Program-made: the position numbers and the translations under genes
Assembly: GCA_945836755.1 (NCBI GenBank)
Contig: CAMAMB010000010.1
Location: 1-56,137, forward strand
Direction: 5' to 3'
DNA length: 56,137 bases
Source of the DNA: an uncultured Bacteroidales bacterium
Lineage (GTDB): Bacteria > Bacteroidota > Bacteroidia > Bacteroidales > Bacteroidaceae
Shown here: positions 1 through 56,137 of the stretch, piece by piece
How the letters are laid out: the number at the start of each line of letters is the position of its first letter
Numbering within the stretch: position 1 is the stretch's first letter
The notes under the pieces: model-generated
What the model was told of the DNA's origin: nothing
Database searches by the model: none
The model's input: only the letters and a program-made list of their open reading frames with translations

Positions 1-63
1 GGATGCTTCCAGTTTTAACGGGGATGCTTCCAGTTTTAACGGGGATGCTTCCAGTCGTGGCGG
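1..63. repeat. 21-bp tandem repeat, 3 copies, cut by window edge
   Basis: Three consecutive 21-bp units start at 1, 22 and 43. Each begins GGATGCTTCCAG. The first two are identical and the third diverges in its second half. The array may continue upstream of the window. It lies downstream of the cysS stop, on the far side of a hairpin. It is one of several spacer arrays here with a 21-22 bp period. Confidence 0.85.
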
Positions 64-87
64 GGAGCCATGGTCGCTTACGCATGC

Positions 88-161
88 AGGCCAACGCCCC
101 TCTGTCGGCGGTCGGCGGCTTCGCTGGAAGCGGCCGGGGCGGCGCAGGGGGGCGTTGGCCT
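88..161 (-). terminator. Long hairpin downstream of cysS, probable terminator
   Basis: AGGCCAACGCCCC at 88-100 is perfectly complementary to 149-161 (13 bp), with a 48-nt GC-rich loop. It starts about 50 bp past the cysS stop on the minus strand, so it probably ends that transcript. There is no T-tract, which is common for hairpins in this window. Confidence 0.5.
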
Positions 162-212
162 GTAGGTGTGTCGGGGGGCGGCGAGGGATGGCGGAGGGTC
201 GGTGACGGGGCG

Positions 213-1706
213 TTACTTGGCGAGTTTCCAGGTAGCTCCGTCCTTGGTGTCCTTCACCTCGAAGCCTATGCGGGCCAGCTCGTCGCGTATGCGGTCGCTG
301 GTGGCCCAGTCTTTCTCTTGCTTGGCCTTGGCACGGATGGAGAGGAGCAGGTCGACGGCCTGGCTGAAGGCTTCCTCGCGTTGGGCGTTGCCGCCTTCGG
401 CCTCGTTCAGCAGCCCCAGTATGTCGTAGGCCCAGGTGTGCATGACGCGCTTGAGGGCTTCGAGGCCCTCAGCGGTGATGGTGGTCTGCTTGTCGGCCAG
501 CTGGTTGATGGTGCGTGTGGCATCGAAGAGGTGGCTGATGACGATGGGCGAGTTGAAGTCGTCGCTCATGGCCTCGTGGCAGCGCTCGTCGAGCGCTTCG
601 GCCCAGTCGGTGTCAAGGGCCGCCTGCTGCCGGGGCTCTATGCGGTCGAGCTGGGCAAGGGCGTCCATGAGGCGGTCGTAGCCCTTCTTCGAGGCTTGCA
701 GGGCCTCGTTGGAGAAGTCGACGGTGGAGCGGTAGTGGGCCTGCATGATGAAGAAGCGGATGGTCATGGGCGAGTAAGCCTGCTCCAGGAGCGGATGGCT
801 GCCGGTAAAGAACTGGTCGAGGGTAATGAAGTTGTTGTAACTCTTGCCCATCTTCTTGCCGGCGATGGTAATCATGTTGTTGTGCATCCAGTACTTCACC
901 ATCTCTTCACCCTGTGCAGCCACGGCCTGGGCTATCTCACACTCGTGGTGGGGGAAGACGAGGTCCATGCCACCGCCGTGTATGTCGAAGCGGGCGCCGA
1001 GATACTTGCGCCCCATGGCGGTACACTCGCAGTGCCAGCCGGGGAAGCCGTCGCTCCAAGGCGAGGGCCAGCGCATGATGTGCTCGGGCTGAGCCTTCTT
1101 CCAGAGGGCGAAGTCTACCTGGTGCTTCTTCTCGCCCACGCCGTCAAGCTCGCGCGAGGCGTCGTGCACGTCGTCGAGGTTGCGCCCGGAGAGCACCCCG
1201 TAGCGATGGTCTTCGTTGTACTTGACCACGTCGAAGTAGACAGAGCCGTTCGACTCGTAGGCGTAGCCATGGTCCATGATCTGCTTCACCAGCTCTTCCT
1301 GTTCGATGATGTGGCCCGTGGCGTGGGGCTCGATGCTGGGGGGCAGCACGCCGAGGGCGTCCATGGCCTTGTTGAAGCGGTTGGTGTAATGCTGGGCCAC
1401 TTCCATGGGCTCGAGCTGCTCGAGGCGGGCCTTCTTGGCTATCTTGTCTTCGCCGTCGTCGGCGTCGTGCTCCAAGTGACCCACGTCGGTGATGTTGCGT
1501 ACATAGCGCACCTTGTAGCCCAGATGCTTCAAGTAGCGGTAGACGAGGTCGAAGGTGATGGCGGGACGGGCGTGACCTAAATGGGCATCACCGTAGACGG
1601 TGGGACCACAGACGTACATGCCCACATGACCCTCGGTGAGGGGACGGAACAGCTCCTTCGTGCGGCTGCGTGTATTGTAGAGGTAGAGATTACGTGGTTT
1701 GGTCAT
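213..1706 (-). CDS. cysS: Cysteine--tRNA ligase
   Basis: This cytoplasmic class I aminoacyl-tRNA synthetase charges tRNA-Cys with cysteine. The product is 497 aa, close to the usual bacterial CysRS length. Zinc ligands are visible at C33 (YVCGPTVY), C226 (GWHCECT) and H253/C256 (PHHECE). The HIGH-type motif is AHLGH (41-45) and the second ATP motif is KMGKS (285-289). The start at 1706 ([11 protein letters not shown]) was chosen because a TACTTTTG promoter element lies only 25 bp upstream. The frame stays open further upstream, but that stretch passes through the promoter and does not look like the family. The gene is monocistronic and divergent from the lipoprotein gene at 2067. Confidence 0.96.
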
Positions 1707-1730
1707 AACGTGAATAGATGGTTTGGCAGG

Positions 1731-1738
1731 CAAAAGTA
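1731..1738 (-). promoter_or_regulatory. Promoter -7 element of cysS
   Basis: On the minus strand this reads TACTTTTG, matching the Bacteroidetes TAnnTTTG consensus. It sits 25 bp before the chosen cysS start. I see no TTTG at the -33 spacing. Confidence 0.6.
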
Positions 1739-1939
1739 ACAAATATTTTCGGCTCATGGGCCGCCGCCCGCCGTGATATTGTCGGGCAAGGCGGCAAAGC
1801 CTTTTCCCGCGCCGGCCGCGCCTTCCCGGTTTTTCATTCATTAACCTCCTGAAGCAGCCATAGCTCCCTGATTTTTGGCTGAATAAGAAAGAATGATGGT
1901 TAATTTTTACAGATTTTCTTGGCCATATCAAAAATTAAT
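1739..1939. other. Spacer between divergent cysS and lipoprotein genes
   Basis: This is part of a 360-bp gene-free region (1707-2066). It holds the two divergent promoters and a short AAGGC/GCCTT inverted repeat near 1788-1804. I see no gene, RNA gene or tandem repeat in it. The roughly 110-nt leader of the lipoprotein gene (about 1954-2066) has a small GAGGA/TCCTC hairpin near 1981-1993. Confidence 0.4.
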
Positions 1940-1947
1940 TACCTTTG
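1919..1947 (+). promoter_or_regulatory. Promoter of the lipoprotein-DUF5723 pair
   Basis: TTG at 1919-1921 and TACCTTTG at 1940-1947 are 18 bp apart, a good match to the Bacteroidetes two-part promoter. Transcription from here would give a leader of about 110 nt before the ATG at 2067. Confidence 0.65.
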
Positions 1948-2066
1948 CAACCTATAAAGACTTTACTGCGTCGCAGGGTGAGAGGATGTCCTCGCCGACG
2001 CCCGGCCTCCCGCAGAGAGAACATTCTCAGGCTTACTCCTTATCTCCAACCTAATACCATCTTGCT

Positions 2067-4001
2067 ATGGCACATTTATCGTACAAGCAACTTCTATCAG
2101 TGGGAACGCTTGCTCTCGCTGCCACAGTCGTGACGACGGGCTGCGTCGACAGCTCCTACGACTTCTCTGAAGACATCGACTTGACCATGGGCTTGGGCTC
2201 CGACGGGCTAACCTTCCCCATGGGCGATGTGGAACAAATCCTCCTCGGAGACATCCTTGAAATAGACGAGAACAACGTGGAGCTCGACGCCACCAACATG
2301 TACTACCTCGTGGAAGACGGCTCCACCACCTTCAAGGTGAAGGTAAACAACGTCAACGCCAGCTTCAACAACCCCACCGTGCGTAACTTTAACCCCGCAC
2401 TCACCTTCGACCAGGTAGTGAGCCAGTCGGGCCTGCCCGCCTCCACCACCTCCGTGCCCATCTCGCGCAACCGCAACTTCACGGCCACGGCCGACGGTAA
2501 GAACTACATCTCCATGAACGTCACCGACGTCGACCCCGCCATCATCTGGGTTGACAATGTAGACCTCGTCGAGCAGAACATCTATCTCAAACTGCAGCCA
2601 TCGAGCAGCGCTTCGGCCAACGACCTCTCCCGCTACTTCAACGTGACCACCATCAAGGCCGGGTCGCAGGTACACTTCCCCAAGCTCATCGCCATCAGCC
2701 AGTTAGCCGACCCCGGCAAGTGGGAAATCACCGCCGACGCCACCGGAACCATGCTCAAGGCCAAGACCGACATCACCGTGCCGGCTAACGGCATTCTCGC
2801 CTCCTTCAAGCTTAACCGCGCCAACCTCAAGAAGGCACCCGTGCCCGACGGCAACAAGGCCACCAAGAAATTTGAATTCACCGACGCAGAGACAGAAGTA
2901 ACCTTCGCGGGCAGCGCCATAATGACCTGCACCAAATCCTGCACCATGAACCGAGGCCAATCGGCCGACTTCGAGCTCTCCATCAAGGTGGGAAGCACCA
3001 ATGCAGGTGAAAAGACTCCCGTCACCGTCACCAACGCCACGGGCCGGTTCAACCCTGAAATCAACGTAGACAACCCCGACCCCATCGCCATCGGCAACGA
3101 CCTCCCCGACTTCCTGCAAGACGACGAGGTGCGTGTAGGCGTCAGCAACCCCACCATACGCTTCAACGTAGACATGACAAGCGTGCCCGCCGACGTCCAA
3201 ATGTCGGCCACCCTGCAAGGCATCAAGAACGAACAGCCTCTGAAGACCGTCGTCATACCCGGACAGACCGACGGCACACAGCGCAGCTACACCGTCATCA
3301 ACAAGGAGACCTCCAACTGGGTATACTTCTACCAGAGCGGAAGCCCCTACGACCCCGCTCCCGAGGCTGACGGAGTAGTCAACCCCATCAACGTACAGGT
3401 GGACAACATCTCCGACCTCGTCGAAAAGATACCCGAGACCATCGAAGTCAACCTGCAGTCCATCGCAGGCACCCCGCAGCTCTGTGTGCCCGTCGACCGC
3501 ATCTACACCGTAGAGCTCGGCCGCAACTACACCAGCAGCGTCGACTACAAGGTGTTCGTGCCCTTCATGTTCAACGGCAACGTCACCATCGTCTACACCG
3601 ACGAGTCTGACGAAATGAATGAAGACGTGAAGGACTACGCCGCCGAAGGACTTCACGTGACCGCAGACGCCGAGAACACCATCCCCCTCGACCTTGAGCT
3701 CTCCCTCATACCCTACGACACCGAGGGACAAGAAATACCGGGCATCCACTTCACCACCGCACAAATCCCTGCCGGCACCTACAGCGACAGAGGAAGCACC
3801 CCCATTCAGGCAGCGCTCACCATCGAGGGCACACTCGACAATCCACAGCTACTCAGCAAGCTCGACAAGATCGAATACAAAGTGAAGGCCGTCAGCGGAC
3901 AAGACACCTCCTCCAAAAAGCTCATGTCGACGCAGTACGTACAGCTCAAGAACCTCCGGCTTAAACTGAAAGGCCAAGTCATAGGCGACTTCAACGACTA
4001 A
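2067..4001 (+). CDS. Large beta-rich lipoprotein, function unknown
   Basis: The 644-aa product has a type II signal peptide: hydrophobic 9-22, lipobox VTTGC, lipidated Cys at 26. The mature part is rich in Thr, Val, Asn and Asp with many alternating hydrophobic stretches, which suggests stacked beta domains. No catalytic motif is apparent. An acidic segment directly after the Cys (DSSYDFSEDIDL) may act as a linker or surface-export signal. It is followed after 106 bp by a DUF5723 outer-membrane protein in the same direction, so the two may form an envelope pair. Similar lipoproteins next to DUF5723 genes occur in Bacteroidales, but I know of no assigned function. Confidence 0.85.
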   Translation: MAHLSYKQLLSVGTLALAATVVTTGCVDSSYDFSEDIDLTMGLGSDGLTFPMGDVEQILLGDILEIDENNVELDATNMYYLVEDGSTTFKVKVNNVNASFNNPTVRNFNPALTFDQVVSQSGLPASTTSVPISRNRNFTATADGKNYISMNVTDVDPAIIWVDNVDLVEQNIYLKLQPSSSASANDLSRYFNVTTIKAGSQVHFPKLIAISQLADPGKWEITADATGTMLKAKTDITVPANGILASFKLNRANLKKAPVPDGNKATKKFEFTDAETEVTFAGSAIMTCTKSCTMNRGQSADFELSIKVGSTNAGEKTPVTVTNATGRFNPEINVDNPDPIAIGNDLPDFLQDDEVRVGVSNPTIRFNVDMTSVPADVQMSATLQGIKNEQPLKTVVIPGQTDGTQRSYTVINKETSNWVYFYQSGSPYDPAPEADGVVNPINVQVDNISDLVEKIPETIEVNLQSIAGTPQLCVPVDRIYTVELGRNYTSSVDYKVFVPFMFNGNVTIVYTDESDEMNEDVKDYAAEGLHVTADAENTIPLDLELSLIPYDTEGQEIPGIHFTTAQIPAGTYSDRGSTPIQAALTIEGTLDNPQLLSKLDKIEYKVKAVSGQDTSSKKLMSTQYVQLKNLRLKLKGQVIGDFND

Positions 4002-4107
4002 GCCCACACGCTCATAGTCTCACGGAGGGACACACGCCGCATAGCCCACGCTACACGCCGGCCCACACCCTCCCTCAACTAATTACACATTCCAAATAAT
4101 ATCCCCT
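4002..4107 (+). repeat. Short spacer with a 21-bp-spaced repeat
   Basis: ACACGCCG occurs at 4032 and 4053, exactly 21 bp apart, within a C-rich spacer. The end of the spacer (about 4080-4100) is AT-rich, just before the next start codon. No separate promoter is clear, so co-transcription with the lipoprotein gene is likely. Confidence 0.4.
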
Positions 4108-5499
4108 ATGCTTCGCAAAATATCAGCCTGCCTCCTGGCAGCCACACTGGCGCTTCCCGCCGCCGCACAAGAGCTGTACTCCAGCTACTTCATGCAGACC
4201 TCACACCTGCGACACGAAATGAACCCCGCCCTCCTCGACACCGCCTACATGACCATACCCCTCATCGGCGGTAACATCAACATCGGAACTACCGGCAACA
4301 TCGGCGCAGCCAACTTCATCTACAAAATGAAGCCCGGATGGCAAGGATACGGCCGCGGAGGACGCACCATGACCACCTTCATGCACCCCGAAGTCAATGC
4401 AGCCGACTTCCTCGACGACCTCAAAGACAACAACCGTCTCGGCGTATACCTCAAATACAACCTCGCCAGCGTCGCCTTCAAAGGCTTCAAAGGCATGAAC
4501 CTCATAGAGCTCAACCTGCGCTCGGCCACCAACGTCAGCCTGCCCAAAGAACTCTTCGCCTTCATGAAAGAAGCCGGCAACAAGGAAAGCTACGACATCG
4601 AAGACATCGGCATGCGCACGGAGAACTACATGGAGCTCGCACTCGGACATTCCCACAAAATAGGCTCCAAGTGGACCGTGGGCGGAAAGATTAAGTTCCT
4701 CATCGGCGTGGCCTACGCCGACTTCAAGGCCGACAAGCTACACGTCCAGATGCAAGACGACCAGTGGGCCATCACCGGAAAACCACAGCTCTCGGCCGCC
4801 ATTCTCAAGTCAAACTTCACCTACGAAAAAGACGACCCCACCCGCAAGATTGACGGCCTCGACGATGTCTCATTCGGCCTACCCGGCTTCGGTCTGGCCT
4901 TCGACCTCGGAGCCACCTACAAGGTGACCGACGACCTCACCGTCAGCGCTGCCGTCACTGACCTCGGCTTCATCAGCTGGAGCAAAGCCCTGCAAGCCGG
5001 CGCCAAGACCGACTCATGGACCTTCGACGGCTTCGAAAACATCTACGCCGGAGGCACCGACACCGGCAACAACAAACTCGACGACCAGTTTGAAACCATG
5101 GGCGACGACCTCGAAGAAATGCTTCCCCTCTACAACAAGGGAAAGAAGACCGACACACGTGCCCTTGCAGCCACCATCAACATGGGCGCCGAGTACACCC
5201 TACCCGTCTACCGCAAGATGCGCTTCGGCTTCCTCTACACCAGCCGCCTGGCCGGCAAGTACTCCTTCCACCAGGGAATGCTCACCGCCAACTACCGCCC
5301 CGCTAAGTGGTTTGAAGTAGCACTCAACGGAGCTGTCAACTCCACAGGCTGCACAGCCGGTATGGTCATGGACTTCCACGCCAAGCACTTCAACTTCTTC
5401 ATCGGTGCCGACCGCTTCATGGGCAAGCTCTCCAAGCAGGGCATACCCCTCCACCGCCTCAACTCCAGCTTCACCATGGGCATGAGCATACCTCTCTAA
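4108..5499 (+). CDS. DUF5723 family outer-membrane beta-barrel protein
   Basis: The 463-aa protein has a Sec signal peptide (MLRKISACLLAATLALPAAAQ). Cleavage would leave or precede a Gln, the Bacteroidetes pattern for proteins later converted to N-terminal pyroglutamate. The mature part has alternating aromatic and hydrophobic strands and ends in a short hydrophobic strand (FTMGMSIPL), as expected of an outer-membrane barrel. The early FMQTSHLRHEMNPAL segment matches DUF5723 proteins, whose function is unknown. It lies downstream of the lipoprotein gene and is closed by a strong hairpin terminator at 5569-5620. Confidence 0.85.
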   Translation: MLRKISACLLAATLALPAAAQELYSSYFMQTSHLRHEMNPALLDTAYMTIPLIGGNINIGTTGNIGAANFIYKMKPGWQGYGRGGRTMTTFMHPEVNAADFLDDLKDNNRLGVYLKYNLASVAFKGFKGMNLIELNLRSATNVSLPKELFAFMKEAGNKESYDIEDIGMRTENYMELALGHSHKIGSKWTVGGKIKFLIGVAYADFKADKLHVQMQDDQWAITGKPQLSAAILKSNFTYEKDDPTRKIDGLDDVSFGLPGFGLAFDLGATYKVTDDLTVSAAVTDLGFISWSKALQAGAKTDSWTFDGFENIYAGGTDTGNNKLDDQFETMGDDLEEMLPLYNKGKKTDTRALAATINMGAEYTLPVYRKMRFGFLYTSRLAGKYSFHQGMLTANYRPAKWFEVALNGAVNSTGCTAGMVMDFHAKHFNFFIGADRFMGKLSKQGIPLHRLNSSFTMGMSIPL

Positions 5500-5568
5500 A
5501 CATCCGGACGCCACCGGCCACGCCGCGCCCCACAGGCTGACGAAGCCGGTGAACTCCCCCTCCCATTC

Positions 5569-5620
5569 ATCCCCCCGCACGCCTCCCGGCCCCACTGCCG
5601 GAAAAGATGTGCGGGGGGAT
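5569..5620 (+). terminator. Terminator hairpin of the DUF5723 gene
   Basis: ATCCCCCCGCAC at 5569-5580 pairs perfectly with 5609-5620 (12 bp). The loop contains a smaller CCGG/CCGG hairpin. It lies 70 bp past the DUF5723 stop. Confidence 0.75.
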
Positions 5621-5633
5621 TGTCATAAACGGC

Positions 5634-5692
5634 ATGTACATGTAGAAAATCTTAGATGTACATGTAGGTCGAACGGCATGTACATGTAGTTG
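5634..5692 (+). repeat. 22-bp palindromic repeat array, locus 1 (ATGTACAT family)
   Basis: ATGTACATGTAG starts at 5634, 5656 and 5678, exactly 22 bp apart, separated by 10-bp linkers (AAAATCTTAG, GTCGAACGGC). The core ATGTACAT is its own reverse complement. The array sits between two terminator hairpins in a convergent spacer. The unit with linker GTCGAACGGC recurs exactly at the fourth locus (35228). Confidence 0.85.
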
Positions 5693-5763
5693 TTCTGGCC
5701 TCTGCGGTCTCTCGGCATGCAGCCCTTCGGGCGAAGAGGTGAGGCCGGAGGCTGCCTGCGCGC

Positions 5764-5807
5764 GACGGGCCTTATAGCTGAGCTTAGCTGCTGCTATAAG
5801 GCCCGTC
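5764..5807 (-). terminator. Terminator hairpin of the glyS-FKBP operon
   Basis: GACGGGCCTTATAGC (5764-5778) pairs perfectly with 5793-5807, a 15-bp stem with a 14-nt loop. It lies 48 bp past the FKBP stop on the minus strand and could work in both directions. Confidence 0.8.
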
Positions 5808-5855
5808 GGTGGGTGGGTCGGTGTGGGGGAGGCAGTGGGCTGCCCGGCCTGTGTC

Positions 5856-6515
5856 TCAACGCCAGTATGCCTTGAGCTCTGTATCGAAGATGAGGGTGGA
5901 GTAGGCCGGCAGTACGCCTGAGCTTCCGCCGTCGTAGCCCAGCTGTCGGGGTATGTAGACTAACCAGCGGTCGCCCACGTGCATGTGTTGGAGCACGGTG
6001 GTGTAGCCTTCGACCATGTTGCTGACCATAAACCGTGTGGGGGTGGCCAATGTTTCGTTAAACACATAGTCGTCAGACTCGTAGAGGCCGCTGTGGTCGA
6101 ACACTCGTCCCACTTTCCCGCCCACGCCGTCGTCGAAGCTGTAGTTGTCGGTGGGCATGACGTGTCCCCGGTAGTTGACCTTCACGGAGTCAGTGAAGAG
6201 GGGGCAGCCCGGTCCGGTGCCTTGCTTCTTGACTTTGACGATGATGGAGTCGGTGAGCAGGGCGTAGGAGGGCATTTTGGCGTAGCTGATGAACAGGCGC
6301 CAGGGTGTGTGGCTCTGCCAGTCGTCGCCATACTCTGCCTGTGCCTGAGCGATGGCCTCACGTGCGGTGGCCATGGTCTCGGCGAAGAAGGCGTCGTTGC
6401 GGTCTTTCCAATTGTCGGAGAAGTCGTCCTTCGGTTCGTCCTCGAACTTGTCTTTGCATCCCGTCAGCGTGAGGGTGAGACAGAGCAGGGCCATGATGTA
6501 TGCAATGGGCTTCAT
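5856..6515 (-). CDS. FKBP-type peptidyl-prolyl isomerase lipoprotein
   Basis: The 219-aa product has a lipoprotein signal peptide (lipobox TLTGC, Cys at 20), so it should be membrane-anchored in the periplasm. After an acidic linker and a helical segment (about 40-70), the C-terminal half carries FKBP features: VKVNYRGHV, a VFDHS-like strand, VSNMVEGYTTVLQHMHVGDRWLVYIPRQLGYD, and a final STLIFDTELKAY strand. It would catalyse proline isomerisation during folding of exported proteins. It follows glyS by 53 bp on the same strand without its own visible promoter, so it is probably in the glyS operon. Confidence 0.9.
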   Translation of the reverse strand: MKPIAYIMALLCLTLTLTGCKDKFEDEPKDDFSDNWKDRNDAFFAETMATAREAIAQAQAEYGDDWQSHTPWRLFISYAKMPSYALLTDSIIVKVKKQGTGPGCPLFTDSVKVNYRGHVMPTDNYSFDDGVGGKVGRVFDHSGLYESDDYVFNETLATPTRFMVSNMVEGYTTVLQHMHVGDRWLVYIPRQLGYDGGSSGVLPAYSTLIFDTELKAYWR

Positions 6516-6568
6516 GGGGGGTATGTGCGTCAGTTTAGTGGGGTGGATGGGGGCTTGTGGGGGCGGTG

Positions 6569-8110
6569 TTACTGCAACTTTTTGAGCAGGGCGGTGAGGC
6601 TGACTTTCTCTTCGAGCATGGGTATGAGCTGGTCAATGGCCACGCGCGACTGTTCCATGGTGTCTCTGTCGCGCAGGGTGACGCATCCGTCGGTCAGTGT
6701 GTCGTGGTCGACGGTGATGCAGTAGGGTGTGCCTATGGCGTCCTGGCGGCGGTAGCGCTTGCCGATGGAGTCTTTTTCCTCGTACTTGCAGTTGAAGTGG
6801 AACTTGAGGCGGTTGAGTATCTCGTGTGCCTTTTCGGGCAGTCCGTCTTTCTTGACGAGGGGGAGTATGGCGAGCTTGACGGGGGCGAGGGCAGCGGGCA
6901 GCTTGAGCACTACGCGTGTGTCGCCTCCTTCGAGCTGCTCTTCGGTATAGCTCTTGCACATGACGCTGAGGAACATGCGGTCGACGCCGATGGATGTCTC
7001 AATGACGTAGGGGGTGTAGCTCTCGTTGCATTCGGGGTCGAAGTATTCGATTTTGCGTCCTGAGAACTTGGCGTGCTGTGAGAGGTCGAAGTTGGTGCGT
7101 GAGTGTATGCCTTCTACCTCCTTGAAGCCGAAGGGCATCTTGAACTCGATGTCGGTGGCAGCGTTGGCGTAGTGGGCGAGCTTCTCGTGGTCGTGGTAGC
7201 GATAGGCGTCGTCGCCGAAGCCTAAGGCTTTGTGCCAGCGCAGGCGTGTCTCCTTCCACTGCTTGAACCATTCGAGCTCGGTGCCGGGCTTGACGAAGAA
7301 CTGCATCTCCATCTGCTCGAACTCGCGCATGCGGAAGATGAACTGGCGGGCCACTATCTCGTTGCGGAAGGCCTTGCCGATTTGTGCGATGCCGAAGGGC
7401 ACCTTCATGCGGCCGGTCTTCTGTACGTTGAGGTAGTTGACGAAGATGCCCTGCGCCGTCTCGGGGCGCAGGTAGATGGTGGAGGCTCCGTCGGCGGTGG
7501 AGCCCACTTCAGTCTTGAACATGAGGTTGAACTGGCGCACGTCGGTCCAGTTGCGTGTGCCGGAGATGGGGCAGACTATCTCTTCGTCGAGGATGATTTG
7601 CTTGAGCTCGTTGAGGTCCATGGCGTTCATGGCGTCGGCATACCGCTGGTGGAGGGCGTCGCGCTTTGCCTGCTGCTCCATGACGCGGGCGTTGGTGGAG
7701 CGGAACTGTGCCTCGTCGAAGCTGTCGCCGAAGCGTTTGCGGGCCTTGGCCACTTCCTTGTCAATCTTCTCTTCATACTTGGCTATCTGCTCCTCTATGA
7801 GCACGTCGGCGCGGTAGCGCTTCTTGGAGTCGCGGTTGTCGATGAGGGGGTCGTTGAATGCGTCGACGTGGCCCGAAGCCTTCCAGACGGTGGGGTGCAT
7901 GAAGATGGCGGCGTCGATGCCTACGATGTTATCGTGGAGGAGTACCATGGACTGCCACCAGTATTGCTTGATGTTGTTTTTCAGCTCGACGCCGTTCTGT
8001 CCGTAGTCGTAGACAGCTCCGAGGCCGTCGTATATGTCGCTTGAGGGGAATACAAAGCCGTATTCCTTGCAGTGGGATACTATCTTCTTGAAAACGTCTT
8101 CTTGTGCCAT
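6569..8110 (-). CDS. glyS: Glycine--tRNA ligase (homodimeric, class II)
   Basis: The enzyme charges tRNA-Gly with glycine in the cytoplasm. The 513-aa product is the single-chain alpha2 type, not the two-subunit form. Recognisable parts are the N-terminal RRGFVFP-like segment (GFVFPSSDIYDGLGAVYDYG), motif 2 around FRNEIVARQFIFRMREFEQME, motif 3 (GVDRMFLSVMC), and a C-terminal anticodon-binding domain (LAPVKLAILPL onward). The start at 8110 (MAQEDVFKK) lies 31 bp downstream of a TACCTTTG element. The in-frame upstream extension crosses that element and was rejected. The symbol follows common Bacteroidetes usage; glyQS would also be acceptable. Confidence 0.95.
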   Translation of the reverse strand: MAQEDVFKKIVSHCKEYGFVFPSSDIYDGLGAVYDYGQNGVELKNNIKQYWWQSMVLLHDNIVGIDAAIFMHPTVWKASGHVDAFNDPLIDNRDSKKRYRADVLIEEQIAKYEEKIDKEVAKARKRFGDSFDEAQFRSTNARVMEQQAKRDALHQRYADAMNAMDLNELKQIILDEEIVCPISGTRNWTDVRQFNLMFKTEVGSTADGASTIYLRPETAQGIFVNYLNVQKTGRMKVPFGIAQIGKAFRNEIVARQFIFRMREFEQMEMQFFVKPGTELEWFKQWKETRLRWHKALGFGDDAYRYHDHEKLAHYANAATDIEFKMPFGFKEVEGIHSRTNFDLSQHAKFSGRKIEYFDPECNESYTPYVIETSIGVDRMFLSVMCKSYTEEQLEGGDTRVVLKLPAALAPVKLAILPLVKKDGLPEKAHEILNRLKFHFNCKYEEKDSIGKRYRRQDAIGTPYCITVDHDTLTDGCVTLRDRDTMEQSRVAIDQLIPMLEEKVSLTALLKKLQ

Positions 8111-8140
8111 GATATATGATGGGTATAAATTGGTTGGGCG

Positions 8141-8148
8141 CAAAGGTA
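8141..8148 (-). promoter_or_regulatory. Promoter -7 element of glyS
   Basis: On the minus strand this reads TACCTTTG followed by C, matching TAnnTTTG. It lies 31 bp upstream of the glyS start, in the 70-bp gap between the maturase stop and glyS. Confidence 0.6.
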
Positions 8149-8180
8149 GCAAAAATATCTGACGGAAGGCCCTTTAGCCG

Positions 8181-9416
8181 TCAATCAAACGCGTGGGGGT
8201 CTCGCTGTAGGAGGCTGACGATGGCAGCGGGCGGCCGCTGGTGGAGGAGTTCCTGCTTCATCCAGTCCATGTATGGGGCTACGTGGCTGAAGAATTGTCG
8301 ATAGCCTTTGCAGAGGTAGTTGAGGCCCGGCTCGCCTTCGGGGGTGTGGAGGAAGCGGTTTTTGGGACACTCGCCGTTGCAGGCGAAGAGCCAGGGACAC
8401 TGGCGGCAACGGTTGGGGAGGGTGGTGCGCTTGGCCTGCCCGAAGGCTCGCTGTCGCTCGCTGTACATCATCTCGACGAACGACTGCTCCCGCAGGTTGC
8501 CGAGGCGGTATTCGGGGAAGACGAAGTGGTCGCAACTGTAGACGTCGCCGTTCCACTCGAGGGCCGCGGCGTGGCCGCAGGTGGGGGCGAGGGTGCAGAT
8601 GCCCGGCGGCTGCCCCATCCAGTTGGCGAGGGTGGAGTCGAAGAGCTGGACGAAGCACTGGCCTACGTCGTGGTGTACCCATTCGTCGAAGAGGGTGCAG
8701 AGAAACGTGCCCCATGCCTCGGGGGTGACGCTCATGGGCAGCATGCCGCCTGCGCCGGCCTCGTCGACCGCGGCCAGCCGTCGGCCGTCGGCATGGGGCT
8801 GAAGGCGCTCGACGATGGGGGTGAACTGGAGATAGTGGCAGTCGATGCTGCGAAAGAAGCGGTAGAAGCCGAGGGGGTCGCCGACGTTGAGGTCGTTGAC
8901 CACGGCCAGCGCGTTCCACTCCACGCCGTGGCGGCGGAGCATCTCGATACCCTTCATGACCTGGACGAAGGAGGGCCGGCCGCTGCGGGTGCGGCGGTAG
9001 TGGTCGTGGATGGGCTGTGGCCCGTCGATGCTGACGCCCACAAGCCAGCCTTCGTCGCGGAAGAAGCGACACCACTCGTCGGTCAGCAGGGTGCCGTTGG
9101 TCTGTATGCAGTTGTCGATGACCCTCCCTGCGGCATACTTGCGTTGCAGCGCCACGGCGCGGCGGTAGAAGCTGAGCGGACGCATAAGCGTCTCGCCTCC
9201 GTGCCAGGTGAAGAGTACAGAGGGGGTGGTCTGTGCCTCTATGTAGGAGCGCACAAAGCGTTCGAGCATGGCATCGTCCATGACTTGGGCCTCGCCTTGG
9301 CCGTAGAGCTTGCTCTTTTCAAGGTAGTAACAATAGGCGCAAGAGAGGTTGCAACGCGACCCGGCCGACTTGGCCAGCACGTAGAAGGGCGACGAGAAGG
9401 GAGAGATGGTGGACAC
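8181..9416 (-). CDS. Radical SAM/SPASM enzyme, anaerobic sulfatase-maturase family
   Basis: The 411-aa product has the radical SAM cluster motif CxxxCxxC (C22, C26, C29 in RCNLSCAYCYY), then WHGGE and the SPASM cysteines (GICTLAPTCGH, YSCDH, CRQCPWLFACNGECP, YLCKGY). This organisation is that of anaerobic sulfatase-maturating enzymes, which oxidise a Cys or Ser of a sulfatase to formylglycine. I chose the GTG start at 9416 because the only good promoter element lies at 9458-9465. ATG codons further upstream in the frame would fall before transcription begins. No sulfatase is nearby, so the substrate is unproven; another SPASM peptide-modifying role is possible. Confidence 0.88.
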   Translation of the reverse strand: MSTISPFSSPFYVLAKSAGSRCNLSCAYCYYLEKSKLYGQGEAQVMDDAMLERFVRSYIEAQTTPSVLFTWHGGETLMRPLSFYRRAVALQRKYAAGRVIDNCIQTNGTLLTDEWCRFFRDEGWLVGVSIDGPQPIHDHYRRTRSGRPSFVQVMKGIEMLRRHGVEWNALAVVNDLNVGDPLGFYRFFRSIDCHYLQFTPIVERLQPHADGRRLAAVDEAGAGGMLPMSVTPEAWGTFLCTLFDEWVHHDVGQCFVQLFDSTLANWMGQPPGICTLAPTCGHAAALEWNGDVYSCDHFVFPEYRLGNLREQSFVEMMYSERQRAFGQAKRTTLPNRCRQCPWLFACNGECPKNRFLHTPEGEPGLNYLCKGYRQFFSHVAPYMDWMKQELLHQRPPAAIVSLLQRDPHAFD

Positions 9417-9457
9417 GGCAGGGGGGAGGCTGAGGGGTGTGACTGAGATTATGCGGA

Positions 9458-9496
9458 CAAAGGTAAGGCTTTTTCTAAGATAAATCCTTACCTTCG
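9458..9496. promoter_or_regulatory. Divergent promoter palindrome, maturase/sirtuin
   Basis: TACCTTTG reads leftward at 9465-9458 for the maturase. TACCTTCG reads rightward at 9489-9496 for the sirtuin. The two lie in an inverted repeat (AAGGTAAGG and CCTTACCTT) separated by 17 bp, so the promoters are mirror images and close enough to compete or share a regulator. Confidence 0.6.
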
Positions 9497-9573
9497 CCAT
9501 GACGAGGGGGAGCGTCGGCCACGTCAGTTGACGCAGCGCCGTCTCTCTCCACCCTAACCCTAACGTACAGACC

Positions 9574-10278
9574 ATGCAGAAATTAGTTATTCTGACCGGC
9601 GCCGGCATGAGCGCAGAGAGCGGCTTCAGCACCTTCCGCGACAGCGACGGCCTCTGGGAGCAATACCCCGTGGAGCAGGTGGCCACGCCCGAGGGCTGGC
9701 AGGCTGACCCTGACCTTGTGACCGACTTCTACAACGGCCTCAGGCGGCAGCTGGTCGGCGCTCAGCCTAATGCTGGCCACCTGGCCCTGGCCGAGATGGA
9801 GCGCGACTACGAGGTGACCATCATCACACAGAATGTGGACGACCTGCACGAGCGGGCCGGCAGCAGCCGCGTCATCCACCTGCACGGCGAGCTCATGAAG
9901 GTGACTTCAAGCCTCGCCCCCAATGACACGCGCTACATCCGCACTCTGCCGCCCCACCATCTCGAAGTGGCTCACGGCGAACGCGCCGGCGACGGCTCGT
10001 TACTGCGTCCGTGGATAGTATGGTTCGGCGAGGCTGTGCCCAACCTCGAAATGGCGGCGGCCGAGGTGGAACGTGCAGACATCTTCGTCATCATTGGCTC
10101 TTCGCTCAATGTCTACCCTGCGGCAGGCCTCATCCGCTTCGCGCCGCCGTCGGCGAAGTGCTATCTGATTGACCCTAAGGAGGTGAACGTGCACAGCCAC
10201 CACTCGATAGAGATCATCAGGGACGTGGCCTCACGCGGCGTCGAGGAACTGCGGCGGAGGCTGAACGACCGGGCATAA
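9574..10278 (+). CDS. cobB: NAD-dependent protein deacylase (sirtuin)
   Basis: The 234-aa protein is a compact bacterial sirtuin that removes acyl groups from lysine using NAD+. Visible motifs are GAGMSAESG (9-17, NAD binding), TFRDSDGLW, TQNVDDLH (85-92), and HGEL with catalytic H104. GSSLNVYPAAGL is the second NAD-binding element. The usual zinc-binding Cys pairs are absent: the region after HGEL runs MKVTSSLAPNDTRYI without cysteines. This resembles other Bacteroidetes sirtuins. It is transcribed divergently from the radical SAM gene and followed by a 21-bp repeat array. Confidence 0.93.
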   Translation: MQKLVILTGAGMSAESGFSTFRDSDGLWEQYPVEQVATPEGWQADPDLVTDFYNGLRRQLVGAQPNAGHLALAEMERDYEVTIITQNVDDLHERAGSSRVIHLHGELMKVTSSLAPNDTRYIRTLPPHHLEVAHGERAGDGSLLRPWIVWFGEAVPNLEMAAAEVERADIFVIIGSSLNVYPAAGLIRFAPPSAKCYLIDPKEVNVHSHHSIEIIRDVASRGVEELRRRLNDRA

Positions 10279-10332
10279 ACGGCCGGCCGGCTGTGGGGGC
10301 GCCCTGTGCGGCAGCCCCTTGGCGCCGCTGCC

Positions 10333-10627
10333 ATGCGGCCACACCGGCTCATCATGCGGCCACACTGCTTTGCCATGCGGCCACACTGCTTTGCCATGCA
10401 GCCACGCCGGCCCATCATGCGGCCACACTGCTTTGCCATGCAGCCACGCCGGCTCATCATACAGCCACACTGCTTTGCCATGCAGCCACACTGCTTTGCC
10501 ATGCAGCCACACTGCTTTGCCATGCGGCCACACTGCTTTGCCATGCGGCCACGCCGGCTCATCATGCGGCCACACTGCTTTGCCATGCAGCCACACCGGC
10601 TCATCATGCGGCCACGCCACCCCGGTC
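10333..10627 (+). repeat. 21-bp tandem array, 14 units, two unit types
   Basis: Units begin ATGCGGCCAC or ATGCAGCCAC at 10333, 10354, 10375, 10396, 10417, 10438, 10459, 10480, 10501, 10522, 10543, 10564, 10585 and 10606, always 21 bp apart. Two variants of the second half occur: A ends ACTGCTTTGCC and B ends near CCGGCTCATC. Their order is B A A B A B A A A A B A B, then a degenerate last unit. Because 21 is a multiple of 3, several frames stay open through the array on both strands. Nothing suggests it is translated. It follows the sirtuin stop and precedes the kbl terminator. Confidence 0.93.
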
Positions 10628-10662
10628 ATGGCGGCCCGTTCACGGCCTTGTATCCTACGACA

Positions 10663-10695
10663 AAGCCCCTGCTTTCGCACTGAAAGCAGGGGCTT
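10663..10695. terminator. Bidirectional terminator, sirtuin/kbl
   Basis: AAGCCCCTGCTTTC (10663-10676) pairs perfectly over 14 bp with 10682-10695 around a 5-nt loop. It lies between convergent genes, 24 bp past the kbl stop. Confidence 0.85.
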
Positions 10696-10719
10696 CTGTA
10701 TGTCGGGGTGAAGCGGGCG

Positions 10720-11907
10720 TTATTTCAACACACCCAGCTCCTTGCCCACCTTGATGAAGGCAGCGATGCACTTGTCTAAGTGTTCGCGCTCGTGGCCTGC
10801 CGAGATCTGGACGCGGATGCGGGCCTGGTCCTTGGGTACTACGGGGTAGTAGAAGCCGGTGACGTAGATGCCTTCTTCCTGCATCTTCTGGGCATAGACC
10901 TGAGAGAGCTTGGCGTCGTAGAGCATAACGGCACAGATGGCGCTCTGGGTGGGCTTGATGTCAAAGCCGGCTGCCATCATCTTGTCGCGGAAGTAGTTGA
11001 CGTTCTCAACCAGCTTGTCGTGGAGGGCATTGCTCTCTTCGAGTATCTTGAAGGTCTCGATGGCAGCGCCGACGATGCCGGGGGCTACGGAGTTGGAGAA
11101 GAGGTAGGGGCGAGAGCGCTGACGGAGCATGTCGATAATCTCCTTACGACCGGTGGTGAAGCCACCCATGGCGCCGCCGAAGGCCTTGCCGAGGGTGCCG
11201 GTGTAGATGTCAACTCGGCCGTATGTGTTGAAGAACTCGCTGACGCCGTGTCCGGTGGGGCCTACTACGCCGGCGGAGTGGCTCTCGTCGACCATGACGA
11301 GGGCGTCATATTTTTCGGCGAGGTCGCATATCTTGTCCATGGGGGCTACGTTACCATCCATGGAGAATACGCCGTCAGTGACGATGATGCGGAAGCGCTG
11401 CTCCTGGGCAGCTTGCAGCTGACGCTCGAGGTCTTCCATGTCGGCGTTGGCGTAGCGGTAGCGCTTGGCCTTGCAGAGGCGTACGCCGTCGATGATGGAA
11501 GCGTGGTTGAGGGCGTCGGAGATGATGGCGTCATCGGCAGTGAGAAGGGGCTCGAATACACCGCCGTTCGCGTCGAAGCATGCAGCGTAGAGGATGGTGT
11601 CTTCTGTGTGGAAGTACTTGCTGATGGCCTGCTCCAGTTCCTTATGAACGTCCTGGGTGCCACAGATGAAGCGAACGCTTGACATACCGTAGCCACGGCG
11701 GTCCATCATTTCCTTGGCAGCCTTGACAAGGCGAGGATGGTTGGAAAGTCCGAGATAGTTGTTGGCGCAGAAGTTGAGCACTTCCTTACCCTTTACCTGA
11801 ATGGCAGCCTGCTGGGCGCCTTCGATGAGACGCTCTTCCTTGTAGAGGCCGGCCTTGCGAATGTCGTCCAGCTCCTGCTGGAGATGTGCTTGGAATTTGC
11901 CGTACAT
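10720..11907 (-). CDS. kbl: Glycine C-acetyltransferase (2-amino-3-ketobutyrate CoA ligase)
   Basis: This PLP enzyme of the alpha-oxoamine synthase family splits 2-amino-3-ketobutyrate with CoA into glycine and acetyl-CoA, the second step of threonine breakdown. The 395-aa product has the usual length. Diagnostic stretches are NFCANNYLGLSNHP, the GMSSVRFICGTQ segment, the cofactor motif VDESHSAGVVGPTGHG, and the PLP lysine in TGTLGKAFGGA near residue 240. The start at 11907 gives MYGKFQAHLQQEL, as in relatives. No threonine dehydrogenase gene lies next to it. A related family member such as a serine palmitoyltransferase-like enzyme is less likely given the close match of the N-terminus. Confidence 0.93.
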   Translation of the reverse strand: MYGKFQAHLQQELDDIRKAGLYKEERLIEGAQQAAIQVKGKEVLNFCANNYLGLSNHPRLVKAAKEMMDRRGYGMSSVRFICGTQDVHKELEQAISKYFHTEDTILYAACFDANGGVFEPLLTADDAIISDALNHASIIDGVRLCKAKRYRYANADMEDLERQLQAAQEQRFRIIVTDGVFSMDGNVAPMDKICDLAEKYDALVMVDESHSAGVVGPTGHGVSEFFNTYGRVDIYTGTLGKAFGGAMGGFTTGRKEIIDMLRQRSRPYLFSNSVAPGIVGAAIETFKILEESNALHDKLVENVNYFRDKMMAAGFDIKPTQSAICAVMLYDAKLSQVYAQKMQEEGIYVTGFYYPVVPKDQARIRVQISAGHEREHLDKCIAAFIKVGKELGVLK

Positions 11908-11996
11908 AGTGAGTAATGATTGTGTGTGGCCTGCGCGTTGCCTCGTGCCGAACATGAAGCGGGCGGCTATGCGGCAGACCTTTGTTAGAATTGGTG

Positions 11997-12004
11997 CAAA
12001 GGAA
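11997..12004 (-). promoter_or_regulatory. Weak -7-like element upstream of kbl
   Basis: On the minus strand this reads TTCCTTTG followed by C, one base off TAnnTTTG, and is 90 bp upstream of the kbl start. The TTTG further upstream is at the wrong distance (12 bp), so the call is weak. Confidence 0.3.
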
Positions 12005-12044
12005 ATGATTTTTTGGCAAATACCTGTCGGCTTGCTTCTAAATA

Positions 12045-12182
12045 TTATAAATATGCCGTCTCACTCCTCGTGTTTGTCGCCATGTAGGCGGGAGCTGTGG
12101 CCGTATGGGGGAGGCCGGGCGAAATGGCTCGGGCGAGGAAGGAGACCTTATCCTCCGGGATCTCCGCGTAGGCCTGTGCCAT
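12045..12182 (-). CDS. Possible 45-aa small protein or gene remnant
   Basis: A 46-codon frame starts with ATG at 12182 and reads [20 protein letters not shown] at its N-terminus; it ends with a stop at 12047-12045. The same frame is open for about 18 codons upstream (including SDGHADK) before a TAG. The composition looks protein-like, but I recognise no family and see no promoter. It lies in the 554-bp gap between kbl and pepT and could be a decayed gene end. Confidence 0.25.
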
Positions 12183-12376
12183 CTTGTCTGCATGGCCGTC
12201 GCTGCAAAGCACTTCAAGTGTCTGAATGCCAATAGGCTATTTCATAGGGCTCAGATGCTGAAAGCCATCAGCCGGGCAGGCGTTGCCCGTAAAAGTTATC
12301 CGGCCACCGCTGTCTGCCAGGCAGACCCACCTCCAAAAAACGGGGGTGGAAGGGGGTGGCTCTCGGCGAGTTTCAT
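12183..12376. other. Gap between kbl and pepT, little recognisable
   Basis: This is the remainder of the 11908-12461 gene-free stretch. It contains a CCACC/GGTGG inverted repeat around 12330-12354, next to a purine-rich tract, and then the pepT promoter. I see no RNA gene and no clear tandem repeat. Confidence 0.3.
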
Positions 12377-12384
12377 TAGCTTTG
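12377..12384 (+). promoter_or_regulatory. Promoter -7 element of pepT
   Basis: TAGCTTTG followed by C matches TAnnTTTG, 77 bp before the pepT start. No convincing -33 TTTG is seen. Confidence 0.5.
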
Positions 12385-12461
12385 CATGTTCCCATTCAAG
12401 CCGTTGCGCTGGCACGGCCACGGGGACAGCCTTCCTATCCACCTACATAGCACCTACAGTC

Positions 12462-13688
12462 ATGCACATCACTGAACGCTTTCTCAGCTACGTCAGCTTC
12501 GACACCCAGTCGGCCGAAGACACCGGCAAGACGCCCAGCACCGACAAGCAGTGGAACTTGGCCCGCCACCTTCGGCAAGAACTTATCGACCTCGGCCTCG
12601 AGGACGTGGAGCTCGACGAGATGGGCTACCTCTATGCCACCCTGCCCGGCAACTCTGCCAAGCCCGTGCCCACTATTGGCTTCATAGCCCACATGGACAC
12701 CTCGCCCGACTGCTCGGGCAAAGACGTGAAGCCCCGCATCGTCCGTCACTACGACGGCCGCGACCTCGTGCTCAACGAGGACTTGGGCATCGTCAGCAAG
12801 ATACAAACCTTCCCTGAGCTCTTAGACCACGTGGGCGAAGACCTCATCGTGACCGACGGCACCACCCTCCTCGGCGCCGACGACAAGGCCGGCATCGCCG
12901 AGATAGTGCAGGCCATGGACTACCTGCTCCACCACCCGGAGATAGAGCACGGCCCCGTGCGCATCGCCTTCAACCCCGACGAGGAGATAGGCCTGGGAGC
13001 CCACCACTTCGACGTAGAAAAGTTTGGCTGCCTGTGGGCCTACACCATGGACGGCGGAGAGCTGGGCGAGATAGAGTATGAAAACTTCAACGCAGCCGCC
13101 GCCAAGATTGACATCACCGGCGTCAGCGTACACCCCGGCTACGCCAAAGGCAAGATGGTCAACGCCATACAGATGGCCGCACGCCTCGCAGCCTCCCTGC
13201 CCACCCACGAAACGCCCGAACACACCCAGGACTACGAAGGCTTCTACCACCTCCTCTCCATGGAGGGCAACGTGGAGCATGCACGCCTCTCGCTCATCAT
13301 CCGCGACCACGACCGCAACCGCTTCGAGGCCCGCAAGCAGTTCGTGCGCGACGCAGCGGCCTGGCTCAACGCCCAGGCGGGCCGTCCCATAGCTGCCGTC
13401 ACCCTCACCGACCAATATTATAATATGCGCGAGAAGGTAGAACCCATGCCCCACATCGTAGAGACGGTGAAAGAGGCCATGCTCGCCCTCGGCATCACTC
13501 CCAAGGTGAAGGCCATACGCGGAGGCACCGACGGGGCCCAGCTCTCCTTCAAGGGGCTGCCCTGCCCCAATATCTTCGCCGGCGGCCTCAACTTCCACGG
13601 CCCCCACGAGTTCCTGCCCGTGCCGTCCTTAGAGAAAGCCTCAGCCCTCGTGGTCAAGATTATAGAACTCACCGCCCGGAAGGCCTGA
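12462..13688 (+). CDS. pepT: Peptidase T (tripeptide aminopeptidase, M20B)
   Basis: This cytoplasmic zinc enzyme removes the N-terminal residue of tripeptides. The 408-aa product matches PepT length. Metal and catalytic motifs are HMDTS (first metal His and Asp), LLGADDKAG (bridging Asp), NPDEEIG (catalytic and metal Glu), and [17 protein letters not shown]. The final metal His lies in LNFHGPHEF. The dimerisation domain follows around [14 protein letters not shown]. The start at 12462 ([17 protein letters not shown]) matches the family. The long in-frame extension upstream crosses the promoter at 12377 and was discarded. Confidence 0.95.
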
Positions 13689-13813
13689 CTTCCGGCCTGC
13701 GTAGGGCTACCGGCGACAGCGCCTCCGCGCCTTGTGCCTCAGCCGCGCCGCCACCTCCCGCCCCCTCCTCTGCGCCCCGTCCGACGCCGAAGAGGGGGCG
13801 AATAATGTAAATA
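13689..13813. other. C-rich spacer after pepT
   Basis: A very C-rich spacer separates pepT from the dxs promoter. A GCCCCC stretch (around 13758) and GGGGGC (around 13793) could form a weak terminator stem. No clear tandem period was seen here. Confidence 0.3.
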
Positions 13814-13845
13814 TTTGTCCCCTTTAATAAAAACCACTACTTTTG
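13814..13845 (+). promoter_or_regulatory. Promoter of the dxs-trkA-trkH operon
   Basis: TTTG at 13814-13817 and TACTTTTG at 13838-13845 are separated by exactly 20 bp, one of the best two-part Bacteroidetes promoters in the window. The leader to the dxs ATG would be about 150 nt. Confidence 0.75.
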
Positions 13846-14000
13846 CGGAGTTATAGTGTCCACAAGGCCGCCGGCCCGCTTGCCCGGTAAGGCCGCTGCC
13901 ACAGCGCCTTCAGGCTCTGCCTCCCAGGGCGTGGCCGCTCGGTCCGGGCAACCTTCCACCCTACCGCGACCGACGGTGGACGCTGATAAATCAGACATAT

Positions 14001-15932
14001 ATGGCACAGCAACCATCCTTCCAATATCTCAGCCACATTGACAGCCCCGCCGACCTGCGCCGTCTGCCCTTGGAGGCCCTGCCTCAGGTATGCGACGAAC
14101 TGCGCCGGGACATCATCAATGAGCTGTCTGACAATCCGGGTCACTTCGCCTCCAGCCTTGGGACGGTCGAAGTGACGGTGGCGCTCCATTATGTGTTCGA
14201 CACCCCGCAAGACCGCATCGTCTGGGACGTGGGCCACCAAGCCTACGGCCACAAGATACTCACAGGACGCCGCCAAGCCTTCAGCACCAACCGCAAGTGG
14301 CACGGCCTCGCCCCCTTCCCCACTCCCAAGGAGAGCCCCTACGACACCTTCGCCTGCGGCCACGCCTCCAACTCCATCTCCGCAGCCCTCGGCATGGCCA
14401 TCGCCGCCGTCAGAAGCGGCCAGGAGAAGCGAAAGGTCGTGGCGGTCATAGGCGACGGAGCCATGAGTGGCGGACTGGCCTTCGAAGGGCTTAACAACGT
14501 CAGCTCCACCCCCAACAACCTGCTCATCATACTCAACGACAACCACATGAGCATAGACAAGGCCGTGGGCGGCATGAAGGAATATCTGCTCCACCTGCAC
14601 ACCAGCCCGTGGTACAACCGCCTGCGCTTCCGCCTCAGCAGGTGTCTCTCCCACTGGGGCATACTCAGCGAGAACGGCCGCAACAAGATACTCCGCTTCA
14701 ACAACTCCCTCAAGTCGCTGCTGGCCAACCAGCAGAACATCTTCGAGGGGCTCAACATACGCTACTTCGGGCCTACCAGCGGCCACGACGTCATTGAGCT
14801 TGTACGCGTGCTGCGCGAAATCAAAGACATGAGAGGCCCCAAGCTCCTCCACATACACACCGTCAAGGGCAAGGGCTACGAACCTGCCGAGCGCGAAGCC
14901 ACCCTCTGGCACGCCCCGGGGCGCTTCGACATAGCCACCGGACGCCGCCTCGTCGAGCAGACGGCCACCCCGCAGCCGCCTAAGTTCCAGGACGTCTTCG
15001 GCCACACGCTCCTCGAGCTGGCCGAGCAGAACGACCGCATAGTGGGCATCACCCCCGCCATGCCCACAGGCTGTTCCATGAACATCCTCATGGAAGCCCT
15101 TCCCTCCCGCGCCTTCGACGTGGGCATAGCCGAGGGCCACGCCGTCACCTTCTCCGCAGGCATGGCCAAGGAGGGGCTGCTGCCCTTCTGCAACATCTAC
15201 TCCTCCTTCGCCCAGCGAGCCTACGACAACGTCATCCACGACGTGGCGCTGCTCCACCTGCCCGTCGTCCTCTGCCTCGACCGCGCCGGCCTCGTAGGCG
15301 AAGACGGCCCCACCCACCACGGCGCTTTCGACCTGCCCTCCCTGCGACCCATACCCGGGCTCACCATCGCCTCCCCCTACAACGAGTGTGAGCTGCGCCG
15401 CCTCATGTTCACCGCCCAGCTGCCCGACAGCGGCCCCTGGGTCATACGCTACCCCCGCGGCAGCGGTTCGGTAGTCGACTGGCGCTGCCCCCTCGAGGCT
15501 GTGCCCGTGGGCAAGGGCCGCCGGCTCAAGGCGGGTGACCATGCCGCCGTGCTCTCGCTCGGTCCGCTCGGAGTGGCCGCCGCCGAGGCCATCCGCCGCG
15601 TCGAGAGCGCCAATCCTCATCTCACCATCGCCCACTACGACCTACGCTTCGTCAAGCCCCTCGACGACGACCTGCTCACCGAGGTAGCCCGCAGCGGATG
15701 CCCCATACTCACCGTCGAGGACGGAGCACGCCAGGGCGGAGCCGGTTCGGCCGTCATGGAGTGGATGAGCGACCACGGCTACAGCCCGACCATCGTGCGC
15801 CTCGGCCTGCCCGACCGCTTCGTAGAGCACGGCGCCGTCCACATACTCCACCACCTCTGCCACCTCGACGTCGAAGGCATTGCCGCCGCACTGACCGACC
15901 TCCTTGCCGCTAAGCCGGCCTCTCACGCATAG
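14001..15932 (+). CDS. dxs: 1-deoxy-D-xylulose-5-phosphate synthase
   Basis: This thiamine-diphosphate transketolase-like enzyme condenses pyruvate and glyceraldehyde-3-phosphate, the first step of the MEP isoprenoid pathway. The 643-aa product has the usual length. [14 protein letters not shown] contains the substrate His. [13 protein letters not shown] (151-163) with ILNDN (to 181) is the ThDP/Mg2+ motif. The pyrimidine domain begins near residue 330 ([12 protein letters not shown]) and includes [16 protein letters not shown]. The C-terminal transketolase domain starts near 490. It heads an operon with trkA (70-bp gap) and trkH (74-bp gap), an arrangement I recall from other Bacteroidales. 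Confidence 0.96.
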
Positions 15933-16002
15933 TCCCCTCTCGCTTCACGGCCACACATGCCGCCCACCCCTCACCCGCGGCGGCCGCCCCATCCCTCACG
16001 TC

Positions 16003-17346
16003 ATGAAGATCATCATCGCCGGAGCCGGAGCCGTAGGCACTCACCTCGCCAAGCTCCTCTCCAAAGAACACCACGACATCACCCTCTTGGACGAGAGCCC
16101 CGAAAAGCTCGAAGACCTCTCGCTCAATTTCGACATCATGACCCTCGCCCTGCCGCCCTGCTCCATCACAGCGCTCGAGCAGGCCGAAGCCCGACATGCA
16201 GACCTCTTCATAGCCGTCACCCCCGACGAGGCACACAACATGACGGCCTGCATGCTGGCTTCCAAGCTCGGAGCAAAACGCACCGTGGCACGTGTCGACA
16301 ACTACGAGTACACACTGCCACAACACCGCGACTTCTTCCGCACCGTAGGCATAGACTCCATCATCTACCCCGAGATGCTCGCCGGACGAGAGATACTCCA
16401 CAACATCAAGCGAAGCTGGACACGACAGTGGTGGGAGGTGCAAAACGGCGCCCTCATCCTGCTCGGAGTCAAGGTGCGCGCCAACGCACACATCCTCGAC
16501 CGTCCCCTCAAAGACCTCTGCGGACCTGACGCACCCTACCACATCGTAGCCATCAAGAGAGACGACGAAACCCTCATCCCACACGGCAACCACTGCCTGC
16601 GGGCAGGCGACATCGTCTACTTCATGACCACACCCGAAGCCGTCGACCTCATACGCCGCCTCGCAGGCAAGGAGGAATACCCCGACGTCGACAACATCTT
16701 CATCATGGGCGGAAGCAGCACAGCCGTACACCTCGTCAACAACATGCCCGACTTCATGCACGCCAAGATATTGGAGACAAGCACACTGCGGGCGCAACAC
16801 CTCGAAGAGGTCGTACACAACAGACACACCCTCATACTCCACGGCGACGGCCGCGACCTCGCCCTGCTCGAGGAGGAGGGCATACGCAAGGCACAAGCCT
16901 TCGCCGCCCTCACACAACACTCCGAACAGAACATCCTGGCCTGCCTCGCAGCCAAAAGACTGGGCGTCAGAAAAACCGTCGCCATGGTCGAAAACATGGA
17001 CTACATCAGCATGGCCGAAAGCCTCGACATCGGCACCATCATCAACAAGAAAACCTTCGCCGCCGACCACATCTACCAGATGATGCTGCGAGCCGATGTC
17101 ACCTCCGTCAAGAGCCTCACCGTGGCCAACGCCGACGTGGCCGAGTACCACGTCACCCCGCAAGCCCTCGTCACACGCCGGCCCGTCAAAGACCTCAACC
17201 TCCCCGACCGCGTCACCCTCGGCGGACTCGTACGCAACGGACACGGAGAGCTCATCAACGGACTCACACAGATACAGCCCGGCGACACCGTCGTGGCCTT
17301 CTGCCTGGCAGGAGGCATCAAGCGCCTCGAGCGCTACTTCAAGTAA
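16003..17346 (+). CDS. trkA: Trk potassium uptake regulatory protein TrkA
   Basis: This cytoplasmic NAD-binding ring protein gates the TrkH potassium channel. The 447-aa product has the duplicated layout: RCK-N domain 1 (MKIIIAGAGAVGTHLAKLL, GxGxxG at 7-12), RCK-C domain 1 (about 140-220), RCK-N domain 2 beginning VDNIFIMGGSSTAVHL (about 230), and RCK-C domain 2 (about 370-447). The second nucleotide site has GGSSTAV in place of the strict GxGxxG. The start at 16003 was chosen because the family begins exactly with MKIIIAGAG. TrkH is encoded directly downstream. Confidence 0.95.
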   Translation: MKIIIAGAGAVGTHLAKLLSKEHHDITLLDESPEKLEDLSLNFDIMTLALPPCSITALEQAEARHADLFIAVTPDEAHNMTACMLASKLGAKRTVARVDNYEYTLPQHRDFFRTVGIDSIIYPEMLAGREILHNIKRSWTRQWWEVQNGALILLGVKVRANAHILDRPLKDLCGPDAPYHIVAIKRDDETLIPHGNHCLRAGDIVYFMTTPEAVDLIRRLAGKEEYPDVDNIFIMGGSSTAVHLVNNMPDFMHAKILETSTLRAQHLEEVVHNRHTLILHGDGRDLALLEEEGIRKAQAFAALTQHSEQNILACLAAKRLGVRKTVAMVENMDYISMAESLDIGTIINKKTFAADHIYQMMLRADVTSVKSLTVANADVAEYHVTPQALVTRRPVKDLNLPDRVTLGGLVRNGHGELINGLTQIQPGDTVVAFCLAGGIKRLERYFK

Positions 17347-17360
17347 TCCGTCCCCCCACA

Positions 17361-17382
17361 CACCTATATATATTATATATCA
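17361..17382 (+). promoter_or_regulatory. AT-only island upstream of trkH
   Basis: Within a C-rich spacer, a run CCTATATATATT followed by ATATAT stands out, 40-60 bp before the trkH ATG. Similar islands precede rmuC, the GATase-M19 gene and sufE. It may be an internal promoter element or an unstructured ribosome entry region; neither is shown. Confidence 0.3.
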
Positions 17383-17420
17383 CATGGTGACACCGCCCCC
17401 GCGGCCCACTTCTAAGCTCC

Positions 17421-18878
17421 ATGCTTAACTTCCCCATCGTCTGCAAGGCCCTCGGCCTACTGCTCTACTTAGAAGCCCTGCTCTTCGCCATCTGTTTCGT
17501 CACAGGCTTCTACTTTGCCGAGGCCAACCACCTCACCTTCGGCATACCGGCCATAGTCACCCTCCTGCTGGCCTTCGTCCTGCGCGCCATAGGACGCCAC
17601 AGCGACAACCGTCTCAACCGTCGCGACGGCTTCCTCATCGTAGCCCTCTCGTGGGTGGTCTTCTCCCTGATAGGCACCCTCCCCTTCCTCATCGACGGCT
17701 GCCTCAGCCGCCCGACCGAAGCCCTCTTCGAGACCGTCTCGGGCTTCACCACCACCGGAGCCACCTGCCTCACAGCCATCGACCACCTGCCACCCTCCAT
17801 CCTCCTATGGCGAAGCCTCACCCACTGGATAGGAGGCCTCGGCATCGTCTTCTTCACCATCGTCCTGCTCCCCAACATGGGTAGCTCCGACTTCAAGCTC
17901 TTCGCAGCCGAGAGCACAGGCCTCAAAGTGGGCAAGCTCCACCCACGCATCTCCACCTCCGCACGATGGCTATGGAGCTGCTACGCCCTGCTCACCATAG
18001 GCTGCATCGTAGCCTACTACCTCGCCGGCATGTCGTTCTGGGACGCCCTCAACCACGGCCTCTCCACCATCTCCACCGGAGGCTTCTCCACCCACTCCGA
18101 GAGCATTGGCTACTTCCACTCACCCCTCATACAGTGGGTCGCCACCGTCTTCATGCTCCTCGCAGCCACCAACTTCACCCTCCTCTACCTCCTGCTCTTC
18201 AAGTGGAGGTTCCGCGACGTGCTCTGCGACGACGAACTCGGCGGCTACATACGCCTCTACCTCGGCTCCACCTGCATCATCGCCCTCATACTCATGGTGA
18301 TGGGCGGGCTGAGCGCCGGCGACGCCTTCAGCAAGGCCTTCTTCAATGTAGCCACCCTCATGACCACCACAGGCTTCACCGTCGACGACTTCATGACCTG
18401 GCACCCCGCCACGCTGCCCTTCATCATGTGCTGCATGTTCTTCTGCGGCTGCTCGGGCTCCACCAGCGGAGGCATCAAGTGCGTGCGCCTGGTCATGCTC
18501 GTCAAGCTCATACGCAGCGAATTCCGCCAAGTGCTCCATCCCCACGCCGTCATCCCCATGCGCATACGCCACAGCCTCATCACGCCCCACATGGGACGCA
18601 CACTGCTCGTCTTCCTCACCATGGCCGTGACGCTCATAGCCGGCGGCACCACGCTGATGGTGCTCACCGGCCTCCCCATGCTCGACGCCTTCGGCCTCTC
18701 TCTCTCCGCCTTCTGCAACGTAGGCCCCGCCCCCGGCCACGTGGTAGGCGCCATGGGCTCGTGGAACGTGCTCACCGACTTCCAACTCCTGCTCTCCAGC
18801 TTCCTCATGCTCGCCGGCCGTCTCGAAGTCTTCAGCCTCTTCCTCCCCTTCATGCCCGCCTTCTGGCACGACAAGTAA
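17421..18878 (+). CDS. trkH: Trk potassium transporter TrkH
   Basis: This inner-membrane K+ channel subunit works with TrkA. The 485-aa product has about ten membrane segments and four pore-loop regions. Filter-like segments are visible: TVSGFTTTGAT (first), GLSTISTGGFSTH (second), ATLMTTTGFTVDDF (third) and LSAFCNVGPAPG (fourth). The conserved LTHWIGGLGIVFFTIVLLP and CCMFFCGCSGSTSGGIK segments are present. The C-terminus (GRLEVFSLFLPFMPAFW) is typical. It is the last gene of the dxs operon. Confidence 0.96.
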   Translation: MLNFPIVCKALGLLLYLEALLFAICFVTGFYFAEANHLTFGIPAIVTLLLAFVLRAIGRHSDNRLNRRDGFLIVALSWVVFSLIGTLPFLIDGCLSRPTEALFETVSGFTTTGATCLTAIDHLPPSILLWRSLTHWIGGLGIVFFTIVLLPNMGSSDFKLFAAESTGLKVGKLHPRISTSARWLWSCYALLTIGCIVAYYLAGMSFWDALNHGLSTISTGGFSTHSESIGYFHSPLIQWVATVFMLLAATNFTLLYLLLFKWRFRDVLCDDELGGYIRLYLGSTCIIALILMVMGGLSAGDAFSKAFFNVATLMTTTGFTVDDFMTWHPATLPFIMCCMFFCGCSGSTSGGIKCVRLVMLVKLIRSEFRQVLHPHAVIPMRIRHSLITPHMGRTLLVFLTMAVTLIAGGTTLMVLTGLPMLDAFGLSLSAFCNVGPAPGHVVGAMGSWNVLTDFQLLLSSFLMLAGRLEVFSLFLPFMPAFWHDK

Positions 18879-18919
18879 GCCCGCCACGGACCCCCCACCC
18901 GCGGCGGAGGTTTGTCTGC

Positions 18920-19041
18920 ATGTACATCCAATATTTCCTACATGTACATGCAGTTTTTTCTATATGTACATGCCGTTGTTCCTACATGTACATGCCATTT
19001 TTTCTATATGTACATGCCGTTGTTCCCACATGTACATCCAA
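18920..19041 (-). repeat. 22-bp palindromic repeat array, locus 2 (ATGTACAT family)
   Basis: ATGTACAT starts at 18920, 18942, 18964, 18986, 19008 and 19030, always 22 bp apart. Read on the minus strand, the units are ATGTACATGTAG or ATGTACATATAG followed by A-rich linkers such as GAACAACGGC, so the array is inverted relative to loci 1 and 4. It begins 42 bp after the trkH stop. Confidence 0.88.
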
Positions 19042-19091
19042 GATTTCCATACACTCATGAAGCTGTGTCTCCATGCCTTGAAGCCGTTCTC

Positions 19092-19241
19092 AGAAGCCTT
19101 CGCGTGAGTGAAATCCGTCCCAATGTCAGGTTGCATTGGGCCGAATGCAACCTTGCATCCGCCCGAAAGCAAGGTGACATCCGCCCCAATGTTACTCGCG
19201 TAAAGGCTTCCGGGAATGGCAAAACGCCTTGCCGACACGGC
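19092..19241 (+). repeat. Structured 150-bp intergenic element, copy 1
   Basis: It aligns without gaps to 46557-46706. The terminal inverted repeats are 19092-19114 and 19189-19211 (imperfect). The inner hairpin AGGTTGCAT (19128-19136) with ATGCAACCT (19145-19153) is perfect, and ACCTTGC/GCAAGGT is an alternative partner. The segment CAATGTCAGG through GTTACTC (about 76 nt) differs from the other copy at only two sites. The element also has an internal period of about 22 bp (TCCGTCCCAATG, TTGGGCCGAATG, TCCGCCCGAAAG, TCCGCCCCAATG). Confidence 0.8.
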
Positions 19242-19485
19242 AAAAGCCGGGGGCGACGCTCAGCCACGCCCTCAGAAACCGGCCGCACGCATGCCCCCGC
19301 ACAGGGCAACCGGATGCGCCGCTCGACCATACCCCTTGAACGTGGCTGCACGTGGCCCCCGGAGGGGGCGGATAAATCAGGGTAGGGCGTGAACCCTACC
19401 TACGGGAGCCTCCCCCCCTCTCCCCCGAGCCCCGGAGGGGCGAGGGCATGGCGAGAAACCGCTGCCTTGGACCTGCAAGCATCTG
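19242..19485. other. Rest of the trkH-yfhO convergent spacer
   Basis: This completes a 760-bp gene-free region (18879-19638) with the array, the 150-bp element and the YfhO terminator. It contains a perfect 7-bp hairpin GGTAGGG/CCCTACC at 19381-19400 and a CCCCC/GGGGG pair near 19356-19368. I see no gene. Confidence 0.4.
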
Positions 19486-19529
19486 AAAGAGGCTGCGCCG
19501 CAATACTGAATGTGCGACACAGCCTCTTT
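19486..19529 (-). terminator. Terminator hairpin of the yfhO-like gene
   Basis: AAAGAGGCTGCGCCGCA (19486-19502) pairs with 19513-19529 at 15 of 17 positions around a 10-nt loop, and the flanks give A and T runs on either strand. It is 110 bp past the YfhO stop. Confidence 0.75.
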
Positions 19530-19638
19530 GCATGACTGCCGACGATGGGGAAAATGCCCGCCGACCATGAGGGCATGCCCGCCAACGGCGGGCGCACGAC
19601 GCAATGGCGTCGGCTGATGGGAAGAAACGGGCGAGGGC

Positions 19639-22344
19639 TTACTGCGCGGCGTCGGCGTGGCCCTTTCTGACGTCGAAATAGAGCGCCAGTAGAAGGAGCA
19701 AAGCGATGAGCGCAATGCCGGCGTAGGCCAAAGCCTCAGTGATGGTGATGCTGGCAGGGTGGAAGTCGAAAACCAGCGTGTGCTTGCCCGCAGGCACTTT
19801 CAGCGCGCGCAGCACATAGTTGACGCGGCCCGGCTCGACCTCACGGCCGTCGATGGTCACCGTCCAGCCCGGATAGTAAATGTCGCTGAACACGACGACG
19901 CCGCCGCGGCGGCTCTCACACTCGTAGCTCAGGCGGTCGGTATCGTAAGCCGTCAGTCGCACGGTGCCGCTGTCGAGAGCGCTGCCGTCGAGCTGCGGGC
20001 GGAAGCTGTCGTCGGCCACGGCTTCATGCTTGGTGTCGAGCCCGTCGAGGGCTGCCATCTCGGCGTCGGCCCCCTTGACGAAGCGCAGCGAGCTGACAAA
20101 CCAGGCGTTGCCGCAGGCGAAGGGGTTGACCACTGCCTGGGAGCGCTCACCCTGACCGAAGATGAAGTACTTGGTATGGAGCATGTTGAGGCAGGGCGCT
20201 ATGCTGTCGCCGTCGACGGCGGTGAGGTCGCCCTGGTGCTCGTTGATGGCTGCCACGAAGGCATTGAGTTCGGCGTTGAGACGGCGGTCGATGAGGTCTT
20301 GGTAGCGGTGCATCTTGGCTGCGTGGTATCCGCCTATGCTGTGGTGGTAGTAGGCGGTGGCATTGCTGGTCTCGTTGAAGGGGTTGCCTAATCCGATGTT
20401 GGCCACGCGGTAGTAAGTGGTGTCCTTCAGTATTTCGCGGTCGGCGGCCGAGGGCTGGAAGGCAGCCTCCATGTCGGCCTCGGAGGTGAAGGAATCATTG
20501 TTGAGATAACGGCGGTCTATGGGCAGCAAGTCTATGAGGCATATCGCTGCGAGGCCGACGGCTGCGACGGTGGTCCAAAGGGAGCGCGCCCGGTCGTTGT
20601 CCTTTAGCTGCGAGGCCACGAACGTCATGAGCCCCACGGCCACGAGGATGAAGAGGAGCGAACGCCCGGCACTGGCGCCGAGAATGGCGTGGTGCATGGC
20701 GCTGATGGCTGCGGAATAGGCGTCGACGAAGTCGGCGGGGAAGCCACCCTGCTTCATCATGGCCAAGGTCTGTGCGTCGGAGGCTGAAAGGCAGGAGCCG
20801 GCCAGCGAAGGCATCACCCACAGGGCGAAGCATACTCCGGCGGTAAGCACGAAGGCCACGGGCAGGCCCACCTGCTTGCGCCAGCCCTCGCTGCGCCAGG
20901 CGGTGAGGGTGAAGAGGGTGGGACGCTTGACGATGGCGGCCACGGCGAGGATGGCGAGCAACGGCATGGTCAGCTCAGCGATGACGAGGGCGGAGCTGAC
21001 GGTGCGGAACTTGGAGTAGAGGGGCAGATGGTCGATGAGGAAGTTGGTCACCTCGGGTATGTGCTTGCCCCATGCAAAGACAAAGCTCAGGAGCGTGGCG
21101 GCCAGCAGCGCCCACTTCAGCGGGCCGCGTACGTAGAAGAGACCGAGCACGAAGAAGAAGCAGACCACGGCACCGACATACACGGGCCCTACGGTGAAGG
21201 GCTGGTCGCCCCAGTAGAGCATGACGCCGGGAGGGTAGGCGCCTATCTGCTGCTCCTGGAAGACGGCCTGGGTCTCGCCGGCGTGGGCATAGAAATCGTC
21301 GTAGCCTTTCAGCTCCTCCACCCCCTCGTAGTCGAGTATAGAAGCCGAGCCGCCTCCCTTGTAGTCGGGAATGAGCAGGGTCATGGTCTCGTCGATGCCG
21401 TAGCTCCATGCGGTGATGTAGTCGCGGTCGAGGCCGTCGGTGGCCTGGCTGGCAGCCTTGCGCTGTGAGGGCAGGGGCGAGAGCTCCGCCTTGCCGCGCA
21501 TGCTATACTTGGCGTAGTCGTAAGTGTGATAGAGGTTGGAGACGTTGCACACCACGCCGAGCCCACCGGCCAGCGCCACGGCGGCAGTGGCCTTCACCCA
21601 CGTCAGGGCTACACGGCGGCGCAGGGCGTCGACAAGGTAGCAGAGGGCTATCAGCCCCATGACGAAGAGGAAGTAGTAGGTCATCTGCAAGTGGTTGCTG
21701 TGGAGCTGCAAGGCTGTGAAGAGCGCCGTCACGGCGATGCCGGCCACGTAACGCCCGCGATAGCAGAGCAGCATGCCGCCAATGGTGGGAGGAATAAAGG
21801 CCAGGGTGAGCACCTTCCACAAATGGCCCGCAGCTATGATGATGAGGAAGTAAGACGAAAAGGCCCACATCACCGAACCGGCCAAAGCCAGCCAGGCACG
21901 CAGACGGAGCGCCCGCAGCAGGATGTAGAAGCCCACGAGATAGAGAAAGACGAAGGCCGTGGCCGGGAAGAGGGGCAGCGTGCCCAGCGAGACCACGTTC
22001 TCGACGTAGCCAAGCGTGGTGGCCGAGCCGTAAGAGGGGGCAATCTGATAGGTAGGCATGCCCGAGAAGATGGCGTTGCTCCAGCGCGAAGTGGCGCCGT
22101 CGTGCGTGGCGCGGTACTGGCGTTGCTCCTGACCGAGGCCCTGCGAAGCCACAGAGTCATGGCCTCCGAGCACGAGCCCCTGGCTCAGCGGAGTGAGGAA
22201 GAAGCAGACACTCAAGGCTAAGAAGCACACGACGGCCAGCGCATCGGTCAGCCATACACGCTGACGACGGCCGACGTAAGCCCGCAAGGCTTTCGCAAAC
22301 GAGGCCCCGGCAGGCGAAGATGAGGAGATGGTAGAGTCCGACAT
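19639..22344 (-). CDS. YfhO family multi-pass membrane protein
   Basis: The product is about 901 aa. It has a hydrophobic first half with many membrane segments (for example 40-60, 110-190, 215-265), further segments around 380-510, and a beta-rich periplasmic C-terminal part ending in a final membrane helix (about 865-890). The GGHDSVASQGLGQEQRQY loop near the N-terminus and the late RGGVVVFSDIYYPGWTVTIDG stretch are hallmarks of YfhO/DUF6044-like proteins. These are related to GT-C glycosyltransferases and have been linked to glycosylation of envelope polymers. Substrate unknown. ATG codons exist at 22356 and 22344. The latter leaves a more plausible leader (about 20 nt) after the promoter at 22370-22377. 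Confidence 0.88.
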   Translation of the reverse strand: MSDSTISSSSPAGASFAKALRAYVGRRQRVWLTDALAVVCFLALSVCFFLTPLSQGLVLGGHDSVASQGLGQEQRQYRATHDGATSRWSNAIFSGMPTYQIAPSYGSATTLGYVENVVSLGTLPLFPATAFVFLYLVGFYILLRALRLRAWLALAGSVMWAFSSYFLIIIAAGHLWKVLTLAFIPPTIGGMLLCYRGRYVAGIAVTALFTALQLHSNHLQMTYYFLFVMGLIALCYLVDALRRRVALTWVKATAAVALAGGLGVVCNVSNLYHTYDYAKYSMRGKAELSPLPSQRKAASQATDGLDRDYITAWSYGIDETMTLLIPDYKGGGSASILDYEGVEELKGYDDFYAHAGETQAVFQEQQIGAYPPGVMLYWGDQPFTVGPVYVGAVVCFFFVLGLFYVRGPLKWALLAATLLSFVFAWGKHIPEVTNFLIDHLPLYSKFRTVSSALVIAELTMPLLAILAVAAIVKRPTLFTLTAWRSEGWRKQVGLPVAFVLTAGVCFALWVMPSLAGSCLSASDAQTLAMMKQGGFPADFVDAYSAAISAMHHAILGASAGRSLLFILVAVGLMTFVASQLKDNDRARSLWTTVAAVGLAAICLIDLLPIDRRYLNNDSFTSEADMEAAFQPSAADREILKDTTYYRVANIGLGNPFNETSNATAYYHHSIGGYHAAKMHRYQDLIDRRLNAELNAFVAAINEHQGDLTAVDGDSIAPCLNMLHTKYFIFGQGERSQAVVNPFACGNAWFVSSLRFVKGADAEMAALDGLDTKHEAVADDSFRPQLDGSALDSGTVRLTAYDTDRLSYECESRRGGVVVFSDIYYPGWTVTIDGREVEPGRVNYVLRALKVPAGKHTLVFDFHPASITITEALAYAGIALIALLLLLALYFDVRKGHADAAQ

Positions 22345-22369
22345 AGTTGGATACATTAAGTTGTGGCCG

Positions 22370-22377
22370 CAAAGGTA
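22370..22377 (-). promoter_or_regulatory. Promoter -7 element of the yfhO-like gene
   Basis: On the minus strand this reads TACCTTTG followed by C. It lies 26 bp before ATG 22344 and only 14 bp before ATG 22356, which favours the downstream start. Confidence 0.6.
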
Positions 22378-22457
22378 GCTATTTTTCTCGGGCTACATGG
22401 CCAAAGCCCTCCAAGCCTTCCCCACACGCCGAGGAAGCGCACGGCCACAGCGCCCCC

Positions 22458-22616
22458 GCACCCGGCCACCCTCTAAAACGCACCAAGCCTCCACGCCACC
22501 GCACCTCCATCCCCCCTGCAACGCACCCGGCCACCCTCTAAAACGCACCAAGCCTCCCCGCCACCTCACCTCCATCCCCCTGCAACGCACCCGGCCTCCC
22601 CTGCAACGCACACAGA
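22458..22616 (+). repeat. 21/22-bp tandem array with 64-65 bp higher-order unit
   Basis: Units starting GCACC (or TCACC, GCACA) lie at 22458, 22480, 22501, 22523, 22545, 22566, 22587 and 22608, with steps of 22, 21, 22, 22, 21, 21 and 21 bp. Three successive units (beginning GCACCCGG, GCACCAAG, GCACCTCC) form a 64-65 bp block that repeats almost exactly. The spacer lies between the divergent yfhO-like gene and rpsO. Confidence 0.85.
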
Positions 22617-22663
22617 TTTTCAAAAAAACACGGCAGAGCTGCGCTCATAGTCAAAAAGTTTTG

Positions 22664-22671
22664 TATTTTTG
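22664..22671 (+). promoter_or_regulatory. Promoter -7 element of rpsO
   Basis: TATTTTTG followed by C matches TAnnTTTG, 80 bp before the rpsO start. Confidence 0.55.
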
Positions 22672-22751
22672 CAGCCGCTTAGCGCCATAAGCCTTGCAGC
22701 CACGGCGCGAAGCCACTTCATCATTTCTATATTCATTCCACACATCACGTT

Positions 22752-23021
22752 ATGTACTTAGATCCACAAAAGAAGCAAGAGATCTTTGGCAAGTACGGAC
22801 AGTCCAATTCGGACACCGGTTCTGTGGAGAGCCAGGTGGCCTTATTCTCTTACCGTATTGCCCATCTGACGGAGCACATGAAGCAGAACCGTAAAGATCA
22901 TACGACCGAACGCTCGCTCGTGAAGCTTGTAGGTAAGCGCCGCGCGCTCCTGAACTACCTCAAGCGCAAGGACATCGAGCGTTATCGTAACCTCGTGAAG
23001 GCTCTCGGCCTCCGTAAGTAA
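22752..23021 (+). CDS. rpsO: 30S ribosomal protein S15
   Basis: This 89-aa protein binds 16S rRNA in the small-subunit platform. Length and sequence are typical: TGSVESQVALFSYRI, LTEHMKQNRKDH and the C-terminal KRRALLNYLKRKDIERYRNLVKALGLRK. It is monocistronic, with a promoter at 22664 and a terminator at 23053-23082. S15 often represses its own mRNA by binding a leader structure, but I see no clear such structure in the roughly 75-nt leader. Its codons include more T- and A-ending ones than its neighbours, as expected for a highly expressed gene. Confidence 0.97.
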   Translation: MYLDPQKKQEIFGKYGQSNSDTGSVESQVALFSYRIAHLTEHMKQNRKDHTTERSLVKLVGKRRALLNYLKRKDIERYRNLVKALGLRK

Positions 23022-23052
23022 ACTTACAGCCACGGGCTTCACACCCAGACTA

Positions 23053-23090
23053 CCCCGCACGAGACTACCTCTTGTTGCGGGGATTTTTGT
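23053..23090 (+). terminator. Rho-independent terminator of rpsO
   Basis: CCCCGCA (23053-23059) pairs with TGCGGGG (23076-23082) and is followed by ATTTTTGT. It lies 32 bp past the stop. Confidence 0.8.
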
Positions 23091-23114
23091 AGGGCTACAG
23101 ACAGAGCGCCAAGA

Positions 23115-23156
23115 CTTACGCCCTTAGCTCATGCCCTTACGCTCTTAGCTCGAAAC
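23115..23156 (+). repeat. 21-bp repeat, two copies
   Basis: CTTACGCCCTTAGCTC at 23115 recurs as CTTACGCTCTTAGCTC at 23136, exactly 21 bp later, in the spacer between rpsO and the AEC transporter. Only two copies are present. Confidence 0.6.
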
Positions 23157-23216
23157 CTTTCTGTCCTCGGCTCCGGGCTTTTCTCCTTTTTCTCCCACCT
23201 TTCCATTCTTCACCAC

Positions 23217-24146
23217 ATGGACTTTCTCTACATCGTGACCCGCATGCTGATGATTTTCGGCATAGTGGTCGTGGGCTTTGCAGCATCGAAGCGCGGTCTC
23301 TGGGCCGGCGACCTCGACCGCAAGCTATCCGTCTTCATTCTCAACGTATCCATGCCGGCCCTTGTCCTGGCCTCGGTCATGGGCGAAGGGCTCCACTTCT
23401 CCGGGAGCGACTTGCTGACGATGGGCTATGTATCGCTGCTGAGCTACGCCATGCTTATCGGGGTGGCCTGGCTGCTTCCCCTCCTGCTCCACACGCCCCG
23501 CAGCCGGGCCGGGCTGATGCGCTTCATGCTGGCCTTCGGCAATGTCAGTTTCATAGGCTTCAGCGTGTGCGACGCCGTGTTTGGCGAGGAGGGCGTGTTC
23601 TGCGCGAGCGTCATCAACATCCCTTTCAATCTGCTTATCTTCACTCTCGGCGTGGCCTTCATACGTGGCGGCAGTGCCCGCAGCGCGCTGGCTTTGCGTC
23701 AGGTGCTCTCGCCCTGCCTGGTAGCCAGTCTGGTGGCGGTGGCCATCGCTCTGACGGGCTGGCAGCCGCCTCGCGCTCTGGGTGAGTGGTTTCACCTTTT
23801 GGGCGACCTCACCATCCCCTGTGCGCTGCTCATCATAGGTTCGAGCCTGAGCCATATCCCTGTGCGCGACATGCTGGGCAACCGCTTCGTCTACGTTGTC
23901 GTCACGCTGCGCCTGCTTGTGCTGCCCATGGCGGTCTGCGGCCTGTTGTGGCTCTGCGGTGCCGACCCCTTCGTGCGCAATGTGGCCGTCGTGCTGAGTG
24001 CCATGCCCGTGGCCACGAACGGCATCATGTTTTGTCTGCAATACGGGGGCGATGAGCGTGTCATGACGCAGGGCCTCTTCATCAGCACCCTGCTGAGTGT
24101 GGCCACCATTCCCGCCATTGCCTTCCTGCTCTCGCTGATAGGCTGA
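23217..24146 (+). CDS. AEC family transporter
   Basis: The 309-aa product is an integral membrane protein with about ten segments, of the auxin efflux carrier (AEC) family. It resembles bacterial malate or auxin-like permeases. Family-like features are ILNVSMPALVLASV in an early helix, the mid-protein break around LAFGNVSFIGFSV, SLSHIPVRDMLGNR, and LSAMPVATNGIMFCLQYGGDE near the C-terminus. The substrate cannot be read from sequence. It begins 195 bp after rpsO and rmuC starts 49 bp after its stop, so it probably forms a small operon with rmuC. Confidence 0.88.
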   Translation: MDFLYIVTRMLMIFGIVVVGFAASKRGLWAGDLDRKLSVFILNVSMPALVLASVMGEGLHFSGSDLLTMGYVSLLSYAMLIGVAWLLPLLLHTPRSRAGLMRFMLAFGNVSFIGFSVCDAVFGEEGVFCASVINIPFNLLIFTLGVAFIRGGSARSALALRQVLSPCLVASLVAVAIALTGWQPPRALGEWFHLLGDLTIPCALLIIGSSLSHIPVRDMLGNRFVYVVVTLRLLVLPMAVCGLLWLCGADPFVRNVAVVLSAMPVATNGIMFCLQYGGDERVMTQGLFISTLLSVATIPAIAFLLSLIG

Positions 24147-24167
24147 CCTCATGGTGGTCGGTCCATG

Positions 24168-24186
24168 CCTATATATCATATAATGT
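24168..24186 (+). promoter_or_regulatory. AT-only island upstream of rmuC
   Basis: CCTATATATCATATAATG lies in the 49-bp gap before rmuC, 28 bp before the ATG. It resembles the islands before trkH, the GATase-M19 gene and sufE. Confidence 0.3.
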
Positions 24187-24195
24187 AACCCGCCC

Positions 24196-25389
24196 ATGAG
24201 TCTCCTTCTCTCCCTTCTCGTCGCGGCCGCCATGCTGGCCGCCGGTTACGCGCTCGGTGTAGCCGTCACGCGCAAGGCCGCCCAGGCCTCACAGCTACAG
24301 GCCCACGACGCGGCCGTACGTGCCGAGGCCCGCCTCGACGCCGAGCGCCGGGCCCACGACGAAGCCCTTCAGCGCCTGCAGCAGTTACAGAAGCAGCAGG
24401 CCGAACAGCTCCGACAGGAGTTCCGTTCCATCTCGGCCGAAGCCCTGCGCAGCCAGGGCGAAGGACTGAGGCGCGAACACCTGCACAGCCTCGAGGCCCT
24501 GCTCAGCCCCTTGGAGAAGGACATCGAAGCCTTCCGCACGCAGTTTGTCACCTCGCACAGCGACTTCCGCCTACACATGGCCCGCCTCGCAGAGCGCACC
24601 GAGAGCCTCGGCCTCGAAGCCGAAAACCTCGCCAAGGCTCTCAAGGGAAACAACAAGCTGCAAGGCAACTGGGGCGAAGCCGTGCTCGACAACCTGCTCG
24701 CCGCCTCCGGACTCACCGAAGGCAGGGACTACAGCCTGCAACGCCACATCGACAACCGTCAGGGCGGCGCAGCCATACCCGACGTCATCGTCCACCTGCC
24801 CGAAGGGCGCAACCTCGTGGTCGACGCCAAGGCATCGCTCACAGCCTATACCGACTACGTGGCCGCCACCGACGAAGACCAACGCGCCCGCTTGCTCAAG
24901 GAGCACGTGCGCAGCCTCAGCCAGCACGTCAAGGAGCTCGCCGCAAAGAACTACGCCGCCCTCGTCGACGGACACATTGGCTACGTGCTCATGTTCGTGC
25001 CCGGCGAAGCCCCCTACATGGCAGCCGTCTGTGCCGACCCTACCCTCACCACAGAAGCCTACCGACGCCACGTCATCATAGTCAACCCCACCAACCTGCT
25101 CATGGCCCTGCAGCTGGCCTACCACCTCTGGCAGAGCGAAAGGCAGCAGCAGTCGGTGCACGAGATTTACGAGGAGGCCGAGAAGCTCTACCGCAAGTTT
25201 GCCACCTTCGCCCAAAACTTTGTGAAGATAGGCAACGGCCTCACACAGCTGCAAAAGACCTACGACGAGGCAGAAAAACAGCTGCACACCGGGCGCGGCA
25301 ACATCGTGGCACGGCTCGAGACGTGGCGCACCAAGGGCATGACCACCTCAGCCTCCCTGCCGCCGCAGCTCGCGAGCGACGAAGAGTAG
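24196..25389 (+). CDS. rmuC: DNA recombination protein RmuC
   Basis: The 397-aa product has an N-terminal membrane anchor (about 3-24), a long Ala/Glu/Arg/Gln-rich coiled coil (about 30-150) and the RmuC nuclease-fold domain. The domain shows NNKLQGNWGEAVLDNLLAASGL, then IPDVIVHLPEGRNLVVDAKA with the PD...DAK residues of the PD-(D/E)XK fold, and HIGYVLMFVPGEAPYMAAV. RmuC limits inversions at short inverted repeats in E. coli, which is notable in a genome whose spacers are full of short repeats. It follows the AEC transporter closely. Confidence 0.93.
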   Translation: MSLLLSLLVAAAMLAAGYALGVAVTRKAAQASQLQAHDAAVRAEARLDAERRAHDEALQRLQQLQKQQAEQLRQEFRSISAEALRSQGEGLRREHLHSLEALLSPLEKDIEAFRTQFVTSHSDFRLHMARLAERTESLGLEAENLAKALKGNNKLQGNWGEAVLDNLLAASGLTEGRDYSLQRHIDNRQGGAAIPDVIVHLPEGRNLVVDAKASLTAYTDYVAATDEDQRARLLKEHVRSLSQHVKELAAKNYAALVDGHIGYVLMFVPGEAPYMAAVCADPTLTTEAYRRHVIIVNPTNLLMALQLAYHLWQSERQQQSVHEIYEEAEKLYRKFATFAQNFVKIGNGLTQLQKTYDEAEKQLHTGRGNIVARLETWRTKGMTTSASLPPQLASDEE

Positions 25390-25436
25390 CCACACGCCTG
25401 CCCGGAGCAGCCCCTCAGCCACGCACGCCCCACGGC

Positions 25437-25534
25437 ATGTACATCCCGTTCGAACTACATGTACATCTAGTTTTTTCTACATGTACATCCCGTTCGAACT
25501 ACATGTACATGTAGGTTTTCGTTCATGCACATCT
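25437..25534 (-). repeat. 22-bp palindromic repeat array, locus 3 (ATGTACAT family)
   Basis: ATGTACAT starts at 25437, 25459, 25481 and 25503, with a degenerate ATGCACAT at 25525, all 22 bp apart. On the minus strand the units read ATGTACATGTAG plus linkers AAAAAACTAG or TTCGAACGGG. The unit with AAAAAACTAG is identical to one at locus 4 on the plus strand. The array begins 48 bp after the rmuC stop. Confidence 0.87.
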
Positions 25535-25665
25535 GCGTACGGCGGCCACAGTGTGCGCCTCCGTACGCCCCGCCGCCACGGGCCTCAGACACACGCCGAG
25601 ACACAAAGTGAAGCCGGCTGCACAAAATCAGCCACCACGGCAGAGGCGAAAACCTACGATTTATT
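25535..25665. other. Spacer before the DUF2807 gene
   Basis: This completes the 374-bp gap 25390-25763. Apart from the array before it and the promoter after it, I see no gene, hairpin or further repeat. Confidence 0.3.
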
Positions 25666-25673
25666 TACCTTTG
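25666..25673 (+). promoter_or_regulatory. Promoter -7 element of the DUF2807 gene
   Basis: TACCTTTG followed by C matches TAnnTTTG, 91 bp before the start codon. Confidence 0.55.
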
Positions 25674-25763
25674 CCGCAGCGCACGCCCCGCCCACAGCCG
25701 CACCCCGGCTGACCGGCGCGACGCCGCCCCACATTGTCACACCCTTACCCCCCACGCAGCCCT

Positions 25764-26570
25764 ATGAAACTCCGTCACAGACATACGCTCATCGCCCTGC
25801 TGCTCCTCGCCGTAGGCACAGGCACGGCCCTCGCCCTCAGCACACGCACTACGCAGACTGCACAGACCGCTGCCAGCGACGCCCTCAAGAAGGGACAGCC
25901 CACCAAGGTGGTCAACTGCACCAGGATAAACCGCCCATACGACATCGAAATTAGTTGTGGCCTCAGCGTCACTTACACCCCCGTCGACCAGACACCCGTG
26001 GTCATCGTCAGCGCACCCGAGGCCCTGCTGCCCCATGTGGCTGTAACGCAAAAAAGCAACAACCTCACCATCACCCTCACCAAGGAAGGTCAACGGCTGC
26101 GCAAGCGCGAACGCATCAATGTGCTCATCACAGGCCGCGTACCCCACGCCATCGACCTCAACTCGGGCTCCACGCTCCGCTTCGACAAGGGGCTGCAGAC
26201 CGACGGCGACTTCAGCCTCGAGGCCAGCAGCGGCGCCGTGGCCCAATGGGACGTCACCCTCAGCGTAAAAGGCAAGTTTGAGATAGAGAGCAACTCCGGC
26301 GCCGTGGTCAAGGGCAAAGGCATCGAAGCACACCACCTCGACATAGAAGCCAACAGCGGAGCCGTGGCCACCCTCGACGCCATCGGCACCCACAGCCTCA
26401 AAGCCGACGCCAACAGCGGCGGCGTGATCCACCTCAGCGGCAGCTCGACAGGCAGAGCCAGCCTCGAAGCCAGCAGCGGAGCCAGCATCAGGGCCCGAGA
26501 CTACCACGCCGCCTCCACCGACGTCGACATCAACAGCGGAGGCAATATCAAGCTGGGCAAACGCCCCTGA
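25764..26570 (+). CDS. DUF2807 (head-GIN type) auto-adhesin-like exported protein
   Basis: The 268-aa product starts with a Sec signal or anchor helix (about 8-25, LIALLLLAVGTGTALAL). The mature part begins with a beta strand block (DIEISCGLSVTYTP) followed by repeating strands with Asn/Ser-Ser-Gly-Ala turns: LNSGS, ASSGAV, SNSGAV, ANSGAV, ANSGGV, ASSGAS, INSGGN. This regular turn pattern fits the beta-roll of DUF2807 proteins, which are exported and of unknown function in Bacteroidetes. The start at 25764 is 91 bp after the promoter. It is not clearly linked to the his genes that follow after 227 bp. Confidence 0.88.
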   Translation: MKLRHRHTLIALLLLAVGTGTALALSTRTTQTAQTAASDALKKGQPTKVVNCTRINRPYDIEISCGLSVTYTPVDQTPVVIVSAPEALLPHVAVTQKSNNLTITLTKEGQRLRKRERINVLITGRVPHAIDLNSGSTLRFDKGLQTDGDFSLEASSGAVAQWDVTLSVKGKFEIESNSGAVVKGKGIEAHHLDIEANSGAVATLDAIGTHSLKADANSGGVIHLSGSSTGRASLEASSGASIRARDYHAASTDVDINSGGNIKLGKRP

Positions 26571-26627
26571 CGCCCCTCGCAACAAGGCCGCAGGCCACCC
26601 GGCGAAGCAAAAACAGACCCACAGACC

Positions 26628-26635
26628 TACATTTG
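26628..26635 (+). promoter_or_regulatory. Promoter -7 element of the his operon
   Basis: TACATTTG matches TAnnTTTG and would give a leader of about 155 nt before hisG. Confidence 0.5.
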
Positions 26636-26666
26636 GCTGCGCAGGTTTGCACGAGTGAAGAAAAAT

Positions 26667-26700
26667 GCCGTCATTTGCAATCAAATTATCAGCAAACGGC
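26667..26700 (+). promoter_or_regulatory. Hairpin in the his leader
   Basis: GCCG plus TTTGC (26667-26678) pair with GCAAA plus CGGC (26692-26700) around a 13-nt AT-rich loop, with a 3-nt bulge. A second small stem GCCTG/CAGGC lies just before the hisG start. The leader could regulate the operon. I see no His-rich leader peptide and no T-box motif. Confidence 0.3.
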
Positions 26701-26797
26701 GCTTCACGCGAGCACACCGACGCAGCCGCGCGCCATTTAGCTGTCAGCCTGTAGAGCAGGCCCACCCCTTCACTCCCCCTTCTAAACTTTCCTCCCC

Positions 26798-27649
26798 ATG
26801 CTCCGAATAGCCATACAAGCCAAAGGGCGGCTCAACGAAGACACCATGAGCCTGCTCAACGACGCCGGCATAGAAGTGGCCCCCGCCAAGCGCAAACTCG
26901 TGGCCAAGGCCAGCGGTTTCCCCATAGAAGTGCTCTACCTGCGCGACGACGACATACCCCAGGCCGTACACATAGGCGTGGCCGACGCGGGCATCGTGGG
27001 CCTCAACGAAGTGGCCGAGCGCGAGATGAAGCTGCATGAGGTCATGCGCCTCGGCTTCGGCCACTGCCGCATCTCGCTCGCTGTGCCCAAGGCCGTAGAC
27101 TACACCGGCTTAGAGTGGTTTCGCGGCAAGTGCGTGGCCACCTCATACCCCAACATACTGAGCCGCTTCTTCTACGAACAAGGCATCGACGCCGACATCT
27201 ACGAGATAGCCGGCTCGGTAGAGATAGCGCCCGCCGTGGGCCTGGCCGATGCCATCTTTGACATCGTCTCCTCCGGCGGCACACTCATACAGAACGGCCT
27301 CAAAGAGGTGGAGCAGGTGTTCCACAGCGAGGCCGTCCTCGTGGCCACCCCCGGCCTCTCCTCGTCGAAGCTCGAAGAAGTGGAGAAACTGAAGTTCCGC
27401 TTCACCTCCATCACAAGCAGCCGCGGCTACAAGTATGTGCTCATGAACCTGCCCCGACAGCAGGTCGATGCCGCCGTCAAGCTCATTCCCGGCATGCGGT
27501 CGCCCACCATCCTCCCCTTAGCCGACCCCGACTGGTGCTCCTTGCACACCGTGCTCGGCGAGGACGTGCTCTGGGAGAAAATAGAGCAGCTCAAGGCGCT
27601 CGGCGCTGAAGGCATCCTCGTGCTCAACCTCGAAAACATGATAGTATAA
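26798..27649 (+). CDS. hisG: ATP phosphoribosyltransferase (long form)
   Basis: This enzyme catalyses the first, feedback-regulated step of histidine synthesis, joining ATP and PRPP. The 283-aa length and C-terminal ACT-like regulatory domain (about 210-283, SITSSRGYKYVLMNLPRQQVDAAVKLIPGM) mark the long, self-regulated form that needs no HisZ. The catalytic part begins LRIAIQAKGRLNEDTMSLL. The PRPP-binding region is EIAPAVGLADAIFDIVSSGGTL. HisD follows after 87 bp and hisC after that, all on the same strand. Confidence 0.96.
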   Translation: MLRIAIQAKGRLNEDTMSLLNDAGIEVAPAKRKLVAKASGFPIEVLYLRDDDIPQAVHIGVADAGIVGLNEVAEREMKLHEVMRLGFGHCRISLAVPKAVDYTGLEWFRGKCVATSYPNILSRFFYEQGIDADIYEIAGSVEIAPAVGLADAIFDIVSSGGTLIQNGLKEVEQVFHSEAVLVATPGLSSSKLEEVEKLKFRFTSITSSRGYKYVLMNLPRQQVDAAVKLIPGMRSPTILPLADPDWCSLHTVLGEDVLWEKIEQLKALGAEGILVLNLENMIV

Positions 27650-27736
27650 GGCCCCTCACCCGAGCCGTCAACCCCACGGCTGCAGCGCCTCACCCGTCAC
27701 GCTGCGGCCTTTCTTGTCAATCCCCGCATACTGCCC

Positions 27737-29014
27737 ATGATCCATCTATACCCCGCAAAGGCCGAGTGGCCCGCCCTCACTGAACGCAACATACCCGACG
27801 ACGCCGCCATAAACCGCAGCGTGAGCGACATCATAGACACCGTAAGACGCAACGGCGACGCAGCCCTGCGCCACTACGCCGAAGCCTTCGACCACACCCA
27901 CATCGACCAAATCGAAGTGGGGGCCGACGAACGGCAAGACGCAGCCCGCCACGTCAGCGACGAGGTGAAAGCTGCCATCGAAGTGGCCCGCCACAACATC
28001 ATCCGCTTCCACCGCGAACAGCGACCCCACACCGTCGACATGGAGACGCAGCCCGGAGTGCGCTGCTGCCAGCACGCCCTGCCCATACAGCGCGTAGGCC
28101 TCTACATACCCGGCGGAAGGGCCCCGCTCTTCTCCACCGTGCTCATGCTGGCCCTGCCCGCCAAGATAGCCGGCTGCCCCGAAGTGGTGATGTGTACACC
28201 CCAAGGGCCCGACGGACGCATAGCGCCCGAGATACTCTACGCCGCCGAAGTCTGCGAAGTGGACCACATCTACCGCATAGGCGGCGCACAGGCCGTGGCA
28301 GCCATGGCCTACGGCACTGAAAGCGTCAGCCGCGTGGACAAAATATTCGGACCGGGCAACAGATACGTGACCCACGCCAAGCAACAGCTCAGCCGCCGAG
28401 TGGCCATAGACATGCCCGCCGGGCCAAGCGAAGTGCTCGTCGTGGCCGACGACACAGCCTCGCCCGCCTTCGTGGCAGCTGACATGCTCAGCCAGGCAGA
28501 ACACGGGCCAGACTCGCAAGCCATGCTCGTATGCCTCAGCGAAGACTTCGCACAGCGCGTAGAGCAGGAGATAAACCGCCAGACAGCCCTGCTCCACCGC
28601 GCCGACCTCGTCAGACAGTCGCTCAGCCACAGCCGCATCATCGTGCTCGCCTCGAGACAGGAGATGATGGACTTCAGCAATGCTTATGCGCCCGAGCACC
28701 TCATCATACAGACCACACAGCCATGGGAGCTGGCCACACAGGTGACGGCGGCAGGCAGCGTGTTCGTAGGCTACTACTCACCCGAATCGGCCGGCGACTA
28801 CGCCTCCGGCACCAACCACACCCTGCCCACAGGAGCATGGGCACGCTCGTACAGCGGAGTCAACCTCGACAGCTACTACCGCAAAATCACCTACCAGGAA
28901 CTCACACCCGAAGGCCTCAGAAGCCTCGCACCCACCATCGTGGCCATGGCCGAAGCCGAGGGACTGCAAGCACACGCCAACGCCGTGAAGCTCCGCATAC
29001 AGCCACAAGACTGA
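27737..29014 (+). CDS. hisD: Histidinol dehydrogenase
   Basis: This NAD- and zinc-dependent enzyme carries out the last two oxidations, L-histidinol to L-histidine. The 425-aa product has the usual length. Diagnostic stretches are VGLYIPGGRAPLFSTVLM, IGGAQAVAAMAYGT, KIFGPGNRYVTHAK, DMPAGPSEVLVVAD, LSQAEHGPDSQAML (zinc ligands Gln and His), and ESAGDYASGTNHTLPT (substrate- and metal-binding Asp and His). It is the second gene of the his cluster, and the spacer to hisC carries a 21-bp repeat. Confidence 0.97.
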   Translation: MIHLYPAKAEWPALTERNIPDDAAINRSVSDIIDTVRRNGDAALRHYAEAFDHTHIDQIEVGADERQDAARHVSDEVKAAIEVARHNIIRFHREQRPHTVDMETQPGVRCCQHALPIQRVGLYIPGGRAPLFSTVLMLALPAKIAGCPEVVMCTPQGPDGRIAPEILYAAEVCEVDHIYRIGGAQAVAAMAYGTESVSRVDKIFGPGNRYVTHAKQQLSRRVAIDMPAGPSEVLVVADDTASPAFVAADMLSQAEHGPDSQAMLVCLSEDFAQRVEQEINRQTALLHRADLVRQSLSHSRIIVLASRQEMMDFSNAYAPEHLIIQTTQPWELATQVTAAGSVFVGYYSPESAGDYASGTNHTLPTGAWARSYSGVNLDSYYRKITYQELTPEGLRSLAPTIVAMAEAEGLQAHANAVKLRIQPQD

Positions 29015-29056
29015 CCACACAGCCACACTACCACGCCACACAGCCACAACGCGCCC
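29015..29056 (+). repeat. 21-bp repeat, two copies, in hisD-hisC spacer
   Basis: CCACACAGCCACA occurs at 29015 and 29036, exactly 21 bp apart, within an operon spacer of 75 bp. Confidence 0.6.
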
Positions 29057-29089
29057 ACAACCATTCATCCCTCCCCGCAAAACCTCACG

Positions 29090-30112
29090 ATGAACTTTCC
29101 CTTCCGCCCACACATACGCTCCATAGCCCCCTACTCCACCGCACGCGACGACTACAAAGGCGGCGACATCAGCGTATGGCTCGACGCTAACGAAAGCCCC
29201 TACGACAACGGCGTCAACCGCTACCCCGACCCACACCAGAAAGCCCTCAAGCAAGCCATCGGACGGCTCAAAGGCGTAGAGACCGACCGCATCTTCATTG
29301 GCAACGGCTCAGACGAGGCCATAGACCTCTGCTTCCGCCTCTTCTGCGAACCGGCGACCGACAACGTCGTGGCCATCTCGCCGAGCTATGGCATGTATAC
29401 CGTATCGGCCGCTGTCAACAACGTGGAAGTGCGCGAGGTGGCCCTGGGCGAAGACTTCCGCCTGCCCGTCGAGGGCCTGCTCGAAGCAGCCGACGCACAC
29501 ACTAAACTCATGTGGGTATGTTCGCCCAACAACCCCACCGGAAACGCCTTCAGCCGAGCCGACCTGGAAAAGCTGGCCGACAGCTTCGAAGGCATGCTCA
29601 TCGTGGACGAAGCCTATGTAGACTTCTCGGCAAAGGGGTCGATGCTCCCCCTCATGGAGCGCCATCCCCGCCTCATCGTGCTCCAGACCCTCTCGAAGGC
29701 ATGGGGCATGGCCGGCTTGCGGCTGGGGCTCGCCTTCGCCCATCCCGAAGTGGCCGCCGCCATGGCCCACATCAAGTATCCGTATAACGTCAACGGCCCC
29801 ACGCAGGCCGAGGTAATCCGGCGCCTAAGCGTAGAGCCGCACGATGCACATGTGGCCGAAGTGTGCAGCGAGCGAAGCAGACTGGCCACGCTGCTGCCAC
29901 AACTGGCATGCGTCAGGAAGGTATGGCCCTCCGACGCCAATTTCTTTCTCGTAGAGGTGGACGACGCCGACAGCGTCTACAACTTCCTGGTAGACCACGG
30001 CATCATCGCCCGCAACCGCAACCGCGTCCCCCTCTGCCACGGCTGCCTGCGCATCACCATCGGCACACCCGCCGAAAACGACCGCCTGCTCGCCGTGCTC
30101 AACCGCTACTGA
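29090..30112 (+). CDS. hisC: Histidinol-phosphate aminotransferase
   Basis: This class I/II PLP aminotransferase converts imidazole-acetol phosphate to histidinol phosphate. The 340-aa product is typical. WLDANESPYDN is the substrate-binding start. FIGNGSDEAIDLCFR, VCSPNNPTGNAF, IVDEAYVDFS, and the PLP lysine near 203 in TLSKAWGMAGLRLG follow in order. The C-terminus has GCLRITIGTPAEND. It closes the visible his cluster; hisB, usual next in Bacteroidales, is not here. Its stop is only 24 bp from the stop of the convergent argE-like gene. Confidence 0.95.
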   Translation: MNFPFRPHIRSIAPYSTARDDYKGGDISVWLDANESPYDNGVNRYPDPHQKALKQAIGRLKGVETDRIFIGNGSDEAIDLCFRLFCEPATDNVVAISPSYGMYTVSAAVNNVEVREVALGEDFRLPVEGLLEAADAHTKLMWVCSPNNPTGNAFSRADLEKLADSFEGMLIVDEAYVDFSAKGSMLPLMERHPRLIVLQTLSKAWGMAGLRLGLAFAHPEVAAAMAHIKYPYNVNGPTQAEVIRRLSVEPHDAHVAEVCSERSRLATLLPQLACVRKVWPSDANFFLVEVDDADSVYNFLVDHGIIARNRNRVPLCHGCLRITIGTPAENDRLLAVLNRY

Positions 30113-30136
30113 GCTCCGGGCAAGGCCGCAACCCCC

Positions 30137-31207
30137 TCAACCCTCGTCCACACCACGGCCCGTAATGACGGCATGATACTTGGCAAGGGCATCACTCAGC
30201 TCCGCCCGCTCGATATACTCGTCAGCCGTGTGCGAACGGGACGAATGGCCCGGGCCGTACTTGAAAGAGGGGAAGGGCATCAGCGCCTGGTCACTGAGCG
30301 TAGGAGAACCGAAGGCACGACCACCAAGAGCCACCGCACGCTGCACCAAAGGGTGGTGCTCGTCAATGCGAGACGAGGAGAGACGCGTGGAACGGGCCCG
30401 CACCTCGCTGCCCACCTGCCCCTCGATGGCGGCCAGCAGCTCGGCGTTGGTGTAACACTCGTTGGAACGCACATCCACCACAAACTTACAGGCATCCGGC
30501 ACGACGTTGTGCTGGGTGCCTGCCTCAATTTGTGTCACCGACATCTTGACAGGACCAAGCAGGGGCGACACCTTGGGGAAGACGTAGCTGCGAAACCACG
30601 CCACGTCGTCGAGCGCCCGGTAGATGGCATTGACGCCCTCGTCGCGGGCAGCATGACCGGCCTTGCCGCGGGCCACGCAGTCGAGCACCATGAGCCCCTT
30701 CTCGGCAATGGCAGGCTGCATGGCCGTGGGCTCTCCCACGATGGCCACAGCCACTTCCGGCAACTCGGGCAATACAGCCTCTATGCCCCCCCTGCCCGAC
30801 ACTTCCTCCTCGGCCGAGGCCAGGAAGACGAGCCTGTAGGGCAGCCGCTCCCGACGTAGAGAGAGAAACGTGAGCAAGAGACACACGAGGCCGCCGCCAC
30901 AGTCGTTGCTGCCTAAGCCGTAGAGGCGGCCGTCCTCCGACACCGGCTCGAAGGGATTGCGCTGCCATCCGCTCACGGGCCGCACGGTGTCGATATGGGC
31001 GTTGAGCAGCAACACGGGCCGCGCGTCGGAGGGCGTGGCCTCCTGCTCGCACCACACGTTGTGGCCAAGGCGTCGCGGTGCAGCCCCCTGCTCCCGCAGA
31101 TAGGCTTCAAGGTAGTCGGCCACGGCTCCCTCCTCGCGACTCACGGAGGGGCGGCGTATCAGTTCGCTCAGGAGGCGCAGTGCCTCGTCGGTAAGGGTTG
31201 TCCACAT
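30137..31207 (-). CDS. argE: M20 family deacylase, acetylornithine deacetylase-like (ArgE)
   Basis: The 356-aa product is a di-zinc M20 peptidase-family enzyme. Metal and catalytic residues are in LLNAHIDTVRPVSGW, GLGSNDCGGG, SAEEEVSGRGGIE and VGEPTAMQPAIAEKG, with the last His near the C-terminus in GHSSRSHTADEYI. In Bacteroidetes this subgroup removes the acyl group of the arginine pathway, where intermediates are often N-succinylated instead of N-acetylated. The exact acyl group cannot be read here. The start at 31207 lies 55 bp after a TATTTTTG element. No other arg gene is adjacent. A generic M20 dipeptidase remains possible. Confidence 0.82.
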   Translation of the reverse strand: MWTTLTDEALRLLSELIRRPSVSREEGAVADYLEAYLREQGAAPRRLGHNVWCEQEATPSDARPVLLLNAHIDTVRPVSGWQRNPFEPVSEDGRLYGLGSNDCGGGLVCLLLTFLSLRRERLPYRLVFLASAEEEVSGRGGIEAVLPELPEVAVAIVGEPTAMQPAIAEKGLMVLDCVARGKAGHAARDEGVNAIYRALDDVAWFRSYVFPKVSPLLGPVKMSVTQIEAGTQHNVVPDACKFVVDVRSNECYTNAELLAAIEGQVGSEVRARSTRLSSSRIDEHHPLVQRAVALGGRAFGSPTLSDQALMPFPSFKYGPGHSSRSHTADEYIERAELSDALAKYHAVITGRGVDEG

Positions 31208-31261
31208 GATGAGAGGGTATAAAGACGGCCGCAGAAGGCTTTCGCCCATCCCGCGACCCCA

Positions 31262-31269
31262 CAAAAATA
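31262..31269 (-). promoter_or_regulatory. Promoter -7 element of the argE-like gene
   Basis: On the minus strand this reads TATTTTTG, matching TAnnTTTG, 55 bp before the start. Confidence 0.5.
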
Positions 31270-31310
31270 ACAAAAACCTATGCGCCCACAGCCGTTTAAT
31301 AAAAAATAAA

Positions 31311-31318
31311 TAACTTTG
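31311..31318 (+). promoter_or_regulatory. Promoter -7 element of the acyl-CoA ligase gene
   Basis: TAACTTTG followed by C matches TAnnTTTG, 38 bp before the start. The upstream flank is an A-rich tract. Confidence 0.6.
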
Positions 31319-31355
31319 CTCCCATAGAGGCTATAGCTCCCCTATCCCACAAGTC

Positions 31356-33203
31356 ATGCAAACACTTTGTCACCTCTCCCAACTCATTGCGCGGCAGGCC
31401 AAGAAGTACGGCGAACGTGCCGCCCTCAGCTACCGCGACTACGACAAGGGGCAGTGGATTGACATCTCCTGGAACACCTTTGCCCGCCAAGTACACAAAG
31501 CGTCCATCGCCCTGCTCCGCATGGGCGCCAAGGTGCAGGAGAACATCGCTGTCTTCTCCCAAAACAAGCCGGAGAGCCACTTCGTCGACTTCGGCGCCTA
31601 TGGCATCCGCGTGGTCACCATCCCCTTCTACGCCACAAGCAGCGCAGCCCAGGTGGCCTACATGATGAACGACGCCGCCATACGCTTCCTCTTCGTGGGC
31701 GAGCAGTCACAATACGACACGGCCTTCAGTGTGGTGTCCGTATGCAAGTCGCTCGAGCGCATCATCATCTTCGACCCCTCTGTACGTAGACACCCTAACG
31801 ACCACTTCAGCATCTACCTCAGCGAGTTCCTCGCCATGGGAGAAGGAGATGGCCTCCAGGAGTTGGAAGAAGAGTTCAAGCGCCGCCAGCAAGATGCCAA
31901 CTTCGACGACCTCTGCAACATACTCTACACCAGCGGCACCACCGGACAAAGCAAAGGCGTCATGCTGACCTACGAGCAGTATCACGAAGCCCTGAAAGCC
32001 AACGACGCCGTCCTTCCACTCTCTGACGACGACGTCTTCCTCAACTTTCTGCCCTACACCCACATCTTCGAGCGCGGCTGGTGCTACCTCGGTCTGAGCG
32101 AGGGAGCACGCCAGTGCATCAACCTGCGGCCCACCGACGTCCAGCGCTCCCTCCAGGAAGTCCACCCCACCTGCATGTCGTCCGTCCCCCGCTTCTGGGA
32201 GAAAGTCTACCAGGCTGTGCTCGACAAGATGGAGCACGGCAGCTTCATGGAGCGCAAGCTCATACGCGAGGCATTAGAGGTAGGCAGCCGTTACTGGACT
32301 AAATACAAGTCGCAGCGCAAGCCCGCCCCGCTCTACCTGCAGCTACAGTATCAGATGTACGACAAAACCATCATCCGCATACTCCGCAAGACACTGGGTC
32401 TCGAGCGCGCCAACTTCTTCCCCACCGCCGGAGCAGCCGTATCGCCCGAAGTCGAGCGCTTCGTCCATGCAGCCGGCCTCAACATGGTCTGCGGCTACGG
32501 GCTGACCGAGAGCCTCGCCACCGTCTCGTGCGACAGCATGACGCAGCCCGTCACCCTCGGTTCCGTAGGCCGTATCGTACCAGGCTTAGAGATTAAAATC
32601 GGCGCCAACGACGAGATACTCCTACGCGGAAAGACCATCACCAAAGGCTACTACAAGAAAGACTCAGCCACAAAGGAAGCCATCGACGCCGAAGGCTGGT
32701 TCCACACAGGCGACGCCGGCTACATGAAAAACGGGGAGCTCTTCCTCAGAGAGCGCATCAAGGACCTCTTCAAGACAAGCAACGGCAAATACATCGCCCC
32801 ACAGATGATAGAGTCTAAGCTCGTCCTCGACAAATACTTCGACCAAGTTGTCATCGTGGCCGACGACCGCAAGTTTGTCAGCGCCCTCATCGTCCCCAGC
32901 TACCACCTGCTCGAGAAATTCGCAGCCGACCGCGGCCTCAACGTGACCGACCGCCGGGCACTCTGCTCCCACCCCACCGTCATGGCATTCTTCACCGAGC
33001 GCATCGACACCCTTCAGCAAGAGCTCGCCCACTACGAAAAGATCAAGCGCTTCGTACTCCTACCCGAGCCCTTCACCATGGAGAACGAAGAACTCACCAA
33101 CACGCTCAAAGTCAGACGCAGAGTAGTCTACGACCACTACGCCGACACCATCGAGCGACTATACGCAGAAGCCGAGGCAGACATGCCACAAGCACACACA
33201 TAG
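31356..33203 (+). CDS. Long-chain fatty acid--CoA ligase (AMP-binding)
   Basis: The 615-aa enzyme activates fatty acids with ATP to acyl-AMP and then acyl-CoA. Motifs are ILYTSGTTGQSKGVML (phosphate loop, about 189-204), FLPYTHIFERGWCYLGL, GYGLTESLATVSCDS, and EGWFHTGDAGYMKNGELFLRERIKDLFKTSNGKYIAPQMIE, which includes the adenylate-binding Asp and Arg. The size and the FERxW-like segment fit the long-chain ACSL/FAA subgroup common in Bacteroidetes. It has its own promoter, and prfB begins 51 bp after its stop. Confidence 0.92.
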   Translation: MQTLCHLSQLIARQAKKYGERAALSYRDYDKGQWIDISWNTFARQVHKASIALLRMGAKVQENIAVFSQNKPESHFVDFGAYGIRVVTIPFYATSSAAQVAYMMNDAAIRFLFVGEQSQYDTAFSVVSVCKSLERIIIFDPSVRRHPNDHFSIYLSEFLAMGEGDGLQELEEEFKRRQQDANFDDLCNILYTSGTTGQSKGVMLTYEQYHEALKANDAVLPLSDDDVFLNFLPYTHIFERGWCYLGLSEGARQCINLRPTDVQRSLQEVHPTCMSSVPRFWEKVYQAVLDKMEHGSFMERKLIREALEVGSRYWTKYKSQRKPAPLYLQLQYQMYDKTIIRILRKTLGLERANFFPTAGAAVSPEVERFVHAAGLNMVCGYGLTESLATVSCDSMTQPVTLGSVGRIVPGLEIKIGANDEILLRGKTITKGYYKKDSATKEAIDAEGWFHTGDAGYMKNGELFLRERIKDLFKTSNGKYIAPQMIESKLVLDKYFDQVVIVADDRKFVSALIVPSYHLLEKFAADRGLNVTDRRALCSHPTVMAFFTERIDTLQQELAHYEKIKRFVLLPEPFTMENEELTNTLKVRRRVVYDHYADTIERLYAEAEADMPQAHT

Positions 33204-33254
33204 CACACAGCCCCATCCACAACCCTTCTATCCACCACCACCATACATCCTCCC

Positions 33255-34376
33255 GTGATCACAGCCGAACAACTCAAAGACACCCTCACCCGCGTCGAAG
33301 CCCTCCACCGCTACCTCGACATCGACACCAAGACCATCGCCCTCGAAGAAGAGCAGCTGCGCACCCAGGCGCCCGACTTCTGGGACGACGCCAAGCGCGC
33401 AGAAGAGCAGATGAAGAAAGTGAAAGCCTTGGAGAAATGGATAGAAGGCTACAAGCAAGTCAAGCTACTCACCGACGAACTCTCGCTCGCCTTCGACTTC
33501 TACAAAGAACAGATGGTCACCGAAGAAGAAGTCGACAACGCCTACACCCAAGCCGTCGAAGCCATCGAGGAACTCGAAATGCGAAACATGCTCCGCCAGG
33601 AAGAAGACAGCATGGACTGCGTGCTGAAAATCAACTCCGGAGCCGGCGGCACCGAAAGCCAAGACTGGGCCTCCATGCTCATGCGCATGTACATACGCTA
33701 CGCTGAGCAGCACGGACATAAATGCACCATCTCTTACCTCCAAGAGGGCGACGAGGCCGGCATCAAGACCGTCACCATGGAAATAGAAGGCGACGACGCC
33801 TACGGATACCTCAAAAGCGAAAACGGAGTACACCGCCTCGTGCGCGTCTCACCCTTCAACGCACAAGGCAAGCGAATGACCTCCTTCGCCTCCGTCTTCG
33901 TCACACCGCTCGTCGACGACTCCATCGAAGTCTACGTCGACCCCTCACGCATCTCATGGGACCTCTTCCGCTCCGGAGGAGCAGGCGGACAGAATGTCAA
34001 CAAAGTAGAGACCGGAGTACGACTACGCTACCTGTACAAAGACCCCGACACCGGAGAAGAAGAGGAAATACTCATCGAAAACACAGAGAGCCGCAAGCAG
34101 CTCGAAAACCGCGAAAACGCCATGCGACTCCTACGCTCGCAACTCTACGACCGCGCCCTACAAAAGCGTAAGGCAGCACAGGCGAAAATCGAAGCCGGAA
34201 AGAAAAAGATAGAATGGGGCAGCCAGATACGCTCCTACGTCTTCGACGACCGACGGGTCAAAGACCACCGCACCGGATACCAGACCAGCGACGTGGGAGG
34301 CGTCATGGACGGAAAGCTCGACGGCTTCATCAAAGCCTACCTCATGGAATTCAGCGAGACAAGCCAGCAAGACTAA
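33255..34376 (+). CDS. prfB: Peptide chain release factor 2
   Basis: RF2 reads UGA and UAA stop codons and triggers peptide release. The 373-aa product has the SPF stop-recognition motif (199-201, RVSPFNAQG) and the GGQ hydrolysis motif (244-246, SGGAGGQNVNK). The start is GTG at 33255. The programmed +1 frameshift found in many bacteria is absent: the equivalent position (HRYLDID) is read straight through with no in-frame UGA. It is followed by a tiny membrane protein gene and a CYTH gene with very small gaps, suggesting one operon. Confidence 0.96.
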   Translation: MITAEQLKDTLTRVEALHRYLDIDTKTIALEEEQLRTQAPDFWDDAKRAEEQMKKVKALEKWIEGYKQVKLLTDELSLAFDFYKEQMVTEEEVDNAYTQAVEAIEELEMRNMLRQEEDSMDCVLKINSGAGGTESQDWASMLMRMYIRYAEQHGHKCTISYLQEGDEAGIKTVTMEIEGDDAYGYLKSENGVHRLVRVSPFNAQGKRMTSFASVFVTPLVDDSIEVYVDPSRISWDLFRSGGAGGQNVNKVETGVRLRYLYKDPDTGEEEEILIENTESRKQLENRENAMRLLRSQLYDRALQKRKAAQAKIEAGKKKIEWGSQIRSYVFDDRRVKDHRTGYQTSDVGGVMDGKLDGFIKAYLMEFSETSQQD

Positions 34377-34425
34377 ACCACACCCACACCCCGCAATCAC
34401 ATTAACCTTCAATCATACCACCACC

Positions 34426-34566
34426 ATGAACAAAGTAAAAAACGCAAAGCGTGAAGCACGCAAAGCACGCGAAGCACGTCAGGCACGACGTGTGGTCAAC
34501 GGCATCTTCATAGCCCTCATCCTCCTCATGATACTCTCCCTGCTGGGCTACTACCTCCTGTCGTAA
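34426..34566 (+). CDS. 46-aa basic single-pass membrane microprotein
   Basis: The frame starts at ATG 34426 and ends with TAA 34564-34566, two bases before the CYTH ATG. The first 22 residues are very basic and helical, with repeated KxAREAR-type units (KNAKREARKAREARQARR). A hydrophobic helix follows (about 25-45, IFIALILLMILSLLGYYLL). Predicted topology is a cytoplasmic Lys/Arg-rich tail and one membrane helix. Its position between prfB and the CYTH gene, with a 2-bp gap, supports a real, co-translated gene. The function is unknown; the tail could bind RNA, ribosomes or DNA at the membrane. Confidence 0.75.
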   Translation: MNKVKNAKREARKAREARQARRVVNGIFIALILLMILSLLGYYLLS

Positions 34567-34568
34567 AC

Positions 34569-35066
34569 ATGGCCCTCGAGATCGAACGCAAATTCCTTGT
34601 CAACGGCCCCTACAAAGAACTCGCAGCCTCCTACACCCACATCGTGCAAGGCTACATCTGTAGCGGACAAGGACGCACCGTACGCGTCAGACTGCGCGAC
34701 CGTCAAGCGTATCTCACCATCAAAGGCCCGTCGCGCGACGGCGGCCTCACACGCTACGAGTTTGAGAAAGAAATCACCCGCGACGAGGGCCTCTCACTCC
34801 TCCACCTCTGCGAGCCGGGCATCGTAGAGAAAAGACGATGGCTCATACCCTTCGAGGGACACACCTTCGAAGTCGACGAATTCCTCGGCCTCAACGAGGG
34901 CCTCGTAGTGGCCGAAGTAGAGCTCGCCTCACCCACAGAAGCCTTCGCACGACCCCCCTTCATCGGACGAGAAGTGACCGGCGACCGCAAATACTACAAC
35001 TCATCGCTCCGTGCATGCCCCTTCAGCAGCTGGAACGACAGCCTGCGCGCCGACCACGACCGATAA
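34569..35066 (+). CDS. CYTH domain protein (triphosphate tunnel metalloenzyme)
   Basis: The 165-aa protein has the EIERKFLV signature at residues 3-10, then the alternating charged strands of the tunnel: TVRVRLRDRQAYLTIKGPS, YEFEKEI, KRRWLIPFEG, FEVDEFLGLNEGLVVAEVEL and DRKYYNSSL. Such enzymes hydrolyse inorganic triphosphate or related compounds with Mg2+ or Mn2+; the substrate here is not determined. It is the last gene of the prfB group. Confidence 0.92.
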   Translation: MALEIERKFLVNGPYKELAASYTHIVQGYICSGQGRTVRVRLRDRQAYLTIKGPSRDGGLTRYEFEKEITRDEGLSLLHLCEPGIVEKRRWLIPFEGHTFEVDEFLGLNEGLVVAEVELASPTEAFARPPFIGREVTGDRKYYNSSLRACPFSSWNDSLRADHDR

Positions 35067-35094
35067 GTGCACCGGCCACACCCTGACGACGCAG

Positions 35095-35160
35095 CGGCCC
35101 AACCTCAGACTCACGCGGCCCGCCATGCCCACTCACGGCCCAACCCTCAGACACACCGCT
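35095..35160 (+). repeat. Degenerate ~21-bp periodic spacer after the CYTH gene
   Basis: CGGCCC-type starts occur at 35095, 35116 and 35136, with a related CCGC at about 35156, giving steps of 21, 20 and about 20. AACCTCAGAC and AACCCTCAGAC follow two of them. The array is weaker than others in the window. Confidence 0.4.
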
Positions 35161-35170
35161 CCAAGCCACG

Positions 35171-35201
35171 CCGGCCCCGCCGCGAGGCCTGGAGTTTTTT
35201 T
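35171..35201 (+). terminator. Possible terminator of the prfB-CYTH operon
   Basis: CCGGCC at 35171-35176 can pair with GGCC plus GG at 35186-35192 (with one unpaired T), followed by a run of seven T (35195-35201). Confidence 0.45.
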
Positions 35202-35227
35202 CTGCATACACACTCCCCGCTGCCTCC

Positions 35228-35335
35228 ATGTACATGTAGGTCGAACGGCATGTACATGTAGAAAAAACTAGATGTACATGTAGGAAAAACGGGATGTACA
35301 TGTAGGAAAAACGGGATGTACATGTAGGTCGAAGA
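35228..35335 (+). repeat. 22-bp palindromic repeat array, locus 4 (ATGTACAT family)
   Basis: ATGTACATGTAG starts at 35228, 35250, 35272, 35294 and 35316, always 22 bp apart, with linkers GTCGAACGGC, AAAAAACTAG, GAAAAACGGG (twice) and GTCGAAGAG. Exact units are shared with locus 1 (same strand) and locus 3 (opposite strand). Confidence 0.9.
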
Positions 35336-35617
35336 GACACCTTGACGCGGGCGACGAACCACTGAAGACGGGCGGCGCGGCATGGGGACACGGGCAGCGC
35401 AACGTCCGAGGCATGGTGTCAATGGGTGCCGATGAACAGCGCATGGGTCTCAGCCGCGGCATGAAGGGGTGAGGGCATGGTGGCACGGAGGGGGCGGGAT
35501 GCGCTGCGCAGCTAACACTTTGCCATTTATACACTCTCGCACCCGTCAAAGAGTTAAAGAAAATCGGAAGAAAGCCAAATTTTTCGGGCAAAACGAAGCA
35601 TTTTATCAGAAAAGGCT
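35336..35617. other. Rest of the CYTH-Lrp spacer
   Basis: This is the remainder of the 665-bp gap 35067-35731. It is GC-rich until about 35515 and then AT-rich before the Lrp promoter. I see no gene or strong hairpin. Confidence 0.35.
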
Positions 35618-35625
35618 TACTTTTG
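35618..35625 (+). promoter_or_regulatory. Promoter -7 element of the Lrp/AsnC gene
   Basis: TACTTTTG followed by C matches TAnnTTTG, 107 bp before the start, with an AT-rich flank upstream. Confidence 0.55.
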
Positions 35626-35731
35626 CCCGTTGCCGGCGTCGCGCCCCCTGCCCGCTCCCTTGCGGCAGGCCGTCAGCGCCACGTCCGGGCCCGTTGAACC
35701 ATACATCTTATACCTGACAACACACACATCC

Positions 35732-36205
35732 ATGGAAAAGGTAGATTTGCTTGACCTGAAGATACTTAAAATCATCTCCGTCAACGCCCGCATCCCCTTC
35801 AAAGACGTGGCCGCCGTCTGCGGCGTGTCGCGTGCCGCCATCCACCAGCGCGTACAACGCCTCATCGAGGCCGGCGTCATCACCGGCTCAGGCTACACCA
35901 TCTGTCCCAAGAGCATAGGTTACAGCACCTGTACATACGTGGGCATCAAGCTGGAGCGCGGCTCCATGTACAAAGACGTGGCCGAGCAGCTGGCCGCCAT
36001 ACCCGAAGTGGTCGAATGCCACTTCACCACCGGTGCCTACACCATGCTCATCAAGCTCTACTGCCGCGACAACGAGCACCTCATGGACCTGCTCAACCAC
36101 CATATCCAGGGCATTGCCGGCGTCATCTCGACCGAGACGCTCATCTCGCTCGAACAGAGCATCACGCGTGCCGTGCCCGTCTGCACCGACATACTCGACA
36201 AATAA
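35732..36205 (+). CDS. Lrp/AsnC family transcriptional regulator
   Basis: The 157-aa product has an N-terminal winged helix-turn-helix (about 4-55: DLLDLKILKIISVNARIPFKDVAAVCGVSRAAIHQRVQRL) and a C-terminal RAM/AsnC ligand-binding domain (about 70-145, with a GAYTMLIKLYCRD strand). Such proteins form octamers and sense amino acids, so control of amino-acid metabolism is plausible; targets are not visible. The start at 35732 (MEKVDLLDLKIL) fits the family. DUF4491 starts 10 bp after its stop. Confidence 0.93.
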   Translation: MEKVDLLDLKILKIISVNARIPFKDVAAVCGVSRAAIHQRVQRLIEAGVITGSGYTICPKSIGYSTCTYVGIKLERGSMYKDVAEQLAAIPEVVECHFTTGAYTMLIKLYCRDNEHLMDLLNHHIQGIAGVISTETLISLEQSITRAVPVCTDILDK

Positions 36206-36214
36206 ACCTGCCCC

Positions 36215-36502
36215 ATGCACTTCGAAGGGTTACTCATAGGCATTGCCACATTCTGCATCATCGGGTTGTTCCACCCCATTGTCATCAAGACAGAGTACTA
36301 TTTCGGCGTGCGCCCATGGTGGATATTTCTGCTTACGGGCATCGGCCTCCTGGTCGGTGCCCTGTTTGTGGAGCCCACGCTGGCGAGCGCGTTGCTGGCA
36401 GTGACGGGCGTCACCTGCCTATGGAGCATACTCGAGATATTCGAGCAGCGTGAGCGGGTGCGCAAAGGCTGGTTTCCGAAAGGGCCGGGCCACAAAGACT
36501 GA
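36215..36502 (+). CDS. DUF4491 family small membrane protein
   Basis: The 95-aa product has three hydrophobic segments (about 4-22, 33-54, 56-72) and a basic C-terminus (EQRERVRKGWFPKGP). HFEGLLIGIATFCIIGLFHPIVIKTEYYFG and RKGWFPKGP are features of DUF4491 proteins, which are found mainly in Bacteroidetes and Firmicutes and have no known function. It is almost certainly co-transcribed with the Lrp gene upstream (9-bp gap). Confidence 0.85.
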   Translation: MHFEGLLIGIATFCIIGLFHPIVIKTEYYFGVRPWWIFLLTGIGLLVGALFVEPTLASALLAVTGVTCLWSILEIFEQRERVRKGWFPKGPGHKD

Positions 36503-36558
36503 GCCTCGCCCGCAGCCGCCGACCACCCCGCGCCTCCCCACACCCACACAGCCCCATA

Positions 36559-36575
36559 CCTATATATATGTATAG
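36559..36575 (+). promoter_or_regulatory. AT-only island upstream of the GATase-M19 gene
   Basis: CCTATATATATGTATAG sits 42 bp before the preferred ATG at 36601. An alternative ATG at 36568 lies inside this island, which argues against it being the start. Confidence 0.3.
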
Positions 36576-36600
36576 TCCCTCCGCTCATACCCTCACGCGC

Positions 36601-38349
36601 ATGGCCGAAGAGGCCGACCGAGACTTGACACACCCGGGCCCGCGCCGTCCCCTCATCGGCATCACGGGCAACTACGCCGACGACCGTCTCCAGCTGCTGC
36701 CCGGATACTTCCGCGCCATAGAGGCCGCCGGCGGCGTGGCCCTCGTCATACCCCCTACGGACCGGCCCGACGGCCGGCTGCACGACCTGCTCGACCGCAT
36801 AGACGGCCTCCTGCTCTCGGGCGGCGCCGACGTCAATCCGCTCTATGTGGACGAAGAGCCCTCGCCGGCGCTCCACTCCATCTGCCCCGAACGCGACGCC
36901 ACAGAGCTGCTGCTGGCACGTCTGGCCCACCGCCGCAGCCTCCCCATGCTGGGCATCTGCCGCGGCATACAGGTGATGGCCGCCGCCCTCGGAGGCCACG
37001 TGGACCAGGACATGGCCACAGCTCGCCCCGAAGCCGCCCTGCTCAAACACAGCCAGGACGCGCCGCGCCACGTGGCCACCCACAGCGTTGCGACAGCCAA
37101 GGGCTCGCTGCTCGAAAGCCTCTTCGGCCCACGCCTCGCCGTCAACTCCTTCCACCATCAGGCTGTGGGAGAAGCAGGCCCCCTCTTCCGCGTGACTGCC
37201 ACCGCCCCCGACGGCACGATAGAGGCCATAGAGAGCACCGCGCACAAGTGGGAAGTGGGCGTACAGTGGCACCCCGAATGCTTCTGCACGGCAGGCGACA
37301 CGACGATGCAGCCCCTCTTCAGCGCCCTGGTCGACGCCGCCCGCCGCTACGGCAGCGCCCGCCGCTTCCACGAGGCCCACGTGAGCTTAGACAGCCATTG
37401 CGACACCCCCATGGTGTTCAGCCCCGAGCTCGACCTCACACGGCGCAGCGACGTGGCTCTGGTGGACTTCGTCAAGATGCGCGAAGGGCTCCTGGACGCT
37501 GTGATCATGGTGGCCTACCTGCCCCAGGGACCCTGCGACGAAGCCGCCTACACCCGCGTACGGCAGACCACCGCCTCGCTGCTCTCCGAGATAGAGCAGC
37601 GCGTGGCCGCCGCCCCCGGCATAGCTCTGGCAGCCTCGCCGGCCGACATACGCCGCCACAAGCAGGCAGGCCTGCGCTCCGTGATGCGCGGCATCGAAAA
37701 CGGCTACGCCATAGGCCGCGACCTCAGCCTGCTCGAACAGCACCGCCGCCACGGCGTCGTCTACATGACGCTCTGCCACAACGGCGACAACGACATCTGC
37801 GACTCGGCGCGCCACTCGCAGACCACCCACGGCGGGCTCTCCGCCTTCGGCCGGCAGGTGGTGGGCGAGATGAACCGCGTGGGCCTCATGGTCGACCTCA
37901 GCCACGCAGCCCCGAGCTCCTTCTACGACGCCCTCGAAGCCTCCGCGACCCCCATCGTATGCTCCCACTCCTGCTGCCGCGCCCTCTGCGACCACCCGCG
38001 CAACCTGACCGACGACCAGCTGCGCGCCCTCGCCCAAGCCGGCGGCGTGGCACAGATGACGTTCTACCACGGCTTCCTCGTAAGCGACAACGAAGGCCGC
38101 GAGGCCACTATCGACGACGCCACGGCCCACCTGCTCCATGCCATCAGCGTGGCAGGCATCGACCACGTAGGCATAGGCTCCGACTTCGACGGCGACGGCG
38201 GAGTGAGCGGCCTTGCCTCGGCAGCCGACCTGCGATGCCTGACCGAACGCCTGCAAGCCGAGGGCCTCACCGACGACGACTTGGCAAAGATATGGGGCGG
38301 CAACTTCATGCGCGTCATGCAGCACTGCCAGGACGCCGCAAGGCTTTAA
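36601..38349 (+). CDS. Class I glutamine amidotransferase fused to membrane dipeptidase (M19)
   Basis: The 582-aa protein joins two enzymes. The N-terminal half (about 14-245) is a PuuD-like gamma-glutamyl hydrolase: LLLSGGADVNPLY, nucleophile C120 in GICRGIQ, and H224/E226 in GVQWHPE. The C-terminal half (about 260-582) is an M19 dipeptidase: metal pair DSHCDTP (His266, Asp268), GLMVDLSH, CSHSCCRAL and GIGSDFDGDG. Together they could process gamma-glutamyl peptides and then the dipeptide, for example in glutathione-like or wall-peptide salvage; this is inference. No signal peptide is seen. An in-frame ATG at 36568 would add 11 residues. Confidence 0.9.
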   Translation: MAEEADRDLTHPGPRRPLIGITGNYADDRLQLLPGYFRAIEAAGGVALVIPPTDRPDGRLHDLLDRIDGLLLSGGADVNPLYVDEEPSPALHSICPERDATELLLARLAHRRSLPMLGICRGIQVMAAALGGHVDQDMATARPEAALLKHSQDAPRHVATHSVATAKGSLLESLFGPRLAVNSFHHQAVGEAGPLFRVTATAPDGTIEAIESTAHKWEVGVQWHPECFCTAGDTTMQPLFSALVDAARRYGSARRFHEAHVSLDSHCDTPMVFSPELDLTRRSDVALVDFVKMREGLLDAVIMVAYLPQGPCDEAAYTRVRQTTASLLSEIEQRVAAAPGIALAASPADIRRHKQAGLRSVMRGIENGYAIGRDLSLLEQHRRHGVVYMTLCHNGDNDICDSARHSQTTHGGLSAFGRQVVGEMNRVGLMVDLSHAAPSSFYDALEASATPIVCSHSCCRALCDHPRNLTDDQLRALAQAGGVAQMTFYHGFLVSDNEGREATIDDATAHLLHAISVAGIDHVGIGSDFDGDGGVSGLASAADLRCLTERLQAEGLTDDDLAKIWGGNFMRVMQHCQDAARL

Positions 38350-38388
38350 GCGACAGCCACCCACCACCCCACGCCCATCACACACCTT

Positions 38389-39396
38389 ATGAATAAAACC
38401 TTCCCCCTCCTCCTCTCCCTCGCCCTGCTCGCCGCCACCCTGCTCGCCGCCTGCAAGGGACAGGGCAAGGCTTCGGCCACCGACACCGACACCGACACGA
38501 CAGCCCTGACCGAGGTGGCCTTCTGCGCCGACTCGGCCCTGGCCACCATCAAGGCACAGTGTGACTTCGGGGCCCGTGTGCCCAACAGCGAAGCCCACCG
38601 CCGCTGCGCCGACTATATCGTGGCGCGCTTCAAAGCCCTGGGCCTCGACGTCTGCGAGCAGAAGGCCGACCTCCGCGCCTGGGACGGCAACATCCTGGCC
38701 TCACGCAACATCATCGCCTCGTATCGCCCCGACCTGGCCGACCGCATCCTCATCTGCACCCACTGGGAGAGCCGTCCCTGGGCCGACGCCGACCCCGACT
38801 CCACCCTCCACCGCCAGCCCGTCATGGCAGCCAACGACGGGGCCAGCGGCGTGGGCGTCATGATTGAAATAGCCCGCTTGCTCCCGGCCCTACAGCCCAA
38901 GGTGGGCATCGACTTTATCTGCTTCGACAGCGAGGACTACGGCGCTCCCTACTGGCGCGACGACGAAGCGCCCGCCGACGGCACCGACTGGTGTATGGGG
39001 TCGCGCTACTGGGCCACCCATCCCCATCGCGAGGGCTATAAGGCCCGCTACGGCATACTGCTCGACATGGTGGGCGGCGAAGATGCCCGCTTCTGCTACG
39101 AAGGCGTCTCGCTGCGCTATGCCCGCGACGTGATGGCACGCCTCTGGGACTGCGCCGCACGCACAGGCGCCGGCCACCTCTTCGTGGCGCAGGACGGAGG
39201 ATGGGCACAGGACGACCACGTGCCCCTCAACGAGATAGCAGGCATCCCGACCATCGACGTCATTCCTTACCTCGAGGGCGAAAGAACCTTTGGCGCTACC
39301 TGGCACACCACATACGACACCCCCGAACACATCTCTACCGCCACCCTTCAGGGAGTGGGGCAAGCCCTCCTCCAGATGATTGCCGAAGAGGAATAA
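38389..39396 (+). CDS. M28 family lipoprotein, glutaminyl-peptide cyclotransferase-like
   Basis: The 335-aa product has a lipoprotein signal (lipobox LAAC, Cys at 22) and an M28-type zinc domain: CTHWESRPWADAD, AANDGASGVGVMIEIAR (metal Asp), DFICFDSEDYG (metal Glu), LLDMVGGEDA and TWHTTYDTPEHI (metal His). The WESRPWAD and DSEDYG stretches resemble glutaminyl cyclases of animals and Porphyromonas, which convert N-terminal Gln to pyroglutamate. It would act in the periplasm on proteins whose mature N-terminus is Gln, such as the DUF5723 and EnvC-like proteins here. An aminopeptidase role is the alternative. sufE follows after 40 bp. Confidence 0.88.
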   Translation: MNKTFPLLLSLALLAATLLAACKGQGKASATDTDTDTTALTEVAFCADSALATIKAQCDFGARVPNSEAHRRCADYIVARFKALGLDVCEQKADLRAWDGNILASRNIIASYRPDLADRILICTHWESRPWADADPDSTLHRQPVMAANDGASGVGVMIEIARLLPALQPKVGIDFICFDSEDYGAPYWRDDEAPADGTDWCMGSRYWATHPHREGYKARYGILLDMVGGEDARFCYEGVSLRYARDVMARLWDCAARTGAGHLFVAQDGGWAQDDHVPLNEIAGIPTIDVIPYLEGERTFGATWHTTYDTPEHISTATLQGVGQALLQMIAEEE

Positions 39397-39411
39397 ACCC
39401 ACCGGCACAAC

Positions 39412-39428
39412 ACCATATATACATACAC
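39412..39428 (+). promoter_or_regulatory. AT-rich island upstream of sufE
   Basis: ACCATATATACATACACC lies 25 bp before the sufE ATG, similar to the islands before trkH, rmuC and the GATase-M19 gene. Confidence 0.25.
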
Positions 39429-39436
39429 CCCACAGC

Positions 39437-39871
39437 ATGACCATCAACGACATTCAAGACGAGATTATAGACGACTTCAGCGCCCTCGACGACCCCATGG
39501 ACCGCTACCAGCTGCTCATCGACATGGGCCAGGAAGCCGCCCCGCTGCCCGCCGCCGACAAGGTGGAGCAGAACCTCATAGACGGCTGCCAGAGCCGGGT
39601 GTGGATAGTGTGCACCGAAGAAAGCGGCCGCCTGCACTTCCGCGCCGAAAGCGACGCCCTCTTCGTCAAAGGCCTCGTGGCCCTCGTGGTGCGCGTCATG
39701 GACAACCGCACCCCCGACGAGATACTCTCTGCCGACCTCTACTTCATCAGGCGGATAGGCCTCGAAGAACAGCTGTCGCCCACACGGGCCAACGGACTGC
39801 TCGCCATGATCAAGCAAATCAAGATGTACGCCCTGGCCTACAAGACCAAGATGGCGGCCAACGCCTCATAA
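39437..39871 (+). CDS. sufE: SufE family cysteine desulfuration protein
   Basis: The 144-aa protein accepts sulfur from a SufS-type cysteine desulfurase for Fe-S cluster assembly in the cytoplasm. The acceptor cysteine is C51 in NLIDGCQSRVW, the family signature. DRYQLLIDMGQ precedes it, and LSPTRANGLLAMI is the typical C-terminal helix. The start at 39437 fits the family. No suf genes are nearby, so it must work with a desulfurase encoded elsewhere. A hypothetical gene follows after 11 bp. Confidence 0.94.
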   Translation: MTINDIQDEIIDDFSALDDPMDRYQLLIDMGQEAAPLPAADKVEQNLIDGCQSRVWIVCTEESGRLHFRAESDALFVKGLVALVVRVMDNRTPDEILSADLYFIRRIGLEEQLSPTRANGLLAMIKQIKMYALAYKTKMAANAS

Positions 39872-39882
39872 ACGACGCCACC

Positions 39883-40254
39883 ATGGGAAGAAACAAATTC
39901 TCCGCCGACGAAATCAAGCAGATAGCCCGGCTGCTGCGCCTGAAGGTGGCCGGCAACCGCTATCAGCAAAAGCTGGTGCGCCACGACCTGCGCGTGAAGT
40001 ACGAGTTTAACATCTCCGACTTCAACGTCCAGGGCCAGGCCTTCGGCGAAGCAGAACTCCAGGCGGCTATACAGCGCGGCGCCATCACCATACTCGACGA
40101 CGCCACCATCGCAGCCATGAAAGAAAAACGGGCACGCGACAAAGCCCGCGACGCCAAGCTCCAAGCCGAGGCTGCACCCCCTGCCCCCGAGGCCGACTGG
40201 CAGGAAGCCATGCGCCGCTGGCAAGAATGGGAAGCCAACGAGCAGGACCGCTGA
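39883..40254 (+). CDS. Conserved-looking hypothetical protein, 123 aa
   Basis: I do not recognise the family. The first half looks folded: MGRNKFSADEIKQIARLLRLK helix, a basic stretch (RYQQKLVRHDLR), then YEFNISDFNVQGQAFGEAEL, which suggests a small DNA- or protein-binding domain. The second half is a charged Ala/Lys/Arg/Glu helix (about 84-123) that could form a coiled coil. There is no signal peptide. It starts 11 bp after sufE and 85 bp before uvrA, so it is probably expressed with them. I recall small proteins of this kind near sufE in other Bacteroidales but no function. Confidence 0.8.
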   Translation: MGRNKFSADEIKQIARLLRLKVAGNRYQQKLVRHDLRVKYEFNISDFNVQGQAFGEAELQAAIQRGAITILDDATIAAMKEKRARDKARDAKLQAEAAPPAPEADWQEAMRRWQEWEANEQDR

Positions 40255-40339
40255 AGCCACACGCCCCGACAACGGCCGCCCACACCGCCCCGACAACGGC
40301 CCAAGCCTTCACCCAACCACCCTCACGCCCTCCGCCATC

Positions 40340-43180
40340 ATGAACAACGCCATAGAAGTCACCGGCGCCAAGGTCAACAACCTGAAAAACGTCAGCGTGA
40401 CCATTCCCCGCAACCGCTTTGTCGTCATCACCGGCCTCTCCGGCTCCGGCAAGAGTTCGCTGGCCTTCGACACCCTCTACGCCGAAGGCCAGCGCCGTTA
40501 CGTGGAGAGCCTCTCGGCTTACGCCCGCCAGTTTCTCGGTCGCATGCACAAGCCCGAGGTTGACACCATCAAGGGCCTGCCTCCCGCCATCGCCATCGAG
40601 CAGAAGGTGGTGAGCCGCAACCCTCGCTCGACGGTGGGCACGAGCACCGAGATTTACGAGTATCTACGGCTGCTCTTCGCCCGCATAGGCCACACCTTCT
40701 CGCCCATATCGGGCCGCGAAGTGAGGCGCCATAGCGTGGCCGACATCACGGCGTGCGCCCTGAGCTACAGCCGTGGCACGCGCTTCACCGTGCTGGCCCC
40801 CATGCGCGTCAGGCAGGGCCGCAGCCTGCGCCAGCAGTTGGAGGTAGACCTCAGCCAGGGCCTCACACGCTTAGATGTAGACGGCGAGATGGTGCGCATA
40901 GAAGACGTGCTCGACAGCCTGCCCGAGGCGGCCTCCACCTACCTGCTCATCGACCGCCTCAGCGTCGACGACGACAAGGACACCCTCGCACGCCTGGCCG
41001 ACTCCATCGAGACGGCGCTTTACGAGGGCGACGGCGAATGTCTCCTGCGCTTCTACCCGGCCAAGATACTCCACAGTTTCAGCACACGCTTCGAGGAAGA
41101 CGGCATGACCTTTGCCGAGCCCGACGAACACCTCTTCTCCTTCAACAACCCCATCGGCGCCTGCCCCCGCTGCGAGGGCTTCGGCCGCGTGATGGGCATC
41201 GACGAGCAGCTCGTGGTGCCCGACACGAGCAAGAGCGTCTACGACGGAGCCGTCATATGCTGGCGGGGCGAGAAGATGGGGCTCTGGCGCGAGGAATTCC
41301 TGCGCCGCGTCGCCCACAAAGATTTCAACATCTTCGCCCCCTACTACGAGCTGACACGCCGAGAGAAGGACATGCTCTGGCACGGCGACGCCGAAGAACG
41401 CGCACGCCCCGAGGAGGAACAGGTAAGCATCGACGCCTTCTTCCGAATGCTCGAGCGCAACCAGTATAAGATACAGTATCGCGTCATGCTGGCCCGCTAC
41501 CGCGGCCGCACCGTCTGCCCCGACTGCCACGGCAGCAGGCTGCGACCCGAAGCGGAATACATCAAGGTGGGAGGGCGCTCCATCACCGACCTCGTGCGGC
41601 TGCCTGTGAGCGAACTGCGGCGCTTCTTCGACGAGCTGCGGCTCAGCGACCATGACGCCGCAGTGGCCAAGCGACTGCTCCGCGAAATCACCTCGCGCCT
41701 CCGCTTTCTCGACGAGGTGGGCCTCGGCTACCTCTGTCTCGACCGCCTCTCCAACTCTCTCTCGGGCGGCGAGAGCCAGCGCATCAACCTGGCCACGTCG
41801 CTCGGCTCCTCGCTGGTGGGCTCGCTCTACATTCTCGACGAGCCCAGCATAGGGCTCCATCCCCGCGACACGCAGCGCCTCATCGGCGTGCTCAAGGCCC
41901 TGCGCGACCTTGGCAATACGGTGGTGGTCGTCGAACACGACGAGGAAATCATGCGTGCGGCCGACTACCTCATTGACATGGGGCCCGAGGCCGGGCGCTT
42001 GGGCGGAGAAGTGGTCTACCAGGGCGAAGTCGACACGGCCCACCTGCCACCACTCCCTCAAGGGCAGTCGCGCTACGCCTCACATACACTCAACTATCTC
42101 TGCGGCCTCGAACAGATACCCCTGCCGCCGTCGCGGCGCTGCTGGAACCGCTACATCAGGGTGCGCGGCGCAAGGGCCAACAATCTCAAAGGCATCGACG
42201 TCGACTTCCCCCTCAACGTCATGACCGTCGTCACCGGTGTCAGCGGCTCCGGAAAGTCGACCCTCGTGCGCGACATACTCTACCGGGGCCTCAAGCGCCT
42301 CAAGGACGAGGCTTGCGAGCGGCCGGGCGAGTTCATAGCCATGGAGGGCGACACAGAGGCCGTCTGCGCCGTCGACTTCATCGACCAAAACCCCATCGGG
42401 CGCAGCTCGCGCTCCAACCCCGTGACTTACGTCAAGGCGTGGGACGAGATACGCAAACTCCTGGCCGACCAGCCCTTGGCGCGGCAGATGGACATGACGC
42501 CGGCCTTCTTCTCCTTCAACACCGACGGCGGCCGCTGCGAGGAGTGCAAGGGTGAAGGCACAGTGAAGGTGGCCATGCAATTCATGGCCGACCTCGTGCT
42601 CGAGTGTGAGGCCTGCGGCGGCCATCGCTTCAAGAAGGAAGTGCTCGAGGTGAGGTATGAAGGCATGAACGTCGACGACCTCCTCGACATGACCATCAAC
42701 CGCGCCATCGAGTTCTTCACCGCCCACTCGCAGCCGCGCATCGTGGCCCGCCTCAAGCCCCTCCGCGACGTGGGCTTGGGCTATATCAAGCTCGGCCAGT
42801 CGGCTTCCACCCTCTCGGGCGGCGAGAACCAGCGCGTCAAGCTGGCTTACTACCTCAGCGTAGAGCGTGCGCAGCCCACTCTCTTCATTTTCGACGAGCC
42901 CACCACGGGGCTCCACTTCCACGACATCGGTTGCCTGCTCCGCGCCTTCCAGGCGCTGATTGACCGCGGCCATTCCATCGTCATCATCGAGCACAACATG
43001 GAGGTCATCCGTGCGGCCGACCATCTCATCGACCTTGGTCCGGAGGGCGGACGTGCGGGAGGCCGGCTCGTGGCCTGCGGCACACCCGAGGAGGTGGCTG
43101 CCAAGGGCGAGGGTCATACGGCCCGCTATCTGCGCCAGGCTCTGAAGCCGCGCGCCGGTGGCATCACGGTTGAGGGCTGA
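40340..43180 (+). CDS. uvrA: UvrABC system protein A (excinuclease ATPase subunit)
   Basis: UvrA recognises DNA damage and loads UvrB in nucleotide excision repair. The 946-aa product has two ABC modules: Walker A GLSGSGKSSL (32-41) and GVSGSGKSTL (near 633), and signatures LSGGESQRI (near 474) and LSGGENQRVKLA (near 825). Zinc-type cysteine clusters are CPRCEGFG, CPDCHGSR, CEECKGEG and CEACGG. The start MNNAIEVTGAKVNNLKNVSV is typical. The second module ends VKLAYYLSVERAQPTLFIFDEPTTGLHFHDI, a little different from classical UvrA. Bacteroidetes often carry two uvrA paralogues, and this could be either. Confidence 0.93.
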   Translation: MNNAIEVTGAKVNNLKNVSVTIPRNRFVVITGLSGSGKSSLAFDTLYAEGQRRYVESLSAYARQFLGRMHKPEVDTIKGLPPAIAIEQKVVSRNPRSTVGTSTEIYEYLRLLFARIGHTFSPISGREVRRHSVADITACALSYSRGTRFTVLAPMRVRQGRSLRQQLEVDLSQGLTRLDVDGEMVRIEDVLDSLPEAASTYLLIDRLSVDDDKDTLARLADSIETALYEGDGECLLRFYPAKILHSFSTRFEEDGMTFAEPDEHLFSFNNPIGACPRCEGFGRVMGIDEQLVVPDTSKSVYDGAVICWRGEKMGLWREEFLRRVAHKDFNIFAPYYELTRREKDMLWHGDAEERARPEEEQVSIDAFFRMLERNQYKIQYRVMLARYRGRTVCPDCHGSRLRPEAEYIKVGGRSITDLVRLPVSELRRFFDELRLSDHDAAVAKRLLREITSRLRFLDEVGLGYLCLDRLSNSLSGGESQRINLATSLGSSLVGSLYILDEPSIGLHPRDTQRLIGVLKALRDLGNTVVVVEHDEEIMRAADYLIDMGPEAGRLGGEVVYQGEVDTAHLPPLPQGQSRYASHTLNYLCGLEQIPLPPSRRCWNRYIRVRGARANNLKGIDVDFPLNVMTVVTGVSGSGKSTLVRDILYRGLKRLKDEACERPGEFIAMEGDTEAVCAVDFIDQNPIGRSSRSNPVTYVKAWDEIRKLLADQPLARQMDMTPAFFSFNTDGGRCEECKGEGTVKVAMQFMADLVLECEACGGHRFKKEVLEVRYEGMNVDDLLDMTINRAIEFFTAHSQPRIVARLKPLRDVGLGYIKLGQSASTLSGGENQRVKLAYYLSVERAQPTLFIFDEPTTGLHFHDIGCLLRAFQALIDRGHSIVIIEHNMEVIRAADHLIDLGPEGGRAGGRLVACGTPEEVAAKGEGHTARYLRQALKPRAGGITVEG

Positions 43181-43210
43181 CCCTTTCGGCTGCCCCGCCT
43201 CTCTACGTGC

Positions 43211-43244
43211 AAGACCCGCCGCAGTTGTCGCTGTGGCGGGCCTT
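43211..43244. terminator. Bidirectional terminator, uvrA/nucleoside kinase
   Basis: AAGACCCGCCGCAG (43211-43224) pairs with 43231-43244 in a 14-position stem with one mismatch and one G-T pair and a 6-nt loop. It lies between the convergent stops at 43180 and 43265. Confidence 0.8.
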
Positions 43245-43264
43245 GTGTGTGGAGGTGGCGGGGC

Positions 43265-44926
43265 TCAGTACTTGAACGAGCTGCCCCCGAGAAACTCGCG
43301 CAGCAGCGAGGTGGGCGGGAGGCCGCGTGTAGAGATGGGCTTGACGTAGCTGAGGAACTTGCGCAGGCGGTAGGCTTCCGAGTACTCGGGGGCGTTCTCC
43401 GGCACTTCTTCCAGCAGGGGCAGGGCCTGTTCGCGCAGGGCGGCGAGCTCGAAGAGCAGGGCCGTGTTGACCATGACGTCGGCATTTTCCTGGAAGGGGA
43501 ATATCCAGCGCTCTTCGCCGCGTCTGACGCTGGGCCACTGGGCGATGGTCTCGCGGGCAGAGCGTCCGCGATATTTGTAGTCGCGCACGATGCGGCGCAG
43601 CAGGCGGTTGTCGGTGGTCGGTATGTAGTTGTGGTCGTCGAGCAGGAGGGTGGTGAGGGCCGAGGCATAGATTTTAAATTTGTGGGCGTCGTCCACTCCC
43701 TCTGTGAGCACGGGGTTGAGGGCGTGTATGCCCTCGAGAATGAGCACGTCGTTGGGGGCGAGCTTCAGCCGGCGCCCGCTGGCCACCCGCATTCCTGTTC
43801 CGAAGTCGTAGCGTGGGGGTTGCACTTCTTCGCCGGCTATGAGGGCGTTGAGCTGCTCGGTGAGCAGGGGTATGTGCATGGCGTCGATATGTTCGAAGTC
43901 GTACTCGCCGTTTTCGTCGCGCGGTGTCTCGGTGCGGTTGACAAAGTAGTCGTCGGTCGAGATGGGCACGGGCCTGATGCCGCAGGCGGCGAGCTGCACG
44001 CTGAGGCGCTTGGCGAAGGTGGTCTTACCGCTCGACGAAGGCCCGGCTATGAGCACGACCTTCACCTCCGGCTTCTCGGCTATGCGGTCGGCTATGGCGG
44101 CTATGCGCTTCTCTTGCAGGGCTTCGCTCACATTGATGAGCTCGTTGGTGTGTCCCTTGTCGCAGGCGCTGTTCAGGTCGCCCACGGTGCTGATGGTGAG
44201 TATGCGGTTGTGGTTGTGCTGCTCGCGAAACACGCCAAACATCTTCGGCTGATCCACCATGGGGCGCAGCCTGTCGGGGTGCTTGGGGTCGGGTATGCGC
44301 AGCAGCAGGCCGTCGCCGTAGGGCACGAGGTCGAAGAGGGTGAGCTGCGAGGTGCGTATCAGGAGCGAGCCGTAGAAGTAGTCGGCCGTATCGTCGAGGG
44401 TGTAGTAGGTGGTGTAGAGCGAGCCGAGGCTTTCGAGCAGCTTCACCTTACTGTGCAGGCCGTCGCTGCGGAAGCGCTCGATGGCCTGTTCCGTAGGGCA
44501 GGTGATGCGGTGGAAGGGGAGGTCGGCCGCCACTATCTGTCCCATTCTCTCTTTCAGGGCCTCTACCATGGCGGGCGTCACTCCGCCCTCTACGAGCAGC
44601 TGGCAGTAGTAGCCGTTAGACACCGGTGTGTCTATGCGGAGGCTTGCCGAGGGGTAGAGGTCGCGCACGGCTTTGTAGAGCACGAAGAAGAGGGAGCGCG
44701 TGTAGGTGCGCAGGCCCGACGAGGAGGTGATGTCGAGAAACTCGATGTCTTTGTCCATGAAGAGCATGAAGTGCAGGCCCTCTACCTTGTGGTTGACCTT
44801 GGCGCTGGTAGGGCCATAAGGCATCTGCAAGTCGAGCAGTTCGTACACTTCCTCTAACGTGTAGCCCATGGGTACACGGTGCGAGCGCCCGGTGTTGGCG
44901 CAGCGGATGGTGATATTCTTTCCCAT
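43265..44926 (-). CDS. Nucleoside kinase with TGS and ThrRS-like N-terminal domains
   Basis: The 553-aa fusion has an N-terminal TGS-like domain (1-65), a middle region resembling the second additional domain of threonyl-tRNA synthetase (about 70-240), and a C-terminal uridine-kinase/phosphoribulokinase domain. Its P-loop AGPSSSGKTTFAKRLS lies near 292-307 and is followed by PISTDDYFVNR and ILEGIHALNP. This architecture is conserved in Bacteroidetes and other anaerobes. The kinase probably phosphorylates uridine, cytidine or a related nucleoside; the role of the tRNA-synthetase-like part is unclear. It starts 41 bp after the dgt stop and shares its promoter. Confidence 0.9.
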   Translation of the reverse strand: MGKNITIRCANTGRSHRVPMGYTLEEVYELLDLQMPYGPTSAKVNHKVEGLHFMLFMDKDIEFLDITSSSGLRTYTRSLFFVLYKAVRDLYPSASLRIDTPVSNGYYCQLLVEGGVTPAMVEALKERMGQIVAADLPFHRITCPTEQAIERFRSDGLHSKVKLLESLGSLYTTYYTLDDTADYFYGSLLIRTSQLTLFDLVPYGDGLLLRIPDPKHPDRLRPMVDQPKMFGVFREQHNHNRILTISTVGDLNSACDKGHTNELINVSEALQEKRIAAIADRIAEKPEVKVVLIAGPSSSGKTTFAKRLSVQLAACGIRPVPISTDDYFVNRTETPRDENGEYDFEHIDAMHIPLLTEQLNALIAGEEVQPPRYDFGTGMRVASGRRLKLAPNDVLILEGIHALNPVLTEGVDDAHKFKIYASALTTLLLDDHNYIPTTDNRLLRRIVRDYKYRGRSARETIAQWPSVRRGEERWIFPFQENADVMVNTALLFELAALREQALPLLEEVPENAPEYSEAYRLRKFLSYVKPISTRGLPPTSLLREFLGGSSFKY

Positions 44927-44967
44927 AATGTGAGAGGTAGAAGGCTGGGAGTGGCCGCGCTGCCGGC

Positions 44968-46323
44968 TCAGACGGAGGGCAGGGAGTGGCCGTTGATTTT
45001 GCGGTAGAGGTCGAGGGCATAGATGTCGGTCATGCCCGAGAGGAAGTCGAGCACAGCCATGAGCCTGTGGCCCATGCGTTCGGCCCTTACTTCATATTGT
45101 GGGGGCACCTGTGCCAGGAGCAGCTGCGAGTAGGCCTTGTCGGGGTGGGTCACGGCGTCGGTCATGAGCTCGAGCAGGGTGTAGATGATGCGGTAACCGG
45201 CGAGGTCGACGTTCGTCACCTCCTTGCAGCGGTAGATGCGGGCGGCGGCCACCTCTTCGCAGCGGTGGTAGGCGCTGTGGAGCAGGGGCGGCAGGTGGTC
45301 TATGAGCGAGCCGGTGAACGTGCCGTCGAGTATCTGCTGCTCGTGGTCGACGAAGAGGCGCACGCAGGCCCGCTCCAAGGCGTTAATCACACACGAGCGG
45401 TAGTAAACAATGCGGTCGTCGGGGTCGGTGTCGCTGCCGTAGGCGTCGGCCAGGCTCTGCTGCTCTTCGGGGGCGAAGAAGCCCAGCAGCAGCTCGGTAG
45501 TCTCGGCGGTCGAGAGCAGGCGCAGCTTATGGGCGTCTTCTATGTCCATGATCTCGTAGCAGATGTCGTCGGCGGCCTCCACGAGGTAGACCAGCGGGTG
45601 GCGGGCGTAGCGCGGCGAGTGGCCCTCAGCCTGCTCCAGACACTTGATGCCCAGCTCGGCGGCTATGGTGAGATAGGCGCCGCGCTCGCCCTCGAAGTAG
45701 CCGAATTTGGGGCGGCGCAGGGCGTGGTCGCTGCCCATGGGGTATTTCACGATGGAGGCCAGTGTGGAGTAGGTCATGACGAAGCCGCCCTGGCGTCGGC
45801 CCTGGAAGTGGTGGGTCAAGAGGCGGAAGGTGTTGGCGTTGCCGTCGAAGCGGGTCATGTCGGTCCACTCGGCCTCGCTCAGCTGGCGGCCGTCGCCACT
45901 CACGAGGCTCTCGAAGCGGCGGCCGGTCCCCTCGCTGAAGAAGGTGCGTATGGCACGCTCGCCGCTATGGCCGAAGGGCGGATTGCCCATGTCGTGGGCC
46001 AGACAGGCGGCGCTCACTATGGGGCCCATGGCGCTGAGCAGGGCCTCGTCCAACTCGGGATGCAGGCGCTGCAACTCTCGCGCCACGTCTGTGCCTAACG
46101 AGCGGCCCACGCTCGACACTTCGAGGCTGTGGGTCAGACGGTTGTGCACGAAGATGCTCCCGGGCAGCGGAAACACCTGGGTCTTGTTCTGCAGGCGCCG
46201 GAAGGCGGAAGAGAAGATGAGGCGGTCGAAGTCGCGCTGAAACTCCGTGCGGCTTTCTTCGCGGGGCTTGGGGCTGTCCTCCTTGCCGTAGCGCTTAGAG
46301 GAGATGAGGCTGGTCCATTTCAT
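44968..46323 (-). CDS. dgt: Deoxyguanosinetriphosphate triphosphohydrolase (HD domain)
   Basis: This enzyme cleaves dGTP (or other dNTPs) to the nucleoside and triphosphate. The 451-aa product has the HD metal site: HNRLTHSLEVSSVGRSLG, then LAHDMGNPPFGHSGE (HD near 106-107), with further residues around YLVEAADDICYEIMDIEDA. The N-terminus MKWTSLISSKRYG followed by RTEFQRDFDRLIFSSAFRRLQNKTQVFPL is the family pattern. The promoter element ends only 5 bp before the ATG, so the mRNA may be leaderless. The nucleoside kinase follows, suggesting a nucleotide-pool operon. Confidence 0.93.
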   Translation of the reverse strand: MKWTSLISSKRYGKEDSPKPREESRTEFQRDFDRLIFSSAFRRLQNKTQVFPLPGSIFVHNRLTHSLEVSSVGRSLGTDVARELQRLHPELDEALLSAMGPIVSAACLAHDMGNPPFGHSGERAIRTFFSEGTGRRFESLVSGDGRQLSEAEWTDMTRFDGNANTFRLLTHHFQGRRQGGFVMTYSTLASIVKYPMGSDHALRRPKFGYFEGERGAYLTIAAELGIKCLEQAEGHSPRYARHPLVYLVEAADDICYEIMDIEDAHKLRLLSTAETTELLLGFFAPEEQQSLADAYGSDTDPDDRIVYYRSCVINALERACVRLFVDHEQQILDGTFTGSLIDHLPPLLHSAYHRCEEVAAARIYRCKEVTNVDLAGYRIIYTLLELMTDAVTHPDKAYSQLLLAQVPPQYEVRAERMGHRLMAVLDFLSGMTDIYALDLYRKINGHSLPSV

Positions 46324-46328
46324 AGCGA

Positions 46329-46336
46329 CAAAAGTA
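46329..46336 (-). promoter_or_regulatory. Promoter -7 element of dgt, predicted leaderless
   Basis: On the minus strand this reads TACTTTTG and ends 5 bp before the ATG at 46323. With the usual -7 spacing, transcription would begin at or within a few bases of the A of the start codon. Confidence 0.5.
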
Positions 46337-46439
46337 GGCATTTTCGGCCACAACGCGCTGCCTCCCACCGCTTTGTTGGGGGCTGCGCCGCCGATTTAGG
46401 GCAAAAAAGGGGGCATTCCGTGCATTCTTTCCCTGCTCC

Positions 46440-46740
46440 GGGCCACCGTCGCGCCGCCTCCGGGCCGTGGAGAAGAAGCTCCGGGCCCTCACACAAAGGC
46501 TTCACGCTCTCACGCTGAGGCTTCGCACCGTTGTGCCAAGGCTTCGCGCCGTTTCCGGAAGCCTCCGCGCGAGTAAAATCTGCCCCAATGTCAGGTGGCA
46601 TTGGGCCGAATGCTACCTTGCATCCGCCCGAAAGCAAGGTGACATCCGCCCCAATGTTACTCTCGCGGAGGCTTCCAAGCACGGCCGGACGCCTTGCCGA
46701 CACGGCCCGGAGCTTCTACTCCACGGCGCGAAGCCTTTGC
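46440..46740. repeat. Degenerate 21/22-bp periodic region, large imperfect inverted repeat
   Basis: CCGGGCC- and GGCTTC-type units recur at about 20-22 bp steps through most of the 580-bp gap 46324-46903. The outer arms 46464-46487 (GCCGTGGAGAAGAAGC plus TCCGGGCC) and 46704-46727 are inverted copies with one mismatch in 24. They enclose the 150-bp element copy 2. The whole could extrude a large cruciform or form a long RNA hairpin. I see no gene here. Confidence 0.65.
46557..46706 (+). repeat. Structured 150-bp intergenic element, copy 2
   Basis: It aligns without gaps with 19092-19241. The terminal inverted repeats 46557-46579 (GGAAGCCTCCGCG start) and 46654-46676 match at 21 of 23 positions. 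The inner hairpin AGGTGGCAT (46593-46601) with ATGCTACCT (46610-46618) keeps pairing as RNA through a G-U, where copy 1 has a T-A pair. CCCAATG/CATTGGG (46584-46605) is an alternative stem. Both copies end with ACGCCTTGCCGACACGGC. Confidence 0.8.
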
Positions 46741-46873
46741 GCCACGGCGACGGCCCTTCCGCCACCTCGCTCATAGCCTCCGCAAGCGGCTGTGCGGCGC
46801 CCCCACGACGCCTCTGCGGGCCGCGACGAGCAGGAATGCGGGCCAAACCGACCGCCGTTTGCCGCAAAAGAGG

Positions 46874-46881
46874 TACTTTTG
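46874..46881 (+). promoter_or_regulatory. Promoter -7 element of the dut operon
   Basis: TACTTTTG followed by C matches TAnnTTTG, 23 bp before the dut ATG. Confidence 0.65.
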
Positions 46882-46903
46882 CGCTCAGCAAACAACCACC
46901 ACT

Positions 46904-47338
46904 ATGAAAATACCCCTCGTCAGCACCTCACGCCATCCACTGCCGGCCTACGCCACCCCCTACAGCGCCGGAGTAGACCTGCGCGCCAATCTCGAAGAGC
47001 CCGTCACCCTCGCCCCCCTGGAGCGACGCCTCATACCCACCGGACTGCGCATCGCCCTGCCCCGCGGTTACGAGGCACAGGTGCGCCCACGCTCCGGACT
47101 GGCCCTCAAACACGGCATCACCGTGCTCAACGCCCCGGGCACCATCGACGCCGACTATCGCGGCGAGGTGGGAGTGGTGCTTGTCAACCTCTCGGCCGAG
47201 CCCTTCACCATCAACGACGGCGAACGCATCGCCCAGATGGTCATTGCACGCCACGAACAAGCCGAATGGGACGAGGTGGAAAGCCTCGACGCCACCAGCC
47301 GCGGTGAAGGCGGCTTCGGCCACTCGGGACGCCTCTGA
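46904..47338 (+). CDS. dut: dUTP diphosphatase
   Basis: This trimeric enzyme hydrolyses dUTP to dUMP, keeping uracil out of DNA and feeding dTMP synthesis. The 144-aa product shows all five motifs: YSAGVDLRA (1), RPRSGLA (2), [13 protein letters not shown] (3, catalytic Asp), RIAQMVI (4) and GEGGFGHSG (5). The start at 46904 is 23 bp after the promoter. The in-frame extension upstream crosses the repeat region and was rejected. It heads the dut-TPR-DUF4292-EnvC cluster. Confidence 0.96.
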
Positions 47339-47386
47339 CCCGCAAGCCCACACCCGCCCCTCCTGACCCTCTGCCTCGCTCCACCC

Positions 47387-49195
47387 ATGCTCACCCTGCT
47401 CCGCCACATACTCAGCCTCGCCGCCGCCCTGCTCCTGCTGACCGCCTGCCACAGCGCAGGCCGAGCCGCCATGGGCCGAAGGGTCACAAAGGCAGAGATA
47501 CAGGTGGACGAGCCCACGCTCAGAAAGCCCAACCCCTTTCAGCGCACACGGCGCTTCAACGAGCTCTTCCTCGAAGCCCTCAGACAGAAGGAGCAAGACC
47601 ACCTCGACGCCGCCTACGAGCTGCTCGAAGCAGCCCTCGACATACACCCCGACGCCTCGGAAGCCCTCTACGAGCTGGGCACCATCAAGCTCGGAGCCAC
47701 CAGCTACAGCGACACCCTCTCTAAATCGCAGGGATACGCCATGCTACAACGGGCCGCAGAGCTCGAGCCCGACAACCTCTACTACAAAGAGGTATGGGCG
47801 GCCTTCTTAGCCAATAGCGCTCAGTTCAGAGAGGCCATACGCCTCTACGAAGACATAGCCGAGGCCGAGCCCAACGCCGAAAACCTCAGCACCCTCGTAT
47901 GGCTCTACCGCGAAAGCGGCGACTACGCAGGCGTCATACGCAGCATCGAGCGCATCGAACAGATCGAAGGACGCAGCGAGCAGCTCAGCATAGAGAAGTT
48001 TCACACCTTCATCGCCATGAAGGACACCGAACGCGCCTACCGCACCATCGAGGAACTCTGTGCAGAGTTTCCCCTCGACCTGCGCTTCCGCGTGCTCCTC
48101 GGCGACCTCTACGACCGCTACGGCTACCACGAGCAAGCCCTGCGCACCTACCTCGACGTGCTCACCGCAGAGCCAGAAAACAGCTACGCACAGCTCTCCC
48201 TCTTAGCCTACTACAAGGCTGCCGACGCAGACTCGCTCTACCTCGACCTGCTACACCGCGTCGTGCTCAATCCCAAGACGCAAGGCAGCGCACGCAACGA
48301 GGCCCTCAGAAGCTACATAGCCGACAACCTGGCCACACACGCCGACAGCACACCCGTCATCGACCTGCTCAACAGGGCCACCGCCATGCAGGCCTGCGCA
48401 CCGGAGGTCAGAACCATGAAGTGTGTATACTACATGGAGCGACACCTGCCCAAAGACTCGCTCCGCTCGGCCTGCCGGCAGGTGCTGAGCGTGGAGCCCG
48501 ACAACGAAGTGGCCCTCAACCTGCTGCTGGCCGACGCCGTCGAACGCAACGACCACAACGAGGGACTCAGACTCTGTAAGGAAGGACGCCTCTACTACCC
48601 GCGCAAAACCATATACTACTACTACGAGGGCTACCAGCTCTTCCGCATGAACCGAAACGCCGAAGCCATCAGCCTGCTCGAAAACGGCATCACACGCATA
48701 GACCCCCGGGAAGACCCGGAGACACTCTCTGAGTTCTACGCCCTGCTCGGCGATATCTACCACGACGAACGACACGACGACTACGCCTTCGGAGCCTTCG
48801 AAGAAGCCCTCAAACATAACCCCGACAACGCCGTCTGCCTCAACAACTATGCCTACTACCTCTCACTCGCAGGCAAAGACCTCGACAAGGCACAGAAACT
48901 CTCAAGGCGAGCCGTCGACTCAGAGCCCAACGTGGCCTCTTACCTCGACACCTACGCCTGGATACTCTACCTCAAGAGAGAATACACCGAGGCACGCACC
49001 TACATCGACCTCGCCATACAGAAAATGGACGCTGCCGACGACCCCGTGACCTACTACGACCACGCTGGCGACATCTACTACCACAACGGACTGCGCGCCG
49101 AAGCACTCGACTTCTGGAAAAAAGCACTCACCCACGCCACCGATAAAGCCAAACGACGGACACTGCGCACAAAGGTGGCACGACGACGGCCCTGA
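47387..49195 (+). CDS. Tetratricopeptide-repeat lipoprotein
   Basis: The 602-aa product has a lipoprotein signal (lipobox LTAC, Cys at 21) and then about ten or more TPR-like helix pairs from residue 55 to the end, for example LDAAYELLEAALDIHPDASEALYELG and FGAFEEALKHNPDNAVCLNNYAYYLSL. TPR proteins act as scaffolds; this one should sit in the periplasm or on the outer membrane. Its conserved neighbours (DUF4292 lipoprotein and EnvC-like protein) suggest a shared role in envelope assembly or division. It begins 48 bp after dut. Confidence 0.9.
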   Translation: MLTLLRHILSLAAALLLLTACHSAGRAAMGRRVTKAEIQVDEPTLRKPNPFQRTRRFNELFLEALRQKEQDHLDAAYELLEAALDIHPDASEALYELGTIKLGATSYSDTLSKSQGYAMLQRAAELEPDNLYYKEVWAAFLANSAQFREAIRLYEDIAEAEPNAENLSTLVWLYRESGDYAGVIRSIERIEQIEGRSEQLSIEKFHTFIAMKDTERAYRTIEELCAEFPLDLRFRVLLGDLYDRYGYHEQALRTYLDVLTAEPENSYAQLSLLAYYKAADADSLYLDLLHRVVLNPKTQGSARNEALRSYIADNLATHADSTPVIDLLNRATAMQACAPEVRTMKCVYYMERHLPKDSLRSACRQVLSVEPDNEVALNLLLADAVERNDHNEGLRLCKEGRLYYPRKTIYYYYEGYQLFRMNRNAEAISLLENGITRIDPREDPETLSEFYALLGDIYHDERHDDYAFGAFEEALKHNPDNAVCLNNYAYYLSLAGKDLDKAQKLSRRAVDSEPNVASYLDTYAWILYLKREYTEARTYIDLAIQKMDAADDPVTYYDHAGDIYYHNGLRAEALDFWKKALTHATDKAKRRTLRTKVARRRP

Positions 49196-49230
49196 CACTC
49201 CCCACCTCACACCCGCTCAACCTCCCACTC

Positions 49231-50097
49231 ATGAAGCACAACCTCACCCTCCTGCTACTGATGGCAGCCACCATGATACTGACAGCCTGCCGCTCCACCG
49301 ACAAGGCCGCCAGGCACAACGCCACCACCACCTCCACCACCGGTTCCTCGACCACCCACACCGCCGCCCTCGCCGTCAGCGAGGCCAAAGCCATAGAGCG
49401 CCAACGCCTCACTCAGAACGCCCTCACCGCCAAAGTGCGCGCCACCGTCAGCCTCAAAGGCAAGGAACTCTCGGCCGGAGGCTCCCTCAAAATGAAACGC
49501 GACGCCGTCATACAGCTCAGCCTCAACGCACCCCTGCTGGGCATGGAGGTCTTTCGACTTGAATTTACTCCCAACGACGTGCTCGTGGTAGACCGGATAC
49601 ACAAGGAGTATGTGCGCGCCGCCTACAACGAGGTGGGATTTCTCAGGCAGGCAGCCCTCGACTTCTACTCACTGCAGGCCCTCTTCTGGAACGAACTCTT
49701 CATACCCGGCGAACGCACCCCGGCCGGACAGGAACAGCGCTTCAGCCTCAGCAGCCACAACGGAACGGCCACCTTGACGCTGGCCGACACCCCGCGACTG
49801 AAGTACGCCTTCCGCACCACCGACCGCCACTACATAGACCGCGTCACCGTCAGCGCCCACAACGCCGCCGACAGAGGCCGCTTCTGCTGGACCTACGCCA
49901 ACTTTACCGCCGTAGCCGGCCGCTCCTTCCCCACCACCATGAAAATGAGCCTCACCGACACCGGACACGACATGGGCCTCGACCTCAGCCTCTCACGACT
50001 TGGCACCAACGCAGACTGGGAAACGCAGACTAAGCTCTCCTCCAAGTACACACGGCGACCCGTCGACGAAGTGCTCGCACGCATCGGTAACCTCTGA
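49231..50097 (+). CDS. DUF4292 family lipoprotein
   Basis: The 288-aa product has a lipoprotein signal (lipobox LTAC, Cys at 20), a low-complexity Thr/Ser linker (about 30-50) and a beta-rich domain resembling LolB/LolA-like folds. Features are KVRATVSLKGKELSAGGSLKMKRDAVIQLSL, GMEVFRLEFTPNDVLVVDRIHKEYV and FPTTMKMSLT. The family is typical of Bacteroidetes and its role is unproven. A part in lipoprotein sorting is suggested only by fold resemblance. It lies between the TPR lipoprotein and the EnvC-like gene. Confidence 0.88.
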   Translation: MKHNLTLLLLMAATMILTACRSTDKAARHNATTTSTTGSSTTHTAALAVSEAKAIERQRLTQNALTAKVRATVSLKGKELSAGGSLKMKRDAVIQLSLNAPLLGMEVFRLEFTPNDVLVVDRIHKEYVRAAYNEVGFLRQAALDFYSLQALFWNELFIPGERTPAGQEQRFSLSSHNGTATLTLADTPRLKYAFRTTDRHYIDRVTVSAHNAADRGRFCWTYANFTAVAGRSFPTTMKMSLTDTGHDMGLDLSLSRLGTNADWETQTKLSSKYTRRPVDEVLARIGNL

Positions 50098-50131
50098 CCC
50101 CACACCCACGCCGACGCCGACCGGCCCCGCC

Positions 50132-50244
50132 CACACCGCGTCACTCACTCTCTTCACACCTCACTCCTCTCCTTTCACACCGCATCACTCTCCCTCCACA
50201 CCGCATCACTCTCCCTCCACACCGCGCTCCTTTCTCTTCACACC
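50132..50244 (+). repeat. 21-bp tandem array, five units
   Basis: CACACC recurs at 50155, 50176, 50197, 50218 and 50239, every 21 bp, with a first, less regular copy at 50132 (23 bp). The two middle units (CACACCGCATCACTCTCCCT plus C) are identical. The array fills most of the 179-bp spacer before the EnvC-like gene. Confidence 0.88.
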
Positions 50245-50276
50245 ACCAAGCCGCACGCTACCACCACCCACCCTGC

Positions 50277-51674
50277 ATGAAACGCCTACTCCACATACTC
50301 TGCATACTCTGGCTCACACTCGCCCCGGCCGGCGCACAGACCAACAAGCAGATACGCTCCCTGCAAAAGCAGCAGAGCGCCCTCAAATCGCAAATCGCCG
50401 ACCAGGAGAAGATGCTCCGGTCTACCAAGAAAGACGTCAACTCGCAGCTTGCCAACCTCAGAGTTATCTCGTCGCAGATTGACAACCAGCAGAAATACGT
50501 CAAAGGCATACACGCAGAGCTCACAGAGCTGGCCTCAGACATCAGCGGCCTCGAAAAGCAGCTCAGCCTGCTCGAACATGACCTCGAAGACTGCAAGCGA
50601 AAGTACCGCACCGCCATCAACTACATGTTCAAGAACCGCTTAAAGTTCTCACAGTGGCGCTTCATACTATCAGCCCGCAACTTCAGGCAGATGTACCGCC
50701 GCCTGCGCTACGTCTCAGACTTCTCAAAATACCAGCGACAGCAAGGCCTCATCATTAGAAAAAAAGAAGAAGAGGTGGACGCCAAACGCAAAGAGCTGCT
50801 CGGCGTCAAGCAAGAGAAGGACAGACTCTACGCCGAAGGGCAGGCCGAAACCCAAAAACTCGAAGGACAGAAGAAGGAACGGCAAGACATGGTCGACGAG
50901 CTCAACAAAAAACAGAAGGAGCTACAAAAGACCCTCGCCAAGCAACGCAAAAAATACGACCAGCTCAACGCACGCATCGACCAGCTCATACAGCAGGAAA
51001 TCATAGCCGCCGAGAAACGACGCAAACAGCAAGAGGCCGCCCGCAAGGCACGCGAGAAAAAACAACGGGAGGCCGCAGAAGCCGAGCGACGACGCAAACA
51101 ACAGGCAGCACGCTCCAAAAACAACGGAAAAACCACAGCCTCAAAATCAAAAACCAAGACAGCAACCTCTAAAACAAACCGCACACGCTCGCGCACCAGC
51201 AGCCGAGACGAAGAATACCACGCACCCAACCCGCGCATAGCCGAAAACACCGACTACGCCCTCACCGCAAGCTTCGCAGCCGCACGAGGACGACTGCCCA
51301 TGCCCATCACCGGACCCTACACCATCACTACACACTTCGGCACCTACAACGTCTCAGGACTCAAAGGCGTGCAGCTCGACAGCAAAGGCATCAACATCAC
51401 CGGACACCCCGGCGCACAGGCCCGCTGCGTATACAAAGGAGAAGTCACAGCCATCTTCCCCTACGCCGGAATGTACAACGTCATCGTCAGACACGGCAGC
51501 TACATGTCTGTATACTGCAACCTCGCATCCATCACCGTCACACGAGGACAGCAACTCAGCCAAAGACAGACCATAGGCAACGTGGCCACAGACGCAAGCG
51601 GCAACTGCACCCTCCACTTCCAGCTACGCAAAGAGACAGCACGGCTCAACCCCGAAGGATGGCTCGCAAGGTAA
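50277..51674 (+). CDS. EnvC-like murein hydrolase activator (degenerate M23/LytM)
   Basis: The 465-aa product has a Sec signal peptide (APAGAQ, mature start at or near Gln). A long coiled coil follows (about 22-270: LQKQQSALKSQIADQEK and similar), then a basic low-complexity linker (about 265-315) and a LytM fold (about 345-465). The metal site looks incomplete: the HxH motif reads TLHFQL, so its first His is replaced by Thr, and the His expected near the SKGINI segment is missing. As in E. coli EnvC, the domain probably activates an amidase during cell separation instead of cutting murein itself. Confidence 0.9.
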   Translation: MKRLLHILCILWLTLAPAGAQTNKQIRSLQKQQSALKSQIADQEKMLRSTKKDVNSQLANLRVISSQIDNQQKYVKGIHAELTELASDISGLEKQLSLLEHDLEDCKRKYRTAINYMFKNRLKFSQWRFILSARNFRQMYRRLRYVSDFSKYQRQQGLIIRKKEEEVDAKRKELLGVKQEKDRLYAEGQAETQKLEGQKKERQDMVDELNKKQKELQKTLAKQRKKYDQLNARIDQLIQQEIIAAEKRRKQQEAARKAREKKQREAAEAERRRKQQAARSKNNGKTTASKSKTKTATSKTNRTRSRTSSRDEEYHAPNPRIAENTDYALTASFAAARGRLPMPITGPYTITTHFGTYNVSGLKGVQLDSKGINITGHPGAQARCVYKGEVTAIFPYAGMYNVIVRHGSYMSVYCNLASITVTRGQQLSQRQTIGNVATDASGNCTLHFQLRKETARLNPEGWLAR

Positions 51675-51687
51675 ACTCACACACCAC

Positions 51688-51793
51688 ACACCCAACCCTC
51701 CACGCCATTTCCTCCTCCTTAGATACCACACACCCAACCCTCCACGCCATTTCCTCCTCCTTAGATACCATACACCCAACCCTCCACGCCCCT
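51688..51793 (+). repeat. 42-bp (2 x 21) tandem repeat before miaB
   Basis: ACACCCAACCCTCCACGCC occurs at 51688, 51730 and 51772, exactly 42 bp apart. The first two units are identical along their length and contain TTCCTCCTCCTTAGATACC. The third is truncated. The 42-bp spacing is twice the 21-bp period seen elsewhere, and the identity suggests recent duplication. Confidence 0.9.
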
Positions 51794-51855
51794 GCAAGCC
51801 CCCTCCACACCGGCATAACTCTATCACACGAAACAGAATCGTGACCATACCCATC

Positions 51856-53181
51856 ATGAAAAAGTTATACATAGAAACCTACGGCTGCCAGATGAACGTA
51901 GCCGACAGCGAAGTAGTGGCCTCCGTCATGAGACAGGCTGACTACGAACCCGTCACCGACGCCGCAGAGGCCGACGCCATCTTCCTGAACACCTGCTCCG
52001 TCCGCGACAACGCCGAACAGAAAATCTATCACCGCCTACAGCACCTCAACGCCCTGCGACGCAAGGGACAACACTTCATCATAGGTGTGCTCGGCTGCAT
52101 GGCCGAACGCGTGAAAGAGGAACTGCTCAACGAGCACGGCGTAGACCTCGTGGCCGGCCCCGACACCTATCTTAACCTTCCCAACCTCATAGCCCAGGCA
52201 GAACTCGGACACAAGGCCATCGACACCCAACTAAGCACCACCGAAACCTACCGCAACATCGTACCCGAAAGATACTGCGGCAGCCGCATCTCCGGCTTCG
52301 TCAGCATCATGAGAGGCTGCAACAACTTCTGCCACTACTGCATCGTGCCATACACACGAGGCAGAGAACGCTCACGAGACATCGAAAGCATCCTCACCGA
52401 AGTACACGACCTCGCACAACGCGGCTACAAAGAAGTCACCCTCTTGGGACAAAACGTCAACTCCTACAACTGGACAGACAACAGCAACCCACAACGACAC
52501 ATCGGCTTCCCCGAACTGCTCAGACGCGTGGCCCGCGCCGAACCAAGCATGCGCATACGCTTCTCCACCTCCCACCCAAAAGACATGAGCGACGAGACAC
52601 TGCACGTCATAGCCCAAGAGCCAAACGTATGCCGACACATACACCTGCCCGTACAGAGCGGTTCCAACCGCATACTCCGGCTCATGAACAGAAAGTACAC
52701 CCGCGAATGGTACCTCGACCGAGTGGCTGCCATACGCCGCATCATACCCGACTGCGGACTGTCCACCGACATCTTCGCAGGTTACTGCTCCGAGACAGAA
52801 GAAGACCACCGGCTCTCCCTCCAACTCATGAAAGACTGCGCCTACGACTCAGCCTTCATGTTTAAGTACAGCGAGCGCCCCGGTACATACGCCTCACGCC
52901 ACCTGCCCGACGACGTCGACGAAGCTACTAAAGTCAGACGCCTCGAAGAACTCATCAACCTCCAGAACCAACTCAGCGCCGACAGCAACCGACAATGCAT
53001 CGGACGCACCTACGAAGTGCTCATCGAGGGAATAAGCAAACGGTCCACCGACCGCCTCTTCGGACGAACGGAACAGAACAAAGTCGTCGTCTTCGACCGA
53101 CGCGGACACCGCCCCGGCCAGTACGTCACCCTGCGCATCACAGACGCCTCCAGCGCCACCCTACAGGGCGAAGAAATATAA
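51856..53181 (+). CDS. miaB: tRNA-2-methylthio-N6-dimethylallyladenosine synthase
   Basis: This methylthiotransferase adds a methylthio group to i6A37 of tRNAs reading UNN codons, including tRNA-Phe, whose gene follows. The 441-aa product has three N-terminal cluster cysteines, C11 (YGCQMN), C47 (NTCSVRDNA) and C81 (LGCMAER), the radical SAM cluster CNNFCHYC (C155, C159, C162), LLGQNVNSY, HLPVQSGSNRIL, and a C-terminal TRAM domain (about 375-435). I prefer ATG 51856 (MKKLYIETYGCQMN); an in-frame GTG at 51841 would add five residues. Confidence 0.96.
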   Translation: MKKLYIETYGCQMNVADSEVVASVMRQADYEPVTDAAEADAIFLNTCSVRDNAEQKIYHRLQHLNALRRKGQHFIIGVLGCMAERVKEELLNEHGVDLVAGPDTYLNLPNLIAQAELGHKAIDTQLSTTETYRNIVPERYCGSRISGFVSIMRGCNNFCHYCIVPYTRGRERSRDIESILTEVHDLAQRGYKEVTLLGQNVNSYNWTDNSNPQRHIGFPELLRRVARAEPSMRIRFSTSHPKDMSDETLHVIAQEPNVCRHIHLPVQSGSNRILRLMNRKYTREWYLDRVAAIRRIIPDCGLSTDIFAGYCSETEEDHRLSLQLMKDCAYDSAFMFKYSERPGTYASRHLPDDVDEATKVRRLEELINLQNQLSADSNRQCIGRTYEVLIEGISKRSTDRLFGRTEQNKVVVFDRRGHRPGQYVTLRITDASSATLQGEEI

Positions 53182-53195
53182 CTTCCACGCCCAAA

Positions 53196-53210
53196 CTGCA
53201 AAAATTGCAG
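53196..53210 (+). terminator. Small hairpin after miaB
   Basis: CTGCAA (53196-53201) pairs with TTGCAG (53205-53210) around AAA, 15 bp past the miaB stop. The stem is short, so this is a weak terminator candidate. Confidence 0.35.
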
Positions 53211-53219
53211 CACACACTA

Positions 53220-53249
53220 TTGGCAATATAGAAATTATTACTACTTTTG
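53220..53249 (+). promoter_or_regulatory. Promoter of tRNA-Phe
   Basis: TTG at 53220-53222 and TACTTTTG at 53242-53249 are 19 bp apart, a good two-part Bacteroidetes promoter ending 17 bp before the tRNA. Confidence 0.7.
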
Positions 53250-53265
53250 CACGCGCAACTCCGAT

Positions 53266-53338
53266 GGTGCCATAGCTCAGTTGGTAGAGCAAAGGACTGA
53301 AAATCCTTGTGTCCCCGGTTCGATTCCTGGTGGCACCA
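53266..53338 (+). tRNA. tRNA-Phe (GAA)
   Basis: This 73-nt cloverleaf has an acceptor stem GGTGCCA pairing with TGGCACC, discriminator A, D-arm TAGCTCAGTTGGTAGAGCA, anticodon loop CTGAAAA with GAA, and T-arm GGTTCGATTCC. The CCA end is not encoded. Base composition changes sharply on its downstream side. MiaB, encoded just before it, would modify the A next to its anticodon. Confidence 0.97.
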
Positions 53339-53345
53339 CGAAATA

Positions 53346-53376
53346 GGAGTTACGATAGCGTAGCTCCTTTTTTTTG
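53346..53376 (+). terminator. Rho-independent terminator of tRNA-Phe
   Basis: GGAGTTACG (53346-53354) pairs with CGTAGCTCC (53359-53367) with one G-T pair and a 4-nt loop, followed by a run of T. Confidence 0.85.
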
Positions 53377-53474
53377 TGCCCTTTTTTTTGGTGTTTTGTC
53401 GGTGACGACTGGATAAAATGTGAAAAATGATGGTCAAAACCAACCTAAAGTCGTGCACATTAGTAAAAAATGCG

Positions 53475-53482
53475 TAACTTCG
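53475..53482 (+). promoter_or_regulatory. Possible -7 element of the DUF2851 gene
   Basis: TAACTTCG is one base off TAnnTTTG, 57 bp before the chosen start. No TTG at the -33 position is seen. Confidence 0.35.
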
Positions 53483-53538
53483 CACATTGTGAGCTGCTGC
53501 TTTTGCACCGGTTTGGCACAATGAACTGCGTTTTCGGC

Positions 53539-54828
53539 ATGGAAAAATTGATGCAATATGTGTGGAATCACCGACTGTGGCGGTCGGAGGATATGGTCAC
53601 CAACACCGGTAAGAAGGTGCGGGTGATTGACCCCGGTTTGCTCAACACCGATGCCGGACCCGATTTCTTCAATGCCAAGGTGGAAATTGATGGCCGCATG
53701 TGGGTGGGTAATGTGGAGATTCATTATCGAGCCTCCGACTGGAAGCGGCATCACCACGATGTGGATAAAGCCTACGATAGCGTGATATTGCATGTGGTGG
53801 GCAAAGATGATGCGCCGGTGCGGCGCACCGGCGGCGAACTGATTCCGCAGTTGGTGCTCGAAGTGTCGCCACAGTTTTACACCGATTATGCCACGCTGGT
53901 GAATGGCACCATCGAGGTGTCGTGTGCCGAAAAAATCAAGCAAGTGCCACAGCTCACCATGGTAGAGTGGGTGAGTGCGCTGGCTTTTGAACGCCTTCAC
54001 GGCAAGGTGCAGCGCATCCACGAGATGCTGGAGCGCTTCAACGGCAGTTGGGAAGACGTGTGCTACGTGACGCTGGCGCGTAATTTAGGGTTTGGCATCA
54101 ATAATGAGGCATTTGAACGGCTTGCGCGCAAAACGCCCCTGCGCTTGCTGGGCAAGCATAGCGATTCCATTTTTCAGATTGAAGCGCTGCTTTTTGGCCA
54201 AGCGGGTATGCTGGAAGGAAATGTGCAGCACGCCGACCCTTACGCACAGCAGTTGGCAACCGAATATGCGTTTTTGCGCAACAAATTCCAACTCTCGCCC
54301 ATGGAAACGCAAGCGTGGAAACTGTTTCGCATCCGTCCGCAAAATTTCCCCTATCGGCGCATTGCCATGCTGGCGCGATTTGTGGAGGGCGGATTTAGGA
54401 TGATGCGGCGCATCGTTGATGCAGAAGATGAGAAGCAAATGAGAGCACTCTTTGACGTGCAGTTATCAGGCTACTGGGCTACGCACTACACTTTCGGCAA
54501 GCCCCACGAGCGCACGGCGGCAGCATTGAGCCAAAGGTCGATTGATATCGTGCTTATCAACACCGTGGCGCCTTTGCTCTATGCCTACGGCGAGCTCACC
54601 GATAGCTACGCGCTCACCGACAAAGCCATCCGACTGCTCGAAGACCTGAAGCCGGAAAGCAATTCCATCGTGGCGCAGTTCACCTCCTACGGCATTCCGT
54701 GCCCCGATGCACTCACCTCGCAAGCGCTGGTGCAACTCAAGCGCGAATATTGCGAAGCGCGCAAGTGTATGTATTGCAAAATAGGGCACTATTTGCTCTC
54801 AAAATCAGCACACGGCGAATCCATCTAA
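53539..54828 (+). CDS. DUF2851 family protein
   Basis: The 429-aa protein begins MEKLMQYVWNHRLWRSEDM, then VIDPGLLNTDAGPDFFNAKVEIDGRMWVGNVEIHYRASDW, the conserved block of DUF2851. The GPDFFNA..VGNVEIH pattern resembles a nuclease-like fold, but catalysis has not been shown to my knowledge. Four Cys near the C-terminus (CEARKCMYCKIG and an upstream one in IPCPDA) may bind metal. The start at 53539 fits the family; ATGs at 53470 and 53521 are in frame. Codon use is less GC-rich than in the preceding 53 kb. The PCMD gene follows after 52 bp. Confidence 0.9.
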   Translation: MEKLMQYVWNHRLWRSEDMVTNTGKKVRVIDPGLLNTDAGPDFFNAKVEIDGRMWVGNVEIHYRASDWKRHHHDVDKAYDSVILHVVGKDDAPVRRTGGELIPQLVLEVSPQFYTDYATLVNGTIEVSCAEKIKQVPQLTMVEWVSALAFERLHGKVQRIHEMLERFNGSWEDVCYVTLARNLGFGINNEAFERLARKTPLRLLGKHSDSIFQIEALLFGQAGMLEGNVQHADPYAQQLATEYAFLRNKFQLSPMETQAWKLFRIRPQNFPYRRIAMLARFVEGGFRMMRRIVDAEDEKQMRALFDVQLSGYWATHYTFGKPHERTAAALSQRSIDIVLINTVAPLLYAYGELTDSYALTDKAIRLLEDLKPESNSIVAQFTSYGIPCPDALTSQALVQLKREYCEARKCMYCKIGHYLLSKSAHGESI

Positions 54829-54880
54829 AGCGATTGGACACAACTATTATTAACGAATAACGATAACAATCAACACAAAA

Positions 54881-55840
54881 ATGAAAATGAAAAAAATTGC
54901 ACTTATCATAGCCATAATGGCGATTGCTGCCACCGGCATGAAAGCGGAAAAACTCGAGCCAATCAAATTCGGCGATTTTGAAAATTGGGTAACACGCGTG
55001 ATTAAAGAATCGGGCGTGATAGGGGGTAACACCAAAAAAGTGTATGAAATAGCACCCTCCACCACCATCAATGGTGCCAAGGCGTATAGCAATATGGGCG
55101 GCTCGCAGTGGGCCACCAGCAATGTGTATGCCAAGGTGATGGGCGTGGTGAAAACCAGCAACGCCGTTTTCCCTGACAAACACGGCGCCGGACGCTGCGC
55201 CAAACTCACCACCCTGCTGGAGCACGTGAAGGCTGCCGGCATCGTGAATATGGATGTGCTGGTGTCGGGCACCATCTTCTTGGGGAAAATGCTCGAACCG
55301 GTGAGCAGCACCAAAAATCCGTATAGCAAAATGGAAATGGGCATTCCCTACACCAAAACCCCCAAATTCTTGCAATTCGACTATCGATTGGTGGCACCGG
55401 CAGGTGCGCCCATCTATTCCAGTGGATTCGGTGGCAAAAAAACGCTATCCGGTCGCGACAATGCAGAAGTGTTTGTTATTCTACAGCATCGCTGGGAAGA
55501 CAGCAAAGGCAATATCCACGCCGAACGAGTGGGCACCGGACGCGAACGCTTTGGTAAGACCACAATGGGCTGGGTGAACAAGCACCGCATTCCCATTTGG
55601 TATGGCGACATTCGTAAGCATGCCGGCTACAAACCCTATATGGGACTCATTTCCAAAGAAAAAAGCTACTACGCTCGCAATAAAAAAGGGAAAATGGTGC
55701 CCGTGGTGGAAGAAAAATGGGCAGCCGCAGGCACCAAACCCACCCACGTGATGGTGATGCTCTCCAGCGGCTGCGGCACCGCCTACACCGGCACTGTGGG
55801 CATGACCCTCTGGGTGGACAACGTGGCATTCGTTCACTAA
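54881..55840 (+). CDS. PCMD domain-containing exported protein
   Basis: The 319-aa product has a Sec signal peptide (about 1-22, ending near GMKA). The mature protein matches the putative carbohydrate metabolism (PCMD) domain: GDFENWVTRVIKESGVIGG, YSNMGGSQWATSN, an AGRCAKLTT segment and a final TGTVGMTLWVDNVAFVH strand. These beta-sandwich proteins are exported in Bacteroidales and are thought to bind glycans or surface components; this is not proven. It is probably expressed with DUF2851, since no promoter is seen in the 52-bp gap. A terminator follows. Confidence 0.88.
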   Translation: MKMKKIALIIAIMAIAATGMKAEKLEPIKFGDFENWVTRVIKESGVIGGNTKKVYEIAPSTTINGAKAYSNMGGSQWATSNVYAKVMGVVKTSNAVFPDKHGAGRCAKLTTLLEHVKAAGIVNMDVLVSGTIFLGKMLEPVSSTKNPYSKMEMGIPYTKTPKFLQFDYRLVAPAGAPIYSSGFGGKKTLSGRDNAEVFVILQHRWEDSKGNIHAERVGTGRERFGKTTMGWVNKHRIPIWYGDIRKHAGYKPYMGLISKEKSYYARNKKGKMVPVVEEKWAAAGTKPTHVMVMLSSGCGTAYTGTVGMTLWVDNVAFVH

Positions 55841-55869
55841 TTCAGTATCAACGAGTTATCTTATCAACG

Positions 55870-55899
55870 GGTGGAAACAACGGGATGGTTGTTTCCACC
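55870..55899 (+). terminator. Terminator hairpin of the PCMD gene
   Basis: GGTGGAAACAAC (55870-55881) pairs perfectly with 55888-55899 around a 6-nt loop, 30 bp past the stop. Confidence 0.8.
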
Positions 55900-56035
55900 G
55901 ACTTTATCCTTGCGTCAGCCAAAAATAACGCAAATCGGCGCTACAGCCCCCGGTAGGGCAGGCTCATAGAAAAATCACGAAAAAGTGATAAAGGCAGGGA
56001 TTTCAGCCCAAAATATGCGTTTTATGAAAATTAAC

Positions 56036-56066
56036 TTGACATTCAAGTAATTTTGCCTTATATTTG
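56036..56066 (+). promoter_or_regulatory. Promoter of the transposase-like gene
   Basis: TTG at 56036-56038 and TATATTTG at 56059-56066 are 20 bp apart. The ATG follows 34 bp later. Confidence 0.65.
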
Positions 56067-56099
56067 TAACGGTTGAACCAATTTTAACTCATTTGCCCT

Positions 56100-56137
56100 A
56101 TGATGATTCATATCGCCAATCCGATTTACGACTCGGT
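56100..56137 (+). CDS. PD-(D/E)XK nuclease family transposase-like protein, 5' end only
   Basis: Only the first 12 codons are in the window: MMIHIANPIYDS. HIANPIYDxVFK is the typical start of the Bacteroidales PD-(D/E)XK (Rpn/transposase-like) family, whose members act in DNA recombination and are often duplicated in a genome. ATG at 56103 is equally possible. The call rests on a very short stretch. Confidence 0.6.
   Translation, partial: MMIHIANPIYDS

Follow-up and report, generated by a model that had tools for sequence, protein, structure and literature searches.

BrickBuilt elements of Porphyromonas gingivalis are intergenic tandem arrays of 23-nt units with dyad symmetry and predicted long stem-loops, confined to this species and P. 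gulae (PMC4596501). They make up a single family with 19 loci; most copies have a leader or a tail and some have IS5-like ends, and 41-, 23- and 22-nt repeats are reported in strain W83 (PMC4596501). REP sequences are palindromes of 20–40 bp that carry an unpaired tag, GTAG or CGTC, at one end and lie at variable distances from their partners, and they come with RAYT transposases; a genome holds several families, some of them species-specific, as dimers and clusters in convergent and unidirectional spacers (PMC3733652). The F-plasmid centromere consists of twelve repeats of 43 bp that contain 16-bp inverted repeats (PMC6238139).

Here we describe tandem repeats in the spacers of an uncultured Bacteroidales bacterium (G000, 85% complete), starting from a stretch of 56,137 nucleotides of contig CAMAMB010000010.1 (the window). 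Four SusC/RagA genes score over a cut-off that, of 14 controls, only a Bacteroides passes, which fits Bacteroidota. As in BrickBuilt, tandem units of about two helical turns lie between genes; the unit is 23 nt there and 21–22 bp here. BrickBuilt is one family, whereas 55 arrays sampled from 456 kb of this genome fall into 14 unlinked groups with a common period. Leaders or tails with IS5-like terminal repeats were not found: family A is without common ends and the inverted arms of families B, C and D are different ones. Sister species have other sequences. The likeness to the REP/RAYT system is in the short palindromes in many spacers and the multiple families in one genome, but here the spacing is fixed at 21–22 bp, and a search of this genome turned up no Y1 transposase (PF01797 is absent from the 85% complete assembly and present in 37 of the 61 genomes searched). 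The GTAG of family A is within a paired palindrome, CTACATGTACATGTAG; the other families were checked by eye only.

About 21 bp is two turns of B-DNA, and plasmid iterons have a spacing near 22 bp. The sites of iterons and of the F centromere are spaced by full turns of the helix (about four for 43 bp), as are those here with 21–22 bp, and the centromere repeats are palindromic. These are single loci with a known protein, however, and here there are many cores and, extrapolating from the sample, probably some hundreds of arrays. CRISPR arrays have repeats of 24–48 bp and non-repetitive spacers. They too combine a constant palindromic part with a variable part of constant length, but our units are far too short (22 bp), their linkers recur (34 kinds in 74) and the arrays are dispersed over the chromosome. 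A search of literature titles and abstracts, with subscription literature mostly outside its reach, found no published common 21–22-bp period in bacterial spacers.

Period of the repeats in spacers and genes

A sequence-only reading of the window had proposed that spacer repeats of unrelated sequence have one period of 21–22 bp. We ran Tandem Repeats Finder (TRF) on 225 spacers from the window and 20 sampled 20-kb stretches of the same genome, and found 21 arrays with period 21 and 34 with period 22. The other periods were 20 (one array), 24 (one) and 42 (two), and there were no arrays of period 17–19 or 23. Ten dinucleotide-shuffled sets of these spacers gave one 21-bp and one 22-bp array when summed. 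Autocorrelation, the check that the earlier reading had suggested, was run on 264 spacers from the window and 400 kb of the same genome and gave 90 hits per 10 kb at lag 21 and 215 at lag 22, against about 1 for shuffled spacers; the values were 8.8 at lag 20 and 1.5–3.1 at lags 19, 23 and 24. The dinucleotide shuffles thus rule out chance and base composition as the source in both analyses. Many gaps between genes in this bacterium and its sister species carry short tandem repeats, almost all of 21 or 22 bases, with letters that differ by family and by species, and the observation is stronger than the sequence-only reading itself had estimated.

Genes show a codon ripple, and their autocorrelation falls from 11.7 at lag 21 to 0.7 at lag 22. 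They hold six 21-bp arrays in 371 kb, which we read as seven-residue protein repeats, and no 22-bp arrays in the same set. With this small excess at 21 and none at 22, coding repeats are an unlikely source. A period of 22 is not a multiple of 3, which bears on a protein-coding reading; in 44 of the 21-bp arrays, one had no open frame and eight had all six open. By eye, the array at L027:11866 may be coding. Arrays containing N were dropped, as were spacers under 40, 60 or 100 bp depending on the script, and each species is represented by one genome throughout.

A copying or repair process that duplicates 21–22 bp in tandem regardless of sequence, with the arrays as its footprint, would account for the period that unlinked sequences have in common across the genus. 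The C-rich unstructured 21-bp arrays have the same period, and identical adjoining units indicate local duplication. Genes could tolerate in-frame duplications of 21 bp, yet they hold only the six that resemble protein repeats, and two features described below, the conserved core with a variable linker in some arrays and the two core orientations in one register, exceed plain duplication. We consider such a process improbable; if it does write the ruler, the mutation bias would be of a new kind.

Arrays in the window

Thirteen of the 14 sites named in the sequence-only reading show the spacing given for them. The exception is 4032, where 9 of 14 positions match at lag 21 or 22, a score that 87 of 300 shuffles reached, and a repeat is not supported there. 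None of the features below is assigned a strand.

Family A, with core ATGTACAT, forms 22-bp arrays at 5634..5685 (3 cores, in a convergent spacer), 18919..19053 (6 cores, after a TrkH-like gene), 25436..25533 (4 cores, after an RmuC-like gene) and 35228..35328 (5 cores). Family B is present as two elements. The one at 19090..19213 has inverted outer arms that flank quasi-palindromic cores in a 22-bp register, and as RNA it is a strong hairpin (z -6.25). The second copy, at 46551..46675, also has 22-bp spacing inside and is a strong RNA hairpin (z -7.16); a 21-bp array of 3.3 units adjoins it at 46680..46748.

Of the remaining 21-bp arrays, the longest lies at 10329..10615 in a convergent spacer after a Sir2-like gene and has about 13 units of TGCCATGCGGCCACACTGCTT; as RNA, 10325–10460 is no more structured than shuffles (z 0.45). 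Shorter ones lie at 19538..19587 (2.3 units), 23115..23159 (2.1 units) and 29015..29056 (two units at lag 21, with 13 of 14 matches, reached by 0 of 300 shuffles). Three arrays are C-rich. The first, at 22457..22611 in a divergent spacer, has a 65-bp unit, or about 3 x 21.7, and also matches at 14 of 14 positions at lag 21. The second, at 50142..50244, has five 21-bp units and is unstructured as RNA (z -0.61), as is the third (z 0.89), which has 2.6 units of 42 bp (2 x 21) at 51683..51790 between an EnvC-like gene and miaB. The contig starts inside a 21-bp array of family E at 1..55, with 2.6 units of GGATGCTTCCAGTTTTAACGG; by eye, this repeat shares linker letters with family A. The only Rfam match in the window is one tRNA.

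Families and unlinked groups

The claim that the sequences are mostly unrelated holds in part. The arrays read at 5634, 18920, 25437 and 35228 all belong to family A and the elements at 19092 and 46557 to one other family, but single linkage still divides the 55 sampled arrays into 14 unlinked groups, the largest with 35 arrays. With 22 more species included, 111 arrays form 28 groups, three of which span more than one species. (The L188 array, a duplicate of that in L161, was excluded from this clustering and from the conserved-column tests below.)

The main rival to the reading that we favour is a selfish or neutral minisatellite of the REP/MITE type, similar to BrickBuilt, in which palindromic elements spread and grow by slippage, take their length from a few ancestors or from transposase sites, and have no host function. 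BrickBuilt is a precedent in its 23-nt units, dyad symmetry, long stem-loops, intergenic position and near species-specificity (PMC4596501). Families B, C and D look the part by eye: they are dispersed and have inverted outer arms, shared by 11 of 14 B hits and lacking in three, with C at four places and D at five. The patterns of families A, B and C are confined to this genome (0 of 60 relatives), and linkers may be common by descent in all but one group, since A, E and others chain into the group of 35. Family A fits less well, with flanks that are unique by eye and without common ends. BrickBuilt-type ends, GAGACCTTTGCA with at most 2 mismatches, have one hit in the window, where 4.3 are expected, and it is not at an array; that no Y1 transposase was found in the 85% complete genome also tells against such an origin, as does the need for the same starting length in many unlinked groups in 23 species. 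We think this account somewhat unlikely.

Neighbouring ATGTACAT cores within 100 bp of each other in our sample of this genome are always a multiple of 22 bp apart (77 of 77 distances), and between them we counted 34 different 14-nt linkers among 74. A phage source was considered and rejected, as nothing in a viral contig collection matched the family A pattern exactly. Nor did anything in a genome contig collection, from which records near the genome studied here are possibly omitted.

Unit architecture

Units are significantly palindromic (p <= 0.05) in 29 of 50 22-bp arrays, 13 of 45 21-bp arrays and 5 of 33 other arrays of 15–30 bp, leaving 21 and 32 of the 22- and 21-bp arrays that are not. 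Clustering of conserved columns reaches p <= 0.05 in 9 of the 26 arrays tested, and in the other 17 the contrast between core and linker is not significant. By eye, the lengths of core and linker differ by family and their sum is constant at 21–22. Cores occur in both orientations within one register. The 199 steps from unit to unit contain 883 mismatches but only 3 changes of length, and a decaying minisatellite should give more of the latter.

The proposal that the length itself is kept while sequence changes has support from the period statistics here and in relatives, from these rare length changes and from the ungapped orthologous arrays described below. The near-constant length across differing repeat letters suggests that the spacing itself is kept. 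That something measures helical phase is more weakly indicated. There was no enrichment of one-turn periods (10–11) and only four of three turns (32–33), so the ruler is specifically one of about two turns. A nucleoid protein or copying with a fixed step, both named in the sequence-only reading, may each explain it. Periods of at least 23 bp (22 arrays of relatives) cluster at multiples of about 10.5, but most of them are multiples of 21, so the test is not independent. Peaks of dyad distance near 10–11, 31–33 and 52–55 bp come, in our reading, from a second dyad within every palindromic period. Dyads of unrelated sequence outside arrays showed no 21/22 spacing. G006 was excluded from the dyad-spacing analysis and from the TRF comparison of relatives.

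Relatives and orthologous arrays

In 608 spacers of the sister species, TRF found 36 arrays with a 21-bp period and 21 with a 22-bp period (a count that includes one 22-bp array twice, as L188 repeats L161), compared with 0.2 per shuffle, and the repeat sequences differ from those of this genome. The survey of relatives left out G033, which has 1.8 kb, six contigs of the order shorter than 7 kb, and also the order contig L056 (7.2 kb; periods 7, 15, 16 and 16). There were no 21/22 arrays in the spacers of 200 kb of E. coli. In the complete genome G004, of the same genus, 28 kb of spacers hold a 65-bp array and an 83-bp array but no 21/22 array, and the system is therefore not essential.

Two arrays are orthologous between G008 and G020. 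Together they align over 146 columns with 22 mismatches and no gaps, while the flanks have 33 gap openings, a number inflated by the unequal ends of the compared stretches. In both arrays one core centre is inverted in place and the register is intact. In G032, family A linkers surround a different core, ATGCGCAT, with the 22-bp spacing unchanged. A picture like that of purifying selection could also arise from concerted evolution among copies, and the orthologous comparison consists of these two arrays.

Gene context and RNA structure

In this genome the density of arrays is highest in convergent spacers, a bias that is significant in this species and not in relatives. For a minisatellite, these would be the least harmful places for insertion. 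Divergent spacers also hold arrays (8 in 19 kb of this genome), and those in tandem spacers sit closer to the upstream stop (mean 0.39).

The convergent enrichment and the position near stops would also suit transcribed hairpins that end transcription or stabilise the mRNA, their unit length being set by the RNA helix. Thirteen of 17 hand-picked, non-random arrays and elements fold more stably than shuffles (z from -3.3 to -13.3), some of them into a single long hairpin, and by eye the units of some relatives resemble a stem followed by a T-run (L093:11498, L099:15744 and L151:3072). The other four are unstructured (z from -0.61 to 0.89), and the arrays in divergent spacers also count against this reading. 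Arrays have no strand skew relative to genes, and terminator-like sites in positions 1–40000 of the window were not above shuffles, with none on an array. These results lend no support to the terminator role suggested earlier, and we regard RNA elements in general as quite improbable.

A possible protein-read row of sites

The reading that we favour, tentatively and as possible rather than probable, is that the arrays are rows of dyad sites, spaced by two turns of the helix, to which a dimeric DNA-binding protein would bind. Each array would consist of sites, often dyad-symmetric, with centres 21–22 bp apart, so that all of them face the same side of the helix. The likeliest readers would be one or a few dimeric proteins that bind neighbouring sites cooperatively, by analogy with Rep on plasmid iterons and ParB on the F plasmid. 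Core sequences would drift or be replaced between species, and the two-turn ruler would persist because adjacent dimers must touch. New units would arise by tandem duplication, recombination or gene conversion may exchange cores and linkers among arrays, and palindromic cores could flip in place. The role may be spacer architecture or insulation between genes. We found no candidate gene for a cognate DNA-binding protein, and the many unlinked core families in one genome are awkward for a single sequence-specific one.

A broader and more doubtful version is a genus-wide ruler, in which fast-evolving, species-specific dyad cores would be read by a co-evolving protein along one helix face at hundreds of spacers, in the manner of chromatin or an insulator, with spacing conserved and not sequence. 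If a protein does read the ruler, the arrays would form an architectural or insulating system that is widespread and has fast-evolving target sites.

Bacterial intergenic repeats are mostly classed by sequence. What the repeats here have in common is a length, which recurs across many unlinked groups and 23 species, so sequence-based searches miss them. Arrays were also found at several contig ends, and they probably break assemblies of such genomes.

Period of the arrays in the genome

The genome that holds the window (G000) is 2.25 Mb in 94 contigs and 85% complete. Four of its genes score above the curated SusC/RagA cut-off, in agreement with Bacteroidota. The window is the entire contig C10; beyond it we sampled 20 stretches of 20 kb, one from each of 20 other contigs. 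Genes were called with our own codon-statistics scripts (hexamers first, codons later), and intergenic borders follow these calls rather than a published annotation.

The sequence-only reading had named 14 tandem repeat sites in the window and proposed that a length of 21–22 bp is kept. TRF on the window together with lag counts confirmed the spacing at 13 of them; the site at 4032 fails the lag count, and 87 of 300 shuffles reach its score. The autocorrelation proposed as a check bears the period out. Across 264 spacers (window and sample) we counted 90 self-matches per 10 kb at lag 21 and 215 at lag 22, against about 1 when shuffled, with 8.8 at lag 20 and 1.4–3.1 at lags 19 and 23–25. Lags 42, 44, 63, 66, 84 and 88 are likewise strong. 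In genes we saw a codon ripple, which reaches 11.7 per 10 kb for lag 21 and 0.7 for lag 22. In 225 spacers, 44 of which carry arrays, TRF found 21 arrays of 21 bp, 34 of 22 bp, two of 42 bp, one each of 20 and 24 bp, and none of 17–19 or 23 bp; ten shuffled sets summed gave one array of 21 bp and one of 22 bp.

Relatives and outgroups

We fetched stretches from 15 species of the same genus and from 20 genomes of the order that belong to other families, and 14 genomes of each group entered the period comparison. For TRF against shuffles we used 13 same-genus genomes and 58 loci around miaB and rmuC. Their 608 spacers held 36 arrays of 21 bp and 21 of 22 bp (one 22-bp array counted twice), compared with three, five, two and one at periods 17, 18, 19 and 20, and two each at 23 and 24; shuffled spacers gave about 0.2 arrays of 21/22 bp per set. 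The 58 loci alone had 13 intergenic arrays of 21 bp, six of 22 bp (one counted twice), one of 20 bp, and none of 16–19 or 23–31 bp. Counter to this rule, the complete same-genus genome G004 has no 21/22-bp array in 28 kb of spacers, and it might serve as an array-free genome for comparison. Periods of 9 bp (11 arrays) and of 17–18 bp (six) do occur in its spacers (L029, L068–L076). Arrays are scarce in the other families of the order; within periods 17–24 we found two at each of 17, 20 and 23 and a single one at 21 and at 22. E. coli had two intergenic arrays in 200 kb, with periods 13 and 101.

The longest 23-bp array that we saw (L100:9300-9746, genome G028) has 19 units of GCGCACCTCACCTATCGCGACGT. 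Arrays of 32–33 bp, about three helical turns, occur at L092:17510 (G008), L071:9624 and L185:3642 (G004) and L182:2820 (G064); four in three species are too few to judge.

The unit sequences vary between species. Similarity linkage split 111 arrays of period 21/22 from 23 species into 28 groups, three of them in more than one species, and G000 alone has 14 unlinked groups. None of 60 relatives matched the patterns for its families A, B and C, which we searched exactly for A and C and with up to two mismatches for B. Closest to family A is a 22-bp array in G032 with family A linkers around the core ATGCGCAT, a type found in two of 58 genus genomes, G000 included.

Among known kinds of repeat the nearest is BrickBuilt, intergenic 23-nt units with dyad symmetry at 19 loci in P. 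gingivalis and P. gulae (PMC4596501). REPs (PMC3733652) share the placement and the palindromes but lack the fixed spacing. In the F-plasmid centromere, a 43-bp repeat with 16-bp inverted repeats occurs twelve times (PMC6238139). Heptamers are reported as commonest in intergenic regions by a survey that looked for periodic repeats across 7006 prokaryotic genomes, and its excerpted text makes no mention of period 21–22 (PMC6344855). What is new is one length common to unlinked groups and species.

Anatomy of the units

Family A is the clearest, with ATGTACAT every 22 bp, often within the perfect palindrome CTACATGTACATGTAG. Its two-core pattern matches 196 times forward and 249 times in reverse across G000, some places on both strands. 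The palindrome also contains the backwards core, which is why the backwards control matches as well (150 and 195). In the G000 sample, neighbouring cores no more than 100 bp apart are always separated by 22, 44 or 66 bp (77 of 77 distances), and among 74 linkers of 14 nt we counted 34 different forms. By eye, the elements of families B, C and D are dispersed and have inverted outer arms around inner units in 22-bp register (11 of 14 B matches, four C, five D). Other arrays of G000 are GC- or C-rich, and the three of these that we folded were all unstructured. A typical unit in the relatives is, by eye, a quasi-palindrome of about 14–17 nt plus a linker of about 4–8 nt, with the sum constant at 21 or 22. 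Palindromic units were significant (p<=0.05) in 29/50 arrays of 22 bp, 13/45 of 21 bp and 5/33 of other 15–30 bp periods, and nine of the 26 arrays that have four or more units showed clustering of conserved columns.

Is the length kept?

Comparing adjacent units within arrays, we found three length changes against 883 mismatches over 199 steps. This is suggestive rather than strict, because TRF prefers alignable arrays and our script slightly prefers zero shift. Independent support comes from two orthologous arrays of G008 and G020, relatives with about 91% identity in neighbouring genes: 146 aligned columns have 22 mismatches and no gaps, and the flanks have 33 gap openings, part of them due to unequal ends of the compared stretches. 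In each array (L144:2965-3043 with L145; L180:2638-2706 with L181) one core has its 5-nt asymmetric centre flipped in place, GTGCT versus AGCAC, with the register intact. Hairpin-forming DNA is expected to give such micro-inversions. Gene conversion between copies could also maintain the likeness of arrays.

What might produce the arrays

We favour action at the DNA level over the RNA level because there is no strand bias, unstructured arrays have the same period, and the sum of core and linker is constant. Against this, 13 of 17 folded arrays (chosen, not random) were strongly structured as RNA, and some units in relatives look terminator-like by eye. An array of protein-binding sites would account at once for the ruler, the dyads, the contrast between core and linker, and flips within one register. 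It does not account well for the many core families in one genome, or for the more than half of arrays with no significant dyad. The spread and the species-specificity would follow from a neutral, BrickBuilt-like origin, but the length that unlinked groups share would not. If a mutational ruler produced the arrays, their independence of sequence would follow, but not their near absence from genes or cores in both orientations. Helical phase as such, which the sequence-only reading had proposed, is only weakly supported, since neither one-turn nor three-turn periods are clearly in excess.

Position relative to genes

Among G000 spacers of at least 100 bp, 17/28 convergent ones carry an array versus 27/130 others (p = 9e-5); in the relatives the counts are 8/44 versus 33/229 (p = 0.5). 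Tandem spacers of G000 hold 22 arrays, whose relative position, measured from the upstream stop, averages 0.39 and never exceeds 0.65; the relatives' mean is also 0.39, with some up to 0.93. With all such spacers as the reference, tandem-spacer arrays had no clear base skew relative to genes. In window 1–40000, terminator-like sites were not in excess and none fell on arrays. A sigma-70-like pattern matched ten times in window 1–20000 (4.7 expected), four of these, at 10391–10607, inside the 21-bp array, one pattern per certain units. Promoter elements are reported in BrickBuilt.

Several contigs of G000 begin inside a 21/22-bp array (window 1–55, C3, C5, C24, C25, C30, C31, C33, C36 and C58), and C3 and C5 also end inside one; therefore these repeats probably break the assembly.
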